From positions 1 to 64,000 of the forward strand of contig JALQYQ010000030.1 of assembly GCA_023262855.1 (NCBI GenBank): DNA of 64,000 nucleotides, read 5' to 3'. The stretch is from Crocinitomicaceae bacterium. GTDB lineage: Bacteria; Bacteroidota; Bacteroidia; Flavobacteriales_D; Crocinitomicaceae. Every line of letters begins with the position of its first letter. The stretch's first letter is position 1. A program made the position numbers and the translations under genes. The notes under the pieces are model-generated. The model saw only the letters and a program-made list of their open reading frames with translations. It did not search any database and was not told where the DNA came from. Of this stretch, positions 1 to 64,000 are shown piece after piece.

Positions 1-327
1 AGCGCTTTTACGACGATTACGATTAACACAGTAACAGATGATATTACACAGTTAATTCCAAATGTTATTTCACCAAATGGTGATGGTAAAAATGATGTTT
101 GGAAGTTGGAATTTATCGATTTGCTTTATCCAACAGCAACAGTAGAAATATACAATCAATGGGGCCAACGCCTATTTTATTCAGAAGGTTATGCAACACC
201 TTGGGATGCAAAATTCAATGGTGAATTTGTACCTGAAGGAAATTACTACTACGTAATTAATTTGAATTCTGGAGGAACAGATGATTTGTTCAAAGGAGCT
301 TTGTTGGTATTTAAAGGACGAAAATAA
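1..327 (+). CDS. C-terminal fragment of a giant secreted protein with a gliding-motility-associated C-terminal domain (cassette copy 1, protein A)
   Basis: The reading frame is open from the first base, so this is the 3' end of a gene that begins before the window. The visible ~108 residues contain a complete CHU_C/gliding-motility-associated C-terminal domain. It opens with LIPNVISPNGDGKNDVW, continues with the EIYNQWGQRLFYS strand pair and the YYYVINLN strand, and ends in the FKGALLVFKGRK tail. This domain is a type B T9SS sorting signal that sends cargo across the outer membrane. It matches the C-terminus of the 1139-aa protein at 9345-12764 almost residue for residue, so the missing part is probably similar (IgGFc-binding-like N-terminus, repeats, PKD domains). 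The next gene starts 2 bases after the stop, which indicates an operon. Identity of the domain is firm; the rest of the protein is inferred from the paralogue. Confidence 0.88.
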   Translation, partial: SAFTTITINTVTDDITQLIPNVISPNGDGKNDVWKLEFIDLLYPTATVEIYNQWGQRLFYSEGYATPWDAKFNGEFVPEGNYYYVINLNSGGTDDLFKGALLVFKGRK

Positions 328-329
328 GG

Positions 330-1298
330 ATGAAAAAGCTATTAATTGTCAGTTTGATAGTGCTTACCAATTCAGTTTTGCTTGGTCAGCAGCAAGGAAT
401 TTATTCCAACTTTATGATGAACGATTACTATTATAATCCTGCAATTGCTGGTTCGAAAGACGTGAACATTGCAAGTGTGGGATACAGAAATCAGTGGGTT
501 GGATTTAATGATGCACCTGTAAATATGTATGCTAATTTGTACGGTTCATACAAGGATCAGGGAAAAATTGGATATGGAGGATCAATCGTTTCCCAAAAAA
601 CTGGCTTGACTGCTTCTACAGGGATTTACCTGAATTATGCCCATCATTTTAAATTATCAAAAACGGTAAAACTTGGTTTGGGAATACAACCAGGTTATTT
701 ACAATACCGCATTCGAATGTATGACGCAATCATGGCTGATCAAAACGATGAGGTGTTTAATAGCAATGTTTATTTAACGAGTGCATTTGATGTCAATGCA
801 GGATTTAATCTGTACCACAAAAAGTTCTTTGTAATGGGAGCTGTTCAACATTTGTTAGGAAACAGTTCTAAATTGACTAGTTACAATTCTAGTCTTTCAT
901 TTCATTACAACTTTGTTGGTGGTTATAATTTTAGACTGAAAAAACAGCCAATCGACATTCAGCCATCGTTGATGATAAAATATGTAAAACCTGTTCCTGT
1001 TCAAGCAACATTGATGGTGAAGGGTGTTTACCAAGAAAAATATTGGTTAGGACTTTTATTCAGAACGAATGATGCTGTTGGAATTTGCTTAGGAATTAAG
1101 TTAAAAGATCGTTTGAATATTTCCTATGGATACGACATCTGTGTTTCCAAAATTCGCAAATACAACAGCGGTTCTCACGAGGTATTTTTATCCTACGCAA
1201 TCAATAAAAAACGTCCAACACTGGAAGAAGAGGACGACAAATTGAACAATAGTATCCTTGAAGACATGAAGAAAAAAATGGATAAGAAGGAGAAATAA
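330..1298 (+). CDS. PorP/SprF family type IX secretion system membrane protein (barrel A, copy 1)
   Basis: A 322-aa predicted outer-membrane beta-barrel of the PorP/SprF family. Residues 1-19 are a signal peptide ending near LLG/QQQ. The diagnostic start QGIYSNFMMNDYYYNPAIAG follows directly, then amphipathic strands to about residue 290. F. johnsoniae SprF is needed to secrete the adhesin SprB, and related genes usually sit just after their cargo gene, as here. The last ~30 residues form a charged tail (TLEEEDDKLNNSI then Lys-rich) beyond the last barrel strand. The tail is nearly identical in the paralogue at 12768-13739, which is similar along its whole length. The gene lies between two giant cargo genes with gaps of 2 and 7 bases, so it is co-transcribed with both. 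Pairing with the upstream cargo is inferred from position. Confidence 0.9.
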   Translation: MKKLLIVSLIVLTNSVLLGQQQGIYSNFMMNDYYYNPAIAGSKDVNIASVGYRNQWVGFNDAPVNMYANLYGSYKDQGKIGYGGSIVSQKTGLTASTGIYLNYAHHFKLSKTVKLGLGIQPGYLQYRIRMYDAIMADQNDEVFNSNVYLTSAFDVNAGFNLYHKKFFVMGAVQHLLGNSSKLTSYNSSLSFHYNFVGGYNFRLKKQPIDIQPSLMIKYVKPVPVQATLMVKGVYQEKYWLGLLFRTNDAVGICLGIKLKDRLNISYGYDICVSKIRKYNSGSHEVFLSYAINKKRPTLEEEDDKLNNSILEDMKKKMDKKEK

Positions 1299-1305
1299 TC
1301 GAACT

Positions 1306-4300
1306 ATGAAAACACCACTAAAATCACTAATTCTGTTGCTTTTAACTTTTCTCTTAAATTGTGGAGAAAGTAAAGCTCAAATCGATACCGTTTTTTGGTT
1401 TGCGGCACCATGGGTGACACCCGATCACCATTGGAGAGATCCAATCAAATTTCACTTTTCGACGTTTAATAATCCAACAGCCGTTCGATTGAGAATGCCT
1501 GCGAATGGTTATGATACAACGATCAATATTCCTGCGAATTCGCTTTTTTCAAAAGGAGTGGATTTCATGATGAATACCATCGAAAGTAAACCGGCAAATA
1601 CTATTTTGAATTCTGGTTTTCAGATTACATCTGATTTCCCGATCACAGTTGTATATGACGTTATTACGCGTGCGCCAAATTACTACAACCCCGAAACCTT
1701 TTCTTTGAAAGGTCAAAATGGACTTGGGAAGGAGTTCGTCGCACCGTTTCAAACACGTTGGAACAATCAAACATTGGGCGGCGATTTAAATGGTGATGGA
1801 GTTGTGACACAGCCCTACCAGCAAATCAACATTGTGGCAAGTGAAGATAATACAGTGTTGTATATAACTCCAAGATGTGCGGTTGTTGGACACCCAGCAA
1901 ATGTGACTTATACCGTTACATTGCCAGTGAAAGGAAATGTTTATACAGTTCAGAATGCCGTGCAAAACACATCCGTAGTTGGGAACAATCTGGCGGGTAC
2001 AATTATCGTTAGTAGCAAACCTGTTTCTGTAACTGTAGGAGATGATTCAGTGAATCCTTCTGGTGGTGGTGGATGTTATGACTTAATGGGAGATCAAATT
2101 GTTCCAACCGATGTTATTGGAAAGGAATACATTGTCTTAAAAGGATTTTTGAATGCCGGTTCTGAGGAATCTGTGTTTGTTACGGCTACTGAGAATTTCA
2201 CCACTGTAACGGTAAATGATGGAACGATTTCAACGGTTATTTTAAATCAAGGAGATACGTATCGTTATCAACTGGCGCAAGCTAGAACACATGTTCAAGC
2301 GGACAAATCAGTCTATGTTTTGCACATGACCGGTTATGGTTGTGAATTAGGTTCGGATATTTTGCCTCCTTTAAATTGTGCAGGGTCTGATATTGTAACC
2401 TTTCCACGTACAAATCCGCAAAATTTTTCGTTGAATATTTTATGTCCAACGGGTATAACAGGAAATTTCCAATTGAATGGAAATGCCGCATCGATTCCAG
2501 CGGCCAATTTTAATGTGGTACCTGGTACTGGAGGAGCTTGGTCAGCAGCCCAAATAACCTTTAATACAACCGTTATTCCTTCAAACTCCTCTAATATTCT
2601 AACAAATTCCGCTGGAAACTTTGCAATGGGTATTATCAATGGAGGTACAACAACAGGATGCTTGTATCACTACATGTCATCGTTCATTAAACGAGTATCT
2701 GTAAGTGCTGGTGATGATATAACCTTGTGTAACAATGTTACCTCAATACCTTTAAATGGAAGTGTTTCTGGAGGCGTTTCAACTGGAGTATGGACTCTTT
2801 TAAATGGAACAGGAACTATTTCTGCTCCTACAAATTTGTCAACAACCTATAATCCATCTCCAAGTGACTTTACACAAGGATATGTAAAATTTGTATTGTC
2901 TTCAACTGGACTTTGTGAACCAGTGCATGACACTTTAACCGTTTCGTTCATTCAAGCTCCGTTTGTCAATGCTGGAGCTGATGCATCATTTTGTAAAAAC
3001 AATGTTGGAACCGTTCAATTGAATGGCGTAATGAGTTTTGCGTCAGGAGCTGTGTGGTCTGGTGGAAATGGTGGTTCAATTGCAAACAGTGGAAATTTAA
3101 GTACCACTTACTTGCCATCACAAGCAGATTTAAATGCTGATAGTATTACCTTATTCTTAACATCAAGTGGAAGTTTCTATGCTTGTCCAAATGCAATAGA
3201 TAGTTTAAAAGTATATTTTACAGATGCACCAGTTGTTCAAGCTGGCCCAGATGTGGTTGTTTGTACGAACGCTGCCGGAGTGAATTTAAATGGAAGTATT
3301 TCTGGCCCTACAACAACTGGAATTTGGACAACAGGAGGTTATGGAAGTTTCTCTCCTTCACAAACAAATTTGGTTTCCTTGTATAATCTTAATCTGAATG
3401 ATACAAGTATTAATCAGCTTTATTTGACATTGGAATCAACCAATAATGGAACGTGTTTAGCTGTAAAGGATAGTTTGAAAGTTACCATTATAAGTCAACC
3501 GCAAGTTTCAATTTTGACCAATGACACGCTTTGTTCAACCGCATCTTTAATTCCGTTGACAGGATTTGTAACACCAGGATTTAATTCCTTGTGGACTGAA
3601 ACAGGTGGTGGTTCAATTGTATCACCGTCATCACTGACAACTTTCTATCCAATTACAGGGGGAGACATAGCCACTGGATTTGTAGATTTTGTGCTGTCGA
3701 GTACAAGTTTGTGTCCAGCAGAAGATGATTCGATTCGTATTTATTTGGTTGCACCGCCAGTGCTTTCCGCTGGGATAGATCAAACGTTATGTGCGAATGA
3801 ACCCATTGAATTAATTGGGACGATCAATGTCGCTAATCCTCAAGGTACTTGGTCGAGTCTTGGAACTGGTAATTTTTCTCCTTCTGGTGCATTGCTGAAT
3901 ACGTATTATTTGCCCTCTGCATCTGACATTGCTGTTGGAAGTGTAAATCTACTATTATCCGCAGATGGAAATTTAGGATGTATGCCAATGGACGATACTG
4001 TTCATATTACATTCAAACCATCACCAATAGCCGATTTTAATGGAGGTGAAATTTGTCAAGGAGCTCCAGTAACATTCAATGACAATTCAACAACATCTTC
4101 GGGAACACTTGTTAGTTGGTCATGGGATTTTGGTGACTTCACCTCTGGAACGGGTCAAAATCCAATACATACATACAATGGAAATGGCTTGTTTTCACCA
4201 ATGTTAGTTGTGACTTCTTCAAATGGCTGTTCGGATACATTGATTAAAGATGTGATTGTTGACCCAATTCCAATAGCGGATTTCAACTTTACGGCACCTT

Positions 4301-5028
4301 GTGAAAATGCATTGGTTTATTTTGATGATCAATCATTTATTTCAAATGGAAGTATCGTTGCTTGGAATTATCATTTTGAAGATACCTTAACAAGCAATTT
4401 ACCAAATCCATCTTACGATTTCAGTGGATCGGGAATTTTTCCTGTCACATTAACTGTTACAACATTTGCTGGATGTCAAGGTAGTGTTACGCTTAATTTA
4501 GATGTTAAACCAAAACCTGTTGCGGCATTTACGATGAATCCGAATCCTGCGGTTGTATTGGAAAACGTCGAATTTACAGATAATTCTGTTGGTTCGAATA
4601 TCAATAGTTGGTACTGGAATTTTGGAGATGGAACTGGAGACAATCAACAGAATACCATCCATAATTTCACGAATGGTGGTTACAATACAATTACTTTAAT
4701 TATCACTGACGAATTTGAGTGTCAAGATACAGCAAAAGCACTTATTGAAGTTGCTTTAATTCCTTCTGTTCCAACTGGTTTTTCACCAAATCATGATGGT
4801 GTAAATGATGTTTTGTACATCGATGGAGGACCATTCAATAAGGTTGATTTTAAGATCTTCAATAATTGGGGACAGGTTGTTTTCAAAAGTGAAGATGCAG
4901 CAATTGGTTGGGATGGAATGTACCATGACAAAGAGGCGCCGCTTGGTGTATACACGTGGGTATTAACAGTTGAAATGAAAGATGGTAAAATCATCACGAA
5001 ATCTGGTGATGTGACTTTATTACATTGA
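1306..5028 (+). CDS. Giant secreted adhesin-like protein: IgGFc-binding-like N-terminus, repeats, PKD domains, gliding-motility C-terminal domain (protein B, copy 1)
   Basis: A 1240-aa exported protein. Residues 1-25 are a signal peptide ending SKA/Q. Residues ~26-460 resemble the IgGFc-binding-protein N-terminal domain found in many Bacteroidota surface proteins, beginning IDTVFWFAAPWVTPDHHW. Residues ~462-900 hold five ~90-residue repeats with the pattern NAG-D..-C.N..-LNGS-SG..TG.W. Residues ~903-1150 are three PKD domains (for example WSWDFGD and WYWNFGDG). Residues ~1150-1240 are the CHU_C sorting domain (PTGFSPNHDGVNDV, NNWGQVVF). The expected fate is T9SS export and surface attachment. 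The stop overlaps the start of the next barrel gene by 4 bases. The paralogue at 13752-17474 has exactly the same length. LLNC in the signal region is not a convincing lipobox. Ligand and adhesive function are not proven. Confidence 0.87.
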   Translation: MKTPLKSLILLLLTFLLNCGESKAQIDTVFWFAAPWVTPDHHWRDPIKFHFSTFNNPTAVRLRMPANGYDTTINIPANSLFSKGVDFMMNTIESKPANTILNSGFQITSDFPITVVYDVITRAPNYYNPETFSLKGQNGLGKEFVAPFQTRWNNQTLGGDLNGDGVVTQPYQQINIVASEDNTVLYITPRCAVVGHPANVTYTVTLPVKGNVYTVQNAVQNTSVVGNNLAGTIIVSSKPVSVTVGDDSVNPSGGGGCYDLMGDQIVPTDVIGKEYIVLKGFLNAGSEESVFVTATENFTTVTVNDGTISTVILNQGDTYRYQLAQARTHVQADKSVYVLHMTGYGCELGSDILPPLNCAGSDIVTFPRTNPQNFSLNILCPTGITGNFQLNGNAASIPAANFNVVPGTGGAWSAAQITFNTTVIPSNSSNILTNSAGNFAMGIINGGTTTGCLYHYMSSFIKRVSVSAGDDITLCNNVTSIPLNGSVSGGVSTGVWTLLNGTGTISAPTNLSTTYNPSPSDFTQGYVKFVLSSTGLCEPVHDTLTVSFIQAPFVNAGADASFCKNNVGTVQLNGVMSFASGAVWSGGNGGSIANSGNLSTTYLPSQADLNADSITLFLTSSGSFYACPNAIDSLKVYFTDAPVVQAGPDVVVCTNAAGVNLNGSISGPTTTGIWTTGGYGSFSPSQTNLVSLYNLNLNDTSINQLYLTLESTNNGTCLAVKDSLKVTIISQPQVSILTNDTLCSTASLIPLTGFVTPGFNSLWTETGGGSIVSPSSLTTFYPITGGDIATGFVDFVLSSTSLCPAEDDSIRIYLVAPPVLSAGIDQTLCANEPIELIGTINVANPQGTWSSLGTGNFSPSGALLNTYYLPSASDIAVGSVNLLLSADGNLGCMPMDDTVHITFKPSPIADFNGGEICQGAPVTFNDNSTTSSGTLVSWSWDFGDFTSGTGQNPIHTYNGNGLFSPMLVVTSSNGCSDTLIKDVIVDPIPIADFNFTAPCENALVYFDDQSFISNGSIVAWNYHFEDTLTSNLPNPSYDFSGSGIFPVTLTVTTFAGCQGSVTLNLDVKPKPVAAFTMNPNPAVVLENVEFTDNSVGSNINSWYWNFGDGTGDNQQNTIHNFTNGGYNTITLIITDEFECQDTAKALIEVALIPSVPTGFSPNHDGVNDVLYIDGGPFNKVDFKIFNNWGQVVFKSEDAAIGWDGMYHDKEAPLGVYTWVLTVEMKDGKIITKSGDVTLLH

Positions 5029-6023
5029 TTATGAGAAATAGAATACTAGTTTTATCGATAAGTTTGATTTCCTTTATAGGCAGGGCGCAGGATCCACATT
5101 TAACAATGTACGACGCTGCACCAATGTTCTTGAATTCAGGATTAACAGGTCTTTTTAAAGGAGATTGGCGTTTACATACCCAATATAGAACACAATGGCG
5201 TTCGGTTAATTACAAGCCTTACACGTCTTCCTTGTTTAGTTTTGACCGTTCAATAGGAGAAAAATGGGGATTTGGAATTCAGCTACACAATTTCAGAGCA
5301 GGTTATGGAAATTTCAATGTTCTTCAAGGACTTGTTTCTACCTCTTACGGTATTGCTGTAGATAAAAATAAATTTCACAATTTATCATTTGGACTACAGG
5401 CTGGTGCAATTCAAAAATCAATCGAATTGCCATTATTGACGTTCAACAATCAATATACATTAACGAACGGTGGAAGTTATGATAACACTTTACCATCTGG
5501 TGAGAATGTTGGTGCTCAAGTTAAATTGATGCCAACAGTGAATGCAAGTGTTATGTATTATTCAGGGAAACAGCAAAGTCGCTACAATTATTTTGCTGGT
5601 TTGTCTTTGTTTAATTTATTGCGTCCAAATGAGTCATTTTTCGGGTATGAGAATCGCTTACCCATTCGTGGGTACTTGCATTTAGGTACTCGAATCAATG
5701 TGAATGAACTTCTTTATTTTGCTCCGAAGCTGTTGTTGATGCATCAGCGAAAATTCAATGAGCAAACATTAGCGCTTGAATCTGGTTATTTCTTGAAAAG
5801 CTCTGAAACCTTTTTAATTGGAAGCATGATGTTCCGTTACAAGGATGCTTTTGCACTTTCATTAGGCGTGAAAAAATTGAATTTTATCTTCAGAATTGCT
5901 TACGACATCAACGTTTCTAAGCTGACAACTGCTTCAAAAGGAAGGGGAGGAATTGAATTCTCATTGACGTACACGAGAATTAAAGACAAGCCACAAACAA
6001 TGAAAATTATCCCACGATTATAA
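5025..6023 (+). CDS. PorP/SprF family type IX secretion system membrane protein (barrel B, copy 1)
   Basis: A 332-aa predicted outer-membrane barrel. The signal peptide (residues ~1-21, ending GRA/Q) is followed by the PorP/SprF start QDPHLTMYDAAPMFLNSGLTG. It then contains strands such as WRLHTQYRTQWRSVNYKPYT. The C-terminus is the final strand GGIEFSLTYTR plus a short basic end (KPQTMKIIPRL). It lacks the acidic tail of the barrel at 330-1298 and is clearly a different subtype. Its close relative is at 17477-18466. The start overlaps the 1240-aa gene by 4 bases (coordinates 5025-5028), so translation is probably coupled to that cargo. The expected role is outer-membrane partner for secretion or anchoring of the preceding giant protein. 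The family is firm; the specific partner is inferred. Confidence 0.9.
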   Translation: MIMRNRILVLSISLISFIGRAQDPHLTMYDAAPMFLNSGLTGLFKGDWRLHTQYRTQWRSVNYKPYTSSLFSFDRSIGEKWGFGIQLHNFRAGYGNFNVLQGLVSTSYGIAVDKNKFHNLSFGLQAGAIQKSIELPLLTFNNQYTLTNGGSYDNTLPSGENVGAQVKLMPTVNASVMYYSGKQQSRYNYFAGLSLFNLLRPNESFFGYENRLPIRGYLHLGTRINVNELLYFAPKLLLMHQRKFNEQTLALESGYFLKSSETFLIGSMMFRYKDAFALSLGVKKLNFIFRIAYDINVSKLTTASKGRGGIEFSLTYTRIKDKPQTMKIIPRL

Positions 6024-6032
6024 ATTATTTCT

Positions 6033-7676
6033 ATGTATAAATTGCTTTTAGTATTGGTCTTTTTGCCAGTAATTTCCTTTTCACAATCGAAAATGGCTTG
6101 GATTCACAATGCGGATAATTATTATGCAAATGCTGATTATTACAATGCATTGGTGTTGTATCAATATGCTCAAAATGATTCATTAATTAAGAAGGAAAGT
6201 GTTCTTCCTTATGAAGTAGAATTGACGAATCAGAAATTAACGGTTGAAGGCATTCGTCTTGATTCTACCCACGTGATTCCTATGAATCAATATGTTACTC
6301 ATCAAATTGCAATGTGTCATTTCTATTTACACAATTATCAATTGGCTGAGCAATCATTTAAAGTTTCTGCTGCTTTGCCATACTACGAAAGCGATAAGTT
6401 TCACTACGCACGTGCGATGAAAAGCAATGAAAATTATCATTTAGCTTCTAATTTGTTTGAAGAATTTATTGCTGCGCACCCAACGGATTCACTTACGTCA
6501 ATTGCTAAGATTGAGTTGGAAGGATGTAAATACGCCTTGGAAAATCACCCTGAAAATTGGAATGCTCATGTGAAAATGGCTGATACAAGTGTGTTTAATC
6601 GTGGAACTGTTTCTATGGCAACCATGTTCTTTGGAAGACAAAACCGCCTTATGTTTTCAAGTGCTCGTAAAGGGGGCGTTATCTTGAAGCCTGAACAAAA
6701 TTCTGAATTGCTTTTCGACATCTATTGGACGGAAAAAAGCAATGATTCAACTTGGAAGCCAGCGGTTAACTTTGGTCGCCCATTGAATTCTGCCTCACAT
6801 GATGCAACGGCAACGATTTCGAACAACAATGTCATTTATTATACGAGATGGAACGATAAATTCCGCAAAGACCAATACATTCATTTAGCGCGAATGGTCG
6901 ATTTCAAATTCTATGAATCATACACCTTGGAATCACCAGTTAATTACCCAGGAAAAAAGAGTATAACACCGTTTGTTTCAGAAGACGGTCGAACATTGTA
7001 TTTTTCAAGTAATCGTGATGGAGGTTTTGGTGGAATGGATATTTGGAAAATTCCAATTGATGATCAAGGTAGAACAATTGGTGTTGCTGTAAATTTGGGA
7101 CCAGAAGTGAATTCACCCATGGACGAAATTTGTCCTTTTGTTCATTCGCTATCAAATACCTTGTTTTTCAGTTCAAATGGCTATAACTCAATGGGTGGAT
7201 ACGATGTATTTAAAGCGGGATATAATTCTGAAGAAAATACGTACGCTGCACCAATGAACCTTGGTAAAAGCATCAATTCAAGTAAAGATGATGTTTATTT
7301 TATCATTGATTCACTCATGTTGAATGGTTTTTTGACAAGTGATCGTAATTCTGAGGATAATGTGTATCCGACTAAAATACTTGAATTCACAAACGATCAA
7401 ATTCTAATCGCTTCCATTGGACAAGTGATTGGTGCGGATGGGAAACCTTTGGCAAAAGCAGCTGTTGAAATAAAGGATGTGTCTGGTAGTTTAGCTGCAT
7501 TGAATCTTGTTACGGATGCAAACGGCAAATTTATGTGCAATTTGCCATTCGGATATGAGTTTTACATTGAGACGCAGATGAGTGGTTATATTCCAAATGC
7601 GATGAATTTCTCAACAAAGAATTACACGACTTCTCAGTCGGTTGTTTTGGAAAAAATTCAAATGGAAAAGAAGTAA
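6033..7676 (+). CDS. PorE-like TPR / beta-propeller / carboxypeptidase-regulatory protein lacking the OmpA domain (copy 1)
   Basis: A 547-aa exported protein. Residues 1-17 are a signal peptide (ends SFS/Q). Residues ~20-185 look like TPR helices. Residues ~185-455 are PD40/WD40-like propeller blades (FVSEDGRTLYFSSNRDGGFG, LFFSSNGYNSMGGYDVF). Residues ~460-547 are a carboxypeptidase-regulatory-like beta-sandwich (GADGKPLAKAAVEIKDVSG). P. gingivalis PorE has this order followed by a peptidoglycan-binding OmpA domain. The paralogue at 18478-20580 has that domain, but this protein stops at the linker where it should start. The stop lies directly against the cysS stop, so there is no room for a decayed remnant. 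It could still join a T9SS-linked complex without peptidoglycan anchoring. Reading frame and domains are clear; function is inferred. Confidence 0.83.
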   Translation: MYKLLLVLVFLPVISFSQSKMAWIHNADNYYANADYYNALVLYQYAQNDSLIKKESVLPYEVELTNQKLTVEGIRLDSTHVIPMNQYVTHQIAMCHFYLHNYQLAEQSFKVSAALPYYESDKFHYARAMKSNENYHLASNLFEEFIAAHPTDSLTSIAKIELEGCKYALENHPENWNAHVKMADTSVFNRGTVSMATMFFGRQNRLMFSSARKGGVILKPEQNSELLFDIYWTEKSNDSTWKPAVNFGRPLNSASHDATATISNNNVIYYTRWNDKFRKDQYIHLARMVDFKFYESYTLESPVNYPGKKSITPFVSEDGRTLYFSSNRDGGFGGMDIWKIPIDDQGRTIGVAVNLGPEVNSPMDEICPFVHSLSNTLFFSSNGYNSMGGYDVFKAGYNSEENTYAAPMNLGKSINSSKDDVYFIIDSLMLNGFLTSDRNSEDNVYPTKILEFTNDQILIASIGQVIGADGKPLAKAAVEIKDVSGSLAALNLVTDANGKFMCNLPFGYEFYIETQMSGYIPNAMNFSTKNYTTSQSVVLEKIQMEKK

Positions 7677-9143
7677 TTAACTCCAAGTAGTTCCTTCTTT
7701 TCCGTCTTTAATTGTAATTCCAGCTGCCGCTAGTCCGTCACGTATTTTATCGGATGTTGTCCAGTCTTTGTTTTCACGTGCTTGTTGACGTAAATCAATC
7801 ACTAAATCCATCACTGGAGCTAACTTTTCGTTGCTATTTTCAGTTGTAATTTGAAGACCAAGTACGTCATAAATGAAACGAAGCATTTCTGTTTCCAATT
7901 TTGATAAATCTTCTTTCGTAATTGTATCGTTTCCGTCGTTGATCAAGTTAATGCGCTTAACTGCCTCAAATAAATTGGCAACAAGAATCGAAGTGTTGAA
8001 ATCATCATTCATTGCAGCATAAAAAGAGGCAATCAATTCATCGACATTGAATGAACTAGTGGATGAAACCTTTAATTTGGAAATCAATTGCATAGCATCT
8101 GACATGCGTGTAAATCCTTTTTCAGCAGCATTCAAAGCATCTGATGTGAAATCCAGATTACTTCTGTAATGAGCTTGCATCATGAAGAAGCGGATTACAT
8201 TTGGACTGTATGGTTTATCAAACAATTCAGTTGTACCATCCACAATTTCTTTTGGCAAGAAATAATTCCCAAAGGATTTACTCATTTTTTGACCGTTCAC
8301 ATTCAGCATGTTAGCGTGCAACCAATATTTGGCTGGATTACAACCTAACGAACCGCAGTTTTGAGCAATTTCATCTTCATGGTGCGGGAATTTTAAATCC
8401 ATTCCACCTCCGTGAATATCAAAGTGGGAGCCTAAGTATTTTGTACTCATAGCCGTACATTCGATGTGCCATCCTGGATTTCCATCTCCCCAAGGTGAAC
8501 GCCAGATTTGCATGTCCTCTGGATTGGCTTTTTTCCACAATGCGAAATCAGCAAAGAAACGTTTTTCATCTTGTGCATTTAATACACGTGTTTCTTCCGC
8601 TAATTCATCTACTTTTCTTCCGCTTAAAATTCCGTATTCAAACTTTTCACTGTATTTCTTTACATCGAAATAAACTGAACCATTTACAACATACCCAAAT
8701 CCATTTTCAATGATTTTCTCAATGTGTTCAATTTGTTCTTGAATATGTCCTGTAGCTGTTGGTTCAATGCTTGGAGGCAACAAATTGTAAATACGCTGTA
8801 ATTCTTGAAATTTTACATTGTATTTATAGACAATTTCCAATGATTGCATTTGTTCTAAGCGAGCAGCATTTCCAATACTATCAACCGCTTCGCCCAAACT
8901 GTTGGTAATGTGCCCGGCATCTGTAATGTTTCGTACATATTTCACCTTATAACCTAAAACTAAGAGGTAGCGATAGATCATATCGAAATTAATGAACGTG
9001 CGCATATTACCCATATGAGGTTCACTGTACAAGGTAGGACCACAAACATACATTCCCACATGATTCGTGTGAATTGGTTCGAATTTTTCTTTCTGTCCAG
9101 TTAAACTGTTGTAAACAACTAAATTTCCTTGAAGTGTGCTCAT
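7677..9143 (-). CDS. cysS: Cysteinyl-tRNA synthetase
   Basis: A 488-aa class I aminoacyl-tRNA synthetase that charges tRNA-Cys in the cytoplasm. Visible signatures are YVCGPT with the zinc-ligand Cys34, the HIGH-type motif HMGN at 43-46, GWHIECTAMS near 222-232, the downstream HGGGMDLKFPHHEDE zinc/active-site segment, and the KMSKS loop (GQKMSKSFGN) near 285. Length is normal for bacterial CysRS, and the C-terminal helical tRNA-binding region is present. The gene sits alone on the - strand between two copies of a + strand secretion cassette. Its stop codon directly abuts the stop of the upstream PorE-like gene, so the transcripts are convergent with no terminator between them. A good TAnnTTTG promoter lies about 25 bases upstream of its start. 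Confidence 0.97.
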   Translation of the reverse strand: MSTLQGNLVVYNSLTGQKEKFEPIHTNHVGMYVCGPTLYSEPHMGNMRTFINFDMIYRYLLVLGYKVKYVRNITDAGHITNSLGEAVDSIGNAARLEQMQSLEIVYKYNVKFQELQRIYNLLPPSIEPTATGHIQEQIEHIEKIIENGFGYVVNGSVYFDVKKYSEKFEYGILSGRKVDELAEETRVLNAQDEKRFFADFALWKKANPEDMQIWRSPWGDGNPGWHIECTAMSTKYLGSHFDIHGGGMDLKFPHHEDEIAQNCGSLGCNPAKYWLHANMLNVNGQKMSKSFGNYFLPKEIVDGTTELFDKPYSPNVIRFFMMQAHYRSNLDFTSDALNAAEKGFTRMSDAMQLISKLKVSSTSSFNVDELIASFYAAMNDDFNTSILVANLFEAVKRINLINDGNDTITKEDLSKLETEMLRFIYDVLGLQITTENSNEKLAPVMDLVIDLRQQARENKDWTTSDKIRDGLAAAGITIKDGKEGTTWS

Positions 9144-9165
9144 TGTTGAATGAATATGTATGGAA

Positions 9166-9199
9166 CAAAGATAATTGAATTCGAATTTTAATCTCTAAA
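9166..9199 (-). promoter_or_regulatory. Probable cysS promoter (Bacteroidota type)
   Basis: Read on the - strand, TATCTTTG at 9166-9173 fits the TAnnTTTG -7 consensus exactly. A TTTAG at 9195-9199 lies 21 bases further upstream, near the expected -33 position. The predicted transcript start would be about 17 bases before the cysS ATG. The -33 match is imperfect. Confidence 0.5.
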
Positions 9200-9286
9200 A
9201 ACAATGAAAAAGGAAAAAAATCTCAGTAAAACAACTAAATATCATCATGGATGTAAGATTTTTTTTTTTAATCGTTGAAAATGACC

Positions 9287-9294
9287 TAATTTTG
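9287..9294 (+). promoter_or_regulatory. Probable -7 element for cassette copy 2
   Basis: TAATTTTG is an exact TAnnTTTG match, with a predicted transcript start near 9300 and the first ATG of the cassette at 9345. A run of 11 T bases (9259-9269) occupies the -33 zone, with no clean TTTG. It would drive the five-gene operon to 20580, since none of the later gene gaps is large enough for another promoter. The 201-base gap 9144-9344 holds this element and the divergent cysS promoter, and nothing else I can recognise. Confidence 0.5.
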
Positions 9295-9344
9295 CGCCAC
9301 TGAATTTTTACCCGAAATTTAACAAACTACATTTTAACCACTCT

Positions 9345-12300
9345 ATGTTAGCTCACAAGAAGATTCTTGTCCTATTTTTAACGATTTTCTGCTTAAATAT
9401 TGGATACTCCCAACAGGATACTTTATTTTGGTTTGCTGCTCCAAACATTTCTTCTGGAATAGGTGAATCCCCAATTTATTTGAGGCTTTTGTCTTATGAC
9501 ACGCCTGCCACTGTAACTATAAGTCAGCCTGCAAATGGAGCCTTTCTACCGATCACAGTTAATCTTCCTGCAAACGGTCTTGACAGTGTGAACCTAACAG
9601 CTTATATTGCAAGTATAGAAAGTCCTGCAGCAAATGTTGTTGCAACTACAGGATTAAAAATAAGTTCAACAAGTGAAATTTCAGCATTCTACGAGGTAAA
9701 AACAGCATCGAACAAGGAAGTCTTTTCATTAAAAGGGACAAAAGCACTAGGAACCAATTTTTACACACCTTTTCAGAAATTTTGGAGTACAGCTGTAACT
9801 GCTCCTGTTTCCTTTTCATCGTTTGAAATTGTTGCAACAGAAGACAATACAACAGTACTTATTACACCAAGAACAGCTATAACAGGTCACGCAGTTAACG
9901 TCACATTTTCGGTAGTTTTGAATAAGGGCCAAACGTACAGTGCACGTGACATGAACAATACTGCAGCTAGTTCGCTGGCAGGATCTATTGTTTCGGCGGA
10001 TCATCCAGTTGCAGTGACAACTTTTGATGGAGCATTAAGTAACAGCACGTGTACAGATGTTTCTGGAGATCAAATTACAAGTACAGATTATATTGGTACA
10101 GATTATATCGTTCACAAAGGAACTGGCTCTTCAGATCGCGTGTATGTCTTGGCAACACAAAACGGAACGAGTGTTTCAGTTTACAATTCAACAACAACGA
10201 CAACATTAATCAATTGGAGTGAAACGTATGAATATGCGTTAACAGAAGGTGTAAATTATATAAAAACATCAAAACCAGTTTACCTGTTGCATGTTTCAGG
10301 TTATGGTTGTGAAATGTCTGCTGCCCAGGTACCAAATTTATATTGTGCGGGAACATATTCAACTGCTTTTACACGTTCATCAGCAGATTCTTTAGCAGTA
10401 ATTCTTTATACAAGAAGTGGTTTTGAAAATGCGTTTACGTTGAATGGAGCAACTGGTATAATTAGCGCTGGTGCGTTTTCAACTGTACCAGGAACATCTG
10501 GAAATTTCAAAGTTGCACGGATAAATTTGAGCACAGCAGATGTACCTGTGAACTCATACAACATAATTGAAAATACAGGAGATGTTTTTGGTTTAGGAGT
10601 TTTAGCAGGAAATAACAACAATGGTGCATCGTACGGTTATTTTTCAGAATTCAATTCGTATCCCTTTGTTAACGCTGGATTGGACGATACCATTTGTGCG
10701 AATGTTCCTTTCAATTTGAATGGAATTGTTGGCGGTGGTTCTGTTACTGGTAGTTGGAGCGGCTCAGGATATGGTTCATTTTCTTCAGGAAATACAGCAC
10801 TTACGAATATTTATGTGCCTAGTCCATTGGATTCTTTAATTACGCCAATACATTTAATTTTATCATCAACAGGTCCTTGTCCTGTACAAAAAGACACCTT
10901 GATTTTACATGTTAGTCCTGCGCCAATGGTCAACGCTTCTGCGAATCAATCGGTATGTGCGAACAACTCAATTGTAAGTTTAAATGGATCTGTTTCGGGT
11001 GGCGCTTCAACAGGAGTTTGGTCAACGTTGGGAACTGGAACATTTACACCGTCAGCAACGGACTTCAATGCTGAGTATATCCCATCATCGACTGATATTG
11101 CAAATGGTTCGGTAAATGTTGTTTTAACATCAACAAATGTCGGAGCTTGTTCAGTCGTCACAGATACAATGAACATTGCGTTTACCTATCAAGCGACTGT
11201 GGATGCTGGAGTGGATACAATAACAGTATGTGCCAACAATGCAGCAGTTGCATTAAGTGGTTCAGTCTCAGGTTCAAGTTCGACTGGTAAATGGATTACG
11301 ACAGGAAATGGATTATTCACTCCAAATAATTTGGCGTTAAATGCCAATTACCAACCAAGTTCAAATGATATCGCTGCTGGTCAAGTATTGTTGTATTTGG
11401 AATCAACTTCTAATGGTAATTGTTTGCCTGTTCAGGATAGTTTATTGATCCTATTTGCGCCGTCTCCAGTTGCAGACGCAGGAGTGAATCAATTGATTTG
11501 TTCGAATGATGCCACTGTTCAATTGAATGGAAGTGTTTCAGGAGCAACAACTACAGGAACATGGAGTGGTGGAGCGGGAACGTATAATACTTCCGCAACA
11601 GATTTAAATGCTAACTACACTCCAACAGCTTCAGAAATTGCAAGCGGAAATCTAGTTTTAACATTAACATCAACGAACAATGGAAATTGTATAACAGTTA
11701 ATGACATTGTGCAAATCAGTTTTGTTGCTCCGCCATTCGCGAACTTTAATGGTACAGATGTTTGTTTAGGTAATACGACAAGTTTCTCAGATTTTTCACT
11801 ACCAGGTTATGGAACTTTAGCTACTTGGGATTGGAATTTTGATGATGGGAATGGTTCAGCGAATCAAAATCCATCAACTGTATATTCTGCTTTTGGCACT
11901 TATGACGTTGAGTTAATTGTAACGAACTCGATTGGTTGTTCTGATACGATTGTAAAACAAGTAGAAGTGTTTGATCAACCAAATGCATCTTTTACCTATG
12001 CAGCGAGTTGTCCGGGTAACCAAGTTATTATCAATTTTACAGACAATTCAACTTCGACAGATCCGATTAACTACTGGTTCTATGATTTTGGTGGACAAGG
12101 TTCAAATGCAAATGCTAATCCAACGCAATTGTTTAATACAGATGGAGATTATACGATTACGCACATTGTTTCAACGACTCACGGATGTTCGGATACAGTT
12201 GAACAAATGATTTCTGTTCCTGCAATTCCTGTTGCTGGTTTTTATTACAATACAAGCAATGGAATGAATGTGGGAGCCATTTTCAATTTTGTTGACACAT

Positions 12301-12764
12301 CACTTTATAGTACAAACTATTCCTGGCAATTTGGAGATGGAAATTCAAGCATTTTACAAAATCCAAGTAATACGTATTTTGCGAATGGAGAATACCTTGT
12401 TACACAATACGCATATGGTGCTTTAGGCTGTTATGATAGTACGAGTACTGTAATTACGATTAATACGGTAACTACTGAAATCAATACTTTAATTCCGAAT
12501 GCTATTTCACCAAACGATGACAATAAAAATGATGTTTGGAAATTAGAATTTATCGATTTGTTATTCCCTAATGCCACAGTTGAAATTTACAATCAATGGG
12601 GACAACAATTGTTTTATTCAACAGGTTATTCAACTCCCTGGGATGGAAGATATGAAGGCGAACTCGTTCCTGACGGAAATTATTATTACATCATTAACCT
12701 GAATGCTGGCTTAGAAGTCGATCAGTTTAAAGGTGCATTATTGGTATTAAAAAGTAGAAAATAA
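9345..12764 (+). CDS. Giant secreted adhesin-like protein: IgGFc-binding-like N-terminus, repeats, PKD domains, gliding-motility C-terminal domain (protein A, copy 2)
   Basis: A 1139-aa exported protein and the complete counterpart of the fragment at 1-327. Residues 1-22 are a signal peptide (NIGYS/QQ). Residues ~23-435 are an IgGFc-binding-like N-terminal domain starting QDTLFWFAAP, as in protein B. Residues ~438-795 hold four ~90-residue repeats (ANNSIVSLNGSVSGGAS, then TG.W..LGTG.F.P). Residues ~796-1045 are three PKD domains (TWDWNFDDGNG, YSWQFGDGNS). Residues ~1048-1139 are the CHU_C sorting domain (LIPNAISPNDDNKNDVW). It is likely exported by the T9SS using the barrel gene that starts 3 bases after its stop. 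A surface or adhesive role is typical of such architectures but is an inference; the bound ligand is unknown. Confidence 0.88.
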   Translation: MLAHKKILVLFLTIFCLNIGYSQQDTLFWFAAPNISSGIGESPIYLRLLSYDTPATVTISQPANGAFLPITVNLPANGLDSVNLTAYIASIESPAANVVATTGLKISSTSEISAFYEVKTASNKEVFSLKGTKALGTNFYTPFQKFWSTAVTAPVSFSSFEIVATEDNTTVLITPRTAITGHAVNVTFSVVLNKGQTYSARDMNNTAASSLAGSIVSADHPVAVTTFDGALSNSTCTDVSGDQITSTDYIGTDYIVHKGTGSSDRVYVLATQNGTSVSVYNSTTTTTLINWSETYEYALTEGVNYIKTSKPVYLLHVSGYGCEMSAAQVPNLYCAGTYSTAFTRSSADSLAVILYTRSGFENAFTLNGATGIISAGAFSTVPGTSGNFKVARINLSTADVPVNSYNIIENTGDVFGLGVLAGNNNNGASYGYFSEFNSYPFVNAGLDDTICANVPFNLNGIVGGGSVTGSWSGSGYGSFSSGNTALTNIYVPSPLDSLITPIHLILSSTGPCPVQKDTLILHVSPAPMVNASANQSVCANNSIVSLNGSVSGGASTGVWSTLGTGTFTPSATDFNAEYIPSSTDIANGSVNVVLTSTNVGACSVVTDTMNIAFTYQATVDAGVDTITVCANNAAVALSGSVSGSSSTGKWITTGNGLFTPNNLALNANYQPSSNDIAAGQVLLYLESTSNGNCLPVQDSLLILFAPSPVADAGVNQLICSNDATVQLNGSVSGATTTGTWSGGAGTYNTSATDLNANYTPTASEIASGNLVLTLTSTNNGNCITVNDIVQISFVAPPFANFNGTDVCLGNTTSFSDFSLPGYGTLATWDWNFDDGNGSANQNPSTVYSAFGTYDVELIVTNSIGCSDTIVKQVEVFDQPNASFTYAASCPGNQVIINFTDNSTSTDPINYWFYDFGGQGSNANANPTQLFNTDGDYTITHIVSTTHGCSDTVEQMISVPAIPVAGFYYNTSNGMNVGAIFNFVDTSLYSTNYSWQFGDGNSSILQNPSNTYFANGEYLVTQYAYGALGCYDSTSTVITINTVTTEINTLIPNAISPNDDNKNDVWKLEFIDLLFPNATVEIYNQWGQQLFYSTGYSTPWDGRYEGELVPDGNYYYIINLNAGLEVDQFKGALLVLKSRK

Positions 12765-12767
12765 GCT

Positions 12768-13739
12768 ATGAAATCACTACTGACAATCATTTTTATTGTG
12801 AGTCTTTGCTCATTTGCAAAAGCTCAACAACAAGGAGTGTATTCAAATTTCTTGATGAACGATTATTATTACAATCCAGCAATTGCGGGAAGTAAAGATG
12901 TACACATGGCAAATTTGAGTTACCGTAATCAATGGGTTGGGTTTGATGATGCTCCGGTGAACATGAATGCTAATTTCTATGGTTCTGTTCGCAATAATGG
13001 AAAAGCTGGTTACGGAGCATCTCTTGTTTCGGAGAAATCTGGATTGGTGAACAACACAGGAATTTACTTGAATTATGCGCAGCATTTCAAGTTAAGTAAG
13101 AAACTCAAATTGGGATTCGGAATTCAGCCAGGATATATTCAATACCGCGTAAAATTATATGATGCGGTTCTTGCCGATCAGGGTGATGAAGTATTAACAG
13201 GAAGCGTTTATGCTGCGAATGCAATTGATGTGAATGCGGGTTTCCATTTGTATTCGAAAAAGTTCTTTTTGATGGGTTCTATGCAGCATTTATTGACGAA
13301 GCAAATTCAATTTACTTCTTATAATTCCAATTTGGCTTTCCATTACAATGCAATTGTAGGTTATACTTTCGAGTTTCCGAAGAAGAATTTTGAGCTTCAA
13401 CCGAGTTTCATGCTGAAGTATACAAGCCCAATTCCTGTTCAATGGACTGGAATGTTAAAAGGAACTTTCAACAATAAAATTTGGGCAGGATTGATTTTCC
13501 GTTCTGATGACGCAGTAGGACTTTCACTTGGCATCAAGTTAAAAGAACGCTTGAACATTGGATATGGATATGATTATTCTGTTTCTAAAATCAGAAAATA
13601 CAATTCGGGTTCGCATGAAGTGATGTTGTCTTTTGTAATTACCAAAAAGAAACCGACGCTTGAAGAGGAAGACGACAAGCTGAACAACAGCATCATGGAG
13701 GACATGAAAAAGAAAATGGAAGAAAAAGAAAAGAATTAA
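12768..13739 (+). CDS. PorP/SprF family type IX secretion system membrane protein (barrel A, copy 2)
   Basis: A 323-aa predicted outer-membrane barrel. The signal peptide (residues 1-19, AKA/Q) is followed by QQGVYSNFLMNDYYYNPAI, the PorP/SprF start. Strands continue to about residue 290 (SKIRKYNSGSHEVMLSF). A C-terminal acidic/lysine tail follows (TLEEEDDKLNNSI, then EDMKKKMEEKEKN). The tail is conserved with the paralogue at 330-1298 and absent from the two B-type barrels. Position 3 bases after the 1139-aa cargo gene and 12 bases before the 1240-aa cargo gene places it in the operon. By analogy with SprF it should serve export of the preceding cargo. Family assignment is firm; partner and tail function are inferred. 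Confidence 0.9.
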   Translation: MKSLLTIIFIVSLCSFAKAQQQGVYSNFLMNDYYYNPAIAGSKDVHMANLSYRNQWVGFDDAPVNMNANFYGSVRNNGKAGYGASLVSEKSGLVNNTGIYLNYAQHFKLSKKLKLGFGIQPGYIQYRVKLYDAVLADQGDEVLTGSVYAANAIDVNAGFHLYSKKFFLMGSMQHLLTKQIQFTSYNSNLAFHYNAIVGYTFEFPKKNFELQPSFMLKYTSPIPVQWTGMLKGTFNNKIWAGLIFRSDDAVGLSLGIKLKERLNIGYGYDYSVSKIRKYNSGSHEVMLSFVITKKKPTLEEEDDKLNNSIMEDMKKKMEEKEKN

Positions 13740-13751
13740 AAAATTAGAAAT

Positions 13752-16700
13752 ATGCGTTTTAAAAAACACCTCATTTTAGTAGTCTTTTTCTTCTTTTTCG
13801 GCGCGAAAGAAGTTAAGGCGCAAATTGACACCGTCTTTTGGTTTGCAGCTCCTTGGGTAACACCTGATCACTGGTGGCGAGATCCTATTGCATTCCATTT
13901 TTCAACATTTAACAATCCAACAGCTGTGCGCGTTCGAATGCCGGCAACTGGTTACGACACGACAATTAACATTCCTGCAAATTCACTTTTTTCGAAAAAT
14001 GTGCATTTCATGATGAATGCAATTGAGAGTAAACCAGCAAACACAGTCTTAAACAGCGGTTTTCAAATTACATCCGACCATCCTATAACAGCAGTTTATG
14101 ATGTTATTACCCGTGGACCGAATTACAACAATCCTGAAACGTATTCATTGAAAGGGCAAAATGGACTTGGAACCGAGTTTGTCACACCATTTCAAACACG
14201 ATGGAATAACCAAACTTTAGGAGGAGATTTAGATGGAAATGGTACTATTGTTCAACCGTATCAGCAAATAAACATTGTTGCTACTGAGGATAATACTGTT
14301 GTATATATTACTCCACGTTGTGCCGTAGTAGGTGGACATCCTGCCAACGTTACTTATTCTGTAACATTGCCGTTCAAAGGAAATGTTTATACTGTTCAGA
14401 ACATGGTGCAAAACACCAGCGTTGCAGGGAATAATCTAGCTGGTTCAATTGTAGTCTCAACAAAACCAGTTGCTGTTACAGTTTCCGATGATTCAGTGAA
14501 TCCTTCCGGTGGTGGTGGTTGTTATGACTTAATGGGTGATCAAATTGTTCCAACAGACGTAATTGGTGACGAATACATAGTATTGCGTGGATTTTTAAAT
14601 GCTGGTTCAGAAGAGTCATTCTTTGTAACTGCGACTGAAAACTTTACTACTGTTACAATCAATGATGGCGGTGTAACAAACGTGATTTTAAATCAAGGAG
14701 ATACCTATCGCTATCAATTGGCACAGCCACGTACCCATGTTCAATCGGATAAACCAGTTTACTTATTGCACATGGCTGGTTATGGTTGTGAATTAGGGGA
14801 AGCCTTGTTGCCACCTCTAAATTGTGCGGGTTCTGATATTGTAACCTTCCCTAGAACAAATCCACAGAACTTTTCATTGAATGTTCTTTGTCCTGCCGGA
14901 GCGCAAGGTTCTTTCTTACTGAATGGCAGTGCTGCATTGGTTCCTGCGGGAAGTTTTAATGTCGTTCCAGGAACAGGCGGACAATGGTATGCTGCGCAAT
15001 TAACTTATTCGACTGCTCAAATACCCTCGGGTTCTTCAAATATCTTGACGAATTCAACTGATAATTTTGCGCTTGGTGTTATTAATGGTGGAACAACAAC
15101 AGGTTGTTTGTATCACTACATGTCATCCTTTATTCGACGTGTTTACACAAAAGCTGGAAATGATACAATTTTGTGTAATGGAGAACTTCAAATTAACTTA
15201 AACGGAAGTGTGACTGGTGGTTCAATTACCGGAATCTGGAATGTTTTGGATGGAACTGGAACATTATCTACACCAACGAATTTAGTTACTTCTTATACGC
15301 CTTCAACAAGTGATTACGCGCAAGGTTCATTGACTTTCGTACTTAGCTCAACCGGAAATTGTAATCCAGTTACCGATACGATGAAAGTGAGCTTTATTCA
15401 ATCACCAATCGTAGGAGCTGGAGGAGATAATACCTTCTGTAAAAACAATGTTGGTGCTGTTCCGATTAGTGGTTTTGTGAATTTTGCTTCGGCCGCTTCC
15501 TGGTCAGGTGGAACAGGTGGAGCTTTTGGGAACTCAGGAAGTTTAACAACAACTTACACACCTTCACCTACAGATTTAGCAGCTGATAGTGTTGCTTTGT
15601 TTTTGACTTCAGCAGGAAGCTTCTTCTCTTGTCCAAATGATGTTGATACTGTTGTCATTCACTTTACGAATCCACCAACCGTTATTGCAGGACCAAATCA
15701 AGTAGTTTGTTCAAGTACAACGCTTGCTCCCTTGTCGGGAAGTATTTCTGGTCCAACATCAACTGGTGTTTGGACAACTACAGGTTCAGGAGCTTTTTCT
15801 CCAAGTCAGTCCAATTTGATGACGGATTACTTAATCAGTAGTTCGGATACAACGGTTGGAACAATTGTTATGACTTTGACATCAACCAACAATGGAAATT
15901 GTTTGGCGGTTCAAGACAGTTTAGAAATAACAATTATTGATCAACCACAAGTGACAATCACCATGGCTGATTCTATCTGTTCAAATACCACCGTACTTAA
16001 TTTTACCGGAAATGTAACCTCTGGATTCTCGACACTTTGGTCAGTAAATGGATTTGGATCCATTGCGAATACTTCTGCAATTCCGACTTTTTACACGGTA
16101 AGTCCAATCGACACAACAATTGGATATATTGATGTTTTACTTTCAACGACCGGAATTTGTCCAATAGAAAACGATTCATTGCGTATCCATTTTATCGACC
16201 CACCAAATGTGAATGCTGGTGTTGATCAAGCGTTTTGTCAAAACGAAGCAATTCAATTAAACGGAACGATAAGTGGACCGAATCAAACTGGATCTTGGTC
16301 AACAATGGGAACAGGTGCTTTTAATCCAAGCAACATGCTCTTATCAACACTTTATTTCCCGTCGAATTCAGATATTTTAAATGGTGGAGTGAATTTAATT
16401 TTATCGTCTGCTGGTTCATTTGGATGTTCACCAGACAATGATACACTTCACGTTACGTTCAAAAGTTCACCAACAGCTGCTTTCAATTCAACAGCAGCAT
16501 GTCAAGGAAGCAATACTGCTTTCACAGACATGTCAACAACACCATCAGGTACAATTGTTGGTTGGGATTGGAGTTTTGGTGATACAGGAACATCAATTAC
16601 TGATGATCCATTGCACACGTATACAGCAAGCGGAACGTTTAATGCAACTTTGATTGTTGAATCAAGTCTTGGTTGTTTTGATACGATCCAACAAAATGTG

Positions 16701-17474
16701 ACTGTCAATCCTTTACCAATTCCTTCATTCACGAATACAATTGCTTGTGAAAATGGGGAAATCTTCTTCACAGATAATTCATTTATTTCTTCTGGAAGCA
16801 TCAATTCTTGGGAATATGTATTTGAACCTGGTACTATTAGTAATCAACAAAATCCAAGCTATACATTCACTTCTGCAGGAACTTATGCGGTTGAATTTAC
16901 AGCTACATCAGCTTTAGGATGTGAAGCGAGTGTTTTCCAAAATGTTGTGGTCAATCCAAGTCCAACAGCTTCATTTACAATCAATCCAAATCCAGCTTTG
17001 GCTTTGGAGGATGTTAATTTCATCGATGCTTCCACTGGGAATCAGCTAAGTTCATGGTATTGGAATTTTGGAGACGGTGAAGGAGATAACAATCAGAATT
17101 CGATTCATAACTATTCAACCGGTGGAGTTTATCCAATAACATTAATTGTAACAGACATTAATGGATGTCAAGACACGACAAAAGCGGATTTGGCAATTGC
17201 CTTATTACCTGTTTTACCGACAGGTTTCACACCAAATGAAGATGGTGAAAATGATATATTTATTATTCGTGGGGGACCTTTCAAAACAGTAGATTTTAAA
17301 ATTTACAACAATTGGGGACAGTTAATCTACGAATCGAATGATGCATTGGAAGGTTGGAACGGAATGTATCAAGGAGAGAGAGCTCCAATGGGTGTTTATA
17401 CTTGGACGTTTACAGTTGAAATGACGAATGGTCAGATTGTGAAGAAGTCGGGTGATGTTACTTTAATGCGTTAA
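13752..17474 (+). CDS. Giant secreted adhesin-like protein: IgGFc-binding-like N-terminus, repeats, PKD domains, gliding-motility C-terminal domain (protein B, copy 2)
   Basis: A 1240-aa exported protein with the same plan and length as the protein at 1306-5028. It has a signal peptide to about residue 24 (VKA/Q), an IgGFc-binding-like domain (IDTVFWFAAPWVTPDHWW) and five ~90-residue repeats. Three PKD domains follow (GWDWSFGDTG, WEYVFEPG, WYWNFGDGEG), then the CHU_C sorting domain (PTGFTPNEDGENDIF, NNWGQLIYES). Small indels compensate between the copies: for example, one extra Gly in VVGGHPAN is offset by a shorter signal region. The next gene starts 2 bases after the stop. Expected to be exported through the T9SS with the B-type barrel that follows. 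Ligand unknown. Confidence 0.87.
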   Translation: MRFKKHLILVVFFFFFGAKEVKAQIDTVFWFAAPWVTPDHWWRDPIAFHFSTFNNPTAVRVRMPATGYDTTINIPANSLFSKNVHFMMNAIESKPANTVLNSGFQITSDHPITAVYDVITRGPNYNNPETYSLKGQNGLGTEFVTPFQTRWNNQTLGGDLDGNGTIVQPYQQINIVATEDNTVVYITPRCAVVGGHPANVTYSVTLPFKGNVYTVQNMVQNTSVAGNNLAGSIVVSTKPVAVTVSDDSVNPSGGGGCYDLMGDQIVPTDVIGDEYIVLRGFLNAGSEESFFVTATENFTTVTINDGGVTNVILNQGDTYRYQLAQPRTHVQSDKPVYLLHMAGYGCELGEALLPPLNCAGSDIVTFPRTNPQNFSLNVLCPAGAQGSFLLNGSAALVPAGSFNVVPGTGGQWYAAQLTYSTAQIPSGSSNILTNSTDNFALGVINGGTTTGCLYHYMSSFIRRVYTKAGNDTILCNGELQINLNGSVTGGSITGIWNVLDGTGTLSTPTNLVTSYTPSTSDYAQGSLTFVLSSTGNCNPVTDTMKVSFIQSPIVGAGGDNTFCKNNVGAVPISGFVNFASAASWSGGTGGAFGNSGSLTTTYTPSPTDLAADSVALFLTSAGSFFSCPNDVDTVVIHFTNPPTVIAGPNQVVCSSTTLAPLSGSISGPTSTGVWTTTGSGAFSPSQSNLMTDYLISSSDTTVGTIVMTLTSTNNGNCLAVQDSLEITIIDQPQVTITMADSICSNTTVLNFTGNVTSGFSTLWSVNGFGSIANTSAIPTFYTVSPIDTTIGYIDVLLSTTGICPIENDSLRIHFIDPPNVNAGVDQAFCQNEAIQLNGTISGPNQTGSWSTMGTGAFNPSNMLLSTLYFPSNSDILNGGVNLILSSAGSFGCSPDNDTLHVTFKSSPTAAFNSTAACQGSNTAFTDMSTTPSGTIVGWDWSFGDTGTSITDDPLHTYTASGTFNATLIVESSLGCFDTIQQNVTVNPLPIPSFTNTIACENGEIFFTDNSFISSGSINSWEYVFEPGTISNQQNPSYTFTSAGTYAVEFTATSALGCEASVFQNVVVNPSPTASFTINPNPALALEDVNFIDASTGNQLSSWYWNFGDGEGDNNQNSIHNYSTGGVYPITLIVTDINGCQDTTKADLAIALLPVLPTGFTPNEDGENDIFIIRGGPFKTVDFKIYNNWGQLIYESNDALEGWNGMYQGERAPMGVYTWTFTVEMTNGQIVKKSGDVTLMR

Positions 17475-17476
17475 TC

Positions 17477-18466
17477 ATGAAGAAGTTTATACTATTATTT
17501 TTCTTAATTGGCTTAGTACCAAAATTGAAGGCTCAAGATGCGCATTTATCCATGTATGATGCTGCGCCTTTGTTTTTAAATTCAGGAATGACAGGTGTTT
17601 TTGAAGGAAAATGGCGTGTTCATGCGCAATATAGAACACAGTGGAAATCGGTGAATTTCAAACCGTACACATCCGCTTTGGTGAGTTTTGATATGCCCGT
17701 TCGCAAGTGGGGGTTTGGTGTGCAAATTCATAATTTCAGAGCAGGTTATGGAAACTTTAATGTACTCCAAGGTTTAGTTTCTGCAGCTTACAATATGTCG
17801 CTGGATAAAAGACGTTTCAATAATTTATCGTTTGGAATTCAAGCTGGAGCCATGCAAAAATCTGTTGAGTATCAGTTGCTATCATTTAACAATCAATACA
17901 CACTGAATAACGGTGGTGAATTCAATACTTCGCTTGTTTCTGGTGAAACATTTGGTGCTCAGTCTATGATTGTTCCTGTTGCGAATGCAAGTTTATTGTA
18001 CTATTATGCACGTCAACAAAGTAAATTGAATCCTTTTGTTGGAATTTCAGCGTTTAATTTGCTTCAACCAAATGAATCCTTTTTTGGACAAGACAATCGT
18101 TTACCGATGCGTTTTTATGCGCATATAGGAACGCGAATAAACATCACTGAATTGTTTTATCTCCTTCCTAAGGTTTTGGTTATGCAACAAGAAAAGTTTA
18201 ATGAACAAACCTTTGCCTTGGAAGCAGGTTATTTCCTGAAAGGAAGCGAAACCTATTTACTTGGTGGATTGATCTACCGTGCAAAAGATGCAGCGATTGC
18301 CACATTTGGAGTTAAAAAAGAAAATTTCATCGTTAAATTGGGGTATGATGTGAATGTTTCTTCTTTATCAACAGTGTCAACTGGTAGAGGTGGTTTCGAA
18401 TTGTCGTTTACCTATGTGAATGGAAAAAACAAACCGAAAGTCGATAAAATTTGTCCAAGATTGTAA
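17477..18466 (+). CDS. PorP/SprF family type IX secretion system membrane protein (barrel B, copy 2)
   Basis: A 329-aa predicted outer-membrane barrel. The signal peptide (residues ~1-19, LKA/Q) leads into QDAHLSMYDAAPLFLNSGMTG, the same subtype start as the barrel at 5025-6023. It ends in GGFELSFTYVNGKNKP and a short basic terminus (KICPRL). It lacks the acidic tail of the A-type barrels. It follows the 1240-aa cargo by 2 bases. Its stop overlaps an in-frame ATG of the next gene, which could couple translation. Its role is probably the outer-membrane partner of the 1240-aa cargo, by analogy with SprF and SprB. Confidence 0.9.
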   Translation: MKKFILLFFLIGLVPKLKAQDAHLSMYDAAPLFLNSGMTGVFEGKWRVHAQYRTQWKSVNFKPYTSALVSFDMPVRKWGFGVQIHNFRAGYGNFNVLQGLVSAAYNMSLDKRRFNNLSFGIQAGAMQKSVEYQLLSFNNQYTLNNGGEFNTSLVSGETFGAQSMIVPVANASLLYYYARQQSKLNPFVGISAFNLLQPNESFFGQDNRLPMRFYAHIGTRINITELFYLLPKVLVMQQEKFNEQTFALEAGYFLKGSETYLLGGLIYRAKDAAIATFGVKKENFIVKLGYDVNVSSLSTVSTGRGGFELSFTYVNGKNKPKVDKICPRL

Positions 18467-18477
18467 TGAATAGTACC

Positions 18478-20580
18478 ATGAAAAGATTTCTATTAGTTCT
18501 TGTTTGTCTGATTGGTTTAAATGCCTATTCACAATCAAAAAAGGTTTGGATTTACAACGCGGATAATTTTTATGCGCAAGAAGATTACTATAATGCATTG
18601 ACCTATTACAAAAAGGCTTTGAACGATTCTGTTGGAATGGGTTCAATGGTTTTGCCTTATGAAATTGAGGTAACAAATCAAAAATTACCTAAAAAAGGCA
18701 TTGAAGTGGATAGTAATCAACTCGTTTCATTAGAAGATTACGTCGATCACCAAATCGCGATGTGTTATCAAAAAACGTATGATTACAATCATGCAGCAGA
18801 TTATTTTGCGAAAACAAGTAAAAAAGGATCATATCCTAATGACCAATTTTACTATGCCAATGCATTGATGAACATCAAAAATTATGATCAGGCAATTAGT
18901 GAATTTGAAACGTACATTAAATCTGAAAAATATGCAGACTCTTTATTACGCACAGCTCAATTGAATATTACGGGTTGTTATTACGCCTTGAATGGAGACA
19001 ATGTAAAGCCGGAGGTGCAAATTCAATTGGCTGATTCAACGGTCTTTAACAAAGGAACTTCTTCGTTTGCGGTAAATTATTTTGGGAATGAAAATCGTGT
19101 CATGTTCACATCAGCAAGAGCTGGCGGTGTAATTTTGGAACCAGAACAAGAATCAGCTTTTTTGTGCGACATCTATTGGACAGAACGTAATGAAGCTGGA
19201 AATTGGGGTAAAGCAACAAATTTTGGACGACCACTTAATTCAGCGCAACATGATGCAGCAGCAACAATCAACAATCAAAATGTGATTTTTTACACCCGCT
19301 GGAGTGATGACAATCGTAAAGACCAAAGCATCTATTTGGGTCGTATGGTGGATTTTAAATTCTATGAAGCATATAAATTGGATGCAAAAGTGAATGTTCC
19401 AGGATACAAAAGCATGCAACCGTTTGTTTCAATGGATGGACAAACCTTGTATTTTTCGAGTAATCGACCTGGTGGACAAGGAGGATTTGATATCTGGAAG
19501 ATTGAAATTGATCCATTAGGAAATCTTGTAGGTGATGCCATTAATTTGGGATATCCTGTAAATTCAGATTTAGATGAGGTAACTCCATTCTTTCATGAAG
19601 CTTCATCAACCTTGTTTTTCAGTTCAAATGGACATAACTCAATCGGAGGTCTGGATGTATACAAAAGCTTCTATGACAAAGATGCTGAGACCTTTAATAC
19701 TCCAGCTAATTTAGGTCTTCCAATCAACTCGAGTAAAGACGATGCCTACTTAATTTGGGATACGAAATTGATGAAAGGATTTTTGTCGAGTGATCGTGAA
19801 CCATGTGAAACGGGACATTGTTATGATATTTATGAAGTGACCAATGAACCGATTCGCATTGTTTTAAGCGGATACTCCTATGATGCCTCAACGAATGAAA
19901 TTTTGCCAAATGCAAACCTAACATTCAAAGATGTTGACGGTGAATTTGCTCCTTTTGGGATTCAATCGGATGCGAATGGGTATTATGAAAAAGAACTAAC
20001 GCATGGCTGGGAATTATTCATTAAAGCTCAAAAAGAAAAGTACTTTGCAGATGCTGCGAATATTAATACAAAGACAATCACTGAATCGACAGCATTGACG
20101 CAAGACTTTTATTTGAATCCAATTCCACAGGATGAAATTGAAATTGAAGGAATTGAATACGATTTCGATTCTGACAAATTGCGTCCAATTTCGATGCAAC
20201 GTTTGGATAAAATCTACGAATTCTTGGTCTTGAATAATAACCTAGTCGTTGAGATTAATTCGCATACGGATTGTCGTGGTGTTGATATTTATAATCTCGA
20301 TTTATCGCAAAGACGTGCGAAATCGTGTGTTGACTATTTGGTTTCTAAAGGAATTGCACGTGAGCGTTTGATCCCAAAAGGATATGGAGAAACACAACCA
20401 AACTTTATGGCAGGAGCAGATAAGAAACCTATTTTAAACGAAAAAGGAGATCGAATTTTATTGACGGAAGATTATATAAACAAACAAAAAACGAAGGAAC
20501 GAAAAGAAGAATTGCATCAACGTAATCGCCGAACTTCGTTTAAAGTTGTTGGTGAAAAATATGAAGTAATTTCGAATTAA
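18478..20580 (+). CDS. PorE-like protein: TPR, beta-propeller, carboxypeptidase-regulatory and OmpA peptidoglycan-binding domains (copy 2)
   Basis: A 700-aa exported protein with the domain order of P. gingivalis PorE, a T9SS component that binds peptidoglycan. Residues 1-18 are a signal peptide (NAYS/Q). Residues ~20-180 are TPR-like. Residues ~180-450 are propeller blades (FVSMDGQTLYFSSNRPGGQG). Residues ~455-535 are a carboxypeptidase-regulatory-like domain. Residues ~553-700 are OmpA-like: EIEGIEYDFDSDKLRP, NSHTDCRG, and LDLSQRRAKSCVDYL with the Asp/Arg that bind diaminopimelate. The start at 18478 gives a clean signal peptide that aligns with the copy 1 paralogue. In-frame ATGs at 18466 and 18451 are possible but extend into the previous gene. 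It is the last gene of the operon and probably anchors its products to the cell wall. Confidence 0.88.
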   Translation: MKRFLLVLVCLIGLNAYSQSKKVWIYNADNFYAQEDYYNALTYYKKALNDSVGMGSMVLPYEIEVTNQKLPKKGIEVDSNQLVSLEDYVDHQIAMCYQKTYDYNHAADYFAKTSKKGSYPNDQFYYANALMNIKNYDQAISEFETYIKSEKYADSLLRTAQLNITGCYYALNGDNVKPEVQIQLADSTVFNKGTSSFAVNYFGNENRVMFTSARAGGVILEPEQESAFLCDIYWTERNEAGNWGKATNFGRPLNSAQHDAAATINNQNVIFYTRWSDDNRKDQSIYLGRMVDFKFYEAYKLDAKVNVPGYKSMQPFVSMDGQTLYFSSNRPGGQGGFDIWKIEIDPLGNLVGDAINLGYPVNSDLDEVTPFFHEASSTLFFSSNGHNSIGGLDVYKSFYDKDAETFNTPANLGLPINSSKDDAYLIWDTKLMKGFLSSDREPCETGHCYDIYEVTNEPIRIVLSGYSYDASTNEILPNANLTFKDVDGEFAPFGIQSDANGYYEKELTHGWELFIKAQKEKYFADAANINTKTITESTALTQDFYLNPIPQDEIEIEGIEYDFDSDKLRPISMQRLDKIYEFLVLNNNLVVEINSHTDCRGVDIYNLDLSQRRAKSCVDYLVSKGIARERLIPKGYGETQPNFMAGADKKPILNEKGDRILLTEDYINKQKTKERKEELHQRNRRTSFKVVGEKYEVISN

Positions 20581-20584
20581 TAGT

Positions 20585-20806
20585 TTACGATTCTTTGTTG
20601 GATTTGCTCAAGTAATAAATGTTGATCAATACGATTGCTGCATTGGTAATGATAATTGGTGCTTGACCTAAAAGAATACCGTATACGATAAAAAATACAC
20701 ATCCAATCGTATTGACGATGCGCAGGAATAGCATTTTTCGCATGAGAAATGAGAGAAGTACAACGCCCGAAGCGATGTAGCCGATGTAGTCAGTGTATTG
20801 TTCCAT
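20585..20806 (-). CDS. Small YgjV-like inner-membrane protein
   Basis: A 73-aa protein made almost entirely of three hydrophobic segments: roughly residues 7-22 (IGYIASGVVLLSFL), 28-46 (LRIVNTIGCVFFIVYGIL) and 49-66 (PIIITNAAIVLINIYYL). The pattern GYIAS...LSFLM.....LR.VN.IGC..F..YG resembles short YgjV/SemiSWEET-like proteins common in Bacteroidota, often mis-annotated in databases. Function is unknown. It is convergent with the PorE-like gene, 4 bases apart. It lies downstream of aspS, but a strong terminator between them (20824-20851) means it probably has its own promoter, although I see no clear element. Confidence 0.7.
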   Translation of the reverse strand: MEQYTDYIGYIASGVVLLSFLMRKMLFLRIVNTIGCVFFIVYGILLGQAPIIITNAAIVLINIYYLSKSNKES

Positions 20807-20823
20807 ATAAAAAATTGTTAGGT

Positions 20824-20851
20824 AAAAAAAGGGGACTTAAAAAGTCCCCTT
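20824..20851 (-). terminator. Rho-independent terminator of aspS
   Basis: A perfect 10-bp stem (20829-20838 with 20842-20851, AAGGGGACTT/AAGTCCCCTT) with a 3-base loop. On the - strand it is followed by a run of T bases. It lies about 22 bases after the aspS stop. Confidence 0.9.
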
Positions 20852-20872
20852 GAAAATTATAATCGTGTGGTC

Positions 20873-22621
20873 TTATCCGTTTAATTTAATTCCCAATTCT
20901 TTCAATTGGTCTGCGTGCAATGGCGATGGCGCATCAATCATTGTATCACGTCCACTATTGTTTTTAGGGAAAGCGATGTAATCACGAATCGATTCAGAAC
21001 CACCCATCGTAGCAACTAAGCGATCCAAACCAAATGCTAATCCACCGTGTGGAGGCGCTCCGTATTCAAATGCACTCATCAAGAATCCAAATTGTGCTTG
21101 TGCTTCTTCTTTTGTGAATCCTAATAAATCAAACATGCGTGATTGTAAATCTCTATCGTGAATACGAATAGATCCACCACCAAGTTCAACACCATTCATT
21201 GCTAAATCGTAAGCATTTGCGCGAACTTTTCCTGGATCTGTTTGAATCAAGTGCATGTCTTCTGGTTTCGGAGAAGTAAATGGGTGATGCATTGCATGGT
21301 AACGTCCGCTTTCTTCATCCCACTCTAACAATGGGAAATCCATTACCCATAAAGGTTTGAAAACATTTGGATTGCGTAATCCAAGTTCGTTACCCATGTG
21401 TAAACGCAATTCGTTCATTTGTTTGCGTACTTTGTCCAAATCACCGCTTAACACAAGAATTAAATCTCCTGGTTTCGCATTCGCTTTTTGTGCCCAAGCA
21501 GCTAAATCTTCTTGCGAATAGAATTTATCAACAGAAGATTTGAATGTTCCATCTGCATTGCAACGAACGTAAACCAATCCTTTCGCTCCAATTTGAGGGC
21601 GTTTTACCCACTCAGTAAGCTCATCAATTTGTTTACGAGTGTATTCAACGCAATCTTCTGCATTGATCGCAATAACTGCTTCAGCGCTATCGAAAATGGC
21701 AAATCCTTTTCCTTGTGCAACATCATTCAAATCAACGAATTCCATTCCGAAACGGATATCTGGTTTATCTGAGCCATAACGAGCCATTGCTTCAGCATAA
21801 TCCATGCGTGGGAACGGCTCTGTAAATTCAACGCCACGAACAGTTTTAAAAAGGTGTTTAATCAATCCTTCAAACGTATTCAAAATGTCATCCTGTTCAA
21901 CAAACGCCATTTCACAGTCGATTTGTGTAAACTCAGGTTGACGGTCAGCACGTAAGTCTTCGTCACGGAAACATTTAACAATTTGGTAGTAACGATCGAA
22001 ACCAGAAACCATCAACAATTGTTTAAACGTTTGCGGTGATTGAGGCAAAGCATAAAATTGTCCTTCGTTCATGCGACTTGGAACCACGAAATCTCTTGCT
22101 CCCTCAGGAGTGGATTTAATTAAAACAGGCGTTTCAACATCCAAGAAATCTTGAGAATTCAAGTAAATTCTCGTTTCTAAAGCTACCTGATTGCGCAAAC
22201 GTAGTTTTTGTTGAACTGGGTTTCTTCTTAAATCCAAGTAACGGTATTGCATGCGCAACTCATCACCACCATCTGTTTCATCTTCAATCGTGAATGGAGG
22301 TAATTTAGCAGCATTCAACAATTTCAATTCACTCACAACGATTTCAACTTCACCTGTTGGAATGTTCTTGTTTTTACTCGAGCGTTCGATGACTGTTCCA
22401 GTAGCTTGAATCACAAATTCACGACCCAATTTATTGGCTTGTGCTCCCAATTCAGCATTGTCTTCCATATTGAAAGCTAATTGAGTGATTCCATAACGGT
22501 CACGTAAATCGACGAAAGTCATTCCTCCTAAATCGCGTGAACGTTGCACCCATCCAGCTAACGTTACTGTTTTTCCAACATCTGAAATGCGTAATTCTCC
22601 GCACGTGTGTGATCTATACAT
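20873..22621 (-). CDS. aspS: Aspartyl-tRNA synthetase
   Basis: A 582-aa class II synthetase that charges tRNA-Asp. The N-terminal OB-fold anticodon domain is at about 1-110 ([20 protein letters not shown]). Motif 2 lies in the [18 protein letters not shown] segment, the bacterial GAD insertion at about 280-415, and motif 3 near the C-terminus ([15 protein letters not shown]). Length and the GAD insert mark the bacterial type rather than the shorter archaeal/eukaryotic type. The ATG at 22619-22621 gives the expected start [11 protein letters not shown]. It follows ileS on the same strand with a 62-base gap that shows no terminator, so read-through from ileS is possible. Its own terminator lies immediately downstream. 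Confidence 0.97.
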
Positions 22622-22683
22622 ATGTTAAGTTTATTCTTATTAATTAAAAGTCAATGCTCCATTTTCCATGTTCGATATTCAAA

Positions 22684-25600
22684 TTAAGCTTTACTCAAAC
22701 CAATTTTTGCATCACCTTCCATTTCTAAATCAGTCGTTAATGCATCTGCTCCAAGTGTTTCAAAAGAAATTTCATTCGCCAATACTTCATTGCAAACGTA
22801 TTCTTTGTTATCGCGAATCGCTTGTTGAACCAATTCATTGGTATCCACTTTCAATAGAATTCGATCGGTAACTTCTAAGCCTGAGTCTTTTCTCAAGTTT
22901 TGAACACGATTAATCAATTCTCTGGCAATTCCTTCTGCTTTTAACGTTTCAGAAATGGTAATATCCAATGCAACAGTCAATGTGCCTTCAGTAGCGACAA
23001 GCCAACCTGGAATATCTTGTGCTGCAATTTCGAAGTCACTTAATTCCAATTCAATGTGCTCACCTTCGACATCACCTTTCCAACCATTGTTTTTTTCAAT
23101 TTCAGCAATTTGATCGTTTGTAAGTTGAGCCACCATTGATGCAATAGCCTTCATTTGTTTCCCATATTTTGGACCAATTGTTTTGAAGTTCGGTTTGATG
23201 CTTTTCACCAACATGCCATTGCCTTCTTCCATCAATTCCAATTCTTTCACGTTTACTTCAGATAGAATCAATTCTTTGACATGTAAGATGTTGTCAGCAA
23301 ATGTCTTATTCAATACTGGAACCATGATTTTTTGCAATGGTTGACGCACACGGATTTTCTCTTTCTTACGTAAAGCAAGAACAAGTGAAGAAGTGCGTTG
23401 CGCAATGTCCATTTGTGCTTCTAATGCTTCGTTGATGAAACTTTGGTCAACAACAGGGAAATCTGCCAAGTGAACAGAATTTACAGCATAACGTTTTGAA
23501 ACTGAATTCAAATCGGAGAATAATTGATCCATGAAGAATGGTGCAATTGGCGATCCCAAAAGTGCAACTGTTTCCAAACAGGTATATAACGTTTGATAAG
23601 CTGATGTTTTATCGGTTGCGTCATCACTTTTCCAGAAGCGACGACGACACAAACGCACGTACCAATTCGACAATTGATCGCTCACAAAATCTTGGATTAA
23701 ACGTCCAGCTTTTGTTGGTTCGTAATCGTTGTATGCTGCATCAACTTCTTGAATCAATGAATGTAACTTTGATAAAATCCAACGATCTATTTCTGGACGC
23801 TCGTTCAAAGCAATTTCCTTCGCTGAATAATCGAAGCCATCAATATTGGCATACAAAGCGAAGAAAGAATATGTATTGTAAAGCGTTCCAAAGAATTTAC
23901 GTTGTACTTCAGTAACACCATCTAAATCAAATTTCAAGTTGTCCCATGGCTGTGCATTGGTAATCATGTACCAGCGTGTAGCATCTGCTCCATAGGTTTC
24001 AAGTGTCGAGAAAGGATCAATTGCATTACCAAGGCGTTTCGACATTTTTTGACCGTTTTTGTCCAAAACAAGCCCATTCGAAACTACGTTTTTATACGCT
24101 ACAGAATCAAAAACCATTGTTGCAATCGCATGCAAGGTATAGAACCATCCACGTGTTTGGTCAACTCCTTCAGCAATAAAATCACCTGGATAACCCGTTT
24201 GATTATCGATTAAATCTTTATTTTCAAATGGATAATGCCATTGTGCATAAGGCATAGCACCTGAATCAAACCAAACATCAATCAAATCAGCTTCACGTTT
24301 CATTGGTTTTCCAGAAGGCGAAACCAAGGTAATTTGATCTACATAATTTTTGTGTAAATCAACTAATGAATAATTCTCTTTCGACATATCACCAACTTGG
24401 TAATTTGCCAGAGGATTTTCGCTCATAAAACCAGCTTGAACCGCTTTTTCGCTTTCCGCTTTTAGTTGCTCAACGGATGAAATACAAATGCGCTCATCAC
24501 CATCTTCACTTGTCCAAATTGGAATTGGAATACCCCAATAACGTGAACGTGAAAGGTTCCAATCGTTTGCATTTTCCAACCATTTTCCAAAACGTCCTGA
24601 ACCTGTTGATTCTGGTTTCCAGTTAATGGTGTTGTTCAAGTCGATCATGCGATCTTTCACTTCGGTCACACGAATGAACCATGAATCCAATGGATAATAC
24701 AACACTGGTTTATCGGTTCTCCAACAATGTGGATAACTGTGAACATATTTTTCAACCTTAAAGGCTTTGTTTTCTGTTTTCAACTGAATAGCAAGTTGAA
24801 CATCTGCTGAACGATCTGGCGCTTCATCTGCTGAATAGTATTCATTTTTCACATACATTCCAGCATATTCGCCCATTTCTGGTCTGAATTTCCCTTGTAA
24901 ATCCACTAATGGAACCAAGTTTCCTTTGTCGTCTTTCACCAACATTCCAGGTATGCCTGCATCTGCTGCCACTCGAGCATCATCCGCACCAAATGTAGGA
25001 GCGATGTGTACGATTCCTGTTCCATCTTCGGTAGTAACAAAATCTCCGCCAATCACACGGAATGCTTGTTCAGGCGATTCAGCTGGAAGGGTAAATGGCA
25101 ACAATTGTTCGTAGTTGATACCGATCAAGTCAGCACCTTTGCATTCGCTTGTGACGAAGTAAGGAACAACTTTATCACCTGCAGTATAACTTTTTAAATC
25201 CTCAGCTGATTCAACCGCTTTGAATCCTTTGCTAAATTGATAACCTACTAAATTCTTAGCAAGAATTACGTTGATTGGCTCGAATGTATATTGGTTGAAT
25301 GATTGAACTAAAACGTATTCGATTTTTGGACCAACACACAAGGCAGTATTCGATGGCAATGTCCAAGGAGTTGTTGTCCAAGCTAGAAAGTGAACTGTTC
25401 CATTCACATCAAATGGCAATTTCTGACCCTCTTTTACTTTGAATTGTGCAACAACTGTCGTATCCGTTACATCGCGATAACATCCTGGTTGATTCAATTC
25501 GTGAGATGACAAACCTGTTCCGGCAGCAGGAGAATACGGTTGAATCGTGTAACCTTTGTACATCAAATTTTTGGCGTACAATTGTCCCAACAACCACCAA

Positions 25601-26082
25601 ACTGATTCCATGTATTTTGAATCATAGGTGATGTATGGATTTTCCATATCCACCCAATAACCCATCTTCAAGGTTAAGTCATTCCAAATATCCGTGTAAC
25701 GCATGACAGCTTCTTTACACGCTTTGTTGTAATCTTCAACGCTGATTTTTGTTCCAATATCTTCTTTGGTAATTCCCAATTCCTTTTCAACACCAAGTTC
25801 AACTGGTAGACCGTGTGTGTCCCAACCAGCTTTGCGTTTTACTTGGAATCCTTTGAGAGTTTTGTAACGACAAAAAATATCCTTGATTGAACGCGCCATA
25901 ACGTGGTGAATTCCAGGTAAACCATTTGCAGATGGTGGACCTTCAAAGAAAATGTAAGGTGTTTTTCCTTCACGCGTTGCAATCGATTGTTCGAAGACAT
26001 TATCTGCTTGCCACTTTTCCAACACCGTTTTCGCCACATTTGGCAAATTCAATCCTTTGTATACCGGATAGTTATTTGTCAT
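22684..26082 (-). CDS. ileS: Isoleucyl-tRNA synthetase, IleRS2-like, with GIHH signature motif
   Basis: A 1132-aa class I synthetase that charges tRNA-Ile, with a large editing domain and a C-terminal anticodon-binding region. I place the start at MTNNYPVYKGLN (ATG at 26080-26082). The frame stays open upstream into the neighbouring gene, but that extension is not IleRS-like. The usual HIGH motif is replaced: PSANGLPGIHHVMAR gives Gly-Ile-His-His at residues ~57-60 (bases 25903-25914). The KMSKS loop reads KMSKR (GQKMSKRLGN, residue ~675), typical of the eukaryote-like IleRS2 group. Length exceeds common IleRS1 (~930 aa). The family is certain. Reduced mupirocin sensitivity is suggested by the type and motif, not shown. 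The only copy in this window. Confidence 0.95.
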   Translation of the reverse strand: MTNNYPVYKGLNLPNVAKTVLEKWQADNVFEQSIATREGKTPYIFFEGPPSANGLPGIHHVMARSIKDIFCRYKTLKGFQVKRKAGWDTHGLPVELGVEKELGITKEDIGTKISVEDYNKACKEAVMRYTDIWNDLTLKMGYWVDMENPYITYDSKYMESVWWLLGQLYAKNLMYKGYTIQPYSPAAGTGLSSHELNQPGCYRDVTDTTVVAQFKVKEGQKLPFDVNGTVHFLAWTTTPWTLPSNTALCVGPKIEYVLVQSFNQYTFEPINVILAKNLVGYQFSKGFKAVESAEDLKSYTAGDKVVPYFVTSECKGADLIGINYEQLLPFTLPAESPEQAFRVIGGDFVTTEDGTGIVHIAPTFGADDARVAADAGIPGMLVKDDKGNLVPLVDLQGKFRPEMGEYAGMYVKNEYYSADEAPDRSADVQLAIQLKTENKAFKVEKYVHSYPHCWRTDKPVLYYPLDSWFIRVTEVKDRMIDLNNTINWKPESTGSGRFGKWLENANDWNLSRSRYWGIPIPIWTSEDGDERICISSVEQLKAESEKAVQAGFMSENPLANYQVGDMSKENYSLVDLHKNYVDQITLVSPSGKPMKREADLIDVWFDSGAMPYAQWHYPFENKDLIDNQTGYPGDFIAEGVDQTRGWFYTLHAIATMVFDSVAYKNVVSNGLVLDKNGQKMSKRLGNAIDPFSTLETYGADATRWYMITNAQPWDNLKFDLDGVTEVQRKFFGTLYNTYSFFALYANIDGFDYSAKEIALNERPEIDRWILSKLHSLIQEVDAAYNDYEPTKAGRLIQDFVSDQLSNWYVRLCRRRFWKSDDATDKTSAYQTLYTCLETVALLGSPIAPFFMDQLFSDLNSVSKRYAVNSVHLADFPVVDQSFINEALEAQMDIAQRTSSLVLALRKKEKIRVRQPLQKIMVPVLNKTFADNILHVKELILSEVNVKELELMEEGNGMLVKSIKPNFKTIGPKYGKQMKAIASMVAQLTNDQIAEIEKNNGWKGDVEGEHIELELSDFEIAAQDIPGWLVATEGTLTVALDITISETLKAEGIARELINRVQNLRKDSGLEVTDRILLKVDTNELVQQAIRDNKEYVCNEVLANEISFETLGADALTTDLEMEGDAKIGLSKA

Positions 26083-26194
26083 GATTCCTTGATAAAATGA
26101 ATGCGCGAAGATAGTAAAAATAGATTTATCGCGCCCTTTAAAAAGGAGGAAAGAAGTCAGAAAAAACCAAGAAAAAGTTAAAAAGTACTCAGAT

Positions 26195-27343
26195 TTATTC
26201 GTCGTAATCGAAACGTTTCTTTTTATACGGGAAAATATCGGCGAGTTCACCCGAATAATAGAACTCAAATGCAACTGAACCGAAGGTGTAATCTGTTCCT
26301 TTAATGTCATATGTTGCACCACCTACAGCAGGATTTTTCTTTGGTTTCGAACGTTGATAACCGAGGTTAAAAAGCGATGCTAAAATTTCTGGACGATCGT
26401 CAATTGGGTAACCGGCACGTTCCCACTGCATTTTCATTTGTTTCAAGAAAATCGCGGCGTACAAGTAGGAATAATAATGGTTTTTGAATTGAACCAAGCG
26501 ACTCAAACGCAAATTTAGGGTATCATTTCCACCATTTTTAAAATTTTGGGTGGAATCGTAATCCAACAAATGCGCATATTTACTTCCAAGGTAATACACA
26601 CATGTTGAGTCTTTTAGGTAGCGTTCAATATTGATTGCCGTATTTTCTTTGATTCCCGTAACCCCATACGAAAGATTGTTTTCTAAGGCCAATACTTTCA
26701 TAGGACCAATGTAGCGTTTGTAGGATTCACGACTCGAATTAAACAAACGAATTTGTTCTCCCACCAAGCAAGCAACAATAAGACGCGGTTCAACGCCGGT
26801 AACTTTTGCAACTGAATCGATGTAATATTTATCTTTTGCCACAGCGATTTTGAAATCTTTCCATTCGGAAATGTTCATCCATTCAAAAACACTAAGACCA
26901 GTTGTTTTGGATTTTTTTCTCAGTTTTTCATACATTTTATCAACTGCAGCTTGGTATTTTCGGTTGTTCATCAAGCGTAAATCAACCGCATCGAGCATTT
27001 GAAGGGCTAATTTTTCATCTCTATTTTTTGTGTAAACTGAAAGAATGTGTTGTGCATTTTGTGGATAGAAATCATTCAAAACAATAATGCGATTGATTAC
27101 CTCATAACGGTGTTTAATCATTGAAACACTATCAACTTTGAATGATTGATTGTATTTGTCATGCATTTCTTGAAAATGACGGTTGTTTGCATCAATTTGT
27201 CCACTTTCATTTGTCCAACCGTATTTCATTGCAAAATAGGTCAAAGTCAACAAGGCGCCATAGGCTGCAAATGAATATAATCCAACAAAATAGGGGATTC
27301 TAATCCATTTGCTTTTAAAAAGTTTACGCATACTCTTTCTCAA
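26195..27343 (-). CDS. Membrane-anchored lytic-transglycosylase-like protein of unknown function
   Basis: A 382-aa protein with a basic N-terminus, one membrane segment at ~17-38 (YFVGLYSFAAYGALLTLTYF) and a large, probably periplasmic domain. Residues ~190-345 have a loose transglycosylase-like layout. PRLIVACLVGEQIR places a Glu where the catalytic acid would be, then comes LSYGVTGIKENTAINIERYL. YLYAAIFLKQMKMQWERAG and ASLFNLGY follow and mimic the usual AAYNAG-type helix. I do not recognise a named family, and the assignment rests on motif spacing only. It is upstream of ileS on the same strand with a 112-base gap. A second in-frame ATG at 27329-27331 is an alternative start. Confidence 0.6.
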   Translation of the reverse strand: MRKSMRKLFKSKWIRIPYFVGLYSFAAYGALLTLTYFAMKYGWTNESGQIDANNRHFQEMHDKYNQSFKVDSVSMIKHRYEVINRIIVLNDFYPQNAQHILSVYTKNRDEKLALQMLDAVDLRLMNNRKYQAAVDKMYEKLRKKSKTTGLSVFEWMNISEWKDFKIAVAKDKYYIDSVAKVTGVEPRLIVACLVGEQIRLFNSSRESYKRYIGPMKVLALENNLSYGVTGIKENTAINIERYLKDSTCVYYLGSKYAHLLDYDSTQNFKNGGNDTLNLRLSRLVQFKNHYYSYLYAAIFLKQMKMQWERAGYPIDDRPEILASLFNLGYQRSKPKKNPAVGGATYDIKGTDYTFGSVAFEFYYSGELADIFPYKKKRFDYDE

Positions 27344-27471
27344 ATCGTTTTAACGTACACGACTTGAACGATGAACATCATAAAAGGTTGCAATTTTGAA
27401 TTTTTCGAAACTTTTAACATTTCAAGTAAACGAAAACCCATTTTGTTACGTTGAACCGCAAAACTAAATTT

Positions 27472-28341
27472 ATGATTAAGCATTTTAAGGTAGTAGCACT
27501 GATTTTTAGCTGTTGGGGTAATTTACATGCTCAGGATACGATCGCAAAAGTTCGTATTTCGGAATTTCACCTTCAGCTCGGTACAAATTATCAACCGATG
27601 GAAAATTCTTCCCTTGAGGATTTTCAAAGGTTGGCTCCCAATTCCACTCTATTACAGAGTGATTTTACAGGTTTCAACATGGGAGAAAATTATATGTTCT
27701 ATCGTCCTTCCAATTTTGGTTCGGCAAGTTATAACTCTCTTCAATTGGGCCTTACTTTTAAAAACGCACCAAGTTTATTGTGGCGAATTGGAATTAGTCA
27801 TGGTTCATCCGGCGACCTATCATATTGGGCAAATCGTTCAATCACAGCACCCTACGATACGTTAACATCTTCTCAGACGGGCCAACAATATTTTACCGAT
27901 TCGACATATTCGGAAAATTATTTCATGCGCTATTCGTCGCAGCAATTGCGTTTAGAGTCTTCTGTTATTTTTAGGACGAATCCAGCTAAACGATGGTCAT
28001 TGTATGCAGGTGCTGGACTTTCATTCGGATTGTCATACAAGGCTGAAACGTATATAAATTACTTTGCTAACAGTTCAATCTCAGGATTAACTTCAGAGTA
28101 TTCATGTTCACAAAACTATCAAAGCAAGACAGAACATTTCAAAAACAAAATGACCACTAGCACATCGTTATTTGTTCCAATGGGTGTAGATTTTAGAATT
28201 GGTAAAAACAGAGAGTTTTGGAAAAGACTGCACCTATATTACGAAATGAAACCTTCAGTAACTATCACTTCAATTCCTGAATTGAATACATTTACTAGAG
28301 TGAACATGATCAATACCCTTGGTTTAAAAATTGCATTTTAA
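27472..28341 (+). CDS. Exported outer-membrane beta-barrel-like protein, unknown function
   Basis: A 289-aa protein beginning MIKHFKVVALIFSCWGNLHAQ, a signal peptide cleaved near residue 21. The remainder has alternating polar/aromatic strands with little helix (SLQLGLTFKNAPSLLWRIGI, WSLYAGAGLSFGLSYKAE, LHLYYEMKPSVTITS) and a C-terminal strand ending NTLGLKIAF, typical of outer-membrane barrels. I chose the ATG at 27472 because the alternative upstream TTG at 27451 adds residues in front of the signal sequence. The 128-base gap to the divergent gene at 26195-27343 shows no clear promoter. No specific family is recognised. Confidence 0.7.
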   Translation: MIKHFKVVALIFSCWGNLHAQDTIAKVRISEFHLQLGTNYQPMENSSLEDFQRLAPNSTLLQSDFTGFNMGENYMFYRPSNFGSASYNSLQLGLTFKNAPSLLWRIGISHGSSGDLSYWANRSITAPYDTLTSSQTGQQYFTDSTYSENYFMRYSSQQLRLESSVIFRTNPAKRWSLYAGAGLSFGLSYKAETYINYFANSSISGLTSEYSCSQNYQSKTEHFKNKMTTSTSLFVPMGVDFRIGKNREFWKRLHLYYEMKPSVTITSIPELNTFTRVNMINTLGLKIAF

Positions 28342-28367
28342 ACTATAAAAAATAATGAAAATTCAAG

Positions 28368-28396
28368 TTTCAACTGCTCACTATTCGTTAACTTTA
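28368..28396 (+). promoter_or_regulatory. Possible promoter of the fumarase gene
   Basis: TAACTTTA at 28389-28396 differs from TAnnTTTG at one position. It is preceded after 17 bases by TTTC (28368-28371) near the -33 position. The start codon is 22 bases downstream. A weak but plausible match. Confidence 0.3.
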
Positions 28397-28417
28397 CGGT
28401 TCCAAAATTGAACTGTT

Positions 28418-30022
28418 ATGGCAGAATTTTTTTACCAAGATCCGTATCCAATCCAACGAGATAAAACGGAATACCGCAAAATTTCTTCAGACTACGTTGA
28501 AGTAGTGAAAGTAGGAAATCGCGAAATTTTAAACATTGACCCAAAAGCATTGGAAGTTCTCGCTCAAGAGGCAATGTCGGATGTGTCTTTCTACTTAAGA
28601 AAAACGCATTTGCAAATGCTGAACAATATATTGCAAGATCCTGAGGCAACAGATAACGATCGATTTGTGGCTTATAATTTATTGCAAAATGCAGTTGTTG
28701 CCGCTGAAGGTCAATTACCATCTTGTCAAGATACTGGAACTGCAATTGTTATGGCAAAAAAAGGTGAAGATTGTTATACAGGAATTGATGATGCTGAGCC
28801 GCTTTCAAAAGGAATTTACAACACGTATCAAGAGCGAAACTTGCGTTTTTCTCAAGTTGTTGCTTTGGATATGTTTGAAGAGAAAAATTCGGGTTCTAAC
28901 TTGCCTGCTCAGATTGATATTTATGCGAAAAAAGGTGCTTCTTATGAGTTCCTTTTCTTAGCAAAAGGTGGTGGTTCTGCGAATAAAACGTTCTTGTACC
29001 AACAAACAAAATCTTTGTTGAACGATGCTTCTTTGGAGAAATTCATTCGTGAAAAAATTAAAGATTTAGGAACTGCAGCATGTCCTCCTTATCACTTAGC
29101 ATTGGTTATTGGTGGAACTTCTGCGGAAGCAAATCTTGCAACGGTAAAAAAAGCTTCTGCAGGATATTACGATGAGCTTCCAACCGAAGGAAACATGGCA
29201 GGTCAAGCTTTCCGTGATTTGGAATGGGAAAAACGAGTACAATTGATTTGTCAAGAAAGTCAAATTGGAGCGCAGTTTGGCGGAAAATACTTTACACATG
29301 ATGTACGCGTAATTCGTTTACCACGTCACGCTGCTTCTTGTCCAGTTGGATTGGGAGTTTCTTGTTCAGCAGATAGAAACATTAAAGCAAAAATCACGAA
29401 AAAAGGATTGTTTGTTGAGCAATTGGAGAAAAACCCACGTCAATTATTGCCAGAAGTACCACCACATTTAGTTCCAGCAGTAGAAATTGATTTGGATCGT
29501 CCGATGAATGAGGTGTTGGCTGAATTGAGTAAATACCCAATTAAAACACGTTTGAAATTAAACGGAACATTGATTGTTGCACGCGATATGGCACATGCGA
29601 AAATCAAGGAATTGATCGACGCTGGAAAACCAATGCCAGAATACTTCAAAAACCATCCTGTTTATTACGCGGGTCCTGCAAAAACACCAGAAGGAATGCC
29701 ATCAGGAAGTTTCGGTCCAACAACAGCTGGTCGAATGGATTCATACGTTGATTTATTCCAGTCGATGGGTGGAAGTATGATTATGCTAGCAAAAGGAAAC
29801 CGTTCGAAGGATGTTAAAAACGCCTGTCAGAAATACGGTGGTTTCTATTTAGGTTCAGTTGGTGGTCCTGCTGCGATTTTGGCGAAAGAAAATATAACTT
29901 CTGTTGAAGTGGTTGACTTTGAAGAAATGGGCATGGAAGCAGTACGAAAAATTACCATTAAAAATTTCCCGGCGTTCATTATTACGGATGACAAAGGGAA
30001 CGATTTCTTTGAGAATATTTAA
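28418..30022 (+). CDS. Fumarate hydratase, class I (iron-sulfur type)
   Basis: A 534-aa fumarase interconverting fumarate and malate in the TCA cycle. It is the oxygen-sensitive [4Fe-4S] class I type, with alpha and beta domains fused in one chain (FumA/FumB-like). Likely cluster cysteines are Cys103 (LPSCQDTGT), Cys222 (GTAACPPYH) and Cys316 (GVSCSAD). The C-terminal beta domain is recognised by [25 protein letters not shown] and GGPAAILA. The start at 28418 gives [11 protein letters not shown], normal for the family. A strong terminator follows the stop. Single-gene transcription unit. Identification is confident. Confidence 0.95.
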
Positions 30023-30040
30023 TTGACTCAAATAACGAGC

Positions 30041-30076
30041 AAAACCCTGACGAGAAATTGTCAGGGTTTTTTGTTT
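30041..30076 (+). terminator. Rho-independent terminator after fumarase
   Basis: An 11-bp stem (30041-30051 with 30060-30070, AAAACCCTGAC/GTCAGGGTTTT), an 8-base loop and a following T-rich tract. It lies 18 bases past the fumarase stop, and the convergent gene ends at 30081. The A-rich left arm could also terminate weakly in the other direction. Confidence 0.88.
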
Positions 30077-30080
30077 GCAA

Positions 30081-31424
30081 TTATTTCACAGTCATCACAA
30101 CCCTAAATCCAATCCCAGGATTTGGTGTTGTTACACCAGCATAAGGATCTGGTCCCAAAATCTTGATTTCTTCTTCGGTATTTCTCCAACCGCCACCTGC
30201 TGTTCCTGCGGCTTTTGTTTCTATGTCATTGTAAACCATTTCGGCCACATTCCCACTCATGTTATAAATTCCAAAATCATTTGGATAATATGAACTTACA
30301 GGTGCGGTTAAGTCATTTGAATTCATTGTCGGGTTTGCAACAGAATCTTGTTTAGCATATTCTTCAGGTGTCAATCGGTAATTCGCCAAATAACATCCAC
30401 TACTATTACGTGTAAACTGACCATCCCAAGCGAAAGGTCCTTTTTTTCCTTCAATGGACGCAGCCATTACCCATTCTTCGCGCATTGGTAAACGAATGTC
30501 GTTAAACAACACCTTCTTTTTATCATCCAAAATTTTGTACACTTCCTGACTAAGCCATTTGCAATATAGTTCAGCTCCTTCTCGACTTATGTTCACGACT
30601 GGATAATTGTCGTAGGCAGGATGAGAAAAATAATGATCTTCATACGGATGTTTTTCTTGGTTTGCCAAAATTGACCATTGCTTGTGATCTGGTCTAGCTT
30701 TTAAAAAATCATCGTTGCGACCTTGGATTAACAAATCAAACAAAAAGGTACGGTATTCAAGATTTGAAACCTCTGTTTTTTCGATTAAAAAGGATTGAAC
30801 CGACGTTATTTTTCCTTGATAATCAAATGTACCGCTTACTAGATGTGCGTATACTTTTTTGTCAAATTTTTCCAATGCTTTTAACATGGATTTTTTCTGT
30901 TTGTTGTTCGCTTTTATTTCCTCTTCAGTGAGTTTTGGAATAGTATAACCTTCATCAAATTGAGGTAAATCATAGAATCGATTTTTGTGTTCAACGACCA
31001 CTTCATCTATTGTCGGGATAACAGTTTTATTGGCCTGAACTAATGAATCTGTTAATGCTTCATAATACGGCAAATGTTGCAACATTTCTTTCCCAATGGT
31101 ACTTTGAACCGCAAAAGATGGTGTTATTGACTGTTGCGGCTTTTTTGTTCTTTCAGTTGGTTTATTTGTAGAAACGTTTAACGACGGCTGCATTGTTTTT
31201 TCATGACTTGACCCTAAGAAGATTGACAAGGCAATTGTACTTACGATTGTTAACATAATGATCCAGTTTTTTAGTGAGAAAATAGAATTTTTAGTTGGTG
31301 AATTTTCTATTGTCGTAGTTGAAATTTCAGCCAAAAAGGATTGTTGTGCTTCATCAAATGAGTACACAGCTTGCTGATGTTTTGCAGCATTGAATAATTG
31401 ATCTAAATCTTTTTGCTTATCCAT
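30081..31424 (-). CDS. Putative sigma-factor partner: cytosolic N-terminus, one membrane segment, extracytoplasmic FGE-sulfatase/SUMF1-like domain
   Basis: A 447-aa protein. Residues 1-50 are polar and helical (MDKQKDLDQLFNAAKHQQAV) and may bind the adjacent sigma factor. Residues ~53-71 are a membrane segment (NWIIMLTIVSTIALSIFLG). Residues ~205-447 are an FGE-sulfatase-like (SUMF1) domain: EKTEVSNLEYRTFL, IRLPMREEWVMAAS, YNMSGNVAEMV, GGGWRN and a final GIGFRVVM. The fold is shared with GldJ/GldK lipoproteins, but this protein is tethered by a helix instead of a lipid. Catalytic FGE cysteines are not evident. The start at 31422-31424 is preceded by a strong GGGGAGG and overlaps the sigma gene by 8 bases, which implies translational coupling. 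The anti-sigma role is inferred from arrangement. Confidence 0.75.
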   Translation of the reverse strand: MDKQKDLDQLFNAAKHQQAVYSFDEAQQSFLAEISTTTIENSPTKNSIFSLKNWIIMLTIVSTIALSIFLGSSHEKTMQPSLNVSTNKPTERTKKPQQSITPSFAVQSTIGKEMLQHLPYYEALTDSLVQANKTVIPTIDEVVVEHKNRFYDLPQFDEGYTIPKLTEEEIKANNKQKKSMLKALEKFDKKVYAHLVSGTFDYQGKITSVQSFLIEKTEVSNLEYRTFLFDLLIQGRNDDFLKARPDHKQWSILANQEKHPYEDHYFSHPAYDNYPVVNISREGAELYCKWLSQEVYKILDDKKKVLFNDIRLPMREEWVMAASIEGKKGPFAWDGQFTRNSSGCYLANYRLTPEEYAKQDSVANPTMNSNDLTAPVSSYYPNDFGIYNMSGNVAEMVYNDIETKAAGTAGGGWRNTEEEIKILGPDPYAGVTTPNPGIGFRVVMTVK

Positions 31425-31944
31425 TTGATACCTCCCCAATTTTTAATGTTGATTCAAACGTCAGAATTTCAACGAGTTTTTCACGTCCTCTTTTTAAACG
31501 TTGTTTAACCGCAGATTCTGAAACGCCTTGAATGGCAACTATTTCTTTGATACTAAAACCGGAAATTTCAAACAAAATGATGGCTTCGCGTTGTTCATCA
31601 ACCAATTGAGCTAATGCTACATGTAAAAAATGTACATCTGCCGCTTCTTGAGGATTCGCATTGCTATCGTTTAATGAGAGTATAGCATCCTCTTTTTGAA
31701 ACCGTGTTGCTTTCTTTTTTTGATGATAATTTCCAACAATCCGAACACTGATGCTGAATAGAAAAGACAAAAATGCATCCTTTGATTTTAACGTTTCAAA
31801 TTTGTCAAACGCCACGAGCAAGGTATCGTTTATTAAATCACGATAGTCCATATCTCCATACACTCTTGCTCTGCAGAAGCGTTCAAACCGATCATGATTC
31901 GGCTTGTAGAGTGCGAGAAATTGGTCTTGTTTTGCTTTGTTCAT
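31417..31944 (-). CDS. RNA polymerase sigma-70 family factor (ECF type)
   Basis: A 175-aa ECF sigma factor that redirects RNA polymerase. Region 2 is at ~10-85: FERFCRARVYGDMDYRDLINDTLLVAFDKFETL, then FLFSISVRIVGNYHQKKKA. Region 4 is at ~110-165: LAQLVDEQREAIILFEISGF, then an HTH (SIKEIVAIQGVSESAVKQRLKRGREKL). The linker between regions is short, as expected for ECF factors lacking region 3. The downstream gene starts within its last codons and encodes a one-pass membrane protein, the usual place for a regulator that holds the sigma factor inactive until an envelope signal. Target promoters are unknown. It faces dxs divergently across a 175-base gap. Confidence 0.9.
   Translation of the reverse strand: MNKAKQDQFLALYKPNHDRFERFCRARVYGDMDYRDLINDTLLVAFDKFETLKSKDAFLSFLFSISVRIVGNYHQKKKATRFQKEDAILSLNDSNANPQEAADVHFLHVALAQLVDEQREAIILFEISGFSIKEIVAIQGVSESAVKQRLKRGREKLVEILTFESTLKIGEVSNG
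31431..31437 (-). promoter_or_regulatory. Strong Shine-Dalgarno that decides the start of the FGE-like gene
   Basis: GGGGAGG on the - strand, 6 bases before the ATG at 31422-31424 and inside the end of the sigma-factor gene. Such strong sites are uncommon in this window. It favours the MDKQKDLDQL start over the ATG 15 bases upstream. Confidence 0.75.
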
Positions 31945-32072
31945 CTACCACAAAAGTCGGTGTTCTTTATGTAAGTTTGATGAAACAAGAAAAAGTTACA
32001 TCACAAATGAATAAATTAATTTGCCAAAAAAATAAAAAACGCGTGGTGCGAACAAAATAAACGCCTTGATTG

Positions 32073-32103
32073 TTTGTTTACAGAACAATAAGCAATAAAT
32101 TTG
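32073..32103 (+). promoter_or_regulatory. dxs promoter (Bacteroidota consensus)
   Basis: TTTG at 32073-32076, 19 bases, then TAAATTTG at 32096-32103: an exact TTTG-N19-TAnnTTTG match. The predicted transcript start is near 32109, about 11 bases before the dxs ATG at 32120. The best promoter match I found in this window. Confidence 0.7.
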
Positions 32104-32119
32104 TTTTCAGAGAGAATGT

Positions 32120-34075
32120 ATGGCAGAATATAAAGCAGGTCCAAAATTAGAGCAAATTCAGATTCCGTCTGATATGCGTGAAAAATTCACGGTGAATGAC
32201 TTACCTGAAATTTCAGATGAAGTACGTCAATACATCGTGGATGTAATTTCCGAAATAGGAAATAGCCATTTTGGAGCTAGCCTTGGTGTCGTTGAGTTAA
32301 CAGTAGCATTGCATTATGTCTTCAATACGCCATACGATCAATTGGTTTGGGATGTTGGTCACCAAGCGTATGGTCATAAAATTTTGACTGGTCGACGCGA
32401 ACGTTTTCATACAAATCGTTTAAAAGGTGGAATCTCTGGTTTCCCAAAACGTTCTGAAAGTGAGTTTGATACCTTCGGTGTTGGTCACTCGTCAACGTCA
32501 ATTTCTGCTGCACTTGGAATGGCTTTGGCGAGCAAATATAAAGGTGAAAAAGATCGTCATCACATTGCTGTAATTGGTGATGGTGCCATGACAGCAGGAT
32601 TAGCCTTTGAGGGAATGAATCACGCTGGTTTTGAAAAAGATGCGAATTTATTGGTGATTTTGAATGACAATTGCATGTCAATCGATCCGAATGTTGGTGC
32701 TTTGAAGGAATACTTGACGGATATCACAACGTCACATACGTACAACAAAGTAAAAGATGAGGTTTGGAAATTGTTGGGAAAAGTATCCAAGTTTGGACCC
32801 GACGCTCAAACTGTTGCATCGAAAATTTCACATGCCTTGAAAAGCTCTTTGTTGAAACAAAGTAACTTATTTGAATCGTTAAATTTCCGTTACTTCGGAC
32901 CTGTCGATGGACACGATGTTGTTGGATTAGCAAAAGTTTTGGAAGATTTAAAAGATATTCCTGGACCAAAAATCTTGCATTGCATCACGCGTAAAGGTGC
33001 TGGTTACAAATATTCAGAGGAAGGAAATCCAACAAAATGGCATGCTCCAGGTGTTTTCAATAAAGAAACAGGTGAAATCGTTAAGATTGTTCCAAAATCT
33101 CCTCAGCCACCGAAATACCAAGATGTTTTTGGACATACAATCGTTGAATTAGCAGAGAAGAATGATAAAATTATGGGTGTTACGCCTGCAATGCCTTCAG
33201 GTTGTTCGTTGAACATTATGATGGAGGCAATGCCAGATCGCGCGTTTGATGTTGGTATCGCTGAACAACATGCTGTTACATTCTCAGCTGGATTAGCAAC
33301 GCAAGGAATGGTTCCTTTCTGCAATATTTATTCATCATTCATGCAGCGCGCATACGATCAAGTTTTGCACGATGTCGCTTTACAAAAATTAAACGTTGTT
33401 TTCTGTTTAGATCGCGGTGGATTGGTTGGTGCTGACGGTGCAACGCATCACGGTGCTTACGATTTAGCGTATATGCGTCATATTCCAAATATGATTGTAG
33501 CTGCTCCAATGAATGAAGCGGAATTACGCGACATGATGTACACGGCTCAGCAAGAAAACATGGGTCCGTTCTCCATTCGTTACCCACGTGGAAACGGTAC
33601 AATGACAGAATGGAAAACGGTTATGAAACCAATGCGTGTTGGAACTGGTCGTAAAGTTACTTCTGGTGAAGATGTTGCAATTTTAACCATTGGTCACCCA
33701 GGAAATTTTGCCCAAGAGGCCATTGAACAATTAAAAGAATCTGGACTTTCTGTAGCTCACTACGACATGCGTTTCGTTAAACCAATCGACGAGGTAATGT
33801 TGCATGAAGTGTTCTCGAAGTTCAAGAAAGTCATTACTGTTGAAGATGGTTGTTTGATGGGTGGATTTGGTTCTGCTGTTATCGAGTTCATGATTGATCA
33901 AAAATATGCTGCTGAAGTTGTTCGTTTGGGAATTCCAGATGAATATGTTCACCACGGAACACAAGAAGAATTGTGGGCAGATTGTGGATTTGATGCAAAT
34001 TCGATTGCGAAAACAATTAAATCAATGTTTTCAATAGTTGATAGTTCAAATAATCTTTCTAAAAACGCAATTTAA
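32120..34075 (+). CDS. dxs: 1-deoxy-D-xylulose-5-phosphate synthase
   Basis: A 651-aa thiamine-diphosphate enzyme that condenses pyruvate and glyceraldehyde 3-phosphate in the first step of the MEP isoprenoid pathway. Visible signatures are WDVGHQAYGHKILTGRR and GVGHSSTSISAALGMA. The TPP/Mg motif is GDGAMTAGLAFEGMNHAG followed by NDNCMSI. The transketolase Pyr domain contains DVGIAEQHAVTFSAGLA with its catalytic Glu, then DGATHHGAYDLAYMRHIPNM. The C-terminal transketolase domain includes MRFVKPIDEVML. Full length for the family. The following MFS transporter gene starts 40 bases downstream on the same strand and may be co-transcribed. Confidence 0.96.
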   Translation: MAEYKAGPKLEQIQIPSDMREKFTVNDLPEISDEVRQYIVDVISEIGNSHFGASLGVVELTVALHYVFNTPYDQLVWDVGHQAYGHKILTGRRERFHTNRLKGGISGFPKRSESEFDTFGVGHSSTSISAALGMALASKYKGEKDRHHIAVIGDGAMTAGLAFEGMNHAGFEKDANLLVILNDNCMSIDPNVGALKEYLTDITTSHTYNKVKDEVWKLLGKVSKFGPDAQTVASKISHALKSSLLKQSNLFESLNFRYFGPVDGHDVVGLAKVLEDLKDIPGPKILHCITRKGAGYKYSEEGNPTKWHAPGVFNKETGEIVKIVPKSPQPPKYQDVFGHTIVELAEKNDKIMGVTPAMPSGCSLNIMMEAMPDRAFDVGIAEQHAVTFSAGLATQGMVPFCNIYSSFMQRAYDQVLHDVALQKLNVVFCLDRGGLVGADGATHHGAYDLAYMRHIPNMIVAAPMNEAELRDMMYTAQQENMGPFSIRYPRGNGTMTEWKTVMKPMRVGTGRKVTSGEDVAILTIGHPGNFAQEAIEQLKESGLSVAHYDMRFVKPIDEVMLHEVFSKFKKVITVEDGCLMGGFGSAVIEFMIDQKYAAEVVRLGIPDEYVHHGTQEELWADCGFDANSIAKTIKSMFSIVDSSNNLSKNAI

Positions 34076-34115
34076 GCAGTAAATTCTCTTAATTTGGCTA
34101 TTCTAAAGCTAAATT

Positions 34116-35966
34116 ATGTCAGAAAACCAGCAAAAATCAACGAATTACGGAGCACTAACGACGTTAACTACCGTGTTTTTCTTTTGGGGCTTCATTGCCG
34201 CAGGAAACAGTGTATTCATTCCTTTTTGTAAAAACTACTTTCATTTAGATCAGTTTCAAAGCCAGTTGATTGACTTTGCTTTTTATTTGGCTTATTACAT
34301 TGGAGCGCTTGGGCTTTTCATTTTTAGTACAGCAATTGGAAAGGACATTGTTGGACATTGGGGCTACAAGAAAAGTATCGTTTACGGTTTGCTTTTTTCC
34401 GCTTTAGGAGCAGTTGCAATGATTATTTCTGTATATCAAGGCGTTTTCACTGGAATGTTAGTAGGTTTATTCATCGTTGCTTTGGGCTTCTCATTACAGC
34501 AAACTTCTGCGAATCCCTTTATGATTTTGTTGGGTGATGAAAAAACGGGAAGTAATCGAATCAATTTAGGTGGTGGAATCAATAGTTTGGGAACAACCAT
34601 CGGACCATTGATTGTTGCGTTGGCATTATTTGGAACAGCATCAGCTATCAGTGACGACATGATTAAAGCTCTTTCATTAACAAAAGTGATTATTTTATAT
34701 GCTTGTGTTGGTGCGTTGTTTTTAGGTGTTGCTGCCTTATTTGGCTTTTCAAAAAAAGTACCGGCAGGTAAAATCGGTCAATCGGAAGAAGTTTCTCAGG
34801 AACAACTTGATTCACAAAATGACATTTTAGATACTGAGTTAAAACAACCATCGAAGGAAGTGGCTACGGGTTCCGCTTTTAAAGCAATGACATCACTGAT
34901 TGTTATTACGCTATTAGTAGGGATGTGTTTCGTACCAGTTTTCAGCAGTTACAAAAGTAATGCAGCCAAAGATTTAGTTCAACTATCAGCCGATTTGGAG
35001 CAGGTATCATTGGATGAAAATGGGAAGAAAATCGAAACACTTTCGGTTCAACAAAAAGAAACGGAAAAGGCGATTAACAAAGAAATAGATTCAATCCGTA
35101 AACCATTGGAGCAAAACAGAATGATGTGGTTGAGTGGAGGATTATTGGTAATTGTAGGTGGTTTATTGACAGTTTTCTTCCTCGGTAAAAAACAAAAGAA
35201 AGGATGGGGAGCAATGCAATATCCGCAGCTGACCTTGGGAATGTTAGCCATTTTCGTTTATGTTGGTGTAGAAGTAGCGATTGGAAGTAATCTGGGAGAA
35301 CTATTAAAACAAAAGGAATTTGGTGGATACGGTTCTTCTCAAATTGCACCATTTATTGCTATGTTCTGGGGAAGTTTGATGATTGGACGTTGGGCTGGAG
35401 CGATTAATGCATTTAATTTAACGCAACAAACAAAACAGATTTTACGCTTTATCGTACCGTTGATTGCATTTAGTTTGGTGCTTACATTCACTCACTTTGC
35501 TGGATACGATGTTTCGCCGCTTTACTGGTATATACTATGTGTTGTCATTCAAATCATTGCATTCTTCGTTACGAATGATAAACCAGCACTTACCTTAGGT
35601 GTTTTTGGATTTTTAGGTGTCGCAGCAATGGTTGTCGGCTTAATGTCAACCGGAATGATTGCTGTTTATGCTTTCTTAAGCGCAGGTTTATTCTGTTCGA
35701 TTATGTGGCCAGCTATCTTCTCTTTGTCATTGGCAGGTTTGGGCAAATACCAATCGCAAGGTTCAGCGTTTTTGGTAATGATGATTTTGGGTGGTGCAAT
35801 TATTCCTCCGATCCAAGGAAAATTATCGGATGTTATCGGTATTCAAGAGTCGTTTATTGTTGGAGCAATTTGTTTTGCTTACCTGGCTTTCTTTGCATTG
35901 TATGTGCGTTCAATTTTGAAAAAACAAGGAATTACATTTGATGAAGCGAGTGGAGGCGGACATTGA
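34116..35966 (+). CDS. Sugar MFS transporter of the FucP/GlcP (FHS) type with an inserted membrane-coiled-coil segment
   Basis: A 616-aa inner-membrane carrier, probably sugar/proton symport. The N-terminal half has the FHS signatures FFFWGFIAAGNSVFIPFCKNYF, SLQQTSANPFMILLGD and NLGGGINSLGTTIGPLI. The C-terminal half has ALYVRSILKKQGITF at its end and a GRWAGAINAF segment. The family is normally ~420-440 aa. The excess lies between the two six-helix halves (about residues 215-375): a polar linker, a hydrophobic helix (SLIVITLLVGMCFVPVF), a ~65-residue charged coiled-coil-like stretch, and another hydrophobic helix (LLVIVGGLLTVFFLG). That gives about 14 membrane segments. The substrate cannot be read from sequence. 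The family is confident; the meaning of the insert is unknown. Confidence 0.85.
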   Translation: MSENQQKSTNYGALTTLTTVFFFWGFIAAGNSVFIPFCKNYFHLDQFQSQLIDFAFYLAYYIGALGLFIFSTAIGKDIVGHWGYKKSIVYGLLFSALGAVAMIISVYQGVFTGMLVGLFIVALGFSLQQTSANPFMILLGDEKTGSNRINLGGGINSLGTTIGPLIVALALFGTASAISDDMIKALSLTKVIILYACVGALFLGVAALFGFSKKVPAGKIGQSEEVSQEQLDSQNDILDTELKQPSKEVATGSAFKAMTSLIVITLLVGMCFVPVFSSYKSNAAKDLVQLSADLEQVSLDENGKKIETLSVQQKETEKAINKEIDSIRKPLEQNRMMWLSGGLLVIVGGLLTVFFLGKKQKKGWGAMQYPQLTLGMLAIFVYVGVEVAIGSNLGELLKQKEFGGYGSSQIAPFIAMFWGSLMIGRWAGAINAFNLTQQTKQILRFIVPLIAFSLVLTFTHFAGYDVSPLYWYILCVVIQIIAFFVTNDKPALTLGVFGFLGVAAMVVGLMSTGMIAVYAFLSAGLFCSIMWPAIFSLSLAGLGKYQSQGSAFLVMMILGGAIIPPIQGKLSDVIGIQESFIVGAICFAYLAFFALYVRSILKKQGITFDEASGGGH

Positions 35967-36019
35967 TTGATGTCAATTTTGATTCGCATTTTTTCGTATC
36001 TTAATATGAAAAAATTAAT

Positions 36020-36622
36020 ATGTCAACTGATACTAACCTACCGAATAGGCGTTCAATACGCCTAAAAAACTATGATTATACGCAAGAAGGAAGCTATTTT
36101 ATTACACTAGTTTCCCAAGATCGACTTCACTTATTTGGCAAAATTGAAGACGGAAAGATGATTCTAAATTCCGTTGGAAAAATCGTTGAAGAAGAATGGA
36201 AAAAGACCCTTGAATTGAGATCAAATATCACCTTGGGAGAATATATCATCATGCCCGATCACATGCACATGATTATTACGATTCATTCCCAAATAAAATC
36301 AATTGCTACGGAAGAATGGATTCATTCGAATCCCAAAAGCCCATCCCATACAATAGGAGCAATAATCAGAGGATTTAAAGGCGCAAGCACAAAAAAGATC
36401 AATCTTTTTCTCAATAGTACGGGCGAATTGCCATTCGCCCCGACTTCCGAATTGCCATTCGCCCAAAAAGATCTACCATTCGCCCCGACAACCGAATTTT
36501 ATAAAAACAAAATCTTCCAACGAAATTATTACGAACACATTATCAGAGATCAAGCTGATTACAATCGAATTGAACAATACATCATTGATAATCCGATCAA
36601 TTGGAAAAGAAAAAAGGGATAA
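36020..36622 (+). CDS. REP-associated Y1 (HUH) transposase
   Basis: A 200-aa single-domain Y1 transposase of the RAYT group, which nick and rejoin single-stranded hairpin DNA and are linked to spread of REP sequences. The HUH motif is at residues 81-83 (IMPDHMHMII). The probable catalytic Tyr is 170 or 171 (FQRNYYEHIIRDQADY), followed by the usual YNRIEQYIIDNP helix. The start NRRSIRLKNYDYTQEGSYFIT is typical of Bacteroidota members. Residues ~137-160 contain three LPFA units encoded by REP-like repeats (36421-36485), an insertion between the core and the Tyr helix. It is a lone gene without IS-type ends or a second transposition gene. Complete and apparently intact. Confidence 0.9.
   Translation: MSTDTNLPNRRSIRLKNYDYTQEGSYFITLVSQDRLHLFGKIEDGKMILNSVGKIVEEEWKKTLELRSNITLGEYIIMPDHMHMIITIHSQIKSIATEEWIHSNPKSPSHTIGAIIRGFKGASTKKINLFLNSTGELPFAPTSELPFAQKDLPFAPTTEFYKNKIFQRNYYEHIIRDQADYNRIEQYIIDNPINWKRKKG
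36421..36485 (+). repeat. REP-like hairpin and short direct repeats inside the transposase gene
   Basis: GGGCGAA-TTGCCA-TTCGCCC at 36421-36440 is a perfect 7-bp stem with a 6-base loop. Its right half, CCATTCGCCC, recurs at 36455-36464 and 36476-36485, spaced 24 and 21 bases apart, so all copies keep the reading frame and encode LPFA. The elements are GC-richer than the surrounding gene. Confidence 0.85.
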
Positions 36623-36640
36623 CTAACTAATCTATTTGAC

Positions 36641-36772
36641 TTATTTCACCCCATTTTTTCCAATAGCACAGCCATCACATTTTCCATCTGCTTTGAAAAA
36701 TCGTTGATAGAATTGCCATCCTAAATAGGATGCGGCTGCAAGAATGCAAACGATAACGAGAACTACTTGCAT
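36641..36772 (-). CDS. FeoB-associated Cys-rich small membrane protein
   Basis: A 43-aa protein: one membrane helix (MQVVLVIVCILAAASYLGW), a basic stretch (QFYQRFFKADGK) and a terminal CDGCAIGKNG with a CxxC pair. Short proteins of this kind (FeoB-associated Cys-rich membrane protein family) often follow feoB in Bacteroidota and may assist iron transport or electron/metal handling. Its ATG shares one base with the feoB stop (TAATG at 36772), implying translational coupling. The reading frame is open further upstream, but that part lies wholly within feoB and does not belong to the protein. Confidence 0.8.
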   Translation of the reverse strand: MQVVLVIVCILAAASYLGWQFYQRFFKADGKCDGCAIGKNGVK

Positions 36773-38727
36773 TAGCTTAAAATTATATAGGTTATAAATG
36801 CGCCTAAATAAGCCAAGGTTCCCATGAATGCCATTTGAATCAGTGGCCATTTCCAACTTTTCGTTTCGCGCTTCACAACGGCAAGCGTAGCCATACATTG
36901 CATGGCAAATACATAGAAGACCATCAAAGATGCCCCTGATGCCAAGGTATAGACTGGAGTGCCATCAAATCGTTTTTCCGAACGCATGCGATCTATTAAT
37001 CGCTTGTTTTCACCTCCGTCTTCTTGTACAGCATAAATTGTCGCTAAGGAACCAACAAAGACTTCACGTGCAGCAAAAGAGGTAATCAATGAAATTCCAA
37101 TTTTCCAATCATAACCCAATGGTTTGATAACTGGTTCTAAACCTTTCCCCATAATGCCGATGTAGGAATTCTCTAATTTTGCAGAAGCAACAAATCGTTC
37201 CGAATCTTCATTTGACAATTTCAGTTCTTTCGCATGATTTTCAGCTTTCAAAGCTGCTTTTTCCATGCGATCACCAGGACCAAATGTTGCTAATGCCCAT
37301 AGAATGATTGAAATGGCTAAAATAACCTTTCCTGCATCCCACACAAAAACACGAACTTTTTCCCAAACCGTAATACCAACATTTCCCCAACGTGGCGATT
37401 TGTAGCTTGGTAATTCCAATAGCAAGAAGCCTTTTTCACGTGTTTTGATTAAAAGTTTCAATAAGGCTGCAATCAACAAAGCTGCAACTAATCCAAGTGA
37501 ATATAACCCAAATAGAACAAGCCCTTGTAAATTCAAGAAACCAAATACAGTCTGTTTTGGAATGACTAAAGCAATTAATAGCGTATAAACTGGAATTCGC
37601 GCACTACAACTCATAAGTGGCGCCACAAGAATGGTAATCATTCGTTCTTTCCAATCGGAAATTGTGCGCGTTGCCATAACTCCTGGAATCGCACAAGCAA
37701 CACTTGAAAGTAAAGGAACAACACTCTTTCCATTCAATCCAAGTGGACGCATGATTCGATCCATGATAAACACAACACGTGCTAAATAGCCAGATTCTTC
37801 CAGCAAAGCAATGAAGAAAAACAACAAGGCGATTTGAGGAATAAAAACCAATACACCACCAATACCAGGAACAATTCCCTGACTAATTAAATCTGAAAAT
37901 AATCCTGTTGGCAATTCTTGACTCAACCATGCACTAAAATCTGCGAAAATGCCATCAATGAAATCCATTGGATAAGCAGCAAAAGCAAAAATGAATTGGA
38001 AAATAATCATTAGGATGGCTCCAAAGATCAAATAACCAAAAATCGGATGCACTAGAATACGATCTAGTTTATTAGAAGATGCTTCTGTTTTCGCCGTACT
38101 TGTTGTTTGAACGCGTTTTAAAACATCGTTAATTAAGGTATAACGTTCTGTCGCTTCAATTTCTTGACCTTTTGAATCATCTAACGAACAAATTTTGGCG
38201 GAAGTATAAAAACGATCGGTATGTTTTTCTTTCGAAATGGATTGAATTTCCTGTATTAAACGATCTTTTCCAAGGCCAACACGAGCTGTTGTTTCAACAA
38301 TTTTTGCTACCGGAAATGCAGTTGCAAGAGCTGTCAAATCGATTGATTTACCATTCTTCTTTGCCAAATCGGCCATGTTTAACACAAGAATTACAGGCAC
38401 TTGCAAATCATACACTTGTGTAAACAAAAAGAGATTGCGTTCTAAATTTGATTCATCCGCAACAACAATCGCTAAATCTGGAAAATCAGGATGCTCTTCG
38501 TTTTTCAAGACGTCATACACCACTTGTTCATCTTTCGAACGTGGATAAATACTATACGTTCCTGGAAAATCAACCAACGTGTGTTCTTCATTGTTGAGCG
38601 TGAAAACACCAAATTTTTTGTCAACGGTAACGCCCGGAAAATTGCCCACTTGTTGACGCAAACCTGTCAACATATTGAAGACGGAACTTTTACCAGTATT
38701 GGGATTTCCTAGAAGCGCAATTTTCAT
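36772..38727 (-). CDS. feoB: Ferrous iron transport protein B
   Basis: A 651-aa inner-membrane Fe(II) transporter with an N-terminal G domain. G1 is GNPNTGKS (7-14), G2/G3 include FPGVTVDKKFG and DFPGTYS, and G4 is NMAD. The membrane part carries the characteristic gate segments SSVACAIPGVMATR and SCSARIPVYTLLIALVIP. A later SFAAREVFVGSLATIYAVQ block follows. The length is slightly under the usual 700 or so, consistent with a short spacer between the G domain and the transmembrane region. It sits between feoA (9 bases upstream) and the small Cys-rich gene. Iron control through a Fur-like site upstream of feoA is likely. Confidence 0.96.
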   Translation of the reverse strand: MKIALLGNPNTGKSSVFNMLTGLRQQVGNFPGVTVDKKFGVFTLNNEEHTLVDFPGTYSIYPRSKDEQVVYDVLKNEEHPDFPDLAIVVADESNLERNLFLFTQVYDLQVPVILVLNMADLAKKNGKSIDLTALATAFPVAKIVETTARVGLGKDRLIQEIQSISKEKHTDRFYTSAKICSLDDSKGQEIEATERYTLINDVLKRVQTTSTAKTEASSNKLDRILVHPIFGYLIFGAILMIIFQFIFAFAAYPMDFIDGIFADFSAWLSQELPTGLFSDLISQGIVPGIGGVLVFIPQIALLFFFIALLEESGYLARVVFIMDRIMRPLGLNGKSVVPLLSSVACAIPGVMATRTISDWKERMITILVAPLMSCSARIPVYTLLIALVIPKQTVFGFLNLQGLVLFGLYSLGLVAALLIAALLKLLIKTREKGFLLLELPSYKSPRWGNVGITVWEKVRVFVWDAGKVILAISIILWALATFGPGDRMEKAALKAENHAKELKLSNEDSERFVASAKLENSYIGIMGKGLEPVIKPLGYDWKIGISLITSFAAREVFVGSLATIYAVQEDGGENKRLIDRMRSEKRFDGTPVYTLASGASLMVFYVFAMQCMATLAVVKRETKSWKWPLIQMAFMGTLAYLGAFITYIILS

Positions 38728-38736
38728 GGTATAAAA

Positions 38737-38985
38737 TTAGGCAAAAACTTCCGAACCAATTGATTCGTTGACCTGAATTAATCCCGCTTCGTCAAGGCGC
38801 AATGAAAGCACATAACCATGAACATCAATGGCTATTGGATCACCAAAGGGCGCACGAAAAAGAACACGAATTTCCTTTCCGGCAATAAGACCCATTTCCA
38901 TTAATTTCGGTTTCAAGGCAGAATCTTGAATGGAAGCAACAGTAACTAACTGTCCAGGTTTTATGATCGATAATGCTTTGCTCAT
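38737..38985 (-). CDS. feoA: Ferrous iron transport protein A
   Basis: An 82-aa cytoplasmic SH3-like protein that assists FeoB. Typical features are the opening LSIIKPGQLVTVASI, LKPKLMEMGLIAGKEIRVLFRAPFGDPIAIDV in the middle and the LSLRLDEAGLI end. The first gene of the feoA-feoB-Cys-rich operon. A TAnnTTTG-like element lies just upstream of the start, with a Fur-like palindrome about 60 bases upstream. Confidence 0.94.
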   Translation of the reverse strand: MSKALSIIKPGQLVTVASIQDSALKPKLMEMGLIAGKEIRVLFRAPFGDPIAIDVHGYVLSLRLDEAGLIQVNESIGSEVFA

Positions 38986-38996
38986 AATTTAGTGAG

Positions 38997-39004
38997 CAAA
39001 AATA
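38997..39004 (-). promoter_or_regulatory. Possible -7 element of the feo operon
   Basis: TATTTTTG on the - strand fits TAnnTTTG exactly. The predicted transcript start would be only ~5 bases before the feoA ATG, so the mRNA would be almost leaderless. No good -33 element is seen. Confidence 0.35.
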
Positions 39005-39044
39005 GCAGTTTTCAGGAAGTTTATCAGTACCTCTTTTGTGGTAT

Positions 39045-39061
39045 TTTAGAATGATTCTAAA
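39045..39061. promoter_or_regulatory. Fur-family-like operator upstream of feoA
   Basis: TTTAGAATGATTCTAAA is a perfect 8-1-8 palindrome in the 82-base gap between the aspartate kinase end and feoA. Its core TTAGAAT-G-ATTCTAA agrees with the 7-1-7 Fur/PerR box pattern (TTATAATnATTATAA) at 12 of 14 arm positions. Location ahead of an iron-uptake operon supports an iron-responsive operator. It is centred about 60 bases upstream of the candidate transcript start, further than a classical repressor site. Confidence 0.5.
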
Positions 39062-39067
39062 GAAATT

Positions 39068-40342
39068 TTATCCTTTGTCTTTCATGACCAAACGTGCAGT
39101 TTGACGCGTTTTTTGTTCCAGCAAAATATCTTTGTTATCTGTTACTCTATCAAGCGTTTCTTGATCATAATGACGAATTGTTACCAGCTCCAAACCTTCA
39201 TTGTATTTCACAATGTAAGTGTCTTTGAATAATTCGATAATGTGTTCAGGATTGACTTTGCTGCGGTCTAACAAAATTGAAAAATCCAAAGCTGAATTTT
39301 GCATCAAGTTAATTTTGGCATTGATGCTCGACAAACGGTTGAAAATATCACTTAAATTTTCCTCAACAATAAACGAAAAATCCTTTGTTGTAAACGAGAA
39401 CAACACTTGATCCATTTTAAAAATAAAGGAAGGAATCAAATGATCTTTAGCCGTTGAAGCTTGAATGGTTGTACCTTCAGCTTGTGGATTAATGAAGGAT
39501 TTAACATACAAGGGAATTCCTTTATTCTGAAGTGGCTTGATTGTTTTTGGGTGAATAACCGAAGCGCCATAATAAGATAACTCAATCGCCTCTTTGAACG
39601 AAATGCTATCCAATTTAATTGTGTTATCAAACCATTTTGGATCGGCATTCAACATTCCAGGAACATCTTTCCAAATCGTTACACTCTCTGCATCTGTGCA
39701 ATAAGCAAAAATTCCAGCTGTATAATCTGATCCTTCACGACCCAAGGTTGTTGTGAATCCTTCAGCAGTATGACCAATAAATCCTTGAGTTACTTGGATA
39801 TCAAAATCTTTGAAAACAGGCAAGAAACGCGTATTAATTAATTCTTCTGTTTTCGCCCAATCAACATTTCCTTCTTGGTAGAGATTGTTTGTTCGTATCA
39901 GTTTACGAGCATCTGCCCAACCAGCTGAATGGCCTTTTTCAAATAAAAATGCTGCTAAAATGTGTGAAGAAATTACCTCTCCTAAACTCACAATTTGATC
40001 ATATTCAAAGCTGTAATTATCCGAAAATGTTTCCGTGAAACGATCGCGGAGTTTTTCAAAAATATCCTCAATGGAATTGTAAATTGCATAGTGTTTTTCA
40101 AGAAACAATTCACCCAATAATTTGATGTGAAAATCATACAAATCATCCACCAATGCCATGTACATTTTACGATCGCGATTAGCTGAAGCTTTTACAACTT
40201 CTTCCAATTTATTTGTTGTTTTACCCATTGCAGAAACTACAACGGTAATCTTTTCTCCATCAAACAAAGAAAGGATATCTGAAACATTGCGAACAGCATT
40301 AGCGTCTTTCACTGAAGCACCACCAAATTTGAAAACTTTCAT
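39068..40342 (-). CDS. Aspartate kinase (monofunctional)
   Basis: A 424-aa kinase that phosphorylates aspartate at the entry to lysine, threonine and methionine synthesis. The amino-acid-kinase domain begins MKVFKFGGASVKDANAV, with VVVSAMGKTTN, FTTTLGREGSDYTAG and KDVPGMLNADPK further on. Residues ~300-424 form ACT-like regulatory segments (FSFIVEENLSDIFNRLSSI). There is no homoserine dehydrogenase domain, so it is not the fused ThrA type. Length is normal for single-function aspartokinases. The start at MKVFKFGG is standard. Its stop is just 7 bases from the Fur-like palindrome that precedes feoA on the same strand, so feo transcripts may also arise by read-through. Confidence 0.92.
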   Translation of the reverse strand: MKVFKFGGASVKDANAVRNVSDILSLFDGEKITVVVSAMGKTTNKLEEVVKASANRDRKMYMALVDDLYDFHIKLLGELFLEKHYAIYNSIEDIFEKLRDRFTETFSDNYSFEYDQIVSLGEVISSHILAAFLFEKGHSAGWADARKLIRTNNLYQEGNVDWAKTEELINTRFLPVFKDFDIQVTQGFIGHTAEGFTTTLGREGSDYTAGIFAYCTDAESVTIWKDVPGMLNADPKWFDNTIKLDSISFKEAIELSYYGASVIHPKTIKPLQNKGIPLYVKSFINPQAEGTTIQASTAKDHLIPSFIFKMDQVLFSFTTKDFSFIVEENLSDIFNRLSSINAKINLMQNSALDFSILLDRSKVNPEHIIELFKDTYIVKYNEGLELVTIRHYDQETLDRVTDNKDILLEQKTRQTARLVMKDKG

Positions 40343-40485
40343 GAACTCGATTTTTTGGTAAAATTAGTAATTATACTAGAGTTAAATCGTTCATTTTATC
40401 AATGATTAAAAGTGAATAAGTGAAATTTTAATTTCGGTATTATAGCGTAAAATATTGTTTCTTTGGAGGACTTAAAACACATAAG

Positions 40486-42720
40486 ATGCGCTTAGTAGTT
40501 TTTTTGCTTTCAGTGGTATTTGCTAACACAATTACGAGTGTTAACGCCCAAGAGTACCCAGATTTTAGTTTTTACCGTGTAGATAAACACGGGGAAACAG
40601 GCCAAATCGAAAAATACAAACGATTAGAGTTTGCGTTTAAATTACCAAGCGTGCTAACAACAAGGGTGGAAAATTTTTTCATTGGAGCAAAATCGGGAAT
40701 TAATCCCTTCGATCCAAATCAACTTGACTTTCGAGTGCATTTTACTTCACCAACTGGTGAAAAAATAACTTGTTACGGATTTTATTACCAAGCTTTTAAA
40801 CCTGTTTTAAGAACGGCAGGTCTTGATCCTTCCAAGTATGTAAATGAATTTCGTGCGGACACCACCAATTTTCCATGGCGTGTTCGTTTTGCACCAAATC
40901 TTGAAGGCACTTGGAAAATGGATGTAGAAGTGATACAAGCTGATAAAACGTATCAATTATTGTCTGGAATGGAGTTCGCTTGCATCAAATCAGATCACAA
41001 AGGTTATCTAATGATTTCTTCAACGGGAACAGATCAAGATCGTTGGATGTATTACAGTGAAACCAAAGAGCCATTTTTTGCAGTCACAAACAACATTTCA
41101 AGTGCCGGAGCTTGCACGTATTTGCCATCACAAGTGAACAGACATGTTCAAGGATTGAAAGAGCTGATTGCAGCGGGTGGAAATTTTACTCGTTTTGAAT
41201 TAGCAGGTCAAGCAGCATTACCAGATTGGCCAATTCATGATAATTACATGGGTAAAATGGATGAAATGATGGGTTTTGATCGCATGTTGGAGGAATGTGA
41301 AAAGAATGGTGTTTATTTTACCTTATTTCGTCACCATGTTGAAGTGAGCGATTTGAATGAATGGGACCCGATAAAATGGTCAACAAATCCGTACAGAATT
41401 GCGTTTGATTTGAAATCGGTGGAGGAGTACTTTACGAATGAAGAAGTATTAAAATGGCAACGAAACAATTTGAGATATTTATTTGCTCGCTGGGGATATA
41501 GTCCAAATATGGCGTTTTATAGTTATTCTGAAGTGGATCGTTGGTATTCAAAGTTGATGGCGGATAATGAGGATGGAGCTGATTTTAAAGATGGCGGAAC
41601 AATGTCTGAAGAGGAAGCTGCTTCGATGCTGATAAAATGGATTGCCGATCAACAACAGTTCATCGATTCAGCGCTCAACAAGCATACGCTATTCGTTCAT
41701 TCTCATGCGACTCCGTACGACCGCGAATTGAAAGGTAAAGGAGGATTTTTTGAATTGTCTGATGTTGTTGCACTGCACAGTTATGGAGAAACGAAAGACA
41801 TCAACTACAAAAAGAGATACGATCAAGTTGAGAAATTCTGGGAGAAATACCACAAGCCTGTGATGATGGAAGAAATGGGACCAAGCAAAATCGCGATGTA
41901 TTGTTGCTCGGGAATTGAATACCACAACAGCATTTGGTCAACCGCAATGATGGGTGATTTTGGAACTGGAATGGATTGGTGGTGGGACGGTGGAATACAC
42001 GATTTCGGCTATTATAAGGATTTGAAACCATTGGCGCAGTTTTTTGAAGGTGTTGATTTGCGAAGTGGTCAGTTTCAACCTCAAAAATGGGAAAACAATG
42101 AATTGGCGGTTGATGGATCCGAGTTTGCACGTAAAAATCGCTTAATTGAAAATTTTGCGTTGGTGAACGAATCCAAAGATCAAGTTGTTGGTTGGGTGCA
42201 TAATGCAAGTTATTATTGGCGCAATTTAGGACAAACAAACGAGTGCATGAATCATTTAATTACCAGTACAACAGCTGAAAGCAAACCATGTTATTTTGCT
42301 GTCGATAAAGATGGTTTTCCGTATGATTTCAATGAGTATGCATGTATTCCTAGAGTTTACAATGATGTGTACCATCATGAAGCAGTGACTGGATTTGAAG
42401 GATTTACAGACAATTATTCCAAAGAAGGCGCGCAAGCAATTAATTATGAAACGGATGGCCTTAGTTTTGAAATAAGTGGATTGAAAAAATCAACCATGAA
42501 ACTATTTAAAAGCAATCGTCATTGGTATAAAATTGAGTTTTATTCAACTGTAGCTGGCGAAAACACACAAGTTCCAGTAGCAACTTTCACGCAAATTCTA
42601 ATGACTTCAAACTCTGGGAAATTATCTCCAATTGCTCCAACAATGGATGGTGCACATCCAGATTATTCGTACAAAATTGTTTACTTGGGATATAAAAAAG
42701 AGGAAGAAGTAAAACCTTAA
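40486..42720 (+). CDS. Exported glycoside-hydrolase-like protein with DUF5060-type N-terminal domain
   Basis: A 744-aa exported protein with a signal peptide of ~21 residues (VNA/Q). Residues ~25-165 look like the DUF5060 beta-sandwich (EYPDFSFYRVDKHGETGQIE, then DTTNFPWRVRFAPNLEGTWKM). Residues ~190-530 form a TIM-barrel hydrolase resembling family 5/clan A enzymes. YSYSEVDRWY carries a Glu (349) suited as acid/base, and KPVMMEEMGPS carries Glu462/463 suited as nucleophile, with WDPIKW and DWWWDGGIHDFGYY also present. The C-terminal ~200 residues are beta-rich. No T9SS sorting domain is visible. The polysaccharide substrate is unknown. It overlaps the end of convergent gpsA by 4 bases. A GGAGG lies 18 bases before the ATG, too distant to be decisive. 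Confidence 0.78.
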   Translation: MRLVVFLLSVVFANTITSVNAQEYPDFSFYRVDKHGETGQIEKYKRLEFAFKLPSVLTTRVENFFIGAKSGINPFDPNQLDFRVHFTSPTGEKITCYGFYYQAFKPVLRTAGLDPSKYVNEFRADTTNFPWRVRFAPNLEGTWKMDVEVIQADKTYQLLSGMEFACIKSDHKGYLMISSTGTDQDRWMYYSETKEPFFAVTNNISSAGACTYLPSQVNRHVQGLKELIAAGGNFTRFELAGQAALPDWPIHDNYMGKMDEMMGFDRMLEECEKNGVYFTLFRHHVEVSDLNEWDPIKWSTNPYRIAFDLKSVEEYFTNEEVLKWQRNNLRYLFARWGYSPNMAFYSYSEVDRWYSKLMADNEDGADFKDGGTMSEEEAASMLIKWIADQQQFIDSALNKHTLFVHSHATPYDRELKGKGGFFELSDVVALHSYGETKDINYKKRYDQVEKFWEKYHKPVMMEEMGPSKIAMYCCSGIEYHNSIWSTAMMGDFGTGMDWWWDGGIHDFGYYKDLKPLAQFFEGVDLRSGQFQPQKWENNELAVDGSEFARKNRLIENFALVNESKDQVVGWVHNASYYWRNLGQTNECMNHLITSTTAESKPCYFAVDKDGFPYDFNEYACIPRVYNDVYHHEAVTGFEGFTDNYSKEGAQAINYETDGLSFEISGLKKSTMKLFKSNRHWYKIEFYSTVAGENTQVPVATFTQILMTSNSGKLSPIAPTMDGAHPDYSYKIVYLGYKKEEEVKP

Positions 42721-43715
42721 CTCAGTTTGTCTGTTAAAATGCGCATTTCAATGACTGGAGAGATGCGCTCATACAAAATATTGTAAACCGCTTCTACAAT
42801 CGGCATTTCGACTTGAAATTTCTTGTTGATTTCCATCACGCATTTTGTCGCGTAATAACCCTCAGCGATCATATCCATTTCCAGCTGAGCAGTTTTTACG
42901 GAATAACCTTTACCAATCATGTAGCCGAATGTGCGATTGCGCGAAAATTGAGAATATGCCGTTACCAATAAATCTCCCAAGTAGGCACTAGATTTCACAT
43001 CGCGGTGAATTGGACTTACTTCATCGATAAAGTTTTCAATTTCCTGAATAGCGTTAGAAATCAGTACGGCCTGAAAATTATCACCATAACCCAAACCAGA
43101 ACAAATTCCTGATGCGAGCGCATATACATTTTTCAAAACGGCTGAAAGCTCAGTACCAAACAAGTCATCCGAAACGGTCGTTTTGATGTAGCGACAAGCC
43201 AATAATTCAGCCATTTCTTCCGCAATTTCCTCGTCTTGTCCAGCAATTGTTAAGTACGATAAACGTTCTAGCGCTACTTCTTCTGCATGACACGGTCCAC
43301 AGATAATTCCAATGTTATCGTATGGAGTTCCGAATGTTTTATGAATAAAGCGAGCAGGAATTGCGTTGTATTCTGGAATAATTCCCTTCACGGCTGAAAA
43401 GACGATTTTGTCCTTCATAACATCCTTAGGGAAATTCTCAAAAATCTTGGTTAAAAAAGCAGATGGATTAGCGATTATCACAATGTCAGCTGGACGAATA
43501 ATCTCTTCTAAATCTGTGCTAACATTGATTTTATTTAAATCGAATTCAACAGATTGAAGGTAATTTGGATTGTGACGATACTTCAAAATATGAGCTACAG
43601 CTCCTTCATTACGCATCCACCAATTCACAGAAGACAAATTGTTGCACAAAATCTTCACCAAAGCAGTAGCCCAGCTTCCACCTCCGATAACGGCTATTTT
43701 TTTTGAATCTTCCAT
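42717..43715 (-). CDS. gpsA: Glycerol-3-phosphate dehydrogenase [NAD(P)+]
   Basis: A 332-aa cytosolic enzyme making sn-glycerol 3-phosphate from dihydroxyacetone phosphate for phospholipid synthesis. The nucleotide-binding motif is GGGSWATALVK at residues 10-20, followed by VIIANPSAFL. The conserved segments KGIIPEYNAIPARFI, ICGPCHAEEVA and the catalytic-lysine region AVLKNVYALASGICSGLGYGDN are present, with the C-terminal KSSAYLGDLLVTAYSQFSRNR. I prefer the ATG at 43713-43715 (MEDSKKIAVIGGG). An ATG 24 bases upstream is in frame, but a TACATTTG promoter-like element at 43728-43735 would lie downstream of it. The stop overlaps the stop of the convergent hydrolase gene. Confidence 0.94.
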   Translation of the reverse strand: MEDSKKIAVIGGGSWATALVKILCNNLSSVNWWMRNEGAVAHILKYRHNPNYLQSVEFDLNKINVSTDLEEIIRPADIVIIANPSAFLTKIFENFPKDVMKDKIVFSAVKGIIPEYNAIPARFIHKTFGTPYDNIGIICGPCHAEEVALERLSYLTIAGQDEEIAEEMAELLACRYIKTTVSDDLFGTELSAVLKNVYALASGICSGLGYGDNFQAVLISNAIQEIENFIDEVSPIHRDVKSSAYLGDLLVTAYSQFSRNRTFGYMIGKGYSVKTAQLEMDMIAEGYYATKCVMEINKKFQVEMPIVEAVYNILYERISPVIEMRILTDKLS

Positions 43716-43930
43716 TCCCTTCTGAGACAAATGTATCAATTTATTTGAATTTTTGATTTGGAAAATCGACGAAGGACTGATTCTGTTCGATTGACAAAAT
43801 CATAAAATACTGAAAATCAGTTGCATCAGTTTTTTTCTTGACATAAATCAGTTTTTCTGCTAATTGAACTCATTTTTTCAGCCTCTTCCAATCTTCAACT
43901 TTGCCCTATTACTTTAAAACAGAAACATTT

Positions 43931-44221
43931 ATGGAAGTTAAAGCACAACCACAGAATAAATTTGATCGCTTAATCAATGATTCAGAATTCAACCGATTTG
44001 GATTGATTTGTGTAATCCTTACCATCGTAGGATGTTTGGGAGGAATTGCAGTTGGTCTTGGAGCTATCAACAATGTTGCAGCTCTTACAGCAGTAATTGT
44101 TCCAACGATGGCAACATTGAGTTTATTATTAGCTGTTTCTCCAATGCGTTGGATTATGACAGCGGCAACAGTGTCTGTGAGTCTTGACTTGATTTTGATT
44201 CTGTATTATACTTTGGCGTAA
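43931..44221 (+). CDS. Small three-helix membrane protein, unknown function
   Basis: A 96-aa protein beginning MEVKAQPQNKFDRLINDSEF, a polar cytosolic start. Three hydrophobic segments follow at ~30-52 (FGLICVILTIVGCLGGIAVG), ~55-75 (VAALTAVIVPTMATLSLLLA) and ~78-96 (WIMTAATVSVSLDLILILYY). I chose the ATG at 43931 rather than the upstream TTG at 43901. No named family is recognised. It is a single gene ended by its own strong terminator. The 215-base gap before it (43716-43930) contains the gpsA upstream region and no other feature I can identify. Confidence 0.7.
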   Translation: MEVKAQPQNKFDRLINDSEFNRFGLICVILTIVGCLGGIAVGLGAINNVAALTAVIVPTMATLSLLLAVSPMRWIMTAATVSVSLDLILILYYTLA

Positions 44222-44282
44222 TTCTCCAACATAACGTACATCATTTTTGTCAAACGAGACAAAATGGTTTTCTCAAATCGAG

Positions 44283-44313
44283 CCGGACGTTCTCTCAAGC
44301 GTCCGGTTTTTTT
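44283..44313 (+). terminator. Rho-independent terminator of the small membrane-protein gene
   Basis: A 7-bp GC-rich stem (CCGGACG at 44283-44289 with CGTCCGG at 44300-44306), a 10-base loop and seven T bases. The T run reaches the stop codon of the convergent histidine kinase at 44312. Confidence 0.9.
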
Positions 44314-47300
44314 ATGCTTGAACAATTGGTAATTCTACAATAAATGTCGTTCCTTGCGGTTGATTTGCCTCAAAATAAATGAGACCATTGTGATTATCAA
44401 TGATTTGTTTCACCATCGCTAATCCAAGTCCTGTTCCTGTAGATTTTGTGGTGAAATAAGGGACAAAGATATTCATGCGTTTGTCATCTGGAATGCCGCT
44501 TCCATTATCTGAAATGCGAATGCGCACATTGTTTTCAAGTTGATCAATCGAAACCACGATGTGACCTTGACGTTCTTCAGGAATCGCTTGAATGGCATTT
44601 TTTATCAAGTTGTTGAATGTGCGCACCATCTGATCTTTGTCCGCAAAAACCATTGCTTTATCCAATTCTTTCTTCCAAACAAATGTGCAATTCACCTCGT
44701 CTTTAAACACTTCAATGACATTTTCGATGACGGGAATAATATCCATTGCTATTTCATCTGGACGAGGCATCTTGGCAAAATTCGAAAACTCATTGGCAAT
44801 TTTGGTTAAAGCATCAATTTGTTCAATAATCGAATTCGCTACTTTTTGTACTTTTTGCTCCGCATTCGGATCGTTTGGATCATACACACGCAACAATTGC
44901 TGAATGCTCAATTTCATTGGTGTAAGCGGGTTTTTTATCTCGTGGGCAACCTGTTTCGCCATTTCACGCCAGGCCGATTCACGTTCACTTTGCGCCAATT
45001 GCTGAGCCGTAAATTCTAATTCCTCTAATTTCTGATTGTAGTCTTTTACCAAGGCACCAATTTCATCATCCTTGTCATACGAAATTTGTTGGTTGTGTTT
45101 CCCAAAGCGGATATTCGCAAAATTCTCTTGAAGCAAACGCAAAGGCGCTGTTACCCAATTGGAAATAAAAATCGCCAATACAATGGAAATTGCAAGCAAG
45201 AGCATGAAGACATTGATAATGGCAACCAAGAATTGTTGAATCTGATTTTCAATTTCATCCTGTTGACCAAAATGTTGCAGATTGATATACCCCAACAAAC
45301 CTCCGTCATGACTGTAAAATGGTAAATAGGCAGATGCATAGCGCAATTCTCCGATTTGTTCATCATGAACATATTCACTTTTGCTTTCTAGCTTCAAAGC
45401 TTTATAAGCTTCTGGATTGATTTGTTCACTTAAAAGCCCGTAATTAAATACTTTTGGACGCGAACTTGCCAACATGAATCCTTTTTTGTCGTACAAATTG
45501 ATGTCTGTAACAAATACCTTGGAAAACTTAGCCAATAATGCTTCCGTATAATTTCCATTGCGCGTTACACTCAACGAATTTTCGCCACCAAGTTTTCCGC
45601 GTAATTCAAGTTCAACCGAACTCAATTTCTCACGAATCACATGATCTGTAAATTCACTGTATTGATTTTTCACGAAAACACCGCTTCCCCAACCAAAGGC
45701 GAGCAATGAAACGAAAACCAAGCCAATCAATACCAATTGAATTTTTACCGCTAAACTCAGTGTGCGTTTGAAAAAAGGCGTGTAATTGAATTGGAATAAA
45801 AAAGGAATCAACAGAATCCCGTAGAAACTGAATAAATACGAAAAGGAAGTGATGAGTTCAACCCAAGTAACATTTTTTGCTGAAAGTACAATTAAATCAC
45901 GTTTCGACTTTTGCAGCACGTAATGATTGTAGCCATCGTAATCGTAATAATTTTTGCTCGTTTTTTTCCACTTTTTAATTGGCTTTGAACTGGAAGGAAA
46001 ATCAAATTTCCCATAGTGATTGACCAATTTTCGATTGTGGTATTTTGCAATGGAGTAATTTTCTAGTGAAGCAAAAACTTGTGCTTTTTCGGAAATTAAT
46101 AAGCGCGGAAATCCAATTCCTTCAGGAATTTTCTTTGATTTTAGGGTACAATACAACAGTGCTTTTGTTGAATCATTTTCGGTAATTGGAAGACGAACGA
46201 TGTAACTGTATTGCCCAGTATTGTCGCTGATGAAATGCATGTTTGGATCAATTTCAGTAACAACACCATGATTTTGAATGATCTCATCATAATCGTCAAT
46301 TTCGTTGTTTTGTACATTTCCAACGTCAATCAAGGAAGTTCCACACGTATCAAATAAGTTAAAATTGATGTCGTAACGTTCCCAAAAACCATTGAAAATA
46401 CGGCGTTCCATTCCTGCTTCGAAGTCCGAGGTTTTAATATTTCCTGGCGAATGAATGATGTTTTGAATGATTTTATCCGAGTTGATTTTGTCGTGCAACA
46501 TCGAAAATTCAACTTCCGTCACAATGTCTTGTTCAGTAGCTAGTTGATTGGCAAATAATTCACGTTCACTTTTCTCTTTGCGCTGATTGAATTCTGATAA
46601 ATTAATTGCCGAAATAGCTGAAAACAGAAAAAGAAAGGTAATTCCCATTCCAAGTTGAACGGATTTCCCCGGACGAAAAATGAAATAGAGTAGAAGACTA
46701 TTGTAAACCAATGGAAACAGAGCTCCTACAAATAAATGATGTCCCCAAAAATTCTCGTAGCAGAAATAAATGCCACTGAAAACAATGGTCGTAGCTGTTA
46801 CTACAAGTTGTGAAAAACCAATGCGTTTCGCGGTGCGCCCAAGTTCAAGACTTAAAATGTAAAAGCTATAGAACAATGCGCCAATGCTCACAATTCCAAG
46901 AATTGAATAGAAATTCAAACTGAACAAACGCTCAATCGTGAGTGGAATAGAAGAGTTTTCAATTAAACCTTTACTTAAATAAACAATCAATGCCCAGAAC
47001 AACGGATTGATGACATAAAAGAACAAGAATGGCCATTTCCAACGTGCTGAAAACGTGCGATATTCTAAAAAGCGTTTGAGGCTAAAAGTGAGGTAAACAA
47101 GCAAGATGCAGTTGAACAGGTATTCAAAAAAGTTAGGCAACCATTCATTTGTTCCGTACAATGTCGCTTGAAAAGCTTGCGTCTCGCTCATGTAGCCAAA
47201 CCAATTGAATTTCAAGCTCAGAACACGAATGATGACAAGCGAAAAAGGAATGATCCAAGACCATTTTTTGTTCGCAAAAAAGCGCGTTTTGTAGAGTGCA

Positions 47301-47950
47301 ATTACCCAGAAAATCAGAGAAGTGACAAGTAGAAACAAGAGCATATGTGATTCAAATTCACTCGCTGTTTGAACATCATTTGGACTTAATGAAAATAAAA
47401 AGGCCTTTTTAGAAGAGAATATAGAAGTGTTTGGAATTTGTTCCAGCGAAATACTTGCTTCAAACTCAACGTCCATTGGTGCCACAAACTCGTTTTTCAA
47501 GTCTTTATTTTCATACGGAAAATCATGTTTGATGAGAAACGAACCGCAAAGTGTGTAGTTTTTGACTTGAACGAGTTGTGCGAAATACCAGCCATTTTGT
47601 AGGTGTACAATGCCTTCAGCTGGATAATGAATGTCAGCAAATTGACTGATTGGTAATTTGTTGGTATTCCAAAAAAGGAGCGAATCGTTGCGGTAAATGT
47701 GCAAATTAAAACCAGTCGATTCATTTAAGAAACGAGATGGATTGAATGACTTTTCGTTTTCTAGCTTCTGTTTGTTCGTTGCAAGAAAAGAAGAAAGTTG
47801 TTGTTCTTGTTCCGTAAATTTTGATTGAAATGCTTGTGTTTGTTCTGCAAAATCAACTTTGAAAACATGCGAATAGTAAAAAGCAAATACAAGCGAAACA
47901 CAGGTGGCTAGCAGAATATAACGATATTTTACCAGCCGCTCTTTTAACAT
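44312..47950 (-). CDS. Large membrane sensor histidine kinase (NtrY-like catalytic core)
   Basis: A 1212-aa inner-membrane sensor kinase. It has an N-terminal helix (~10-27) and an extracytoplasmic region to ~200. A cluster of ~7-8 membrane helices spans ~200-450, followed by a second sensor region and further helices near ~640-720. A final sensing segment leads to a helix at ~910-930. HAMP lies at ~930-985 (VTAPLRLLQENFANIRFG). The phosphoacceptor H box is VAHEIKNPLTPMKLS (~1003), the N box NLIKNAIQAIP, then DNGSGIPDDKR and GTGLGLAMVKQI. The core resembles NtrY. No response regulator is encoded next to it. It overlaps the upstream kinase gene by 7 bases, the end of a three-gene operon. The signal is unknown. 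Confidence 0.9.
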   Translation of the reverse strand: MLKERLVKYRYILLATCVSLVFAFYYSHVFKVDFAEQTQAFQSKFTEQEQQLSSFLATNKQKLENEKSFNPSRFLNESTGFNLHIYRNDSLLFWNTNKLPISQFADIHYPAEGIVHLQNGWYFAQLVQVKNYTLCGSFLIKHDFPYENKDLKNEFVAPMDVEFEASISLEQIPNTSIFSSKKAFLFSLSPNDVQTASEFESHMLLFLLVTSLIFWVIALYKTRFFANKKWSWIIPFSLVIIRVLSLKFNWFGYMSETQAFQATLYGTNEWLPNFFEYLFNCILLVYLTFSLKRFLEYRTFSARWKWPFLFFYVINPLFWALIVYLSKGLIENSSIPLTIERLFSLNFYSILGIVSIGALFYSFYILSLELGRTAKRIGFSQLVVTATTIVFSGIYFCYENFWGHHLFVGALFPLVYNSLLLYFIFRPGKSVQLGMGITFLFLFSAISAINLSEFNQRKEKSERELFANQLATEQDIVTEVEFSMLHDKINSDKIIQNIIHSPGNIKTSDFEAGMERRIFNGFWERYDINFNLFDTCGTSLIDVGNVQNNEIDDYDEIIQNHGVVTEIDPNMHFISDNTGQYSYIVRLPITENDSTKALLYCTLKSKKIPEGIGFPRLLISEKAQVFASLENYSIAKYHNRKLVNHYGKFDFPSSSKPIKKWKKTSKNYYDYDGYNHYVLQKSKRDLIVLSAKNVTWVELITSFSYLFSFYGILLIPFLFQFNYTPFFKRTLSLAVKIQLVLIGLVFVSLLAFGWGSGVFVKNQYSEFTDHVIREKLSSVELELRGKLGGENSLSVTRNGNYTEALLAKFSKVFVTDINLYDKKGFMLASSRPKVFNYGLLSEQINPEAYKALKLESKSEYVHDEQIGELRYASAYLPFYSHDGGLLGYINLQHFGQQDEIENQIQQFLVAIINVFMLLLAISIVLAIFISNWVTAPLRLLQENFANIRFGKHNQQISYDKDDEIGALVKDYNQKLEELEFTAQQLAQSERESAWREMAKQVAHEIKNPLTPMKLSIQQLLRVYDPNDPNAEQKVQKVANSIIEQIDALTKIANEFSNFAKMPRPDEIAMDIIPVIENVIEVFKDEVNCTFVWKKELDKAMVFADKDQMVRTFNNLIKNAIQAIPEERQGHIVVSIDQLENNVRIRISDNGSGIPDDKRMNIFVPYFTTKSTGTGLGLAMVKQIIDNHNGLIYFEANQPQGTTFIVELPIVQA

Positions 47951-48564
47951 ACTTCTTGTTGAGCAATTAACATGTTTAGATCATACATTAAACGCTCAAA
48001 TTCATCGTCGGCGCGGGAATCATTGTGGAAACGGAAATCTGCTTCGTGCTCGTATGGCAATAAAAACTGCTGAAAACAAGGTAAAACATGATTATCCCAT
48101 TGATACAAAATCGCCTCGCGCGAATAACCACGTGTTTCTTGGTCTCGGTACAAACGACGATCCAACTGAGTTGTAGGATCTACTTCCATAAAAATTGAAA
48201 AATCAATGAGTTTTCTAACTTCTTCGTAATGAAAAAGAAACAAGCCTTCAACGATGATTAATTTGGAAGGATGAATTGTAATCAGGGTGTTTTTATCAGG
48301 TGGTGCGTTGAAATGATACTCTTTAACTTCGATGGGTAAACCGTTCATTAAATCGTGTAAATCTTGCACTAATTTCGTTTGATCCAAGGCTGTTGGTAAA
48401 TCAAAATTGATTTCTCCATTGGCATCTTTTTGTTGTTTGTGGATCGGCAAATAATAATTATCCATCGAAAAAATAGAAGGTTCTAAATGCTTCAATTCTT
48501 TCGAAATTCGTTTGAGTAAAGTTGTTTTCCCTGAACCGCTACCGCCGCAAATACCTATAATCAT
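47944..48564 (-). CDS. udk: Uridine kinase-like P-loop kinase
   Basis: A 206-aa cytosolic kinase of the uridine kinase/phosphoribulokinase family, expected to phosphorylate uridine or cytidine in pyrimidine salvage. The Walker A is GGSGSGKTTL (7-16). SMDNYYLPIHKQ matches the conserved acceptor-site DDYY-type segment, NFDLPTALD fits the nucleoside site, and LIIVEGLFLFH is the Walker B-like strand. RLYRDQETRGYS is the lid. Length is normal for Udk. It overlaps its neighbours by 4 bases (upstream) and 7 bases (downstream), so it is translationally linked to a secreted protein and a sensor kinase, an odd setting for a salvage enzyme. Another substrate cannot be excluded. Confidence 0.85.
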   Translation of the reverse strand: MIIGICGGSGSGKTTLLKRISKELKHLEPSIFSMDNYYLPIHKQQKDANGEINFDLPTALDQTKLVQDLHDLMNGLPIEVKEYHFNAPPDKNTLITIHPSKLIIVEGLFLFHYEEVRKLIDFSIFMEVDPTTQLDRRLYRDQETRGYSREAILYQWDNHVLPCFQQFLLPYEHEADFRFHNDSRADDEFERLMYDLNMLIAQQEVC

Positions 48565-49781
48565 TTCTTGATAAATTCAAATTTTACACCTCCAGCTTTC
48601 CCTAATTGCTTTCTGTCAAAAAAGAGACAACCTTCCGCCAAAGATACTGCAAAAAGTTCTTTTTTCTCTTCAATAATTAATCGACTTGGATTTGCATGTA
48701 AATCGGCATTAAAGCTTTGTTGAATTGGTTTTAGGTTCATTGCAAATGGAAGTAGTACAACACTATTCCCAATTTTACAACCGATTCCCTCGTTTAACAC
48801 AAGTGTTCCAACTGACATTAAATCTTTTGTTTTTTCAGGTGCCAGCGTTGCAGAATTTAATAAAACCCATTTTCCAGCTGTTAATTCCATCAATTTTGCA
48901 GTTCGAGCCGCAGCATCTGTTTGCACGCCAGTTAAATAATAGGTGTTTTTATGAAAATGCAATTGCGCCGTTTCGTGGTTATCTTTCGCGTCTTCCTGCA
49001 AGTACAATTGTCCGTGAGAACCAAATGCCACTTCTTCTGTAAGGTCAAATTTATCTGTTGGACCTTCAATGAATTTAGCTTCTGTCATGACTCCTTTCGA
49101 AGTGAAATTCATCACTGACCAACCATTTTTCTTGTTTTGAAAATCACGTGCAGCAAACACAATTTGATCATCCGTGAAACCAATGTATTTCCACATTCCA
49201 TAATTTCCTTCTTTCAAACTCAATTCACTTACTTCACCTAAAATTGCACTATATGGAAGCATGTTATGATGCGTGATGAATGTTGCAATCTCAACAAATT
49301 TTTTCGCTTTAACATCGTGGTAACGGAAAATGTGAACCAAGGCTTTATCTGTGGTTACAATGTCCATCAATTCCAATTGCAAAGGATCAAATGCACCCAA
49401 TTTTTTTATTACTGATGTCAAAGAAACGGAAGTTGATTTTACGTTTCCATTCGAGTTCAATTGGTGAAAAATCGTTTTTCCTTCTTGCAATTGCAGATTG
49501 TCCATGAAATAAACATAGCGCGCATTTTCACTGGAAATGTAATAGAAATCCTTGTCGTCTGGATTAAATCCTTGCTGCCAAATACTGGTGGTAGCATTCC
49601 CCGCAAGTGTCAAATTGATTTTTTTGGAATATCCCAAAGGATCTTTGCTCAACAGCATTGCTCCCATGCCTTTCCATTCAATTATTGAATAAAATGGATA
49701 TTGCTCTGCAGGCATTTCAAATTGCTGACCAAAACTTGTAATCCCAAGAATTAGCGAAAAAAGAAGAAGTGTTTTTTTCAT
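48561..49781 (-). CDS. Exported protein of unknown function, first gene of the udk-sensor kinase operon
   Basis: A 406-aa protein with a signal peptide at 1-18 (ITSFG/QQ). The rest is beta-rich with recurring blade-like segments such as YYISSENARYVYFMDNLQLQ, YIGFTDDQIVFAARDFQNKK and QLYLQEDAKDNHETAQLHFH, which suggest a propeller-like fold. I do not recognise the family and see no enzymatic motif. Its last bases overlap the udk start (ATGA, 48561-48564), so it is co-translated with udk and the large histidine kinase. It could be a periplasmic partner of that kinase, but this is only inferred from order. Confidence 0.7.
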   Translation of the reverse strand: MKKTLLLFSLILGITSFGQQFEMPAEQYPFYSIIEWKGMGAMLLSKDPLGYSKKINLTLAGNATTSIWQQGFNPDDKDFYYISSENARYVYFMDNLQLQEGKTIFHQLNSNGNVKSTSVSLTSVIKKLGAFDPLQLELMDIVTTDKALVHIFRYHDVKAKKFVEIATFITHHNMLPYSAILGEVSELSLKEGNYGMWKYIGFTDDQIVFAARDFQNKKNGWSVMNFTSKGVMTEAKFIEGPTDKFDLTEEVAFGSHGQLYLQEDAKDNHETAQLHFHKNTYYLTGVQTDAAARTAKLMELTAGKWVLLNSATLAPEKTKDLMSVGTLVLNEGIGCKIGNSVVLLPFAMNLKPIQQSFNADLHANPSRLIIEEKKELFAVSLAEGCLFFDRKQLGKAGGVKFEFIKK

Positions 49782-49942
49782 GAGTTTTCGTATTTTGTGC
49801 TACTCTTAGCAAAGATTGGGCTAAAAATTATTTTTTGGAAGGTAAACGGAATTGTTTTTTCACTGATTTACCAACACCTTCAAATAATCCAACCGAATTG
49901 CTTGCTATAACGTCTTACAAATGATATGTTAAAACTAGAACG

Positions 49943-52198
49943 ATGAAAAAAAGACTACTTCTCCTATCAACCATTTTAACTGCTTTTTTGGGCAATTCGA
50001 TCGCTCAAACAAGTAATGTTGGAAATCCTTTAACCTACAATGGAAAGATTCAAAAAACAAAAACGTTTTATGCAACTCCAGCAATTGATATCGAAAATGA
50101 ACTCGCTACTCAACTGTTGAGTGGGGAAAAAATGATGCGCTTTGGTAAAGAATTTGCGGTTGATTTAAATGTAGTTGAATTGGCTTCAAAGACTACTTTA
50201 CCTTCTGGTGATGTGGTGTATCAATACGGAATTGAATGCCCAAATGCGATTTCAGTCAACTTAGTTTTTGATAAATTTTACTTGCCAGCTGGAGCGAAAT
50301 TGTTCATTACGGATGCAAATTCGAATGAATTCATTGGTGCGTACACATCCTTCAACAATAACCAAAATAAGATGTTGGGAACAGAAATTCTGTATACATC
50401 AAAAGTAATTGTTGAATTGGTTGAACCAAAAAATGCGGTTGGAACAAGTCAATTAGCACTTGGAACAATTGTTTCTGGATTTAGAAATTTGGATGAAATG
50501 ATGAAAGCCTTGAATGATTCAGGAAGTTGCCATTACGATGCCAATTGTCCACAAGGCGCTGCTTGGGTAAACCAAAAAAATTCAGTTGCAATGATGGTAA
50601 ATGGCGGTGGATTCTGTACAGGAGCATTGGTAAACAATACAACTGGAACAATTATTCCATATTTCTTATCTGCAAATCATTGTGGTACAAACCCTGGTGG
50701 TTGGGTATTCCGTTTCAGATGGGAATCTCCTTCTGGACAAACAGTTTGTGGCACTGGAGGAAATTCAGTGAATGGTCCTGAAACAATGAATGTGAATGGT
50801 GGAACATTGCGCGCTTCGTGGGCAGGTTCGGATTTCACCTTAACAGAATTGAACACTGCTCCGAATCCGGCTTGGGGAATTTACTACAGTGGTTGGGATA
50901 ATTCTGGAGCTGCGGTTTCTTCAGCTGTTGGAATTCATCATCCTTCTGGCGATATCAAGAAAATTTCCTTTGAAAACAATGCCTTGACTTCGAGTTCATG
51001 GTCAGGAACACCTGCAAATAGTCACTGGCATGTTCCGGGTTGGGATTTAGGCGTAACAGAGCCGGGTTCTTCAGGTTCTCCATTGTTTGATCAAAATCAC
51101 CGCGTAATTGGTCAATTACATGGTGGAGCATCAGCTTGTGGTGGTTCAGATTTATCAGATGAATACGGTAAATTCTCTGTTTCTTGGTCAGGAAATGGTA
51201 CAAGCTCTACACGCTTAAGTAACTGGTTGGATCCGTCAAATACAGGTGCAACTGCAATCGAAGGAGTTGATCCTGCAGGTCCAGCTGCTGCTTTAGATGC
51301 GGCAATCAATAACCCACAAGGAGTTTCTGGAACCTATTGTACAGCAACTGTTACACCGCAAGTAACAATCATGAATTCTGGAACTGACGTCTTAACTTCT
51401 GCAACAATAAGTTACGGTTACGATGGTGTGTTGAATCAAACATATCCTTGGACTGGTTCATTGGCACAATTTGGTTCTGTAACAATTACACTTCCTGCTG
51501 CGACTTTGGCTGGAGGGAATCACACCTTCGATGCGCAAGTCATTAACCCAAATGGTTCAACAGATCAAAACTTAGCAAACAATACAATTTCATCTTCTTT
51601 CACAACAGTAGTGAATGGACAAACAGTTTCATTGGATTTAAACATCGATTGTTGGGGTTCTGAAACGTCTTGGGAATTACTAGATGCAGGAAATGCTGTG
51701 TTGTATTCGGGCAATGGATACTCCGATGCAAGTGCAATGTTGGTAGAACAAGATTTCTGTTTGGACTACGGATGTTATACGTTTAAATTAATGGATTCAT
51801 ATGGTGACGGAATGTCTGGCTGTGCTGGAGGAAATGGAAGTTACACGATTACACGCAATGGTTTAATCTTAGTGGAATTACTTCAAGCTGATGCCGATTT
51901 TGGTACAGAAATCAGTAAAAACTTCTGTTTAATCAACGATGCTGGTCTAGCTGAAATCACTTTGGCTTCTCGTGTAAATGTGTTCCCAAATCCAGCAGAT
52001 GATCAATTAGCAATTGCTTCAACTGGAATCGAAGTTCAGAAAGTTGAATTGATGAACATTGCAGGTCAAATCATTAAAACAACTGCTGCAAACGACATGG
52101 TAGTAACGATGAATGTTGCTGATGTTGCCTCAGGTGTATATTTGGTAACTATTCACACTGCTCAAGGTTCTACAACAAAACAAGTTGTGATAAAATAA
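49943..52198 (+). CDS. Secreted trypsin-like serine protease with type IX sorting domain
   Basis: A 751-aa exported protease resembling lysyl endopeptidase. Signal peptide ~1-21 (SIA/Q), propeptide to ~190, then a trypsin-fold domain. His246 lies in FLSANHCGTN, the likely Asp in AGSDFTLTEL, and Ser377 in EPGSSGSPLFD, with NGGGFCTGALVNN ahead of the His. Residues ~450-555 are a CARDB-like beta-sandwich (TPQVTIMNSGTDVLTSATIS). Residues ~560-660 are a Cys-containing beta domain (YTFKLMDSYGDGMSGCAGGN). The last ~75 residues are a type A T9SS sorting domain (VNVFPNPADDQLAI through VYLVTIHTAQGSTTKQVVIK). It should be released or surface-attached after T9SS export. Cleavage specificity cannot be stated. 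The 161-base upstream gap shows no clear promoter. Confidence 0.9.
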   Translation: MKKRLLLLSTILTAFLGNSIAQTSNVGNPLTYNGKIQKTKTFYATPAIDIENELATQLLSGEKMMRFGKEFAVDLNVVELASKTTLPSGDVVYQYGIECPNAISVNLVFDKFYLPAGAKLFITDANSNEFIGAYTSFNNNQNKMLGTEILYTSKVIVELVEPKNAVGTSQLALGTIVSGFRNLDEMMKALNDSGSCHYDANCPQGAAWVNQKNSVAMMVNGGGFCTGALVNNTTGTIIPYFLSANHCGTNPGGWVFRFRWESPSGQTVCGTGGNSVNGPETMNVNGGTLRASWAGSDFTLTELNTAPNPAWGIYYSGWDNSGAAVSSAVGIHHPSGDIKKISFENNALTSSSWSGTPANSHWHVPGWDLGVTEPGSSGSPLFDQNHRVIGQLHGGASACGGSDLSDEYGKFSVSWSGNGTSSTRLSNWLDPSNTGATAIEGVDPAGPAAALDAAINNPQGVSGTYCTATVTPQVTIMNSGTDVLTSATISYGYDGVLNQTYPWTGSLAQFGSVTITLPAATLAGGNHTFDAQVINPNGSTDQNLANNTISSSFTTVVNGQTVSLDLNIDCWGSETSWELLDAGNAVLYSGNGYSDASAMLVEQDFCLDYGCYTFKLMDSYGDGMSGCAGGNGSYTITRNGLILVELLQADADFGTEISKNFCLINDAGLAEITLASRVNVFPNPADDQLAIASTGIEVQKVELMNIAGQIIKTTAANDMVVTMNVADVASGVYLVTIHTAQGSTTKQVVIK

Positions 52199-52216
52199 AC
52201 TTGTTTACATAAAACT

Positions 52217-52254
52217 AAAAAGCCCTTCTCGTATGTTCGGAGAAGGGCTTTTTT
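52217..52254. terminator. Bidirectional rho-independent terminator
   Basis: A 10-bp stem AGCCCTTCTC/GAGAAGGGCT (52221-52230 with 52240-52249), a 9-base loop, a T run on the right and an A run on the left. It lies between the convergent protease and aldehyde dehydrogenase genes and can end transcripts from both. Confidence 0.9.
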
Positions 52255-52270
52255 ATGCTTTTATCGTGCC

Positions 52271-53713
52271 TTAGTATTTCACAAATACATTCTTCGGCTC
52301 AGTAAAGAAACGCAAAGCCTCCCAACCACCTTCACGACCAACACCTGATGCTTTTACGCCGCCAAATGGTGTTCTTAAATCGCGTACCAACCAAGAGTTG
52401 ATCCAAACTATGCCCGATTGAATTTTATCTGCCATGCGGTGCGCACGTTTTAAATCGCTCGTCCACAAGGTTGCCGCCAAACCATATTGCGTCGAATTGG
52501 CCATCATCAATACTTCTTCTTCTGTGTCAAAAGGTGTAATCGTTACAACCGGTCCAAAAATTTCTTCTTGGTTCGTGCGACAATCATACGCCAAGCCTTC
52601 AATGACTGTTGGACGCAAATAATAACCGTCTTTGTATTCTCCTTCTAACAATACGCGTTCTCCACCTGTTAAAACTGTTCCACCTTCTTCTTTCGCTAAT
52701 TCAACGTATGATAACACTTTTTCCATGTGCGGTTTAGAAACAACTGCTCCTAAAATTGCCTTTGGATCTGTTGGATTTGAAACAGTTGTTTTTGCCACTT
52801 TCGCCACAAATGCTTCTTTGAACTTGTCGTAAATTGGTCGCTCAACAAAAATGCGTGAACCACACAAACAAATCTGCCCTTGATTGGCAAACGATGAGCG
52901 CAAGGTTGTACTCAACATATCGTCGAAATCACAATCTGCAAAAATGATATTTGGATTTTTCCCGCCTAATTCCAATGAAAGCTTTTTGAACATTGGAGCA
53001 GCTGTACGAGCAATGTATTCTCCTGTTTTTGTTCCTCCAGTAAATGAAATAGCCTTGATTTTAGGATGTTTCACGATTGCATCTCCAACACTTCCACCTA
53101 ATCCGTGTAAAATGTTCAAAACGCCATCAGGCATTCCAGCTTCTTTGGCTACTTTCCCCAACAAATAAGCAGTGTAAGGTGTTACTTCAGATGGTTTTGC
53201 CACTACACAGTTTCCTGCGGCTAAAGCTGGTGCAATTTTCCAAGAAAATAAGTACAACGGTAAGTTCCAAGGAGAAATACAGCCAACAATACCAATCGGT
53301 TTGCGCATGGTGTAATTTACGCCAAGACCTTCCATGTAATGACTTTCAGAGGCAAAATGTGTAATTGCGGTAGCGAAAAAATGGAAATTTGAAACCGCTC
53401 TCGGAATATCAACATGTGCAGCCAAGGTCAACGGTTTTCCATTGTCACGTGATTCAGCAGCAACAAATTCATCCATGCGATTTTGAATTCCTTCAGACAA
53501 GCGCACCATGATTGCACTGCGTTCTTCAATTGACATACTCGACCAAATTGGAAAGGCTTTTTCAGCGGCTTTTACTGCTAATTCAACATCGCGTTCGTCT
53601 GAATTGGCAATTAAACTATAGACTTTTCCTGTTGCTGGTTCAAAGTTATCGATGTAATCACCGCTAATTGGTTCCACATACGAACCGTCGATGAAGTTGA
53701 GTAATTTTTCCAT
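52271..53713 (-). CDS. Aldehyde dehydrogenase family protein (semialdehyde dehydrogenase-like)
   Basis: A 480-aa NAD(P)-dependent aldehyde dehydrogenase. Visible motifs are GCISPWNLPLYLFSWKIAPA, VAKPSEVTPYTA, SFTGGTKTGEYIA, the general-base Glu in LELGGKNPNIIF, and the catalytic Cys at about residue 282 in NQGQICLCGS. Then come EEIFGPVVTITPF and a C-terminal PFGGVKASGVGREGG. Overall it resembles 2-aminomuconate/2-hydroxymuconate semialdehyde dehydrogenases and ALDH8A1, but no aromatic-degradation genes are nearby, so the substrate is open. It is the last gene of an operon with VanZ (3-base gap) and the S9 peptidase. The terminator lies just downstream. Confidence 0.92.
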   Translation of the reverse strand: MEKLLNFIDGSYVEPISGDYIDNFEPATGKVYSLIANSDERDVELAVKAAEKAFPIWSSMSIEERSAIMVRLSEGIQNRMDEFVAAESRDNGKPLTLAAHVDIPRAVSNFHFFATAITHFASESHYMEGLGVNYTMRKPIGIVGCISPWNLPLYLFSWKIAPALAAGNCVVAKPSEVTPYTAYLLGKVAKEAGMPDGVLNILHGLGGSVGDAIVKHPKIKAISFTGGTKTGEYIARTAAPMFKKLSLELGGKNPNIIFADCDFDDMLSTTLRSSFANQGQICLCGSRIFVERPIYDKFKEAFVAKVAKTTVSNPTDPKAILGAVVSKPHMEKVLSYVELAKEEGGTVLTGGERVLLEGEYKDGYYLRPTVIEGLAYDCRTNQEEIFGPVVTITPFDTEEEVLMMANSTQYGLAATLWTSDLKRAHRMADKIQSGIVWINSWLVRDLRTPFGGVKASGVGREGGWEALRFFTEPKNVFVKY

Positions 53714-53716
53714 GTT

Positions 53717-54103
53717 CTATTTTTCGTTCAACGAAATTACGTTGATTTTTGCTAAAAATGTTGTTATTGGTCTTCTAAAAAGTGTAATGATTGTTACACC
53801 AATTGCCACACCTGCTGTATTTGCTAAGAAATCGTAAAAGGAAGTTTCACGGCGCACAAAGCCTTGAAGAAATTCAATCAATATTCCGTAGAGCACAATT
53901 CCGATTAAGGAAAACAACAATTCCTTTTTCCAACGGTTAAACAACAGGCAAACGTTCATTGAAAAAGTACCATAAGCTAAGAAATGTCCCACTTTATCGT
54001 TTGTTGGAAGCTCCATTCCAGATTTTGGTGGTAGCAAACTCAACACCGTTATTGCAATCAATACAACGAAAGCCGAGAAGAGTAGGAGTGGACGTTTTTC
54101 CAT
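53717..54103 (-). CDS. VanZ family membrane protein
   Basis: A 128-aa inner-membrane protein with four hydrophobic segments (LLLFSAFVVLIAITVLSLLP near the start) and the VanZ-type DKVGHFLAYGTFSMNVCLL after the first helix. LYGILIEFLQGF then FYDFLANTAGVAIGV follow, matching the conserved E-x-x-Q and D-x-x-AN-x-xG pattern. VanZ relatives have no agreed function beyond low-level teicoplanin resistance reported for the founding member. The arrangement here, between an S9 peptidase and an aldehyde dehydrogenase with 2-3 base gaps, gives no further clue. It also resembles short VanZ-like proteins widespread in Bacteroidota. Confidence 0.88.
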   Translation of the reverse strand: MEKRPLLLFSAFVVLIAITVLSLLPPKSGMELPTNDKVGHFLAYGTFSMNVCLLFNRWKKELLFSLIGIVLYGILIEFLQGFVRRETSFYDFLANTAGVAIGVTIITLFRRPITTFLAKINVISLNEK

Positions 54104-54105
54104 GT

Positions 54106-56919
54106 TTAATTCGTCGTTTTCCCTTTTTCGATAGCTGGAATTCCTTCAGTTAACCATTTTGGCGCTGGTTGTCCTTGCAAGTAATAATCAAAGAACTGAC
54201 GCATGCGAATACTTAAATCGAAACGATTGGCATTTTGCATCAAATTGTGATCATCACCGTTGTAATTCAACATCCAACATGGCTTCCCAAGACGTTTCAT
54301 ACCCGTAAACAATTCAATTCCTTGGTACCACGGAACAGCTCCATCTTGATCGTTGCTCATAATCAACAAAGGCGTTTGAACCTTTGGTAAGTGGAAGATA
54401 GGAGAATTTTCTGTGTACAATTCTGGCGCTTCCCAAATGGTTTTCCCGATTCTACTTTGCGTGTGCTCGTATTGAAATTGACGGTTCACACCACTTCCCC
54501 AACGGATTCCGCCATAAGCCGAGAACATATTTGAAACCGGAGCTCCAGCCATTGCCGCTTTGTAACGCGTCGTCATTGTGATTAATTGTGCTGTTTGGTA
54601 ACCGCCCCAACTTTGTCCTTGCAAGCCCATGCGCGTTGAATCGATGTTTTTGTACAATTTCAACACGTGGTCTGTTCCACTCATGATACAATCGTAAGCC
54701 GATTTTGCAGGGTGTCCAACATGTTTGTAACGAATGTCTGGAATGAAAACACAGTAACCAGCCGAAGCGTATTCCGTTGCGTAAACTATCGAAGCGGTTG
54801 GTTTTGGTCCGTAATAGTAATGTAAATCATCTGAATTCAATTCGTAGTAATAAACAATCAGCGGATACGATTTCGTTGCGTCAAAATTCTCTGGTTTGTA
54901 CAACAATCCTTGTAAAGGAATTCCTTCATAGCTCTTCCAGTTCACCAATTCAACCGTTGCCCAATTCAATGAATCTTGTTGCGGGTTAGTATGTGTCAAT
55001 GTTTTTTCTGTTTGGAAGAAATCTTGCGTAATGCGAATTTCAGGATATTCTGACACTGAACTCATTCTGAAAATGGTTGTTTTTGTGTTTTTCGAACGAC
55101 TCAAGTACAGCAACTTGTGATTTGTGTCGTAGTTTTTTACCAAATCAGTGTGATCGCCATGATTCACAAGTGTATAAACCAATGCACCTTTTGTTGTTTC
55201 GTTGAAACCTTTGATGTAGACGTTTTCGAAATCAACATAAACACTGTCGTTTGACCACAAATTCAATTCCAAGCGAATTTTTCCTTCTTCACCTTCACGA
55301 TTGGTTAAACAACGCATTTTTTTATCAGCAATTGAATAAGCCCAAACATCGTATTGTGATTGAATGATTAAGTCTTTTTCTTCCGGAGAATATCCTCTTG
55401 TTCCAAAAGGAGAGGCTAACATCGGCATTCCGTTTACGTCTTCTTGCCAGTTCACTTTTTTCGTGTCACAGGTAATACAAGAAGTTGTTTTAGCTGTTAA
55501 ATCCATCAAATAGAATTGAGCAGCTGTAGCATCAAAGTAAGAATAATAGTTTCCACTTGGCGACATTTCTCCGTTGTATCCAACCGCTTTTTTAATCAAC
55601 TCAACTGAACCATCCAACAAGGAAACACGGTAATGATCTTCCAGATTCGGCACTTCCCATTGATTGGCCATTACGTATTGTTCATCCGATGAAGCAAATA
55701 GGTAATTACCCAAAATATTTTCCGGTAAACGAACTGAAAGCGTATCATTCGACACTTTCAAATGGGATGAATTTGCTAGGTTGAACACGTATAAATCTGT
55801 TTTCTTTAAATCGCGTTTTAATTCCACCAATTGCTGTGATTGTAAGCGTTTATCTTGGTAATGCCAGATATCCACTTTTGCTTTTTCAGATTCTAACAAA
55901 GAATCTTTTTTCTCAGGTTGCAAGCGTTCAGCGACTCCGTAGAAAAGAAAACGTCCGTCTTCACTGAAACTAGGTTTTTTATTTTCAGAAACTGCATCTT
56001 CACTTGGTAAAAATGTGGAATTCGTATCGGTTAATTGGCGCAAGGAATTGGTCGATAAATCCAACAAGTTTAATTGGTAATTTTTCACTTTTGCTGTATC
56101 AGAACTTGTCAAAAAAGCCATGTAGCGATCGTTGTGATCAAAGGATAGTTGTTTGATGGAAGTCACTTTTGGATGAATTGGACTCGGTTTACCTGTTGCT
56201 AAGTCAACAATCACCAACTGAAATGAATCCGCTTTTTCTTTTTTGTGTTCGACCATTGCCAAATAATTTCCTTTAACAGAAACTGCATGATCAGTGATGT
56301 CTTTGAATTGATAAATCTTTTCTGTTGTAGGATTTAGAAGAGTCAGCAATTTCCCATCGGATTTATATGCTGGTTTTTCCTCTTCTTTGTTTTTCTTTTT
56401 CTTTTTGGAAGTCGATTTTTTCTTCTTGCTTGCATTTTCGCTTTTCGCAGCAACCGTTTTTAGCTCATTTTCATCAACCACATAACTCAACCAATCATTG
56501 TCTTCAAACACTGAAAATGACTTCAATAATGGAATTTTAATGACGCTGTCTTTTTCAAACACATAAATTCCCAGCGTGTCTTTCGGCCATTTTTTCTTAT
56601 CGATTTTGTTCAATTCACAATTGCGCAATGTGTCAAATCCTGGGGTGATTTTAAAAACAAGGAACGAATTGTTGGTTCCAAATTTTGCTTCTTTACCGCG
56701 AGGAAAGGAATCATTTTTTGCTGTAATGGTATTGTAAATGTACAAATAGCCATCGCCACGGTGCGGATTGATTTCATAACTGATGTAATTTCCATCATTC
56801 GAACTAATTTGTGCTTCAGCTTTACGCCAATCGTTGTAAACCGTGTGATCAATGACTTTTTTTTGACCGAAAACGGACGCAGAAATGAAAAGAAGGCAAA
56901 GAATAGAAAGAATTTTCAT
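54106..56919 (-). CDS. Exported S9 family prolyl oligopeptidase-type peptidase
   Basis: A 937-aa protein. The signal peptide (ASVFG/Q) starts at MKILSILCLLFISAS. An upstream ATG at 57013-57015 is in frame but puts 32 unrelated residues before it, so I reject it. Residues ~20-690 are propeller-like blades. The C-terminal ~250 residues are an alpha/beta hydrolase. Ser770 lies in GLQGQSWGGYQTAQ, the Asp in MSNDQDGAVPWYQG, and the His in NYNGDDHNLMQ. It probably cleaves peptides in the periplasm or outside the cell. Unusual feature: a lysine-rich low-complexity insert at about residues 165-190 (KKKKSTSKKKKKNKEEE). First gene of the S9-VanZ-aldehyde dehydrogenase operon. Confidence 0.9.
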   Translation of the reverse strand: MKILSILCLLFISASVFGQKKVIDHTVYNDWRKAEAQISSNDGNYISYEINPHRGDGYLYIYNTITAKNDSFPRGKEAKFGTNNSFLVFKITPGFDTLRNCELNKIDKKKWPKDTLGIYVFEKDSVIKIPLLKSFSVFEDNDWLSYVVDENELKTVAAKSENASKKKKSTSKKKKKNKEEEKPAYKSDGKLLTLLNPTTEKIYQFKDITDHAVSVKGNYLAMVEHKKEKADSFQLVIVDLATGKPSPIHPKVTSIKQLSFDHNDRYMAFLTSSDTAKVKNYQLNLLDLSTNSLRQLTDTNSTFLPSEDAVSENKKPSFSEDGRFLFYGVAERLQPEKKDSLLESEKAKVDIWHYQDKRLQSQQLVELKRDLKKTDLYVFNLANSSHLKVSNDTLSVRLPENILGNYLFASSDEQYVMANQWEVPNLEDHYRVSLLDGSVELIKKAVGYNGEMSPSGNYYSYFDATAAQFYLMDLTAKTTSCITCDTKKVNWQEDVNGMPMLASPFGTRGYSPEEKDLIIQSQYDVWAYSIADKKMRCLTNREGEEGKIRLELNLWSNDSVYVDFENVYIKGFNETTKGALVYTLVNHGDHTDLVKNYDTNHKLLYLSRSKNTKTTIFRMSSVSEYPEIRITQDFFQTEKTLTHTNPQQDSLNWATVELVNWKSYEGIPLQGLLYKPENFDATKSYPLIVYYYELNSDDLHYYYGPKPTASIVYATEYASAGYCVFIPDIRYKHVGHPAKSAYDCIMSGTDHVLKLYKNIDSTRMGLQGQSWGGYQTAQLITMTTRYKAAMAGAPVSNMFSAYGGIRWGSGVNRQFQYEHTQSRIGKTIWEAPELYTENSPIFHLPKVQTPLLIMSNDQDGAVPWYQGIELFTGMKRLGKPCWMLNYNGDDHNLMQNANRFDLSIRMRQFFDYYLQGQPAPKWLTEGIPAIEKGKTTN

Positions 56920-57070
56920 GTTTAAATCGTAATGATGAAGCTGTAAAAGTACGAAATTGAATGTTGAATTGAAATAGACCGAATTGCTGGTAAGATTTCC
57001 AATTGCAAAATTCAACTATTTAGAATTAGCGATGCTAGAAACAATTAGTTGGCATTTTAGAATCGTGTGT

Positions 57071-58189
57071 CTAAACAAAAAGCTCCGAGGCGATAAAATC
57101 TGCTTTCAATCGACCTTCACTGGTTAACAAAAGCGTTCCATTTTCTTCAAATAACCACTCATTTTGCTTGAATTCACTTACTTTTTCAACGTAATCCTTG
57201 CTCGGTTCTAAAATGGCGAAAAGTTGTTCGAGATTAACTCCATAGGATGTGCGAAGTCCAATCAATAGCAATTCATTCCAGCGATCTTTTGGCGACAATT
57301 CTTCCAATTCAAAATATGTACCTGAAGCAAGATTTTTGATGTAAAGTGTATTGTTTGCAACATTCCATTGACGGCTTTTTCCGTCGAACGAATGTGCCGA
57401 AGGTCCAACGCCTAAATACTGCGCACCTTTCCAATACGAAGAATTGTGAACGGCTTCAAATCCAGGTAAACCAAAATTTGATATTTCGTAATGATTGAAA
57501 CCAGCTCCTTTTAATTGTTCTGTTAAATAAATGAATTGCTCGCTCTGATCATCTTCACCTGCTGGCACAATTTTTTTGCTTTCAACTAAATGATGCAAGG
57601 CGGTCTTTTCTTCGATTGTCAAACAATACGCAGAAATATGTTGCACATCCATGGCCAAAACCGTTTCAATGTGTTGTTTCCATTCTTCCATAGAAAGATG
57701 TGGTAAGCCATAGATCAAATCAACGCTGATATTTGTAATTCCGCTCTTCCGCGCTAGAGAAACGCATTGCAAGGCTTCATTAACCGAATGTGCCCTGTTC
57801 ATCCATTGTAAATCACTTTCTTTAAATGATTGTAAACCAATGGAAAGACGATTAATTCCTACTTGTTTCCAAAAACTTAATCGTTCAAGATCAATGTCAT
57901 CTGGATTTGCCTCTAAGGTTATTTCACATGAATTTGCAAGCGTGAAACGGCCTTGAATTGTTTCAAGAACTTGATTTAATTCTGCTTTAGTCAACAAACT
58001 TGGAGTTCCACCGCCAAAATAAATGCTGGATAATTCCTTAGATGCCAAATAATCAGCACGTTGCTCAATTTCCAAACAAATCGCATCAATCATTTGTTGA
58101 CGATACGAATGAAATGTGGTACTGAAATGAAAATCGCAATACGTGCATTTCTGCTTACAAAATGGAATATGAATATAAATACCCGACAC
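57071..58189 (-). CDS. hemW: Radical SAM protein HemW (heme chaperone, oxygen-independent coproporphyrinogen oxidase-like)
   Basis: A 372-aa radical SAM protein. The [4Fe-4S] motif is at Cys11, Cys15 and Cys18 (YIHIPFCKQKCTYCDF). SSIYFGGGTPSLL, LEANPDDI, RLSIGLQSF and SVDLIYGLPH follow in the usual order. HemN-type residues for true coproporphyrinogen oxidase are not apparent. The short N-terminus starting directly with the cluster motif fits HemW, a heme chaperone, rather than HemN. TAnnTTTG-type elements are on the - strand at 58194-58201 (almost leaderless) and 58241-58248. The + strand gene at 58302 is divergent. Confidence 0.92.
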   Translation of the reverse strand: MSGIYIHIPFCKQKCTYCDFHFSTTFHSYRQQMIDAICLEIEQRADYLASKELSSIYFGGGTPSLLTKAELNQVLETIQGRFTLANSCEITLEANPDDIDLERLSFWKQVGINRLSIGLQSFKESDLQWMNRAHSVNEALQCVSLARKSGITNISVDLIYGLPHLSMEEWKQHIETVLAMDVQHISAYCLTIEEKTALHHLVESKKIVPAGEDDQSEQFIYLTEQLKGAGFNHYEISNFGLPGFEAVHNSSYWKGAQYLGVGPSAHSFDGKSRQWNVANNTLYIKNLASGTYFELEELSPKDRWNELLLIGLRTSYGVNLEQLFAILEPSKDYVEKVSEFKQNEWLFEENGTLLLTSEGRLKADFIASELFV

Positions 58190-58301
58190 ATTGCAAAAAT
58201 ACGCAACTAAGTAGTTCTACGTAGTTCTTTGTTAAATAATCAAAAATAAATTTTGCGCATTCATATATTTCTGTACATTGCAGTAAATCAATAAAGCAAA
58301 A

Positions 58302-58655
58302 GTGAAAAATTTTAAAAACAATAAGGAGTTATTAAACAGAGAGTTAGAGCGATTTACATCGATCTTGGATGAGCTTTTACCTCATTATTCCTCTTTGTTG
58401 AAAAAAGAAAATTTGTCGAGCCCAGAACTAACCGAACTGGGAGAAATCGAACACTTTTTAATTGAAGTCAATGGAAAAATTGCTGCCATCAAACACATGT
58501 TGGAGCAAGATTTATTCGGACATTCATTGGACATGTATTACAAGCTAAAACTAAAAGCGAAAGAAGGCGATTTTGCAGCAAAGGCGAAGTTAGACCGTTT
58601 GCGCGAAACCTTTGAAGATTCATTTTCTTCAGGTTCAATGATCAATTGGAACTAA
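58302..58655 (+). CDS. Conserved-looking small helical protein, unknown function
   Basis: A 117-aa charged protein, apparently all helical (ELLNRELERFTSILDELLPH, LTELGEIEHFLIEVNGKIAA, YKLKLKAKEGDFAAKAKLDR). It starts at GTG (58302). The next in-frame ATG is about 65 residues on, so GTG is the best choice. There is no signal peptide or membrane segment. I do not recognise a family. It precedes the PIF1-like helicase gene by 70 bases on the same strand. Coding is supported by consistent composition across a full frame, not by homology I can name. Confidence 0.65.
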   Translation: MKNFKNNKELLNRELERFTSILDELLPHYSSLLKKENLSSPELTELGEIEHFLIEVNGKIAAIKHMLEQDLFGHSLDMYYKLKLKAKEGDFAAKAKLDRLRETFEDSFSSGSMINWN

Positions 58656-58725
58656 AACAATCTTTTTTTACTTCTTTTCAATTTTCATTTGGAAGTGAAT
58701 GATATTTTTCGTTAACTTCAAGTAA

Positions 58726-61029
58726 ATGATGACAAAAACACAACACGACGTTAGTAATCCAGCAGAATTTACAGAACGCTTTATCAACCAGACTAATCAG
58801 TCGGTTTTTCTTACAGGAAAAGCTGGAACTGGTAAAACAACTTTACTAAAGAAAATAATATCAAGCACTTACAAGAATGCTGTTATCGTTGCTCCAACAG
58901 GAATTGCCGCGTTAAATGCAGGCGGTGTGACCATTCATTCCTTCTTTCAATTGCCTTTTGCAGGTTTTGTTCCAGAATTTGGTGTTGCACCACAATTTAC
59001 AAATGCGGTTAAATTAGAAACAAAAGATAGTTTGATGCGCCATTTCGCAATGAACAAGCAACGTCAAAACATGATGCGCAACCTCGAATTGTTAATCATT
59101 GATGAGGTGAGTATGTTGCGTGCCGATTTATTGGATGCAATGGATTGGACACTCAGAAATGTGCGCAGAACAAATGATCCGTTTGGTGGCGTTCAGGTGT
59201 TATTCATTGGTGATTTATTGCAACTTCCACCCGTTGTAAAACCAGAAGAATGGAGTGTTTTAAGTAAATATTACAGCGGAATTTTCTTTTTCAATGCACG
59301 TGTTTTACAAGAACAAAAACCATTGTACATTGAACTTTCGAAGATTTACCGCCAACAAGATGATACATTCATTTCCGTATTGAACAATTTACGCGATAAT
59401 CGTATCACTGAGTCAGATGTTCAAGTGCTGAATCAATTTGTTAAACCCGATTTTGATGCTTTGAAAGAAGAAGGTTACATTACCTTGACAACGCACAATT
59501 CGAAGGCGGATGAGATGAATGCAAAAGCCTTGAAATCATTGAGCAATAAATCGTTTACTTACGAAGCTGAAGTAACAGGTGATTTTCCGCCACATCTTTT
59601 TCCAATTGAAAAGGAAATGGAATTGAAAGTGGGCGCACAGGTAATGTTTATCAAAAACGATATTTCCTTTGATAAAAATTTCTACAATGGAAAGATGGGT
59701 CGCATTGATTCATTGAGCTCTGCAGAAATCAGTGTTTATTTTCCGGAAGAAAACCGAAGCATCATCGTTGAAAAATATGAATGGAGCAATATTCGTTACA
59801 CCTTGAACGATAAAACGGGCGAAATTGAAGAAACAGTCATGGGAACGTTTGTTCATTATCCCTTAAAACTTGCTTGGGCGATAACGGTTCATAAAAGTCA
59901 AGGTTTAACATTTGACAAAGCAGTTTTGGATGTTTCGGATGTTTTTGCTCCTGGACAAGCGTATGTGGCACTTTCGCGTTTACGTACTTTGCAAGGCTTG
60001 GTTTTATTGAAGCCAATGCGCATGAATGGTTTGTCAAACGATCAACAAGTTGTAGCTTATTCTGGAAATAAGGCGGATGAGCAAATGCTGAATGCTTATT
60101 TGGAACACGGAACACGTAAATATCTGTTGGATATTCTAAGTGCGGCTTTCGATTGGTATGACTTGAATTCAAAATGGGGAATTCATGAAGCGAGTTATAA
60201 AAATGCAGGTTCAAAAACAGAAAAAGGCAAAAATAAGTCGTGGGTAACACATCAAACTCAAGCGATTCAATCCTCCATGGATCCTGCTAAAAAATTTAGA
60301 AATCAACTGGAGAATTTATTCCGAAATGAGCGCTTGGATATGGATTTTGTATTTGAACGTGTTCAGGCGGCTTACACGTATTTCTTTAAAATTTTGGATG
60401 GCGTTTTAACAAGTAATTTGAAAAAAATTGCGGAATTGCGCCGTGTGAAAAAGACAAAAGCTTATTCCGAGGAATTGGAAGAATTGGACGAGTTGCTCAC
60501 TGAGGCAATTCTAAAAATGAAAAAAGCGCGCATCCTGATGGAGTCCATTGTTGCTGGAAGAGAAATTACAAAGGAACTGGTTTGGACTTCTGAAGTGAAA
60601 AACTACAAAGTGGCTAAAATCGCGGCTTTGCAACAAGAACTGCGTCAAAATCCATCTTTGTTGGATATGCATGCAGACGAAGAGGAGGAAATCATTCCAT
60701 TGAAAAAAGCTAAAAAAGAACCGAAAGAGAAAAAGGAAAAACGCAGTACGTATGATCAATCGTGGGATTTATGGAACGAAGGTCATACGATAGAAGAAAT
60801 TGCGCGCATTCGTCAACTTTCAGAAACGACTATTTACGGTCATTTTGTATTTTTGATTAAAGCAGAAAAAGTTGAATTAAGTGATGTGATGGATCCAAAA
60901 CGAATCAGCGAATTGGCCGATTTATTTGGCGATTATCAAGGAACATCTTTAACACCTTTAAAAGAACAATTGGGTGATGCGGTGACTTGGGATGAATTGA
61001 AATTGTACCAAGCATCGACCTTACGCTAA
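58726..61029 (+). CDS. PIF1-like superfamily 1 helicase with C-terminal helix-turn-helix domain
   Basis: A 767-aa ATPase/helicase. Walker A is GKAGTGKTTLLKK (~31-43), Walker B LLIIDEVSMLRAD, followed by GGVQVLFIGDLLQLPPV. The C-terminal RecA-like part includes LAWAITVHKSQGLTFDKAVL and AYVALSRLRTLQGL. Residues ~520-640 are helical. A Lys/Glu-rich linker at ~655-680 (KKAKKEPKEKKEKR) leads to a helix-turn-helix segment near ~680-730 (HTIEEIARIRQLSETTIYGH). Proteins of this build are common in Bacteroidota and may help resolve replication or recombination intermediates. Start chosen at the first of two tandem ATG codons. The C-terminal HTH is characteristic of the subgroup. Confidence 0.9.
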   Translation: MMTKTQHDVSNPAEFTERFINQTNQSVFLTGKAGTGKTTLLKKIISSTYKNAVIVAPTGIAALNAGGVTIHSFFQLPFAGFVPEFGVAPQFTNAVKLETKDSLMRHFAMNKQRQNMMRNLELLIIDEVSMLRADLLDAMDWTLRNVRRTNDPFGGVQVLFIGDLLQLPPVVKPEEWSVLSKYYSGIFFFNARVLQEQKPLYIELSKIYRQQDDTFISVLNNLRDNRITESDVQVLNQFVKPDFDALKEEGYITLTTHNSKADEMNAKALKSLSNKSFTYEAEVTGDFPPHLFPIEKEMELKVGAQVMFIKNDISFDKNFYNGKMGRIDSLSSAEISVYFPEENRSIIVEKYEWSNIRYTLNDKTGEIEETVMGTFVHYPLKLAWAITVHKSQGLTFDKAVLDVSDVFAPGQAYVALSRLRTLQGLVLLKPMRMNGLSNDQQVVAYSGNKADEQMLNAYLEHGTRKYLLDILSAAFDWYDLNSKWGIHEASYKNAGSKTEKGKNKSWVTHQTQAIQSSMDPAKKFRNQLENLFRNERLDMDFVFERVQAAYTYFFKILDGVLTSNLKKIAELRRVKKTKAYSEELEELDELLTEAILKMKKARILMESIVAGREITKELVWTSEVKNYKVAKIAALQQELRQNPSLLDMHADEEEEIIPLKKAKKEPKEKKEKRSTYDQSWDLWNEGHTIEEIARIRQLSETTIYGHFVFLIKAEKVELSDVMDPKRISELADLFGDYQGTSLTPLKEQLGDAVTWDELKLYQASTLR

Positions 61030-61050
61030 CAAATAATTAAAACTAAAACA

Positions 61051-61848
61051 ATGAAAACAAACCACGAAATCGATTACTTCATTCACGGTGAAGAAATGCA
61101 ATTGGTAGAAATTGAATTGGATCCGCAGGAAACGGCTGTTGCTGAGGCTGGATCATTTATGTACATGGATGATGGAATCCAAATGGAAACCATTTTTGGA
61201 GACGGCAGTGCTCAATCAACTTCAGGTGGATTCATGAGTAAACTTTGGGGAGCGGGAAAACGCTTGTTGACGGGAGAAAGTTTATTTATGACAGCTTATA
61301 CGCACAATGGACAAGGAAAAGCGCGTGTTGCATTTGCATCACCTTATCCAGGAAAGATCATTCCAATTGATTTAAGTGAATACAATGGAAAAATCATTTG
61401 TCAAAAGGATTCATTTTTGTGCGCAGCTAAAGGTGTTGCTGTTGGAATTGAATTTCAGCGCAAATTAGGAACAGGATTGTTTGGTGGTGAAGGTTTCATC
61501 ATGCAAAAATTAGAAGGCGACGGAATGGCTTTTTGTCACGCGGGTGGACACATCATGAAACGCACTTTAAAACCGGGTGAAGTTCTACGTGTGGATACGG
61601 GTTGTATTGTAGCTTATACGCAAGATGTTGATTATGAAATTCAATTTGTTGGTGGAATTAAAAACACTTTATTTGGTGGAGAAGGAATGTTCTTTGCAAC
61701 ATTGAAAGGACCGGGTGAAGTTTGGTTGCAAACCTTGCCAATTTCGCGTTTGGCTTCTAGAATTCTTTCATACGGAACTGGTCCGCGCAAAGAAGAAGGA
61801 TCTATTCTGGGCGGACTCGGAAATTTATTGGACGGAGACGGCAGGTAA
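61051..61848 (+). CDS. TIGR00266/AIM24 family protein
   Basis: A 265-aa protein of the AIM24 family (TIGR00266). EIDYFIHGEEMQLVEIELDP leads into VAEAGSFMYMDDGIQMETIFGDG. GKRLLTGESLFMTAYTHNG, a repeated glycine-rich LGTGLFGGEGFIMQKLEGDG and IKNTLFGGEGMFFATLKGPG form the double beta-helix-like core. No signal peptide or membrane segment. The yeast member is mitochondrial; the bacterial role is not known. It follows the helicase by 21 bases and probably shares its transcript. The convergent gene ends 1 base away, with no terminator visible between them. Confidence 0.9.
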   Translation: MKTNHEIDYFIHGEEMQLVEIELDPQETAVAEAGSFMYMDDGIQMETIFGDGSAQSTSGGFMSKLWGAGKRLLTGESLFMTAYTHNGQGKARVAFASPYPGKIIPIDLSEYNGKIICQKDSFLCAAKGVAVGIEFQRKLGTGLFGGEGFIMQKLEGDGMAFCHAGGHIMKRTLKPGEVLRVDTGCIVAYTQDVDYEIQFVGGIKNTLFGGEGMFFATLKGPGEVWLQTLPISRLASRILSYGTGPRKEEGSILGGLGNLLDGDGR

Positions 61849-62496
61849 CTAGCGTTTAAATAATGTTGGGCGAGTCATAATGGAAGAAAGAGAAATCTTG
61901 TTCCATTCTTCAAGCGTTGGACTCAAACTGATGGTATTCATTTGATTGGAAGTAGCAGTTTTTTTGGAGGTAATTCCATCGAAAACTGTTGCTTCTGAAT
62001 CATACGTGAAATGACTAACACTAACTGTTTTTCCCTTAAATTCAAAGAGAGAAGGAGTGAAGGTTCCATTTTCTTTAAAGTTGACAATGAAGGAATTGGG
62101 CGTTAACTGTACTAATTTATGTTGAGCAGTCCCACCAATGATTTGTTCTCGGTATTTGATTCCAAAAACGTAATATTCACCTTCCAGGATACATGGAATT
62201 GAATCATCTTTTTGGACACCAAACAAGTAACCATTTTCAACACGGTACTTAGAAGATTCGCGAACGGTTTCCCTGGAAATTTGGTTGTAAATGGTTGAAA
62301 TTGCAAAAATGCCTTTTGCCGAAAATTCATAATCAATATCTGCTGAATCACTTGAATAAATTCCATAAAACGACTTTGGAACAGCACTAATTTCTGGTGA
62401 ATTTGGCGGCAAAGTAATTGCGAAATCGTACGAGGTTTGAGCGAAACAATTAATAGAAAATAAGAGGATTGTAATGACACTTGTTAAAACCTTCAT
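61849..62496 (-). CDS. Exported protein of unknown function
   Basis: A 215-aa protein with a signal peptide of ~19 residues (NCFA/QTSYDF). The remainder is beta-rich (GIYSSDSADIDYEFSAKGIF, EGEYYVFGIKYREQIIGG, PSLFEFKGKTVSVSHFTYDS). No cysteine motif, sorting domain or named family is recognised. It is a single gene convergent with the AIM24 gene (stops directly adjacent) and divergent from recJ across 83 bases. Confidence 0.7.
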   Translation of the reverse strand: MKVLTSVITILLFSINCFAQTSYDFAITLPPNSPEISAVPKSFYGIYSSDSADIDYEFSAKGIFAISTIYNQISRETVRESSKYRVENGYLFGVQKDDSIPCILEGEYYVFGIKYREQIIGGTAQHKLVQLTPNSFIVNFKENGTFTPSLFEFKGKTVSVSHFTYDSEATVFDGITSKKTATSNQMNTISLSPTLEEWNKISLSSIMTRPTLFKR

Positions 62497-62579
62497 GTTG
62501 TATTTTTTATGAATTCAATTATTTTTTTCTTGCTTCAATGCGCCAATTTTTATTAACTTAAATAAGAAAACTGAAAATT

Positions 62580-64000
62580 ATGCAAAAAAGATGGCTTGTC
62601 AAAACGCCGGTAGAAAGTACACTAGTAGAAGAATTTCGTTCAACACTCAAAGTAGATCGCATTGTCGCACAATTATTAATTCAACGAGGAATAACAACAT
62701 TTGAAGCTGCTGAATCTTTTTTTAGACCCAAGTTAGAGCACTTACACGATCCATTTCTCATGAAGGATATGCAGGAAGCTGTACAGCGTGTGAATAGGGC
62801 AATTGACAAGGGAGAAAAAGTATTGTTATTCGGAGATTACGATGTGGATGGAACGACGGCTGTGGCGTTGATGTATAGTTTTTTAAAAAATAAACATGAA
62901 GCACTCGATTACTACATTCCAGATCGCTACTCAGAAGGATATGGTGTCAGTTATCAAGGAATTGATTTTGCAGCCGAGCACGGATTTTCGTTAATCATTT
63001 CGTTGGATTGCGGTATTCGTTCAGTCGACCATGTGCGTTACGCCAAAGAAAAAGGAGTTGATTTTATTGTTTGTGATCATCATAATCCTGGAATTGAATT
63101 GCCCGATTGCATTGTTTTAGATCCAAAACGTTCGGATTGCAATTATCCATACAAAGAACTATCAGGTTGTGGGGTTGGGTTTAAACTTCTGCAAGGGTTA
63201 TGCGTGGAAAATGATTGGAATCAGAACGAACTTTTTGGCTTTCTCGATTTATTAGCAGTTAGCATTGGAGCTGATATTGTTCCTGTCACTGGTGAAAATC
63301 GAATACTTTGTTTTCATGGGATGAAGCAATTAAATGATCATCCGCGTCCAGCGTTCGTTGAATTGTTGAAAATCGCTAAACGTGAATTTCCTGTGACCTT
63401 GACAGATGTTGTTTTTACTATTGCACCACGCATTAATGCAGCAGGTCGTCTGCGCTCAGGAAAACATGCAGTTGAATTGATGATTTCTCAAAAGATAGAT
63501 GAAATCAAGGAACTTGCCTTAGCAATTGATGCTGATAACAAAGAAAGAAGAGAATTGGATCAGGAAATGACGGCAGAAGCATTAGAGATGATTGATGAAG
63601 ACGCTTCAACCGTAACTTCGAAATCCACTGTTGTTTTCAAAAATGATTGGCATAAGGGAGTTGTCGGAATTGTTGCTTCGCGTTTGATTGAAAAGCACTA
63701 TCGTCCAACCATCGTTTTAACGGAATCGAATGGAAAAGCAACAGGTTCAGCTCGCACAGTGAATAATTTTGATATTCATGCAGCTTTGATTAAATGCGAA
63801 CATTTGCTGGAGCAATTTGGCGGACACACGCATGCAGCAGGAATGACAATGGCCTTGGATAATGTTGCCGCATTCAAAGAAACCTTTGAAAAGGTTGTTG
63901 CGGAATCGATTACGCTTGAAGATCAAACACCAGAGCAAGAAGTAGATTTGGAATTGGATTTCAATGAAATTTTTACTCCGGGCGAAAACAGAATGAAAAT
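62580..64000 (+). CDS. recJ: Single-stranded-DNA-specific exonuclease RecJ (3' end outside the window)
   Basis: An open frame from the ATG at 62580-62582 to the window edge: 473 whole codons, so the C-terminal part is missing. It begins MQKRWLVKTPVESTLVEEF. The DHH phosphoesterase core is clear: LLFGDYDVDGTTAVALMYSF, ISLDCGIRSVDH, VDFIVCDHHNPG and SGCGVGFKLLQ. DHHA1-associated motifs follow (TIAPRINAAGRLRSGKHA, then FGGHTHAAGMTMA). RecJ degrades single-stranded DNA 5' to 3' in recombination and repair. Truncation is due only to the window end. Confidence 0.95.
   Translation, partial: MQKRWLVKTPVESTLVEEFRSTLKVDRIVAQLLIQRGITTFEAAESFFRPKLEHLHDPFLMKDMQEAVQRVNRAIDKGEKVLLFGDYDVDGTTAVALMYSFLKNKHEALDYYIPDRYSEGYGVSYQGIDFAAEHGFSLIISLDCGIRSVDHVRYAKEKGVDFIVCDHHNPGIELPDCIVLDPKRSDCNYPYKELSGCGVGFKLLQGLCVENDWNQNELFGFLDLLAVSIGADIVPVTGENRILCFHGMKQLNDHPRPAFVELLKIAKREFPVTLTDVVFTIAPRINAAGRLRSGKHAVELMISQKIDEIKELALAIDADNKERRELDQEMTAEALEMIDEDASTVTSKSTVVFKNDWHKGVVGIVASRLIEKHYRPTIVLTESNGKATGSARTVNNFDIHAALIKCEHLLEQFGGHTHAAGMTMALDNVAAFKETFEKVVAESITLEDQTPEQEVDLELDFNEIFTPGENRMK

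Follow-up and report, generated by a model that had tools for sequence, protein, structure and literature searches.

Two copies of a five-gene surface-display block lie one after the other on the forward strand at the start of the stretch of DNA analysed here (64,000 nucleotides, hereafter the window), one on each side of an inverted cysS gene. The second, copy 2, is the ancestral form of the locus, bounded by cysS and aspS. It is probable, with real room for doubt, that copy 2 is a wall-anchored module in which an outer-membrane barrel is joined by a disulfide to a PorE-like protein, and that copy 1 is an old duplicate of the whole block and an unanchored variant of it. Each copy has the order giant A, FA (PorP/SprF A), giant B, FB (PorP/SprF B) and E (PorE-like):

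1-327, + strand: A1, the C-terminal 108 amino acids of a giant, open at the first base; CHU_C type B sorting domain (3.8e-23)
330-1298, + strand: FA1, PorP/SprF-family barrel after A1 (PF11751, 5.4e-65)
1306-5028, + strand: giant B1, 1240 amino acids; IgGFc_binding-type N-terminal domain, PKD repeats, CHU_C sorting domain
5025-6023, + strand: FB1, PorP/SprF-family barrel; tail ...KIIPRL, with Ile in place of the tail Cys
6033-7676, + strand: E1, PorE-like, 547 amino acids; without OmpA domain and without the propeller Cys pair
7677-9143, - strand: cysS, between the copies; ancestral upstream neighbour of the single-copy block
9345-12764, + strand: giant A2, 1139 amino acids; IgGFc_binding-type domain, PKD repeats, type B sorting domain
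12768-13739, + strand: FA2, PorP/SprF-family barrel, with profile matches
13752-17474, + strand: giant B2, 1240 amino acids; IgGFc_binding-type domain, PKD repeats, type B sorting domain
17477-18466, + strand: FB2, PorP/SprF-family barrel; tail ...KICPRL, Cys326 fourth from the end
18451-20580, + strand: E2, putative PorE-like anchor, 709 amino acids; TPR-like and PD40 propeller repeats, C-terminal OmpA domain, conserved pair Cys452/Cys457
20873-22621, - strand: aspS, downstream neighbour of the block, which also adjoins the single-copy block in relatives

The initial annotation had described the order as occurring twice on one strand with only the oppositely directed cysS in between, and the open reading frame coordinates agree with this description, the copies being 49-73% identical. 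The identities between copy 1 and copy 2 in global alignments are 79/108 for A, 213/322 for FA, 798/1239 for B, 204/328 for FB and 270/547 for E, and in the nucleotide sequence direct repeats as long as 300 nt (72-77% identity) recur at a near-constant spacing of 12,437-12,446 nt, far above chance. Of giant A1 the window contains only the 108 C-terminal amino acids, because it begins at base 1 of its contig (C46), whose edge cuts the gene. The N-terminal remainder of A1 lies at one end of a different contig (C71), with 60% identity to residues 5-1078 of A2, and the same location in a sister genome (G002) holds an uninterrupted A1 of 1138 amino acids. The equal length of the two B giants, to which attention had been drawn, is correct but nothing special, as B measures 1226-1269 amino acids across 49 blocks.

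Those blocks, of composition FA-B-FB-E, were read from 47 genomes when relatives were searched for the five-gene order, with A also present in 43, which makes the block a locus conserved across the order. In 13 of the 47 genomes it is flanked by cysS and aspS, and copy 2 is this ancestral cysS / A-FA-B-FB-E / aspS locus.

The family assignments of the giants and barrels are consistent across both copies. CHU_C scores above its cut-off on all four giants, the A1 fragment included, and TIGR04131, the type B sorting domain, exceeds its cut-off of 35 on A2 (55.4) and B2 (47.0). PF11751 is above cut-off on all four barrels, and TIGR03519 matches FA2 and FB2. The structure model of FB2 is a barrel with a disordered tail (mean pLDDT 69.1, which is moderate, and below 50 for residues 319-329); FadL-type barrels are its closest matches by fold in the PDB, and the T9SS translocon entries 8gl6_F (rank 4) and 6h3i_F (rank 19), chains which we take to be PorV, are listed too. 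Gene order, the type B domains and published work on F. johnsoniae (PMC12618676, PMC9143113) suggest that each giant and its barrel form a cognate pair. Copy 2 would accordingly supply a pair of giant T9SS substrates of type B, and behind each of them the PorP/SprF-type barrel of the outer membrane that belongs to it.

The two copies part company at the PorE-like gene. E2 has a Pfam OmpA domain (PF00691, 2.3e-16, residues 570-652), and its best PDB match is 6top (residues 565-700, 9.8e-27), presumably a PorE domain. E1 has no Pfam OmpA match, and a tblastn search of window positions 6901-9400 for an OmpA remnant after E1 returned nothing convincing. E1 breaks off where it meets cysS, immediately short of the OmpA domain; the stop codons of the two genes abut, and the truncation may have taken place at the moment of duplication. 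Both proteins fall below the curated cut-off of 600 of the NCBIfam PorE model NF052230 (E2 330.6, E1 171.3). The lipobox pattern is absent from the first 45 residues of E1 and of E2, and therefore only a partner could hold E at the outer membrane. Such patterns match in 5 of 121 E proteins; lipidation was considered as a difference between the E proteins with and without the cysteines described below, and was rejected on the ground that the patterns are scarce in both classes (3/77 vs 2/44).

These results bear on the earlier proposal of a self-contained display module kept in two versions, each with a PorE-like peptidoglycan binder. For copy 2 the proposal is plausible, as a module of the static PorP-PorE type: the adjacent substrate, shuttle and PorE-like genes by which static modules are recognized are found in the block, E would be a soluble periplasmic protein, expected to hold on to peptidoglycan by its OmpA domain, and giant B at least would be displayed static and wall-anchored on the cell surface. 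Even so, a T9SS translocon encoded elsewhere is still needed. The proposal does not extend to copy 1, which is no equivalent second version because E1 lacks the peptidoglycan-binding domain.

The loss of the OmpA domain in copy 1 is accompanied by the loss of three cysteines. The tail motif ...CPRL of FB, with its cysteine, is invariant in the 47 other blocks and reads IIPRL in copy 1; of the 84 FB positions invariant in those blocks 4 are altered in copy 1, including the sole invariant cysteine. In the core of E, 71 positions are invariant in 44 other blocks, three fragmentary rows (L106, L108, L117) being left out, and copy 1 has altered 10, including Cys452 and Cys457, while it keeps Cys105 and Cys176. 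It is possible, and we propose it tentatively, that the CPRL-tail cysteine of FB bonds to the twin cysteines of the E propeller, in a mirror image of the published pairing of a twin-cysteine SprF with a single cysteine of GldK, and that the loss of the three cysteines followed that of the OmpA domain, with the rest remaining under selection; copy 1 would then be a natural domain-deletion experiment. FB probably reaches E through its C-terminal tail, and copy 1 is best read as an unanchored display variant. A search confined to part of the open-access literature found no report of a disulfide between SprF/PorP and PorE.

A wider sample of barrel-PorE pairs shows the same association, although its evolutionary depth is limited. 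Tail cysteine and propeller cysteine agree in 118 of 118 pairs, a count which takes a tail cysteine as one in the last 6 residues, drops four E proteins shorter than 500 amino acids and includes L142, in which the PorE-like gene is one gene away rather than directly adjacent. Under a looser definition (cysteine in the last 8 residues) there are 121 pairs, 78 with a tail cysteine, and one pair, L258, disagrees; alignment column 725 of E is cysteine in 73 of these 78 and in 0 of the 43 others, the remaining 5 having no residue there (the truncated E of L117, L123, L137 and L140, plus L258). The pairs were gathered by PorE-like queries, which makes the sample uneven. The association rests on about three changes, two of them on starred branches (sign test p 0.5, where 0.05 is reached only with at least six independent changes), and on only two in the PorE tree, so shared ancestry could account for much of it. 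Cysteine columns 838, 902, 1264 and 1296 of E also differ between the two clades, and clade-wise cysteine differences are therefore not specific. The cysteine of the OmpA domain (RAKSC, column 1221) was rejected as the partner of the tail, being cysteine in just 42 of the 72 E proteins with a tail-cysteine barrel and a residue at that column. The E2 structure model (mean pLDDT 57) is too poor for cysteine placement or geometry.

A rather unlikely alternative, but the strongest of the rivals, is that the FB tail cysteine bonds instead to GldK of the moving track, as SprF does, in which case giant B would be mobile, the E pair would form a disulfide within the propeller, and the losses in copy 1 would reflect general divergence. 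In F. johnsoniae a disulfide joins SprF, and likewise PorG, to one cysteine of GldK, and in P. gingivalis a PorG whose tail has just one cysteine is functional (PMC12635249). This genome encodes a GldK above its curated cut-off with several cysteines, and E1 is fast-evolving, as its 10 changes in 71 core positions attest. On the other hand, FB tails have one cysteine or none rather than the C-x-C of SprF, a motif absent from the last 20 residues of all 21 proteins examined among the genome's 22 of the SprF family; FB adjoins a PorE-like gene, which the mobile substrates described in PMC12618676 and PMC9143113 do not; the loss of the tail cysteine coincides with that of the OmpA anchor, which a link to the track does not predict; and the mere 4 changes in 84 positions of FB1 speak against general divergence.

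The second element of the preferred reading, that the whole block was duplicated long ago in the ancestor of these freshwater congeners and so gave rise to copy 1, had also been anticipated in the initial annotation and is supported by the trees. Copy 1 groups with copy 2 and the single-copy congeners G005 and G021 in each of the five gene trees (A 99/97, FA 94/96, B 99/98, FB 100/99, E 89/92). In the concatenated tree (30 of the 49 blocks, LG+G4 without mixture) the sister group of copy 1 consists of copy 2 and G005/G021, with an SH-aLRT of 100, and the duplication falls before the split of the copy 2 lineage from the congeners. It is improbable that copy 1 is instead a recent duplicate of the lineage of this genome (G000) and G002 that has evolved so fast that the tree puts it outside the congeners. 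Copy 1 is found solely in these two species, its branch is long (0.47 concatenated, 1.69 in the E tree), and just one of the five single-gene trees resolves how copy 1, copy 2 and G005/G021 branch; against this, the B tree supports copy 2 with G005/G021 at 97/96, and a single clade of the two copies is rejected with an AU p of 1.4e-6. No similarity between the A1 and A2 promoter regions was detected outside coding sequence, and a search upstream of A1 for traces of a second cysS gave nothing convincing.

Horizontal transfer of copy 1 from a relative, with insertion beside cysS, would explain why single-copy congeners lack it, but is rejected on the gene trees and the concatenated tree, which place the five genes with this genus clade rather than another lineage, and the site beside cysS is that expected of a tandem event; this origin is very improbable. 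Equally so is a decaying, non-functional remnant, to which the missing OmpA domain and conserved cysteines of E1 might point, since the copy 1 genes are all open in two species and remain under purifying selection (dN/dS 0.018-0.053 between G000 and G002, with many silent changes and few replacements, at a dS of 1.36-1.75 that is near saturation).

Surface proteins of the Bacteroidota either ride a moving track or are held still, and the carrier barrel seems to set the choice. If the wall-anchored disulfide reading is true, proteins held still use a matching disulfide to the wall, a cysteine in one barrel tail decides the direction of the link, and copies 1 and 2 offer a ready comparison of unlinked and linked versions in one genome. 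Should the disulfide proposal prove mistaken, what is left is a conserved surface-display locus that has undergone an ordinary, well-resolved duplication.

The block can be compared with three known systems. F. johnsoniae has five operons of type B substrate, SprF-like and PorE-like genes, for which a static wall-anchored complex is proposed (PMC12618676), as well as six porP-like genes that neighbour porE-like ones (PMC9143113); its PorE-linked type B modules are static (PMC12618676, PMC9143113). The block resembles its Fjoh_3952-3951-3950 operon in bringing together a type B substrate, a cognate PorP/SprF shuttle and a PorE-like gene (PMC12618676), and differs from the F. johnsoniae operons in having two giants and two barrels for one PorE-like gene, in an order fixed across an order of bacteria, and in the FB tail cysteine that goes with the E cysteine pair; in the sample from other families, most PorE-linked barrels have SPR(F/Y)F as their last residues, with no cysteine. 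In P. gingivalis the type B CTD protein PG1035 is bound to the PorP barrel, which is bound in turn to the peptidoglycan-binding PorE (PMC9143113). The block shares with that system a type B protein, a PorP barrel and a PorE-like anchor, the last with 6top as the best PDB match of E2, whereas P. gingivalis PorE is a lipoprotein (PMC9143113), unlike E1 and E2 with their missing lipobox and scores below the PorE cut-off. In gliding, the SprF carrier is covalently linked to GldK by a disulfide, as published in 2025 (PMC12635249). The block is like SprB-SprF-GldK in having a barrel with a periplasmic C-terminal tail cysteine beside a type B adhesin, and in the principle of carrier attachment by disulfide (PMC12635249); it differs in its single CPRL cysteine in place of C-x-C, in the adjacent PorE-like gene, and in that the proposed partner is a wall anchor and not a moving track.

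The initial annotation held that the same five-gene order occurs twice on one strand with an inverted cysS between, and this is confirmed by the coordinates, the protein identities and the spacing of the repeats. The block consists of giant A, PorP/SprF barrel FA, giant B, PorP/SprF barrel FB and the PorE-like gene E, with the suffix giving the copy:

1-7676, forward strand: copy 1, made up of A1 (1-327), FA1, B1 (1306-5028), FB1 and E1 (up to 7676)
7677-9143, reverse strand: cysS
9345-20580, forward strand: copy 2, from A2 to E2

The proteins of the two copies are 73% identical for A (108 aa only), 66% for FA, 64% for B, 62% for FB and 49% for E, and the DNA repeats lie at a near-constant spacing of 12.44 kb. 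A1 is cut because the window starts at base 1 of contig C46; a protein at the end of contig C71 is 60% identical to A2, and in the sister species (G002) the whole two-copy arrangement is uninterrupted, with an A1 of 1138 aa.

CHU_C is present in all four giants; B1, A2 and B2 also carry PKD repeats and an IgGFc_binding-type domain, a name that does not show antibody binding; A2 and B2 pass the cut-off for the type B sorting domain. FA and FB are PorP/SprF barrels. With FA2 and FB2 ~27% identical and A2 and B2 ~39%, the A half and the B half of the block are also old paralogues of one another. The FB2 structure model is a barrel with a disordered tail whose nearest folds are FadL-like, while the propeller of the E2 model is unusable. 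The 3.3-Mb assembly contains 22 PorP/SprF-family barrels, many with a CTD protein upstream. Two of its SprF-family barrels, one on contig C29 and one on C63, end in ISCPSF, and the gene after the former is GldJ/GldK-like, not PorE. Elsewhere in the window, a 751-aa protein (49943-52198, forward) has a T9SS type A sorting domain (TIGR04183), and a 452-aa GldK/GldJ-like protein (30081-31439, reverse; TIGR03525 137 bits against a cut-off of 350) shares a GC(F/Y)LxN motif with the genome's GldK.

An old duplication of the whole block is well supported, the five gene trees and a concatenated tree being in agreement. In each gene tree copy 1 (represented in the A tree by the sister species only) groups with copy 2 and with the one copy that each of two congeners, G005 and G021, carries; the inner order is resolved in the B tree only, which places copy 2 with the congeners (97/96). 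In the concatenated tree of 30 blocks (LG+G4, with a chosen outgroup that did not form one side of a branch), a clade of the two copies is rejected (AU p 1.4e-6) and copy 1 is sister to copy 2 plus the congeners, with support of 100. The topology of these two trees therefore makes the duplication older than the split of copy 2 from the congeners, which have presumably lost copy 1. Copy 1 has long branches, that of E1 being the longest (1.69 against 0.16-0.17 in the gene tree), and its genes have been maintained, since their dN/dS between the two species is 0.018-0.053, at a dS near saturation (1.36-1.75).

In single-copy relatives the block follows cysS. Had a segment reaching from the 3' side of cysS into E been duplicated in tandem, and the outer cysS then been lost, the result would be block-cysS-block in one orientation, with E1 stopping at the end of cysS before its OmpA domain. 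The E1 stop at 7676 directly abuts the cysS end at 7677, just before the point where that domain would come. A search of the locus for traces of a second cysS and of the OmpA domain was negative, and it is possible that a later deletion, not the duplication itself, removed the domain.

FB profile matches (E <= 1e-70) occur in 67 of 399 genomes sampled from the order, with at most five candidates scored per genome; on that scoring, two matches better than 1e-150 occur only in the present genome and its sister. Across the stretches read, FA-B-FB-E stands in this order in 49 blocks (43 also with A) from 47 genomes, two of which hold two copies each, and 13 of the 47 have cysS upstream and aspS within the stretch. 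Full-length B matches at >= 75% were found in 4 of 25 genus genomes (the present genome, its sister and the two congeners), several of the others being incomplete assemblies. At four loci (L113 in G141, L122 in G205, L116 in G052 and L069/L070 on C19 of G033) the block directly adjoins a more distant three-gene set of CTD giant, FB-type barrel ending in TCPRL or TCPKL, and PorE-like gene with OmpA; B-FB-E may thus predate the five-gene block. One B gene (L067, G026:C1:3330605-3334318) is split by an in-frame TGA into two ORFs. The record CAMDNE010000005.1 (L055), titled Chitinophaga pinensis, probably wrongly, holds a block nearly identical with the one in L056, a Flavobacteriales congener.

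FB2 ends in KICPRL. At positions invariant in the other blocks, copy 1 is changed at 4/84 in FB (47 blocks), including the tail cysteine, which is Ile in both species, and at 10/71 in the E core (44 blocks), including Cys452 and Cys457, the conserved pair of the E2 propeller; Cys105 and Cys176 are retained. The comparison genes are changed at 2/165 (A) and 6/219 (B). The chance of all three cysteines changing at random is ~0.0009 (4/84 x 10/71 x 9/70), an estimate computed after the pattern was seen. In copy 1, B ends in His, where the 47 other blocks have Arg, and Arg1173 is replaced by Asp; these changes possibly reflect altered barrel recognition.

A wider set of 121 SprF-PorE pairs, the two genes lying side by side, was drawn from the order and from a sample of the phylum; most of its barrel tails belong to one of two classes, CPRL-like or SPR(F/Y)F. 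Of the 78 pairs with a tail cysteine, 73 have a propeller cysteine at alignment column 725 and the other five have no residue there; none of the 43 pairs without a tail cysteine has it. Under a stricter tail definition the two traits agree in 118/118. In divergent members the second cysteine adjoins the first (CC), where elsewhere it precedes the first by five or more residues. On the SprF tree each trait changes no more than three times, with two of these changes on starred branches (p 0.5), and on the PorE tree the E cysteine needs two changes. Because changes are so few and other cysteine columns likewise separate the two clades, the co-loss in copy 1 is the most telling point, yet a single event. 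One of the three changes, L142, has neither cysteine and keeps OmpA, so cysteine loss does not require OmpA loss; this locus (G037:C3) encodes a 4494-aa giant, the FB-related barrel, a 321-aa gene and then the PorE-like protein.

PorP-type barrels bind PorE, which binds peptidoglycan, according to PMC9143113 and PMC12618676. A lipobox was found in neither E1 nor E2, and E must therefore rely on a partner for its attachment; the partner would be the FB tail, with the tail cysteine forming the bond. FB1 retains PRL and may therefore bind E1 even in the bond's absence. The proposal that the cassette is a self-contained surface-display module is probably right for copy 2 and needs correction for copy 1, in which a domain search of E1 found PD40 and weak carboxypeptidase-regulatory matches but no OmpA, against PD40, OmpA and a weak TPR in E2. 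The tails of SprF and PorG are disulfide-bonded to GldK according to PMC12635249, and the FB tail cysteine may be bonded to GldK instead of E. What is new is that the tail and propeller cysteines go together, a pattern open to direct testing. Loss of the SprF cysteines stops movement and leaves display intact (PMC12635249), whereas for type B systems linked to PorE a static arrangement has been proposed (PMC9143113 and PMC12618676).
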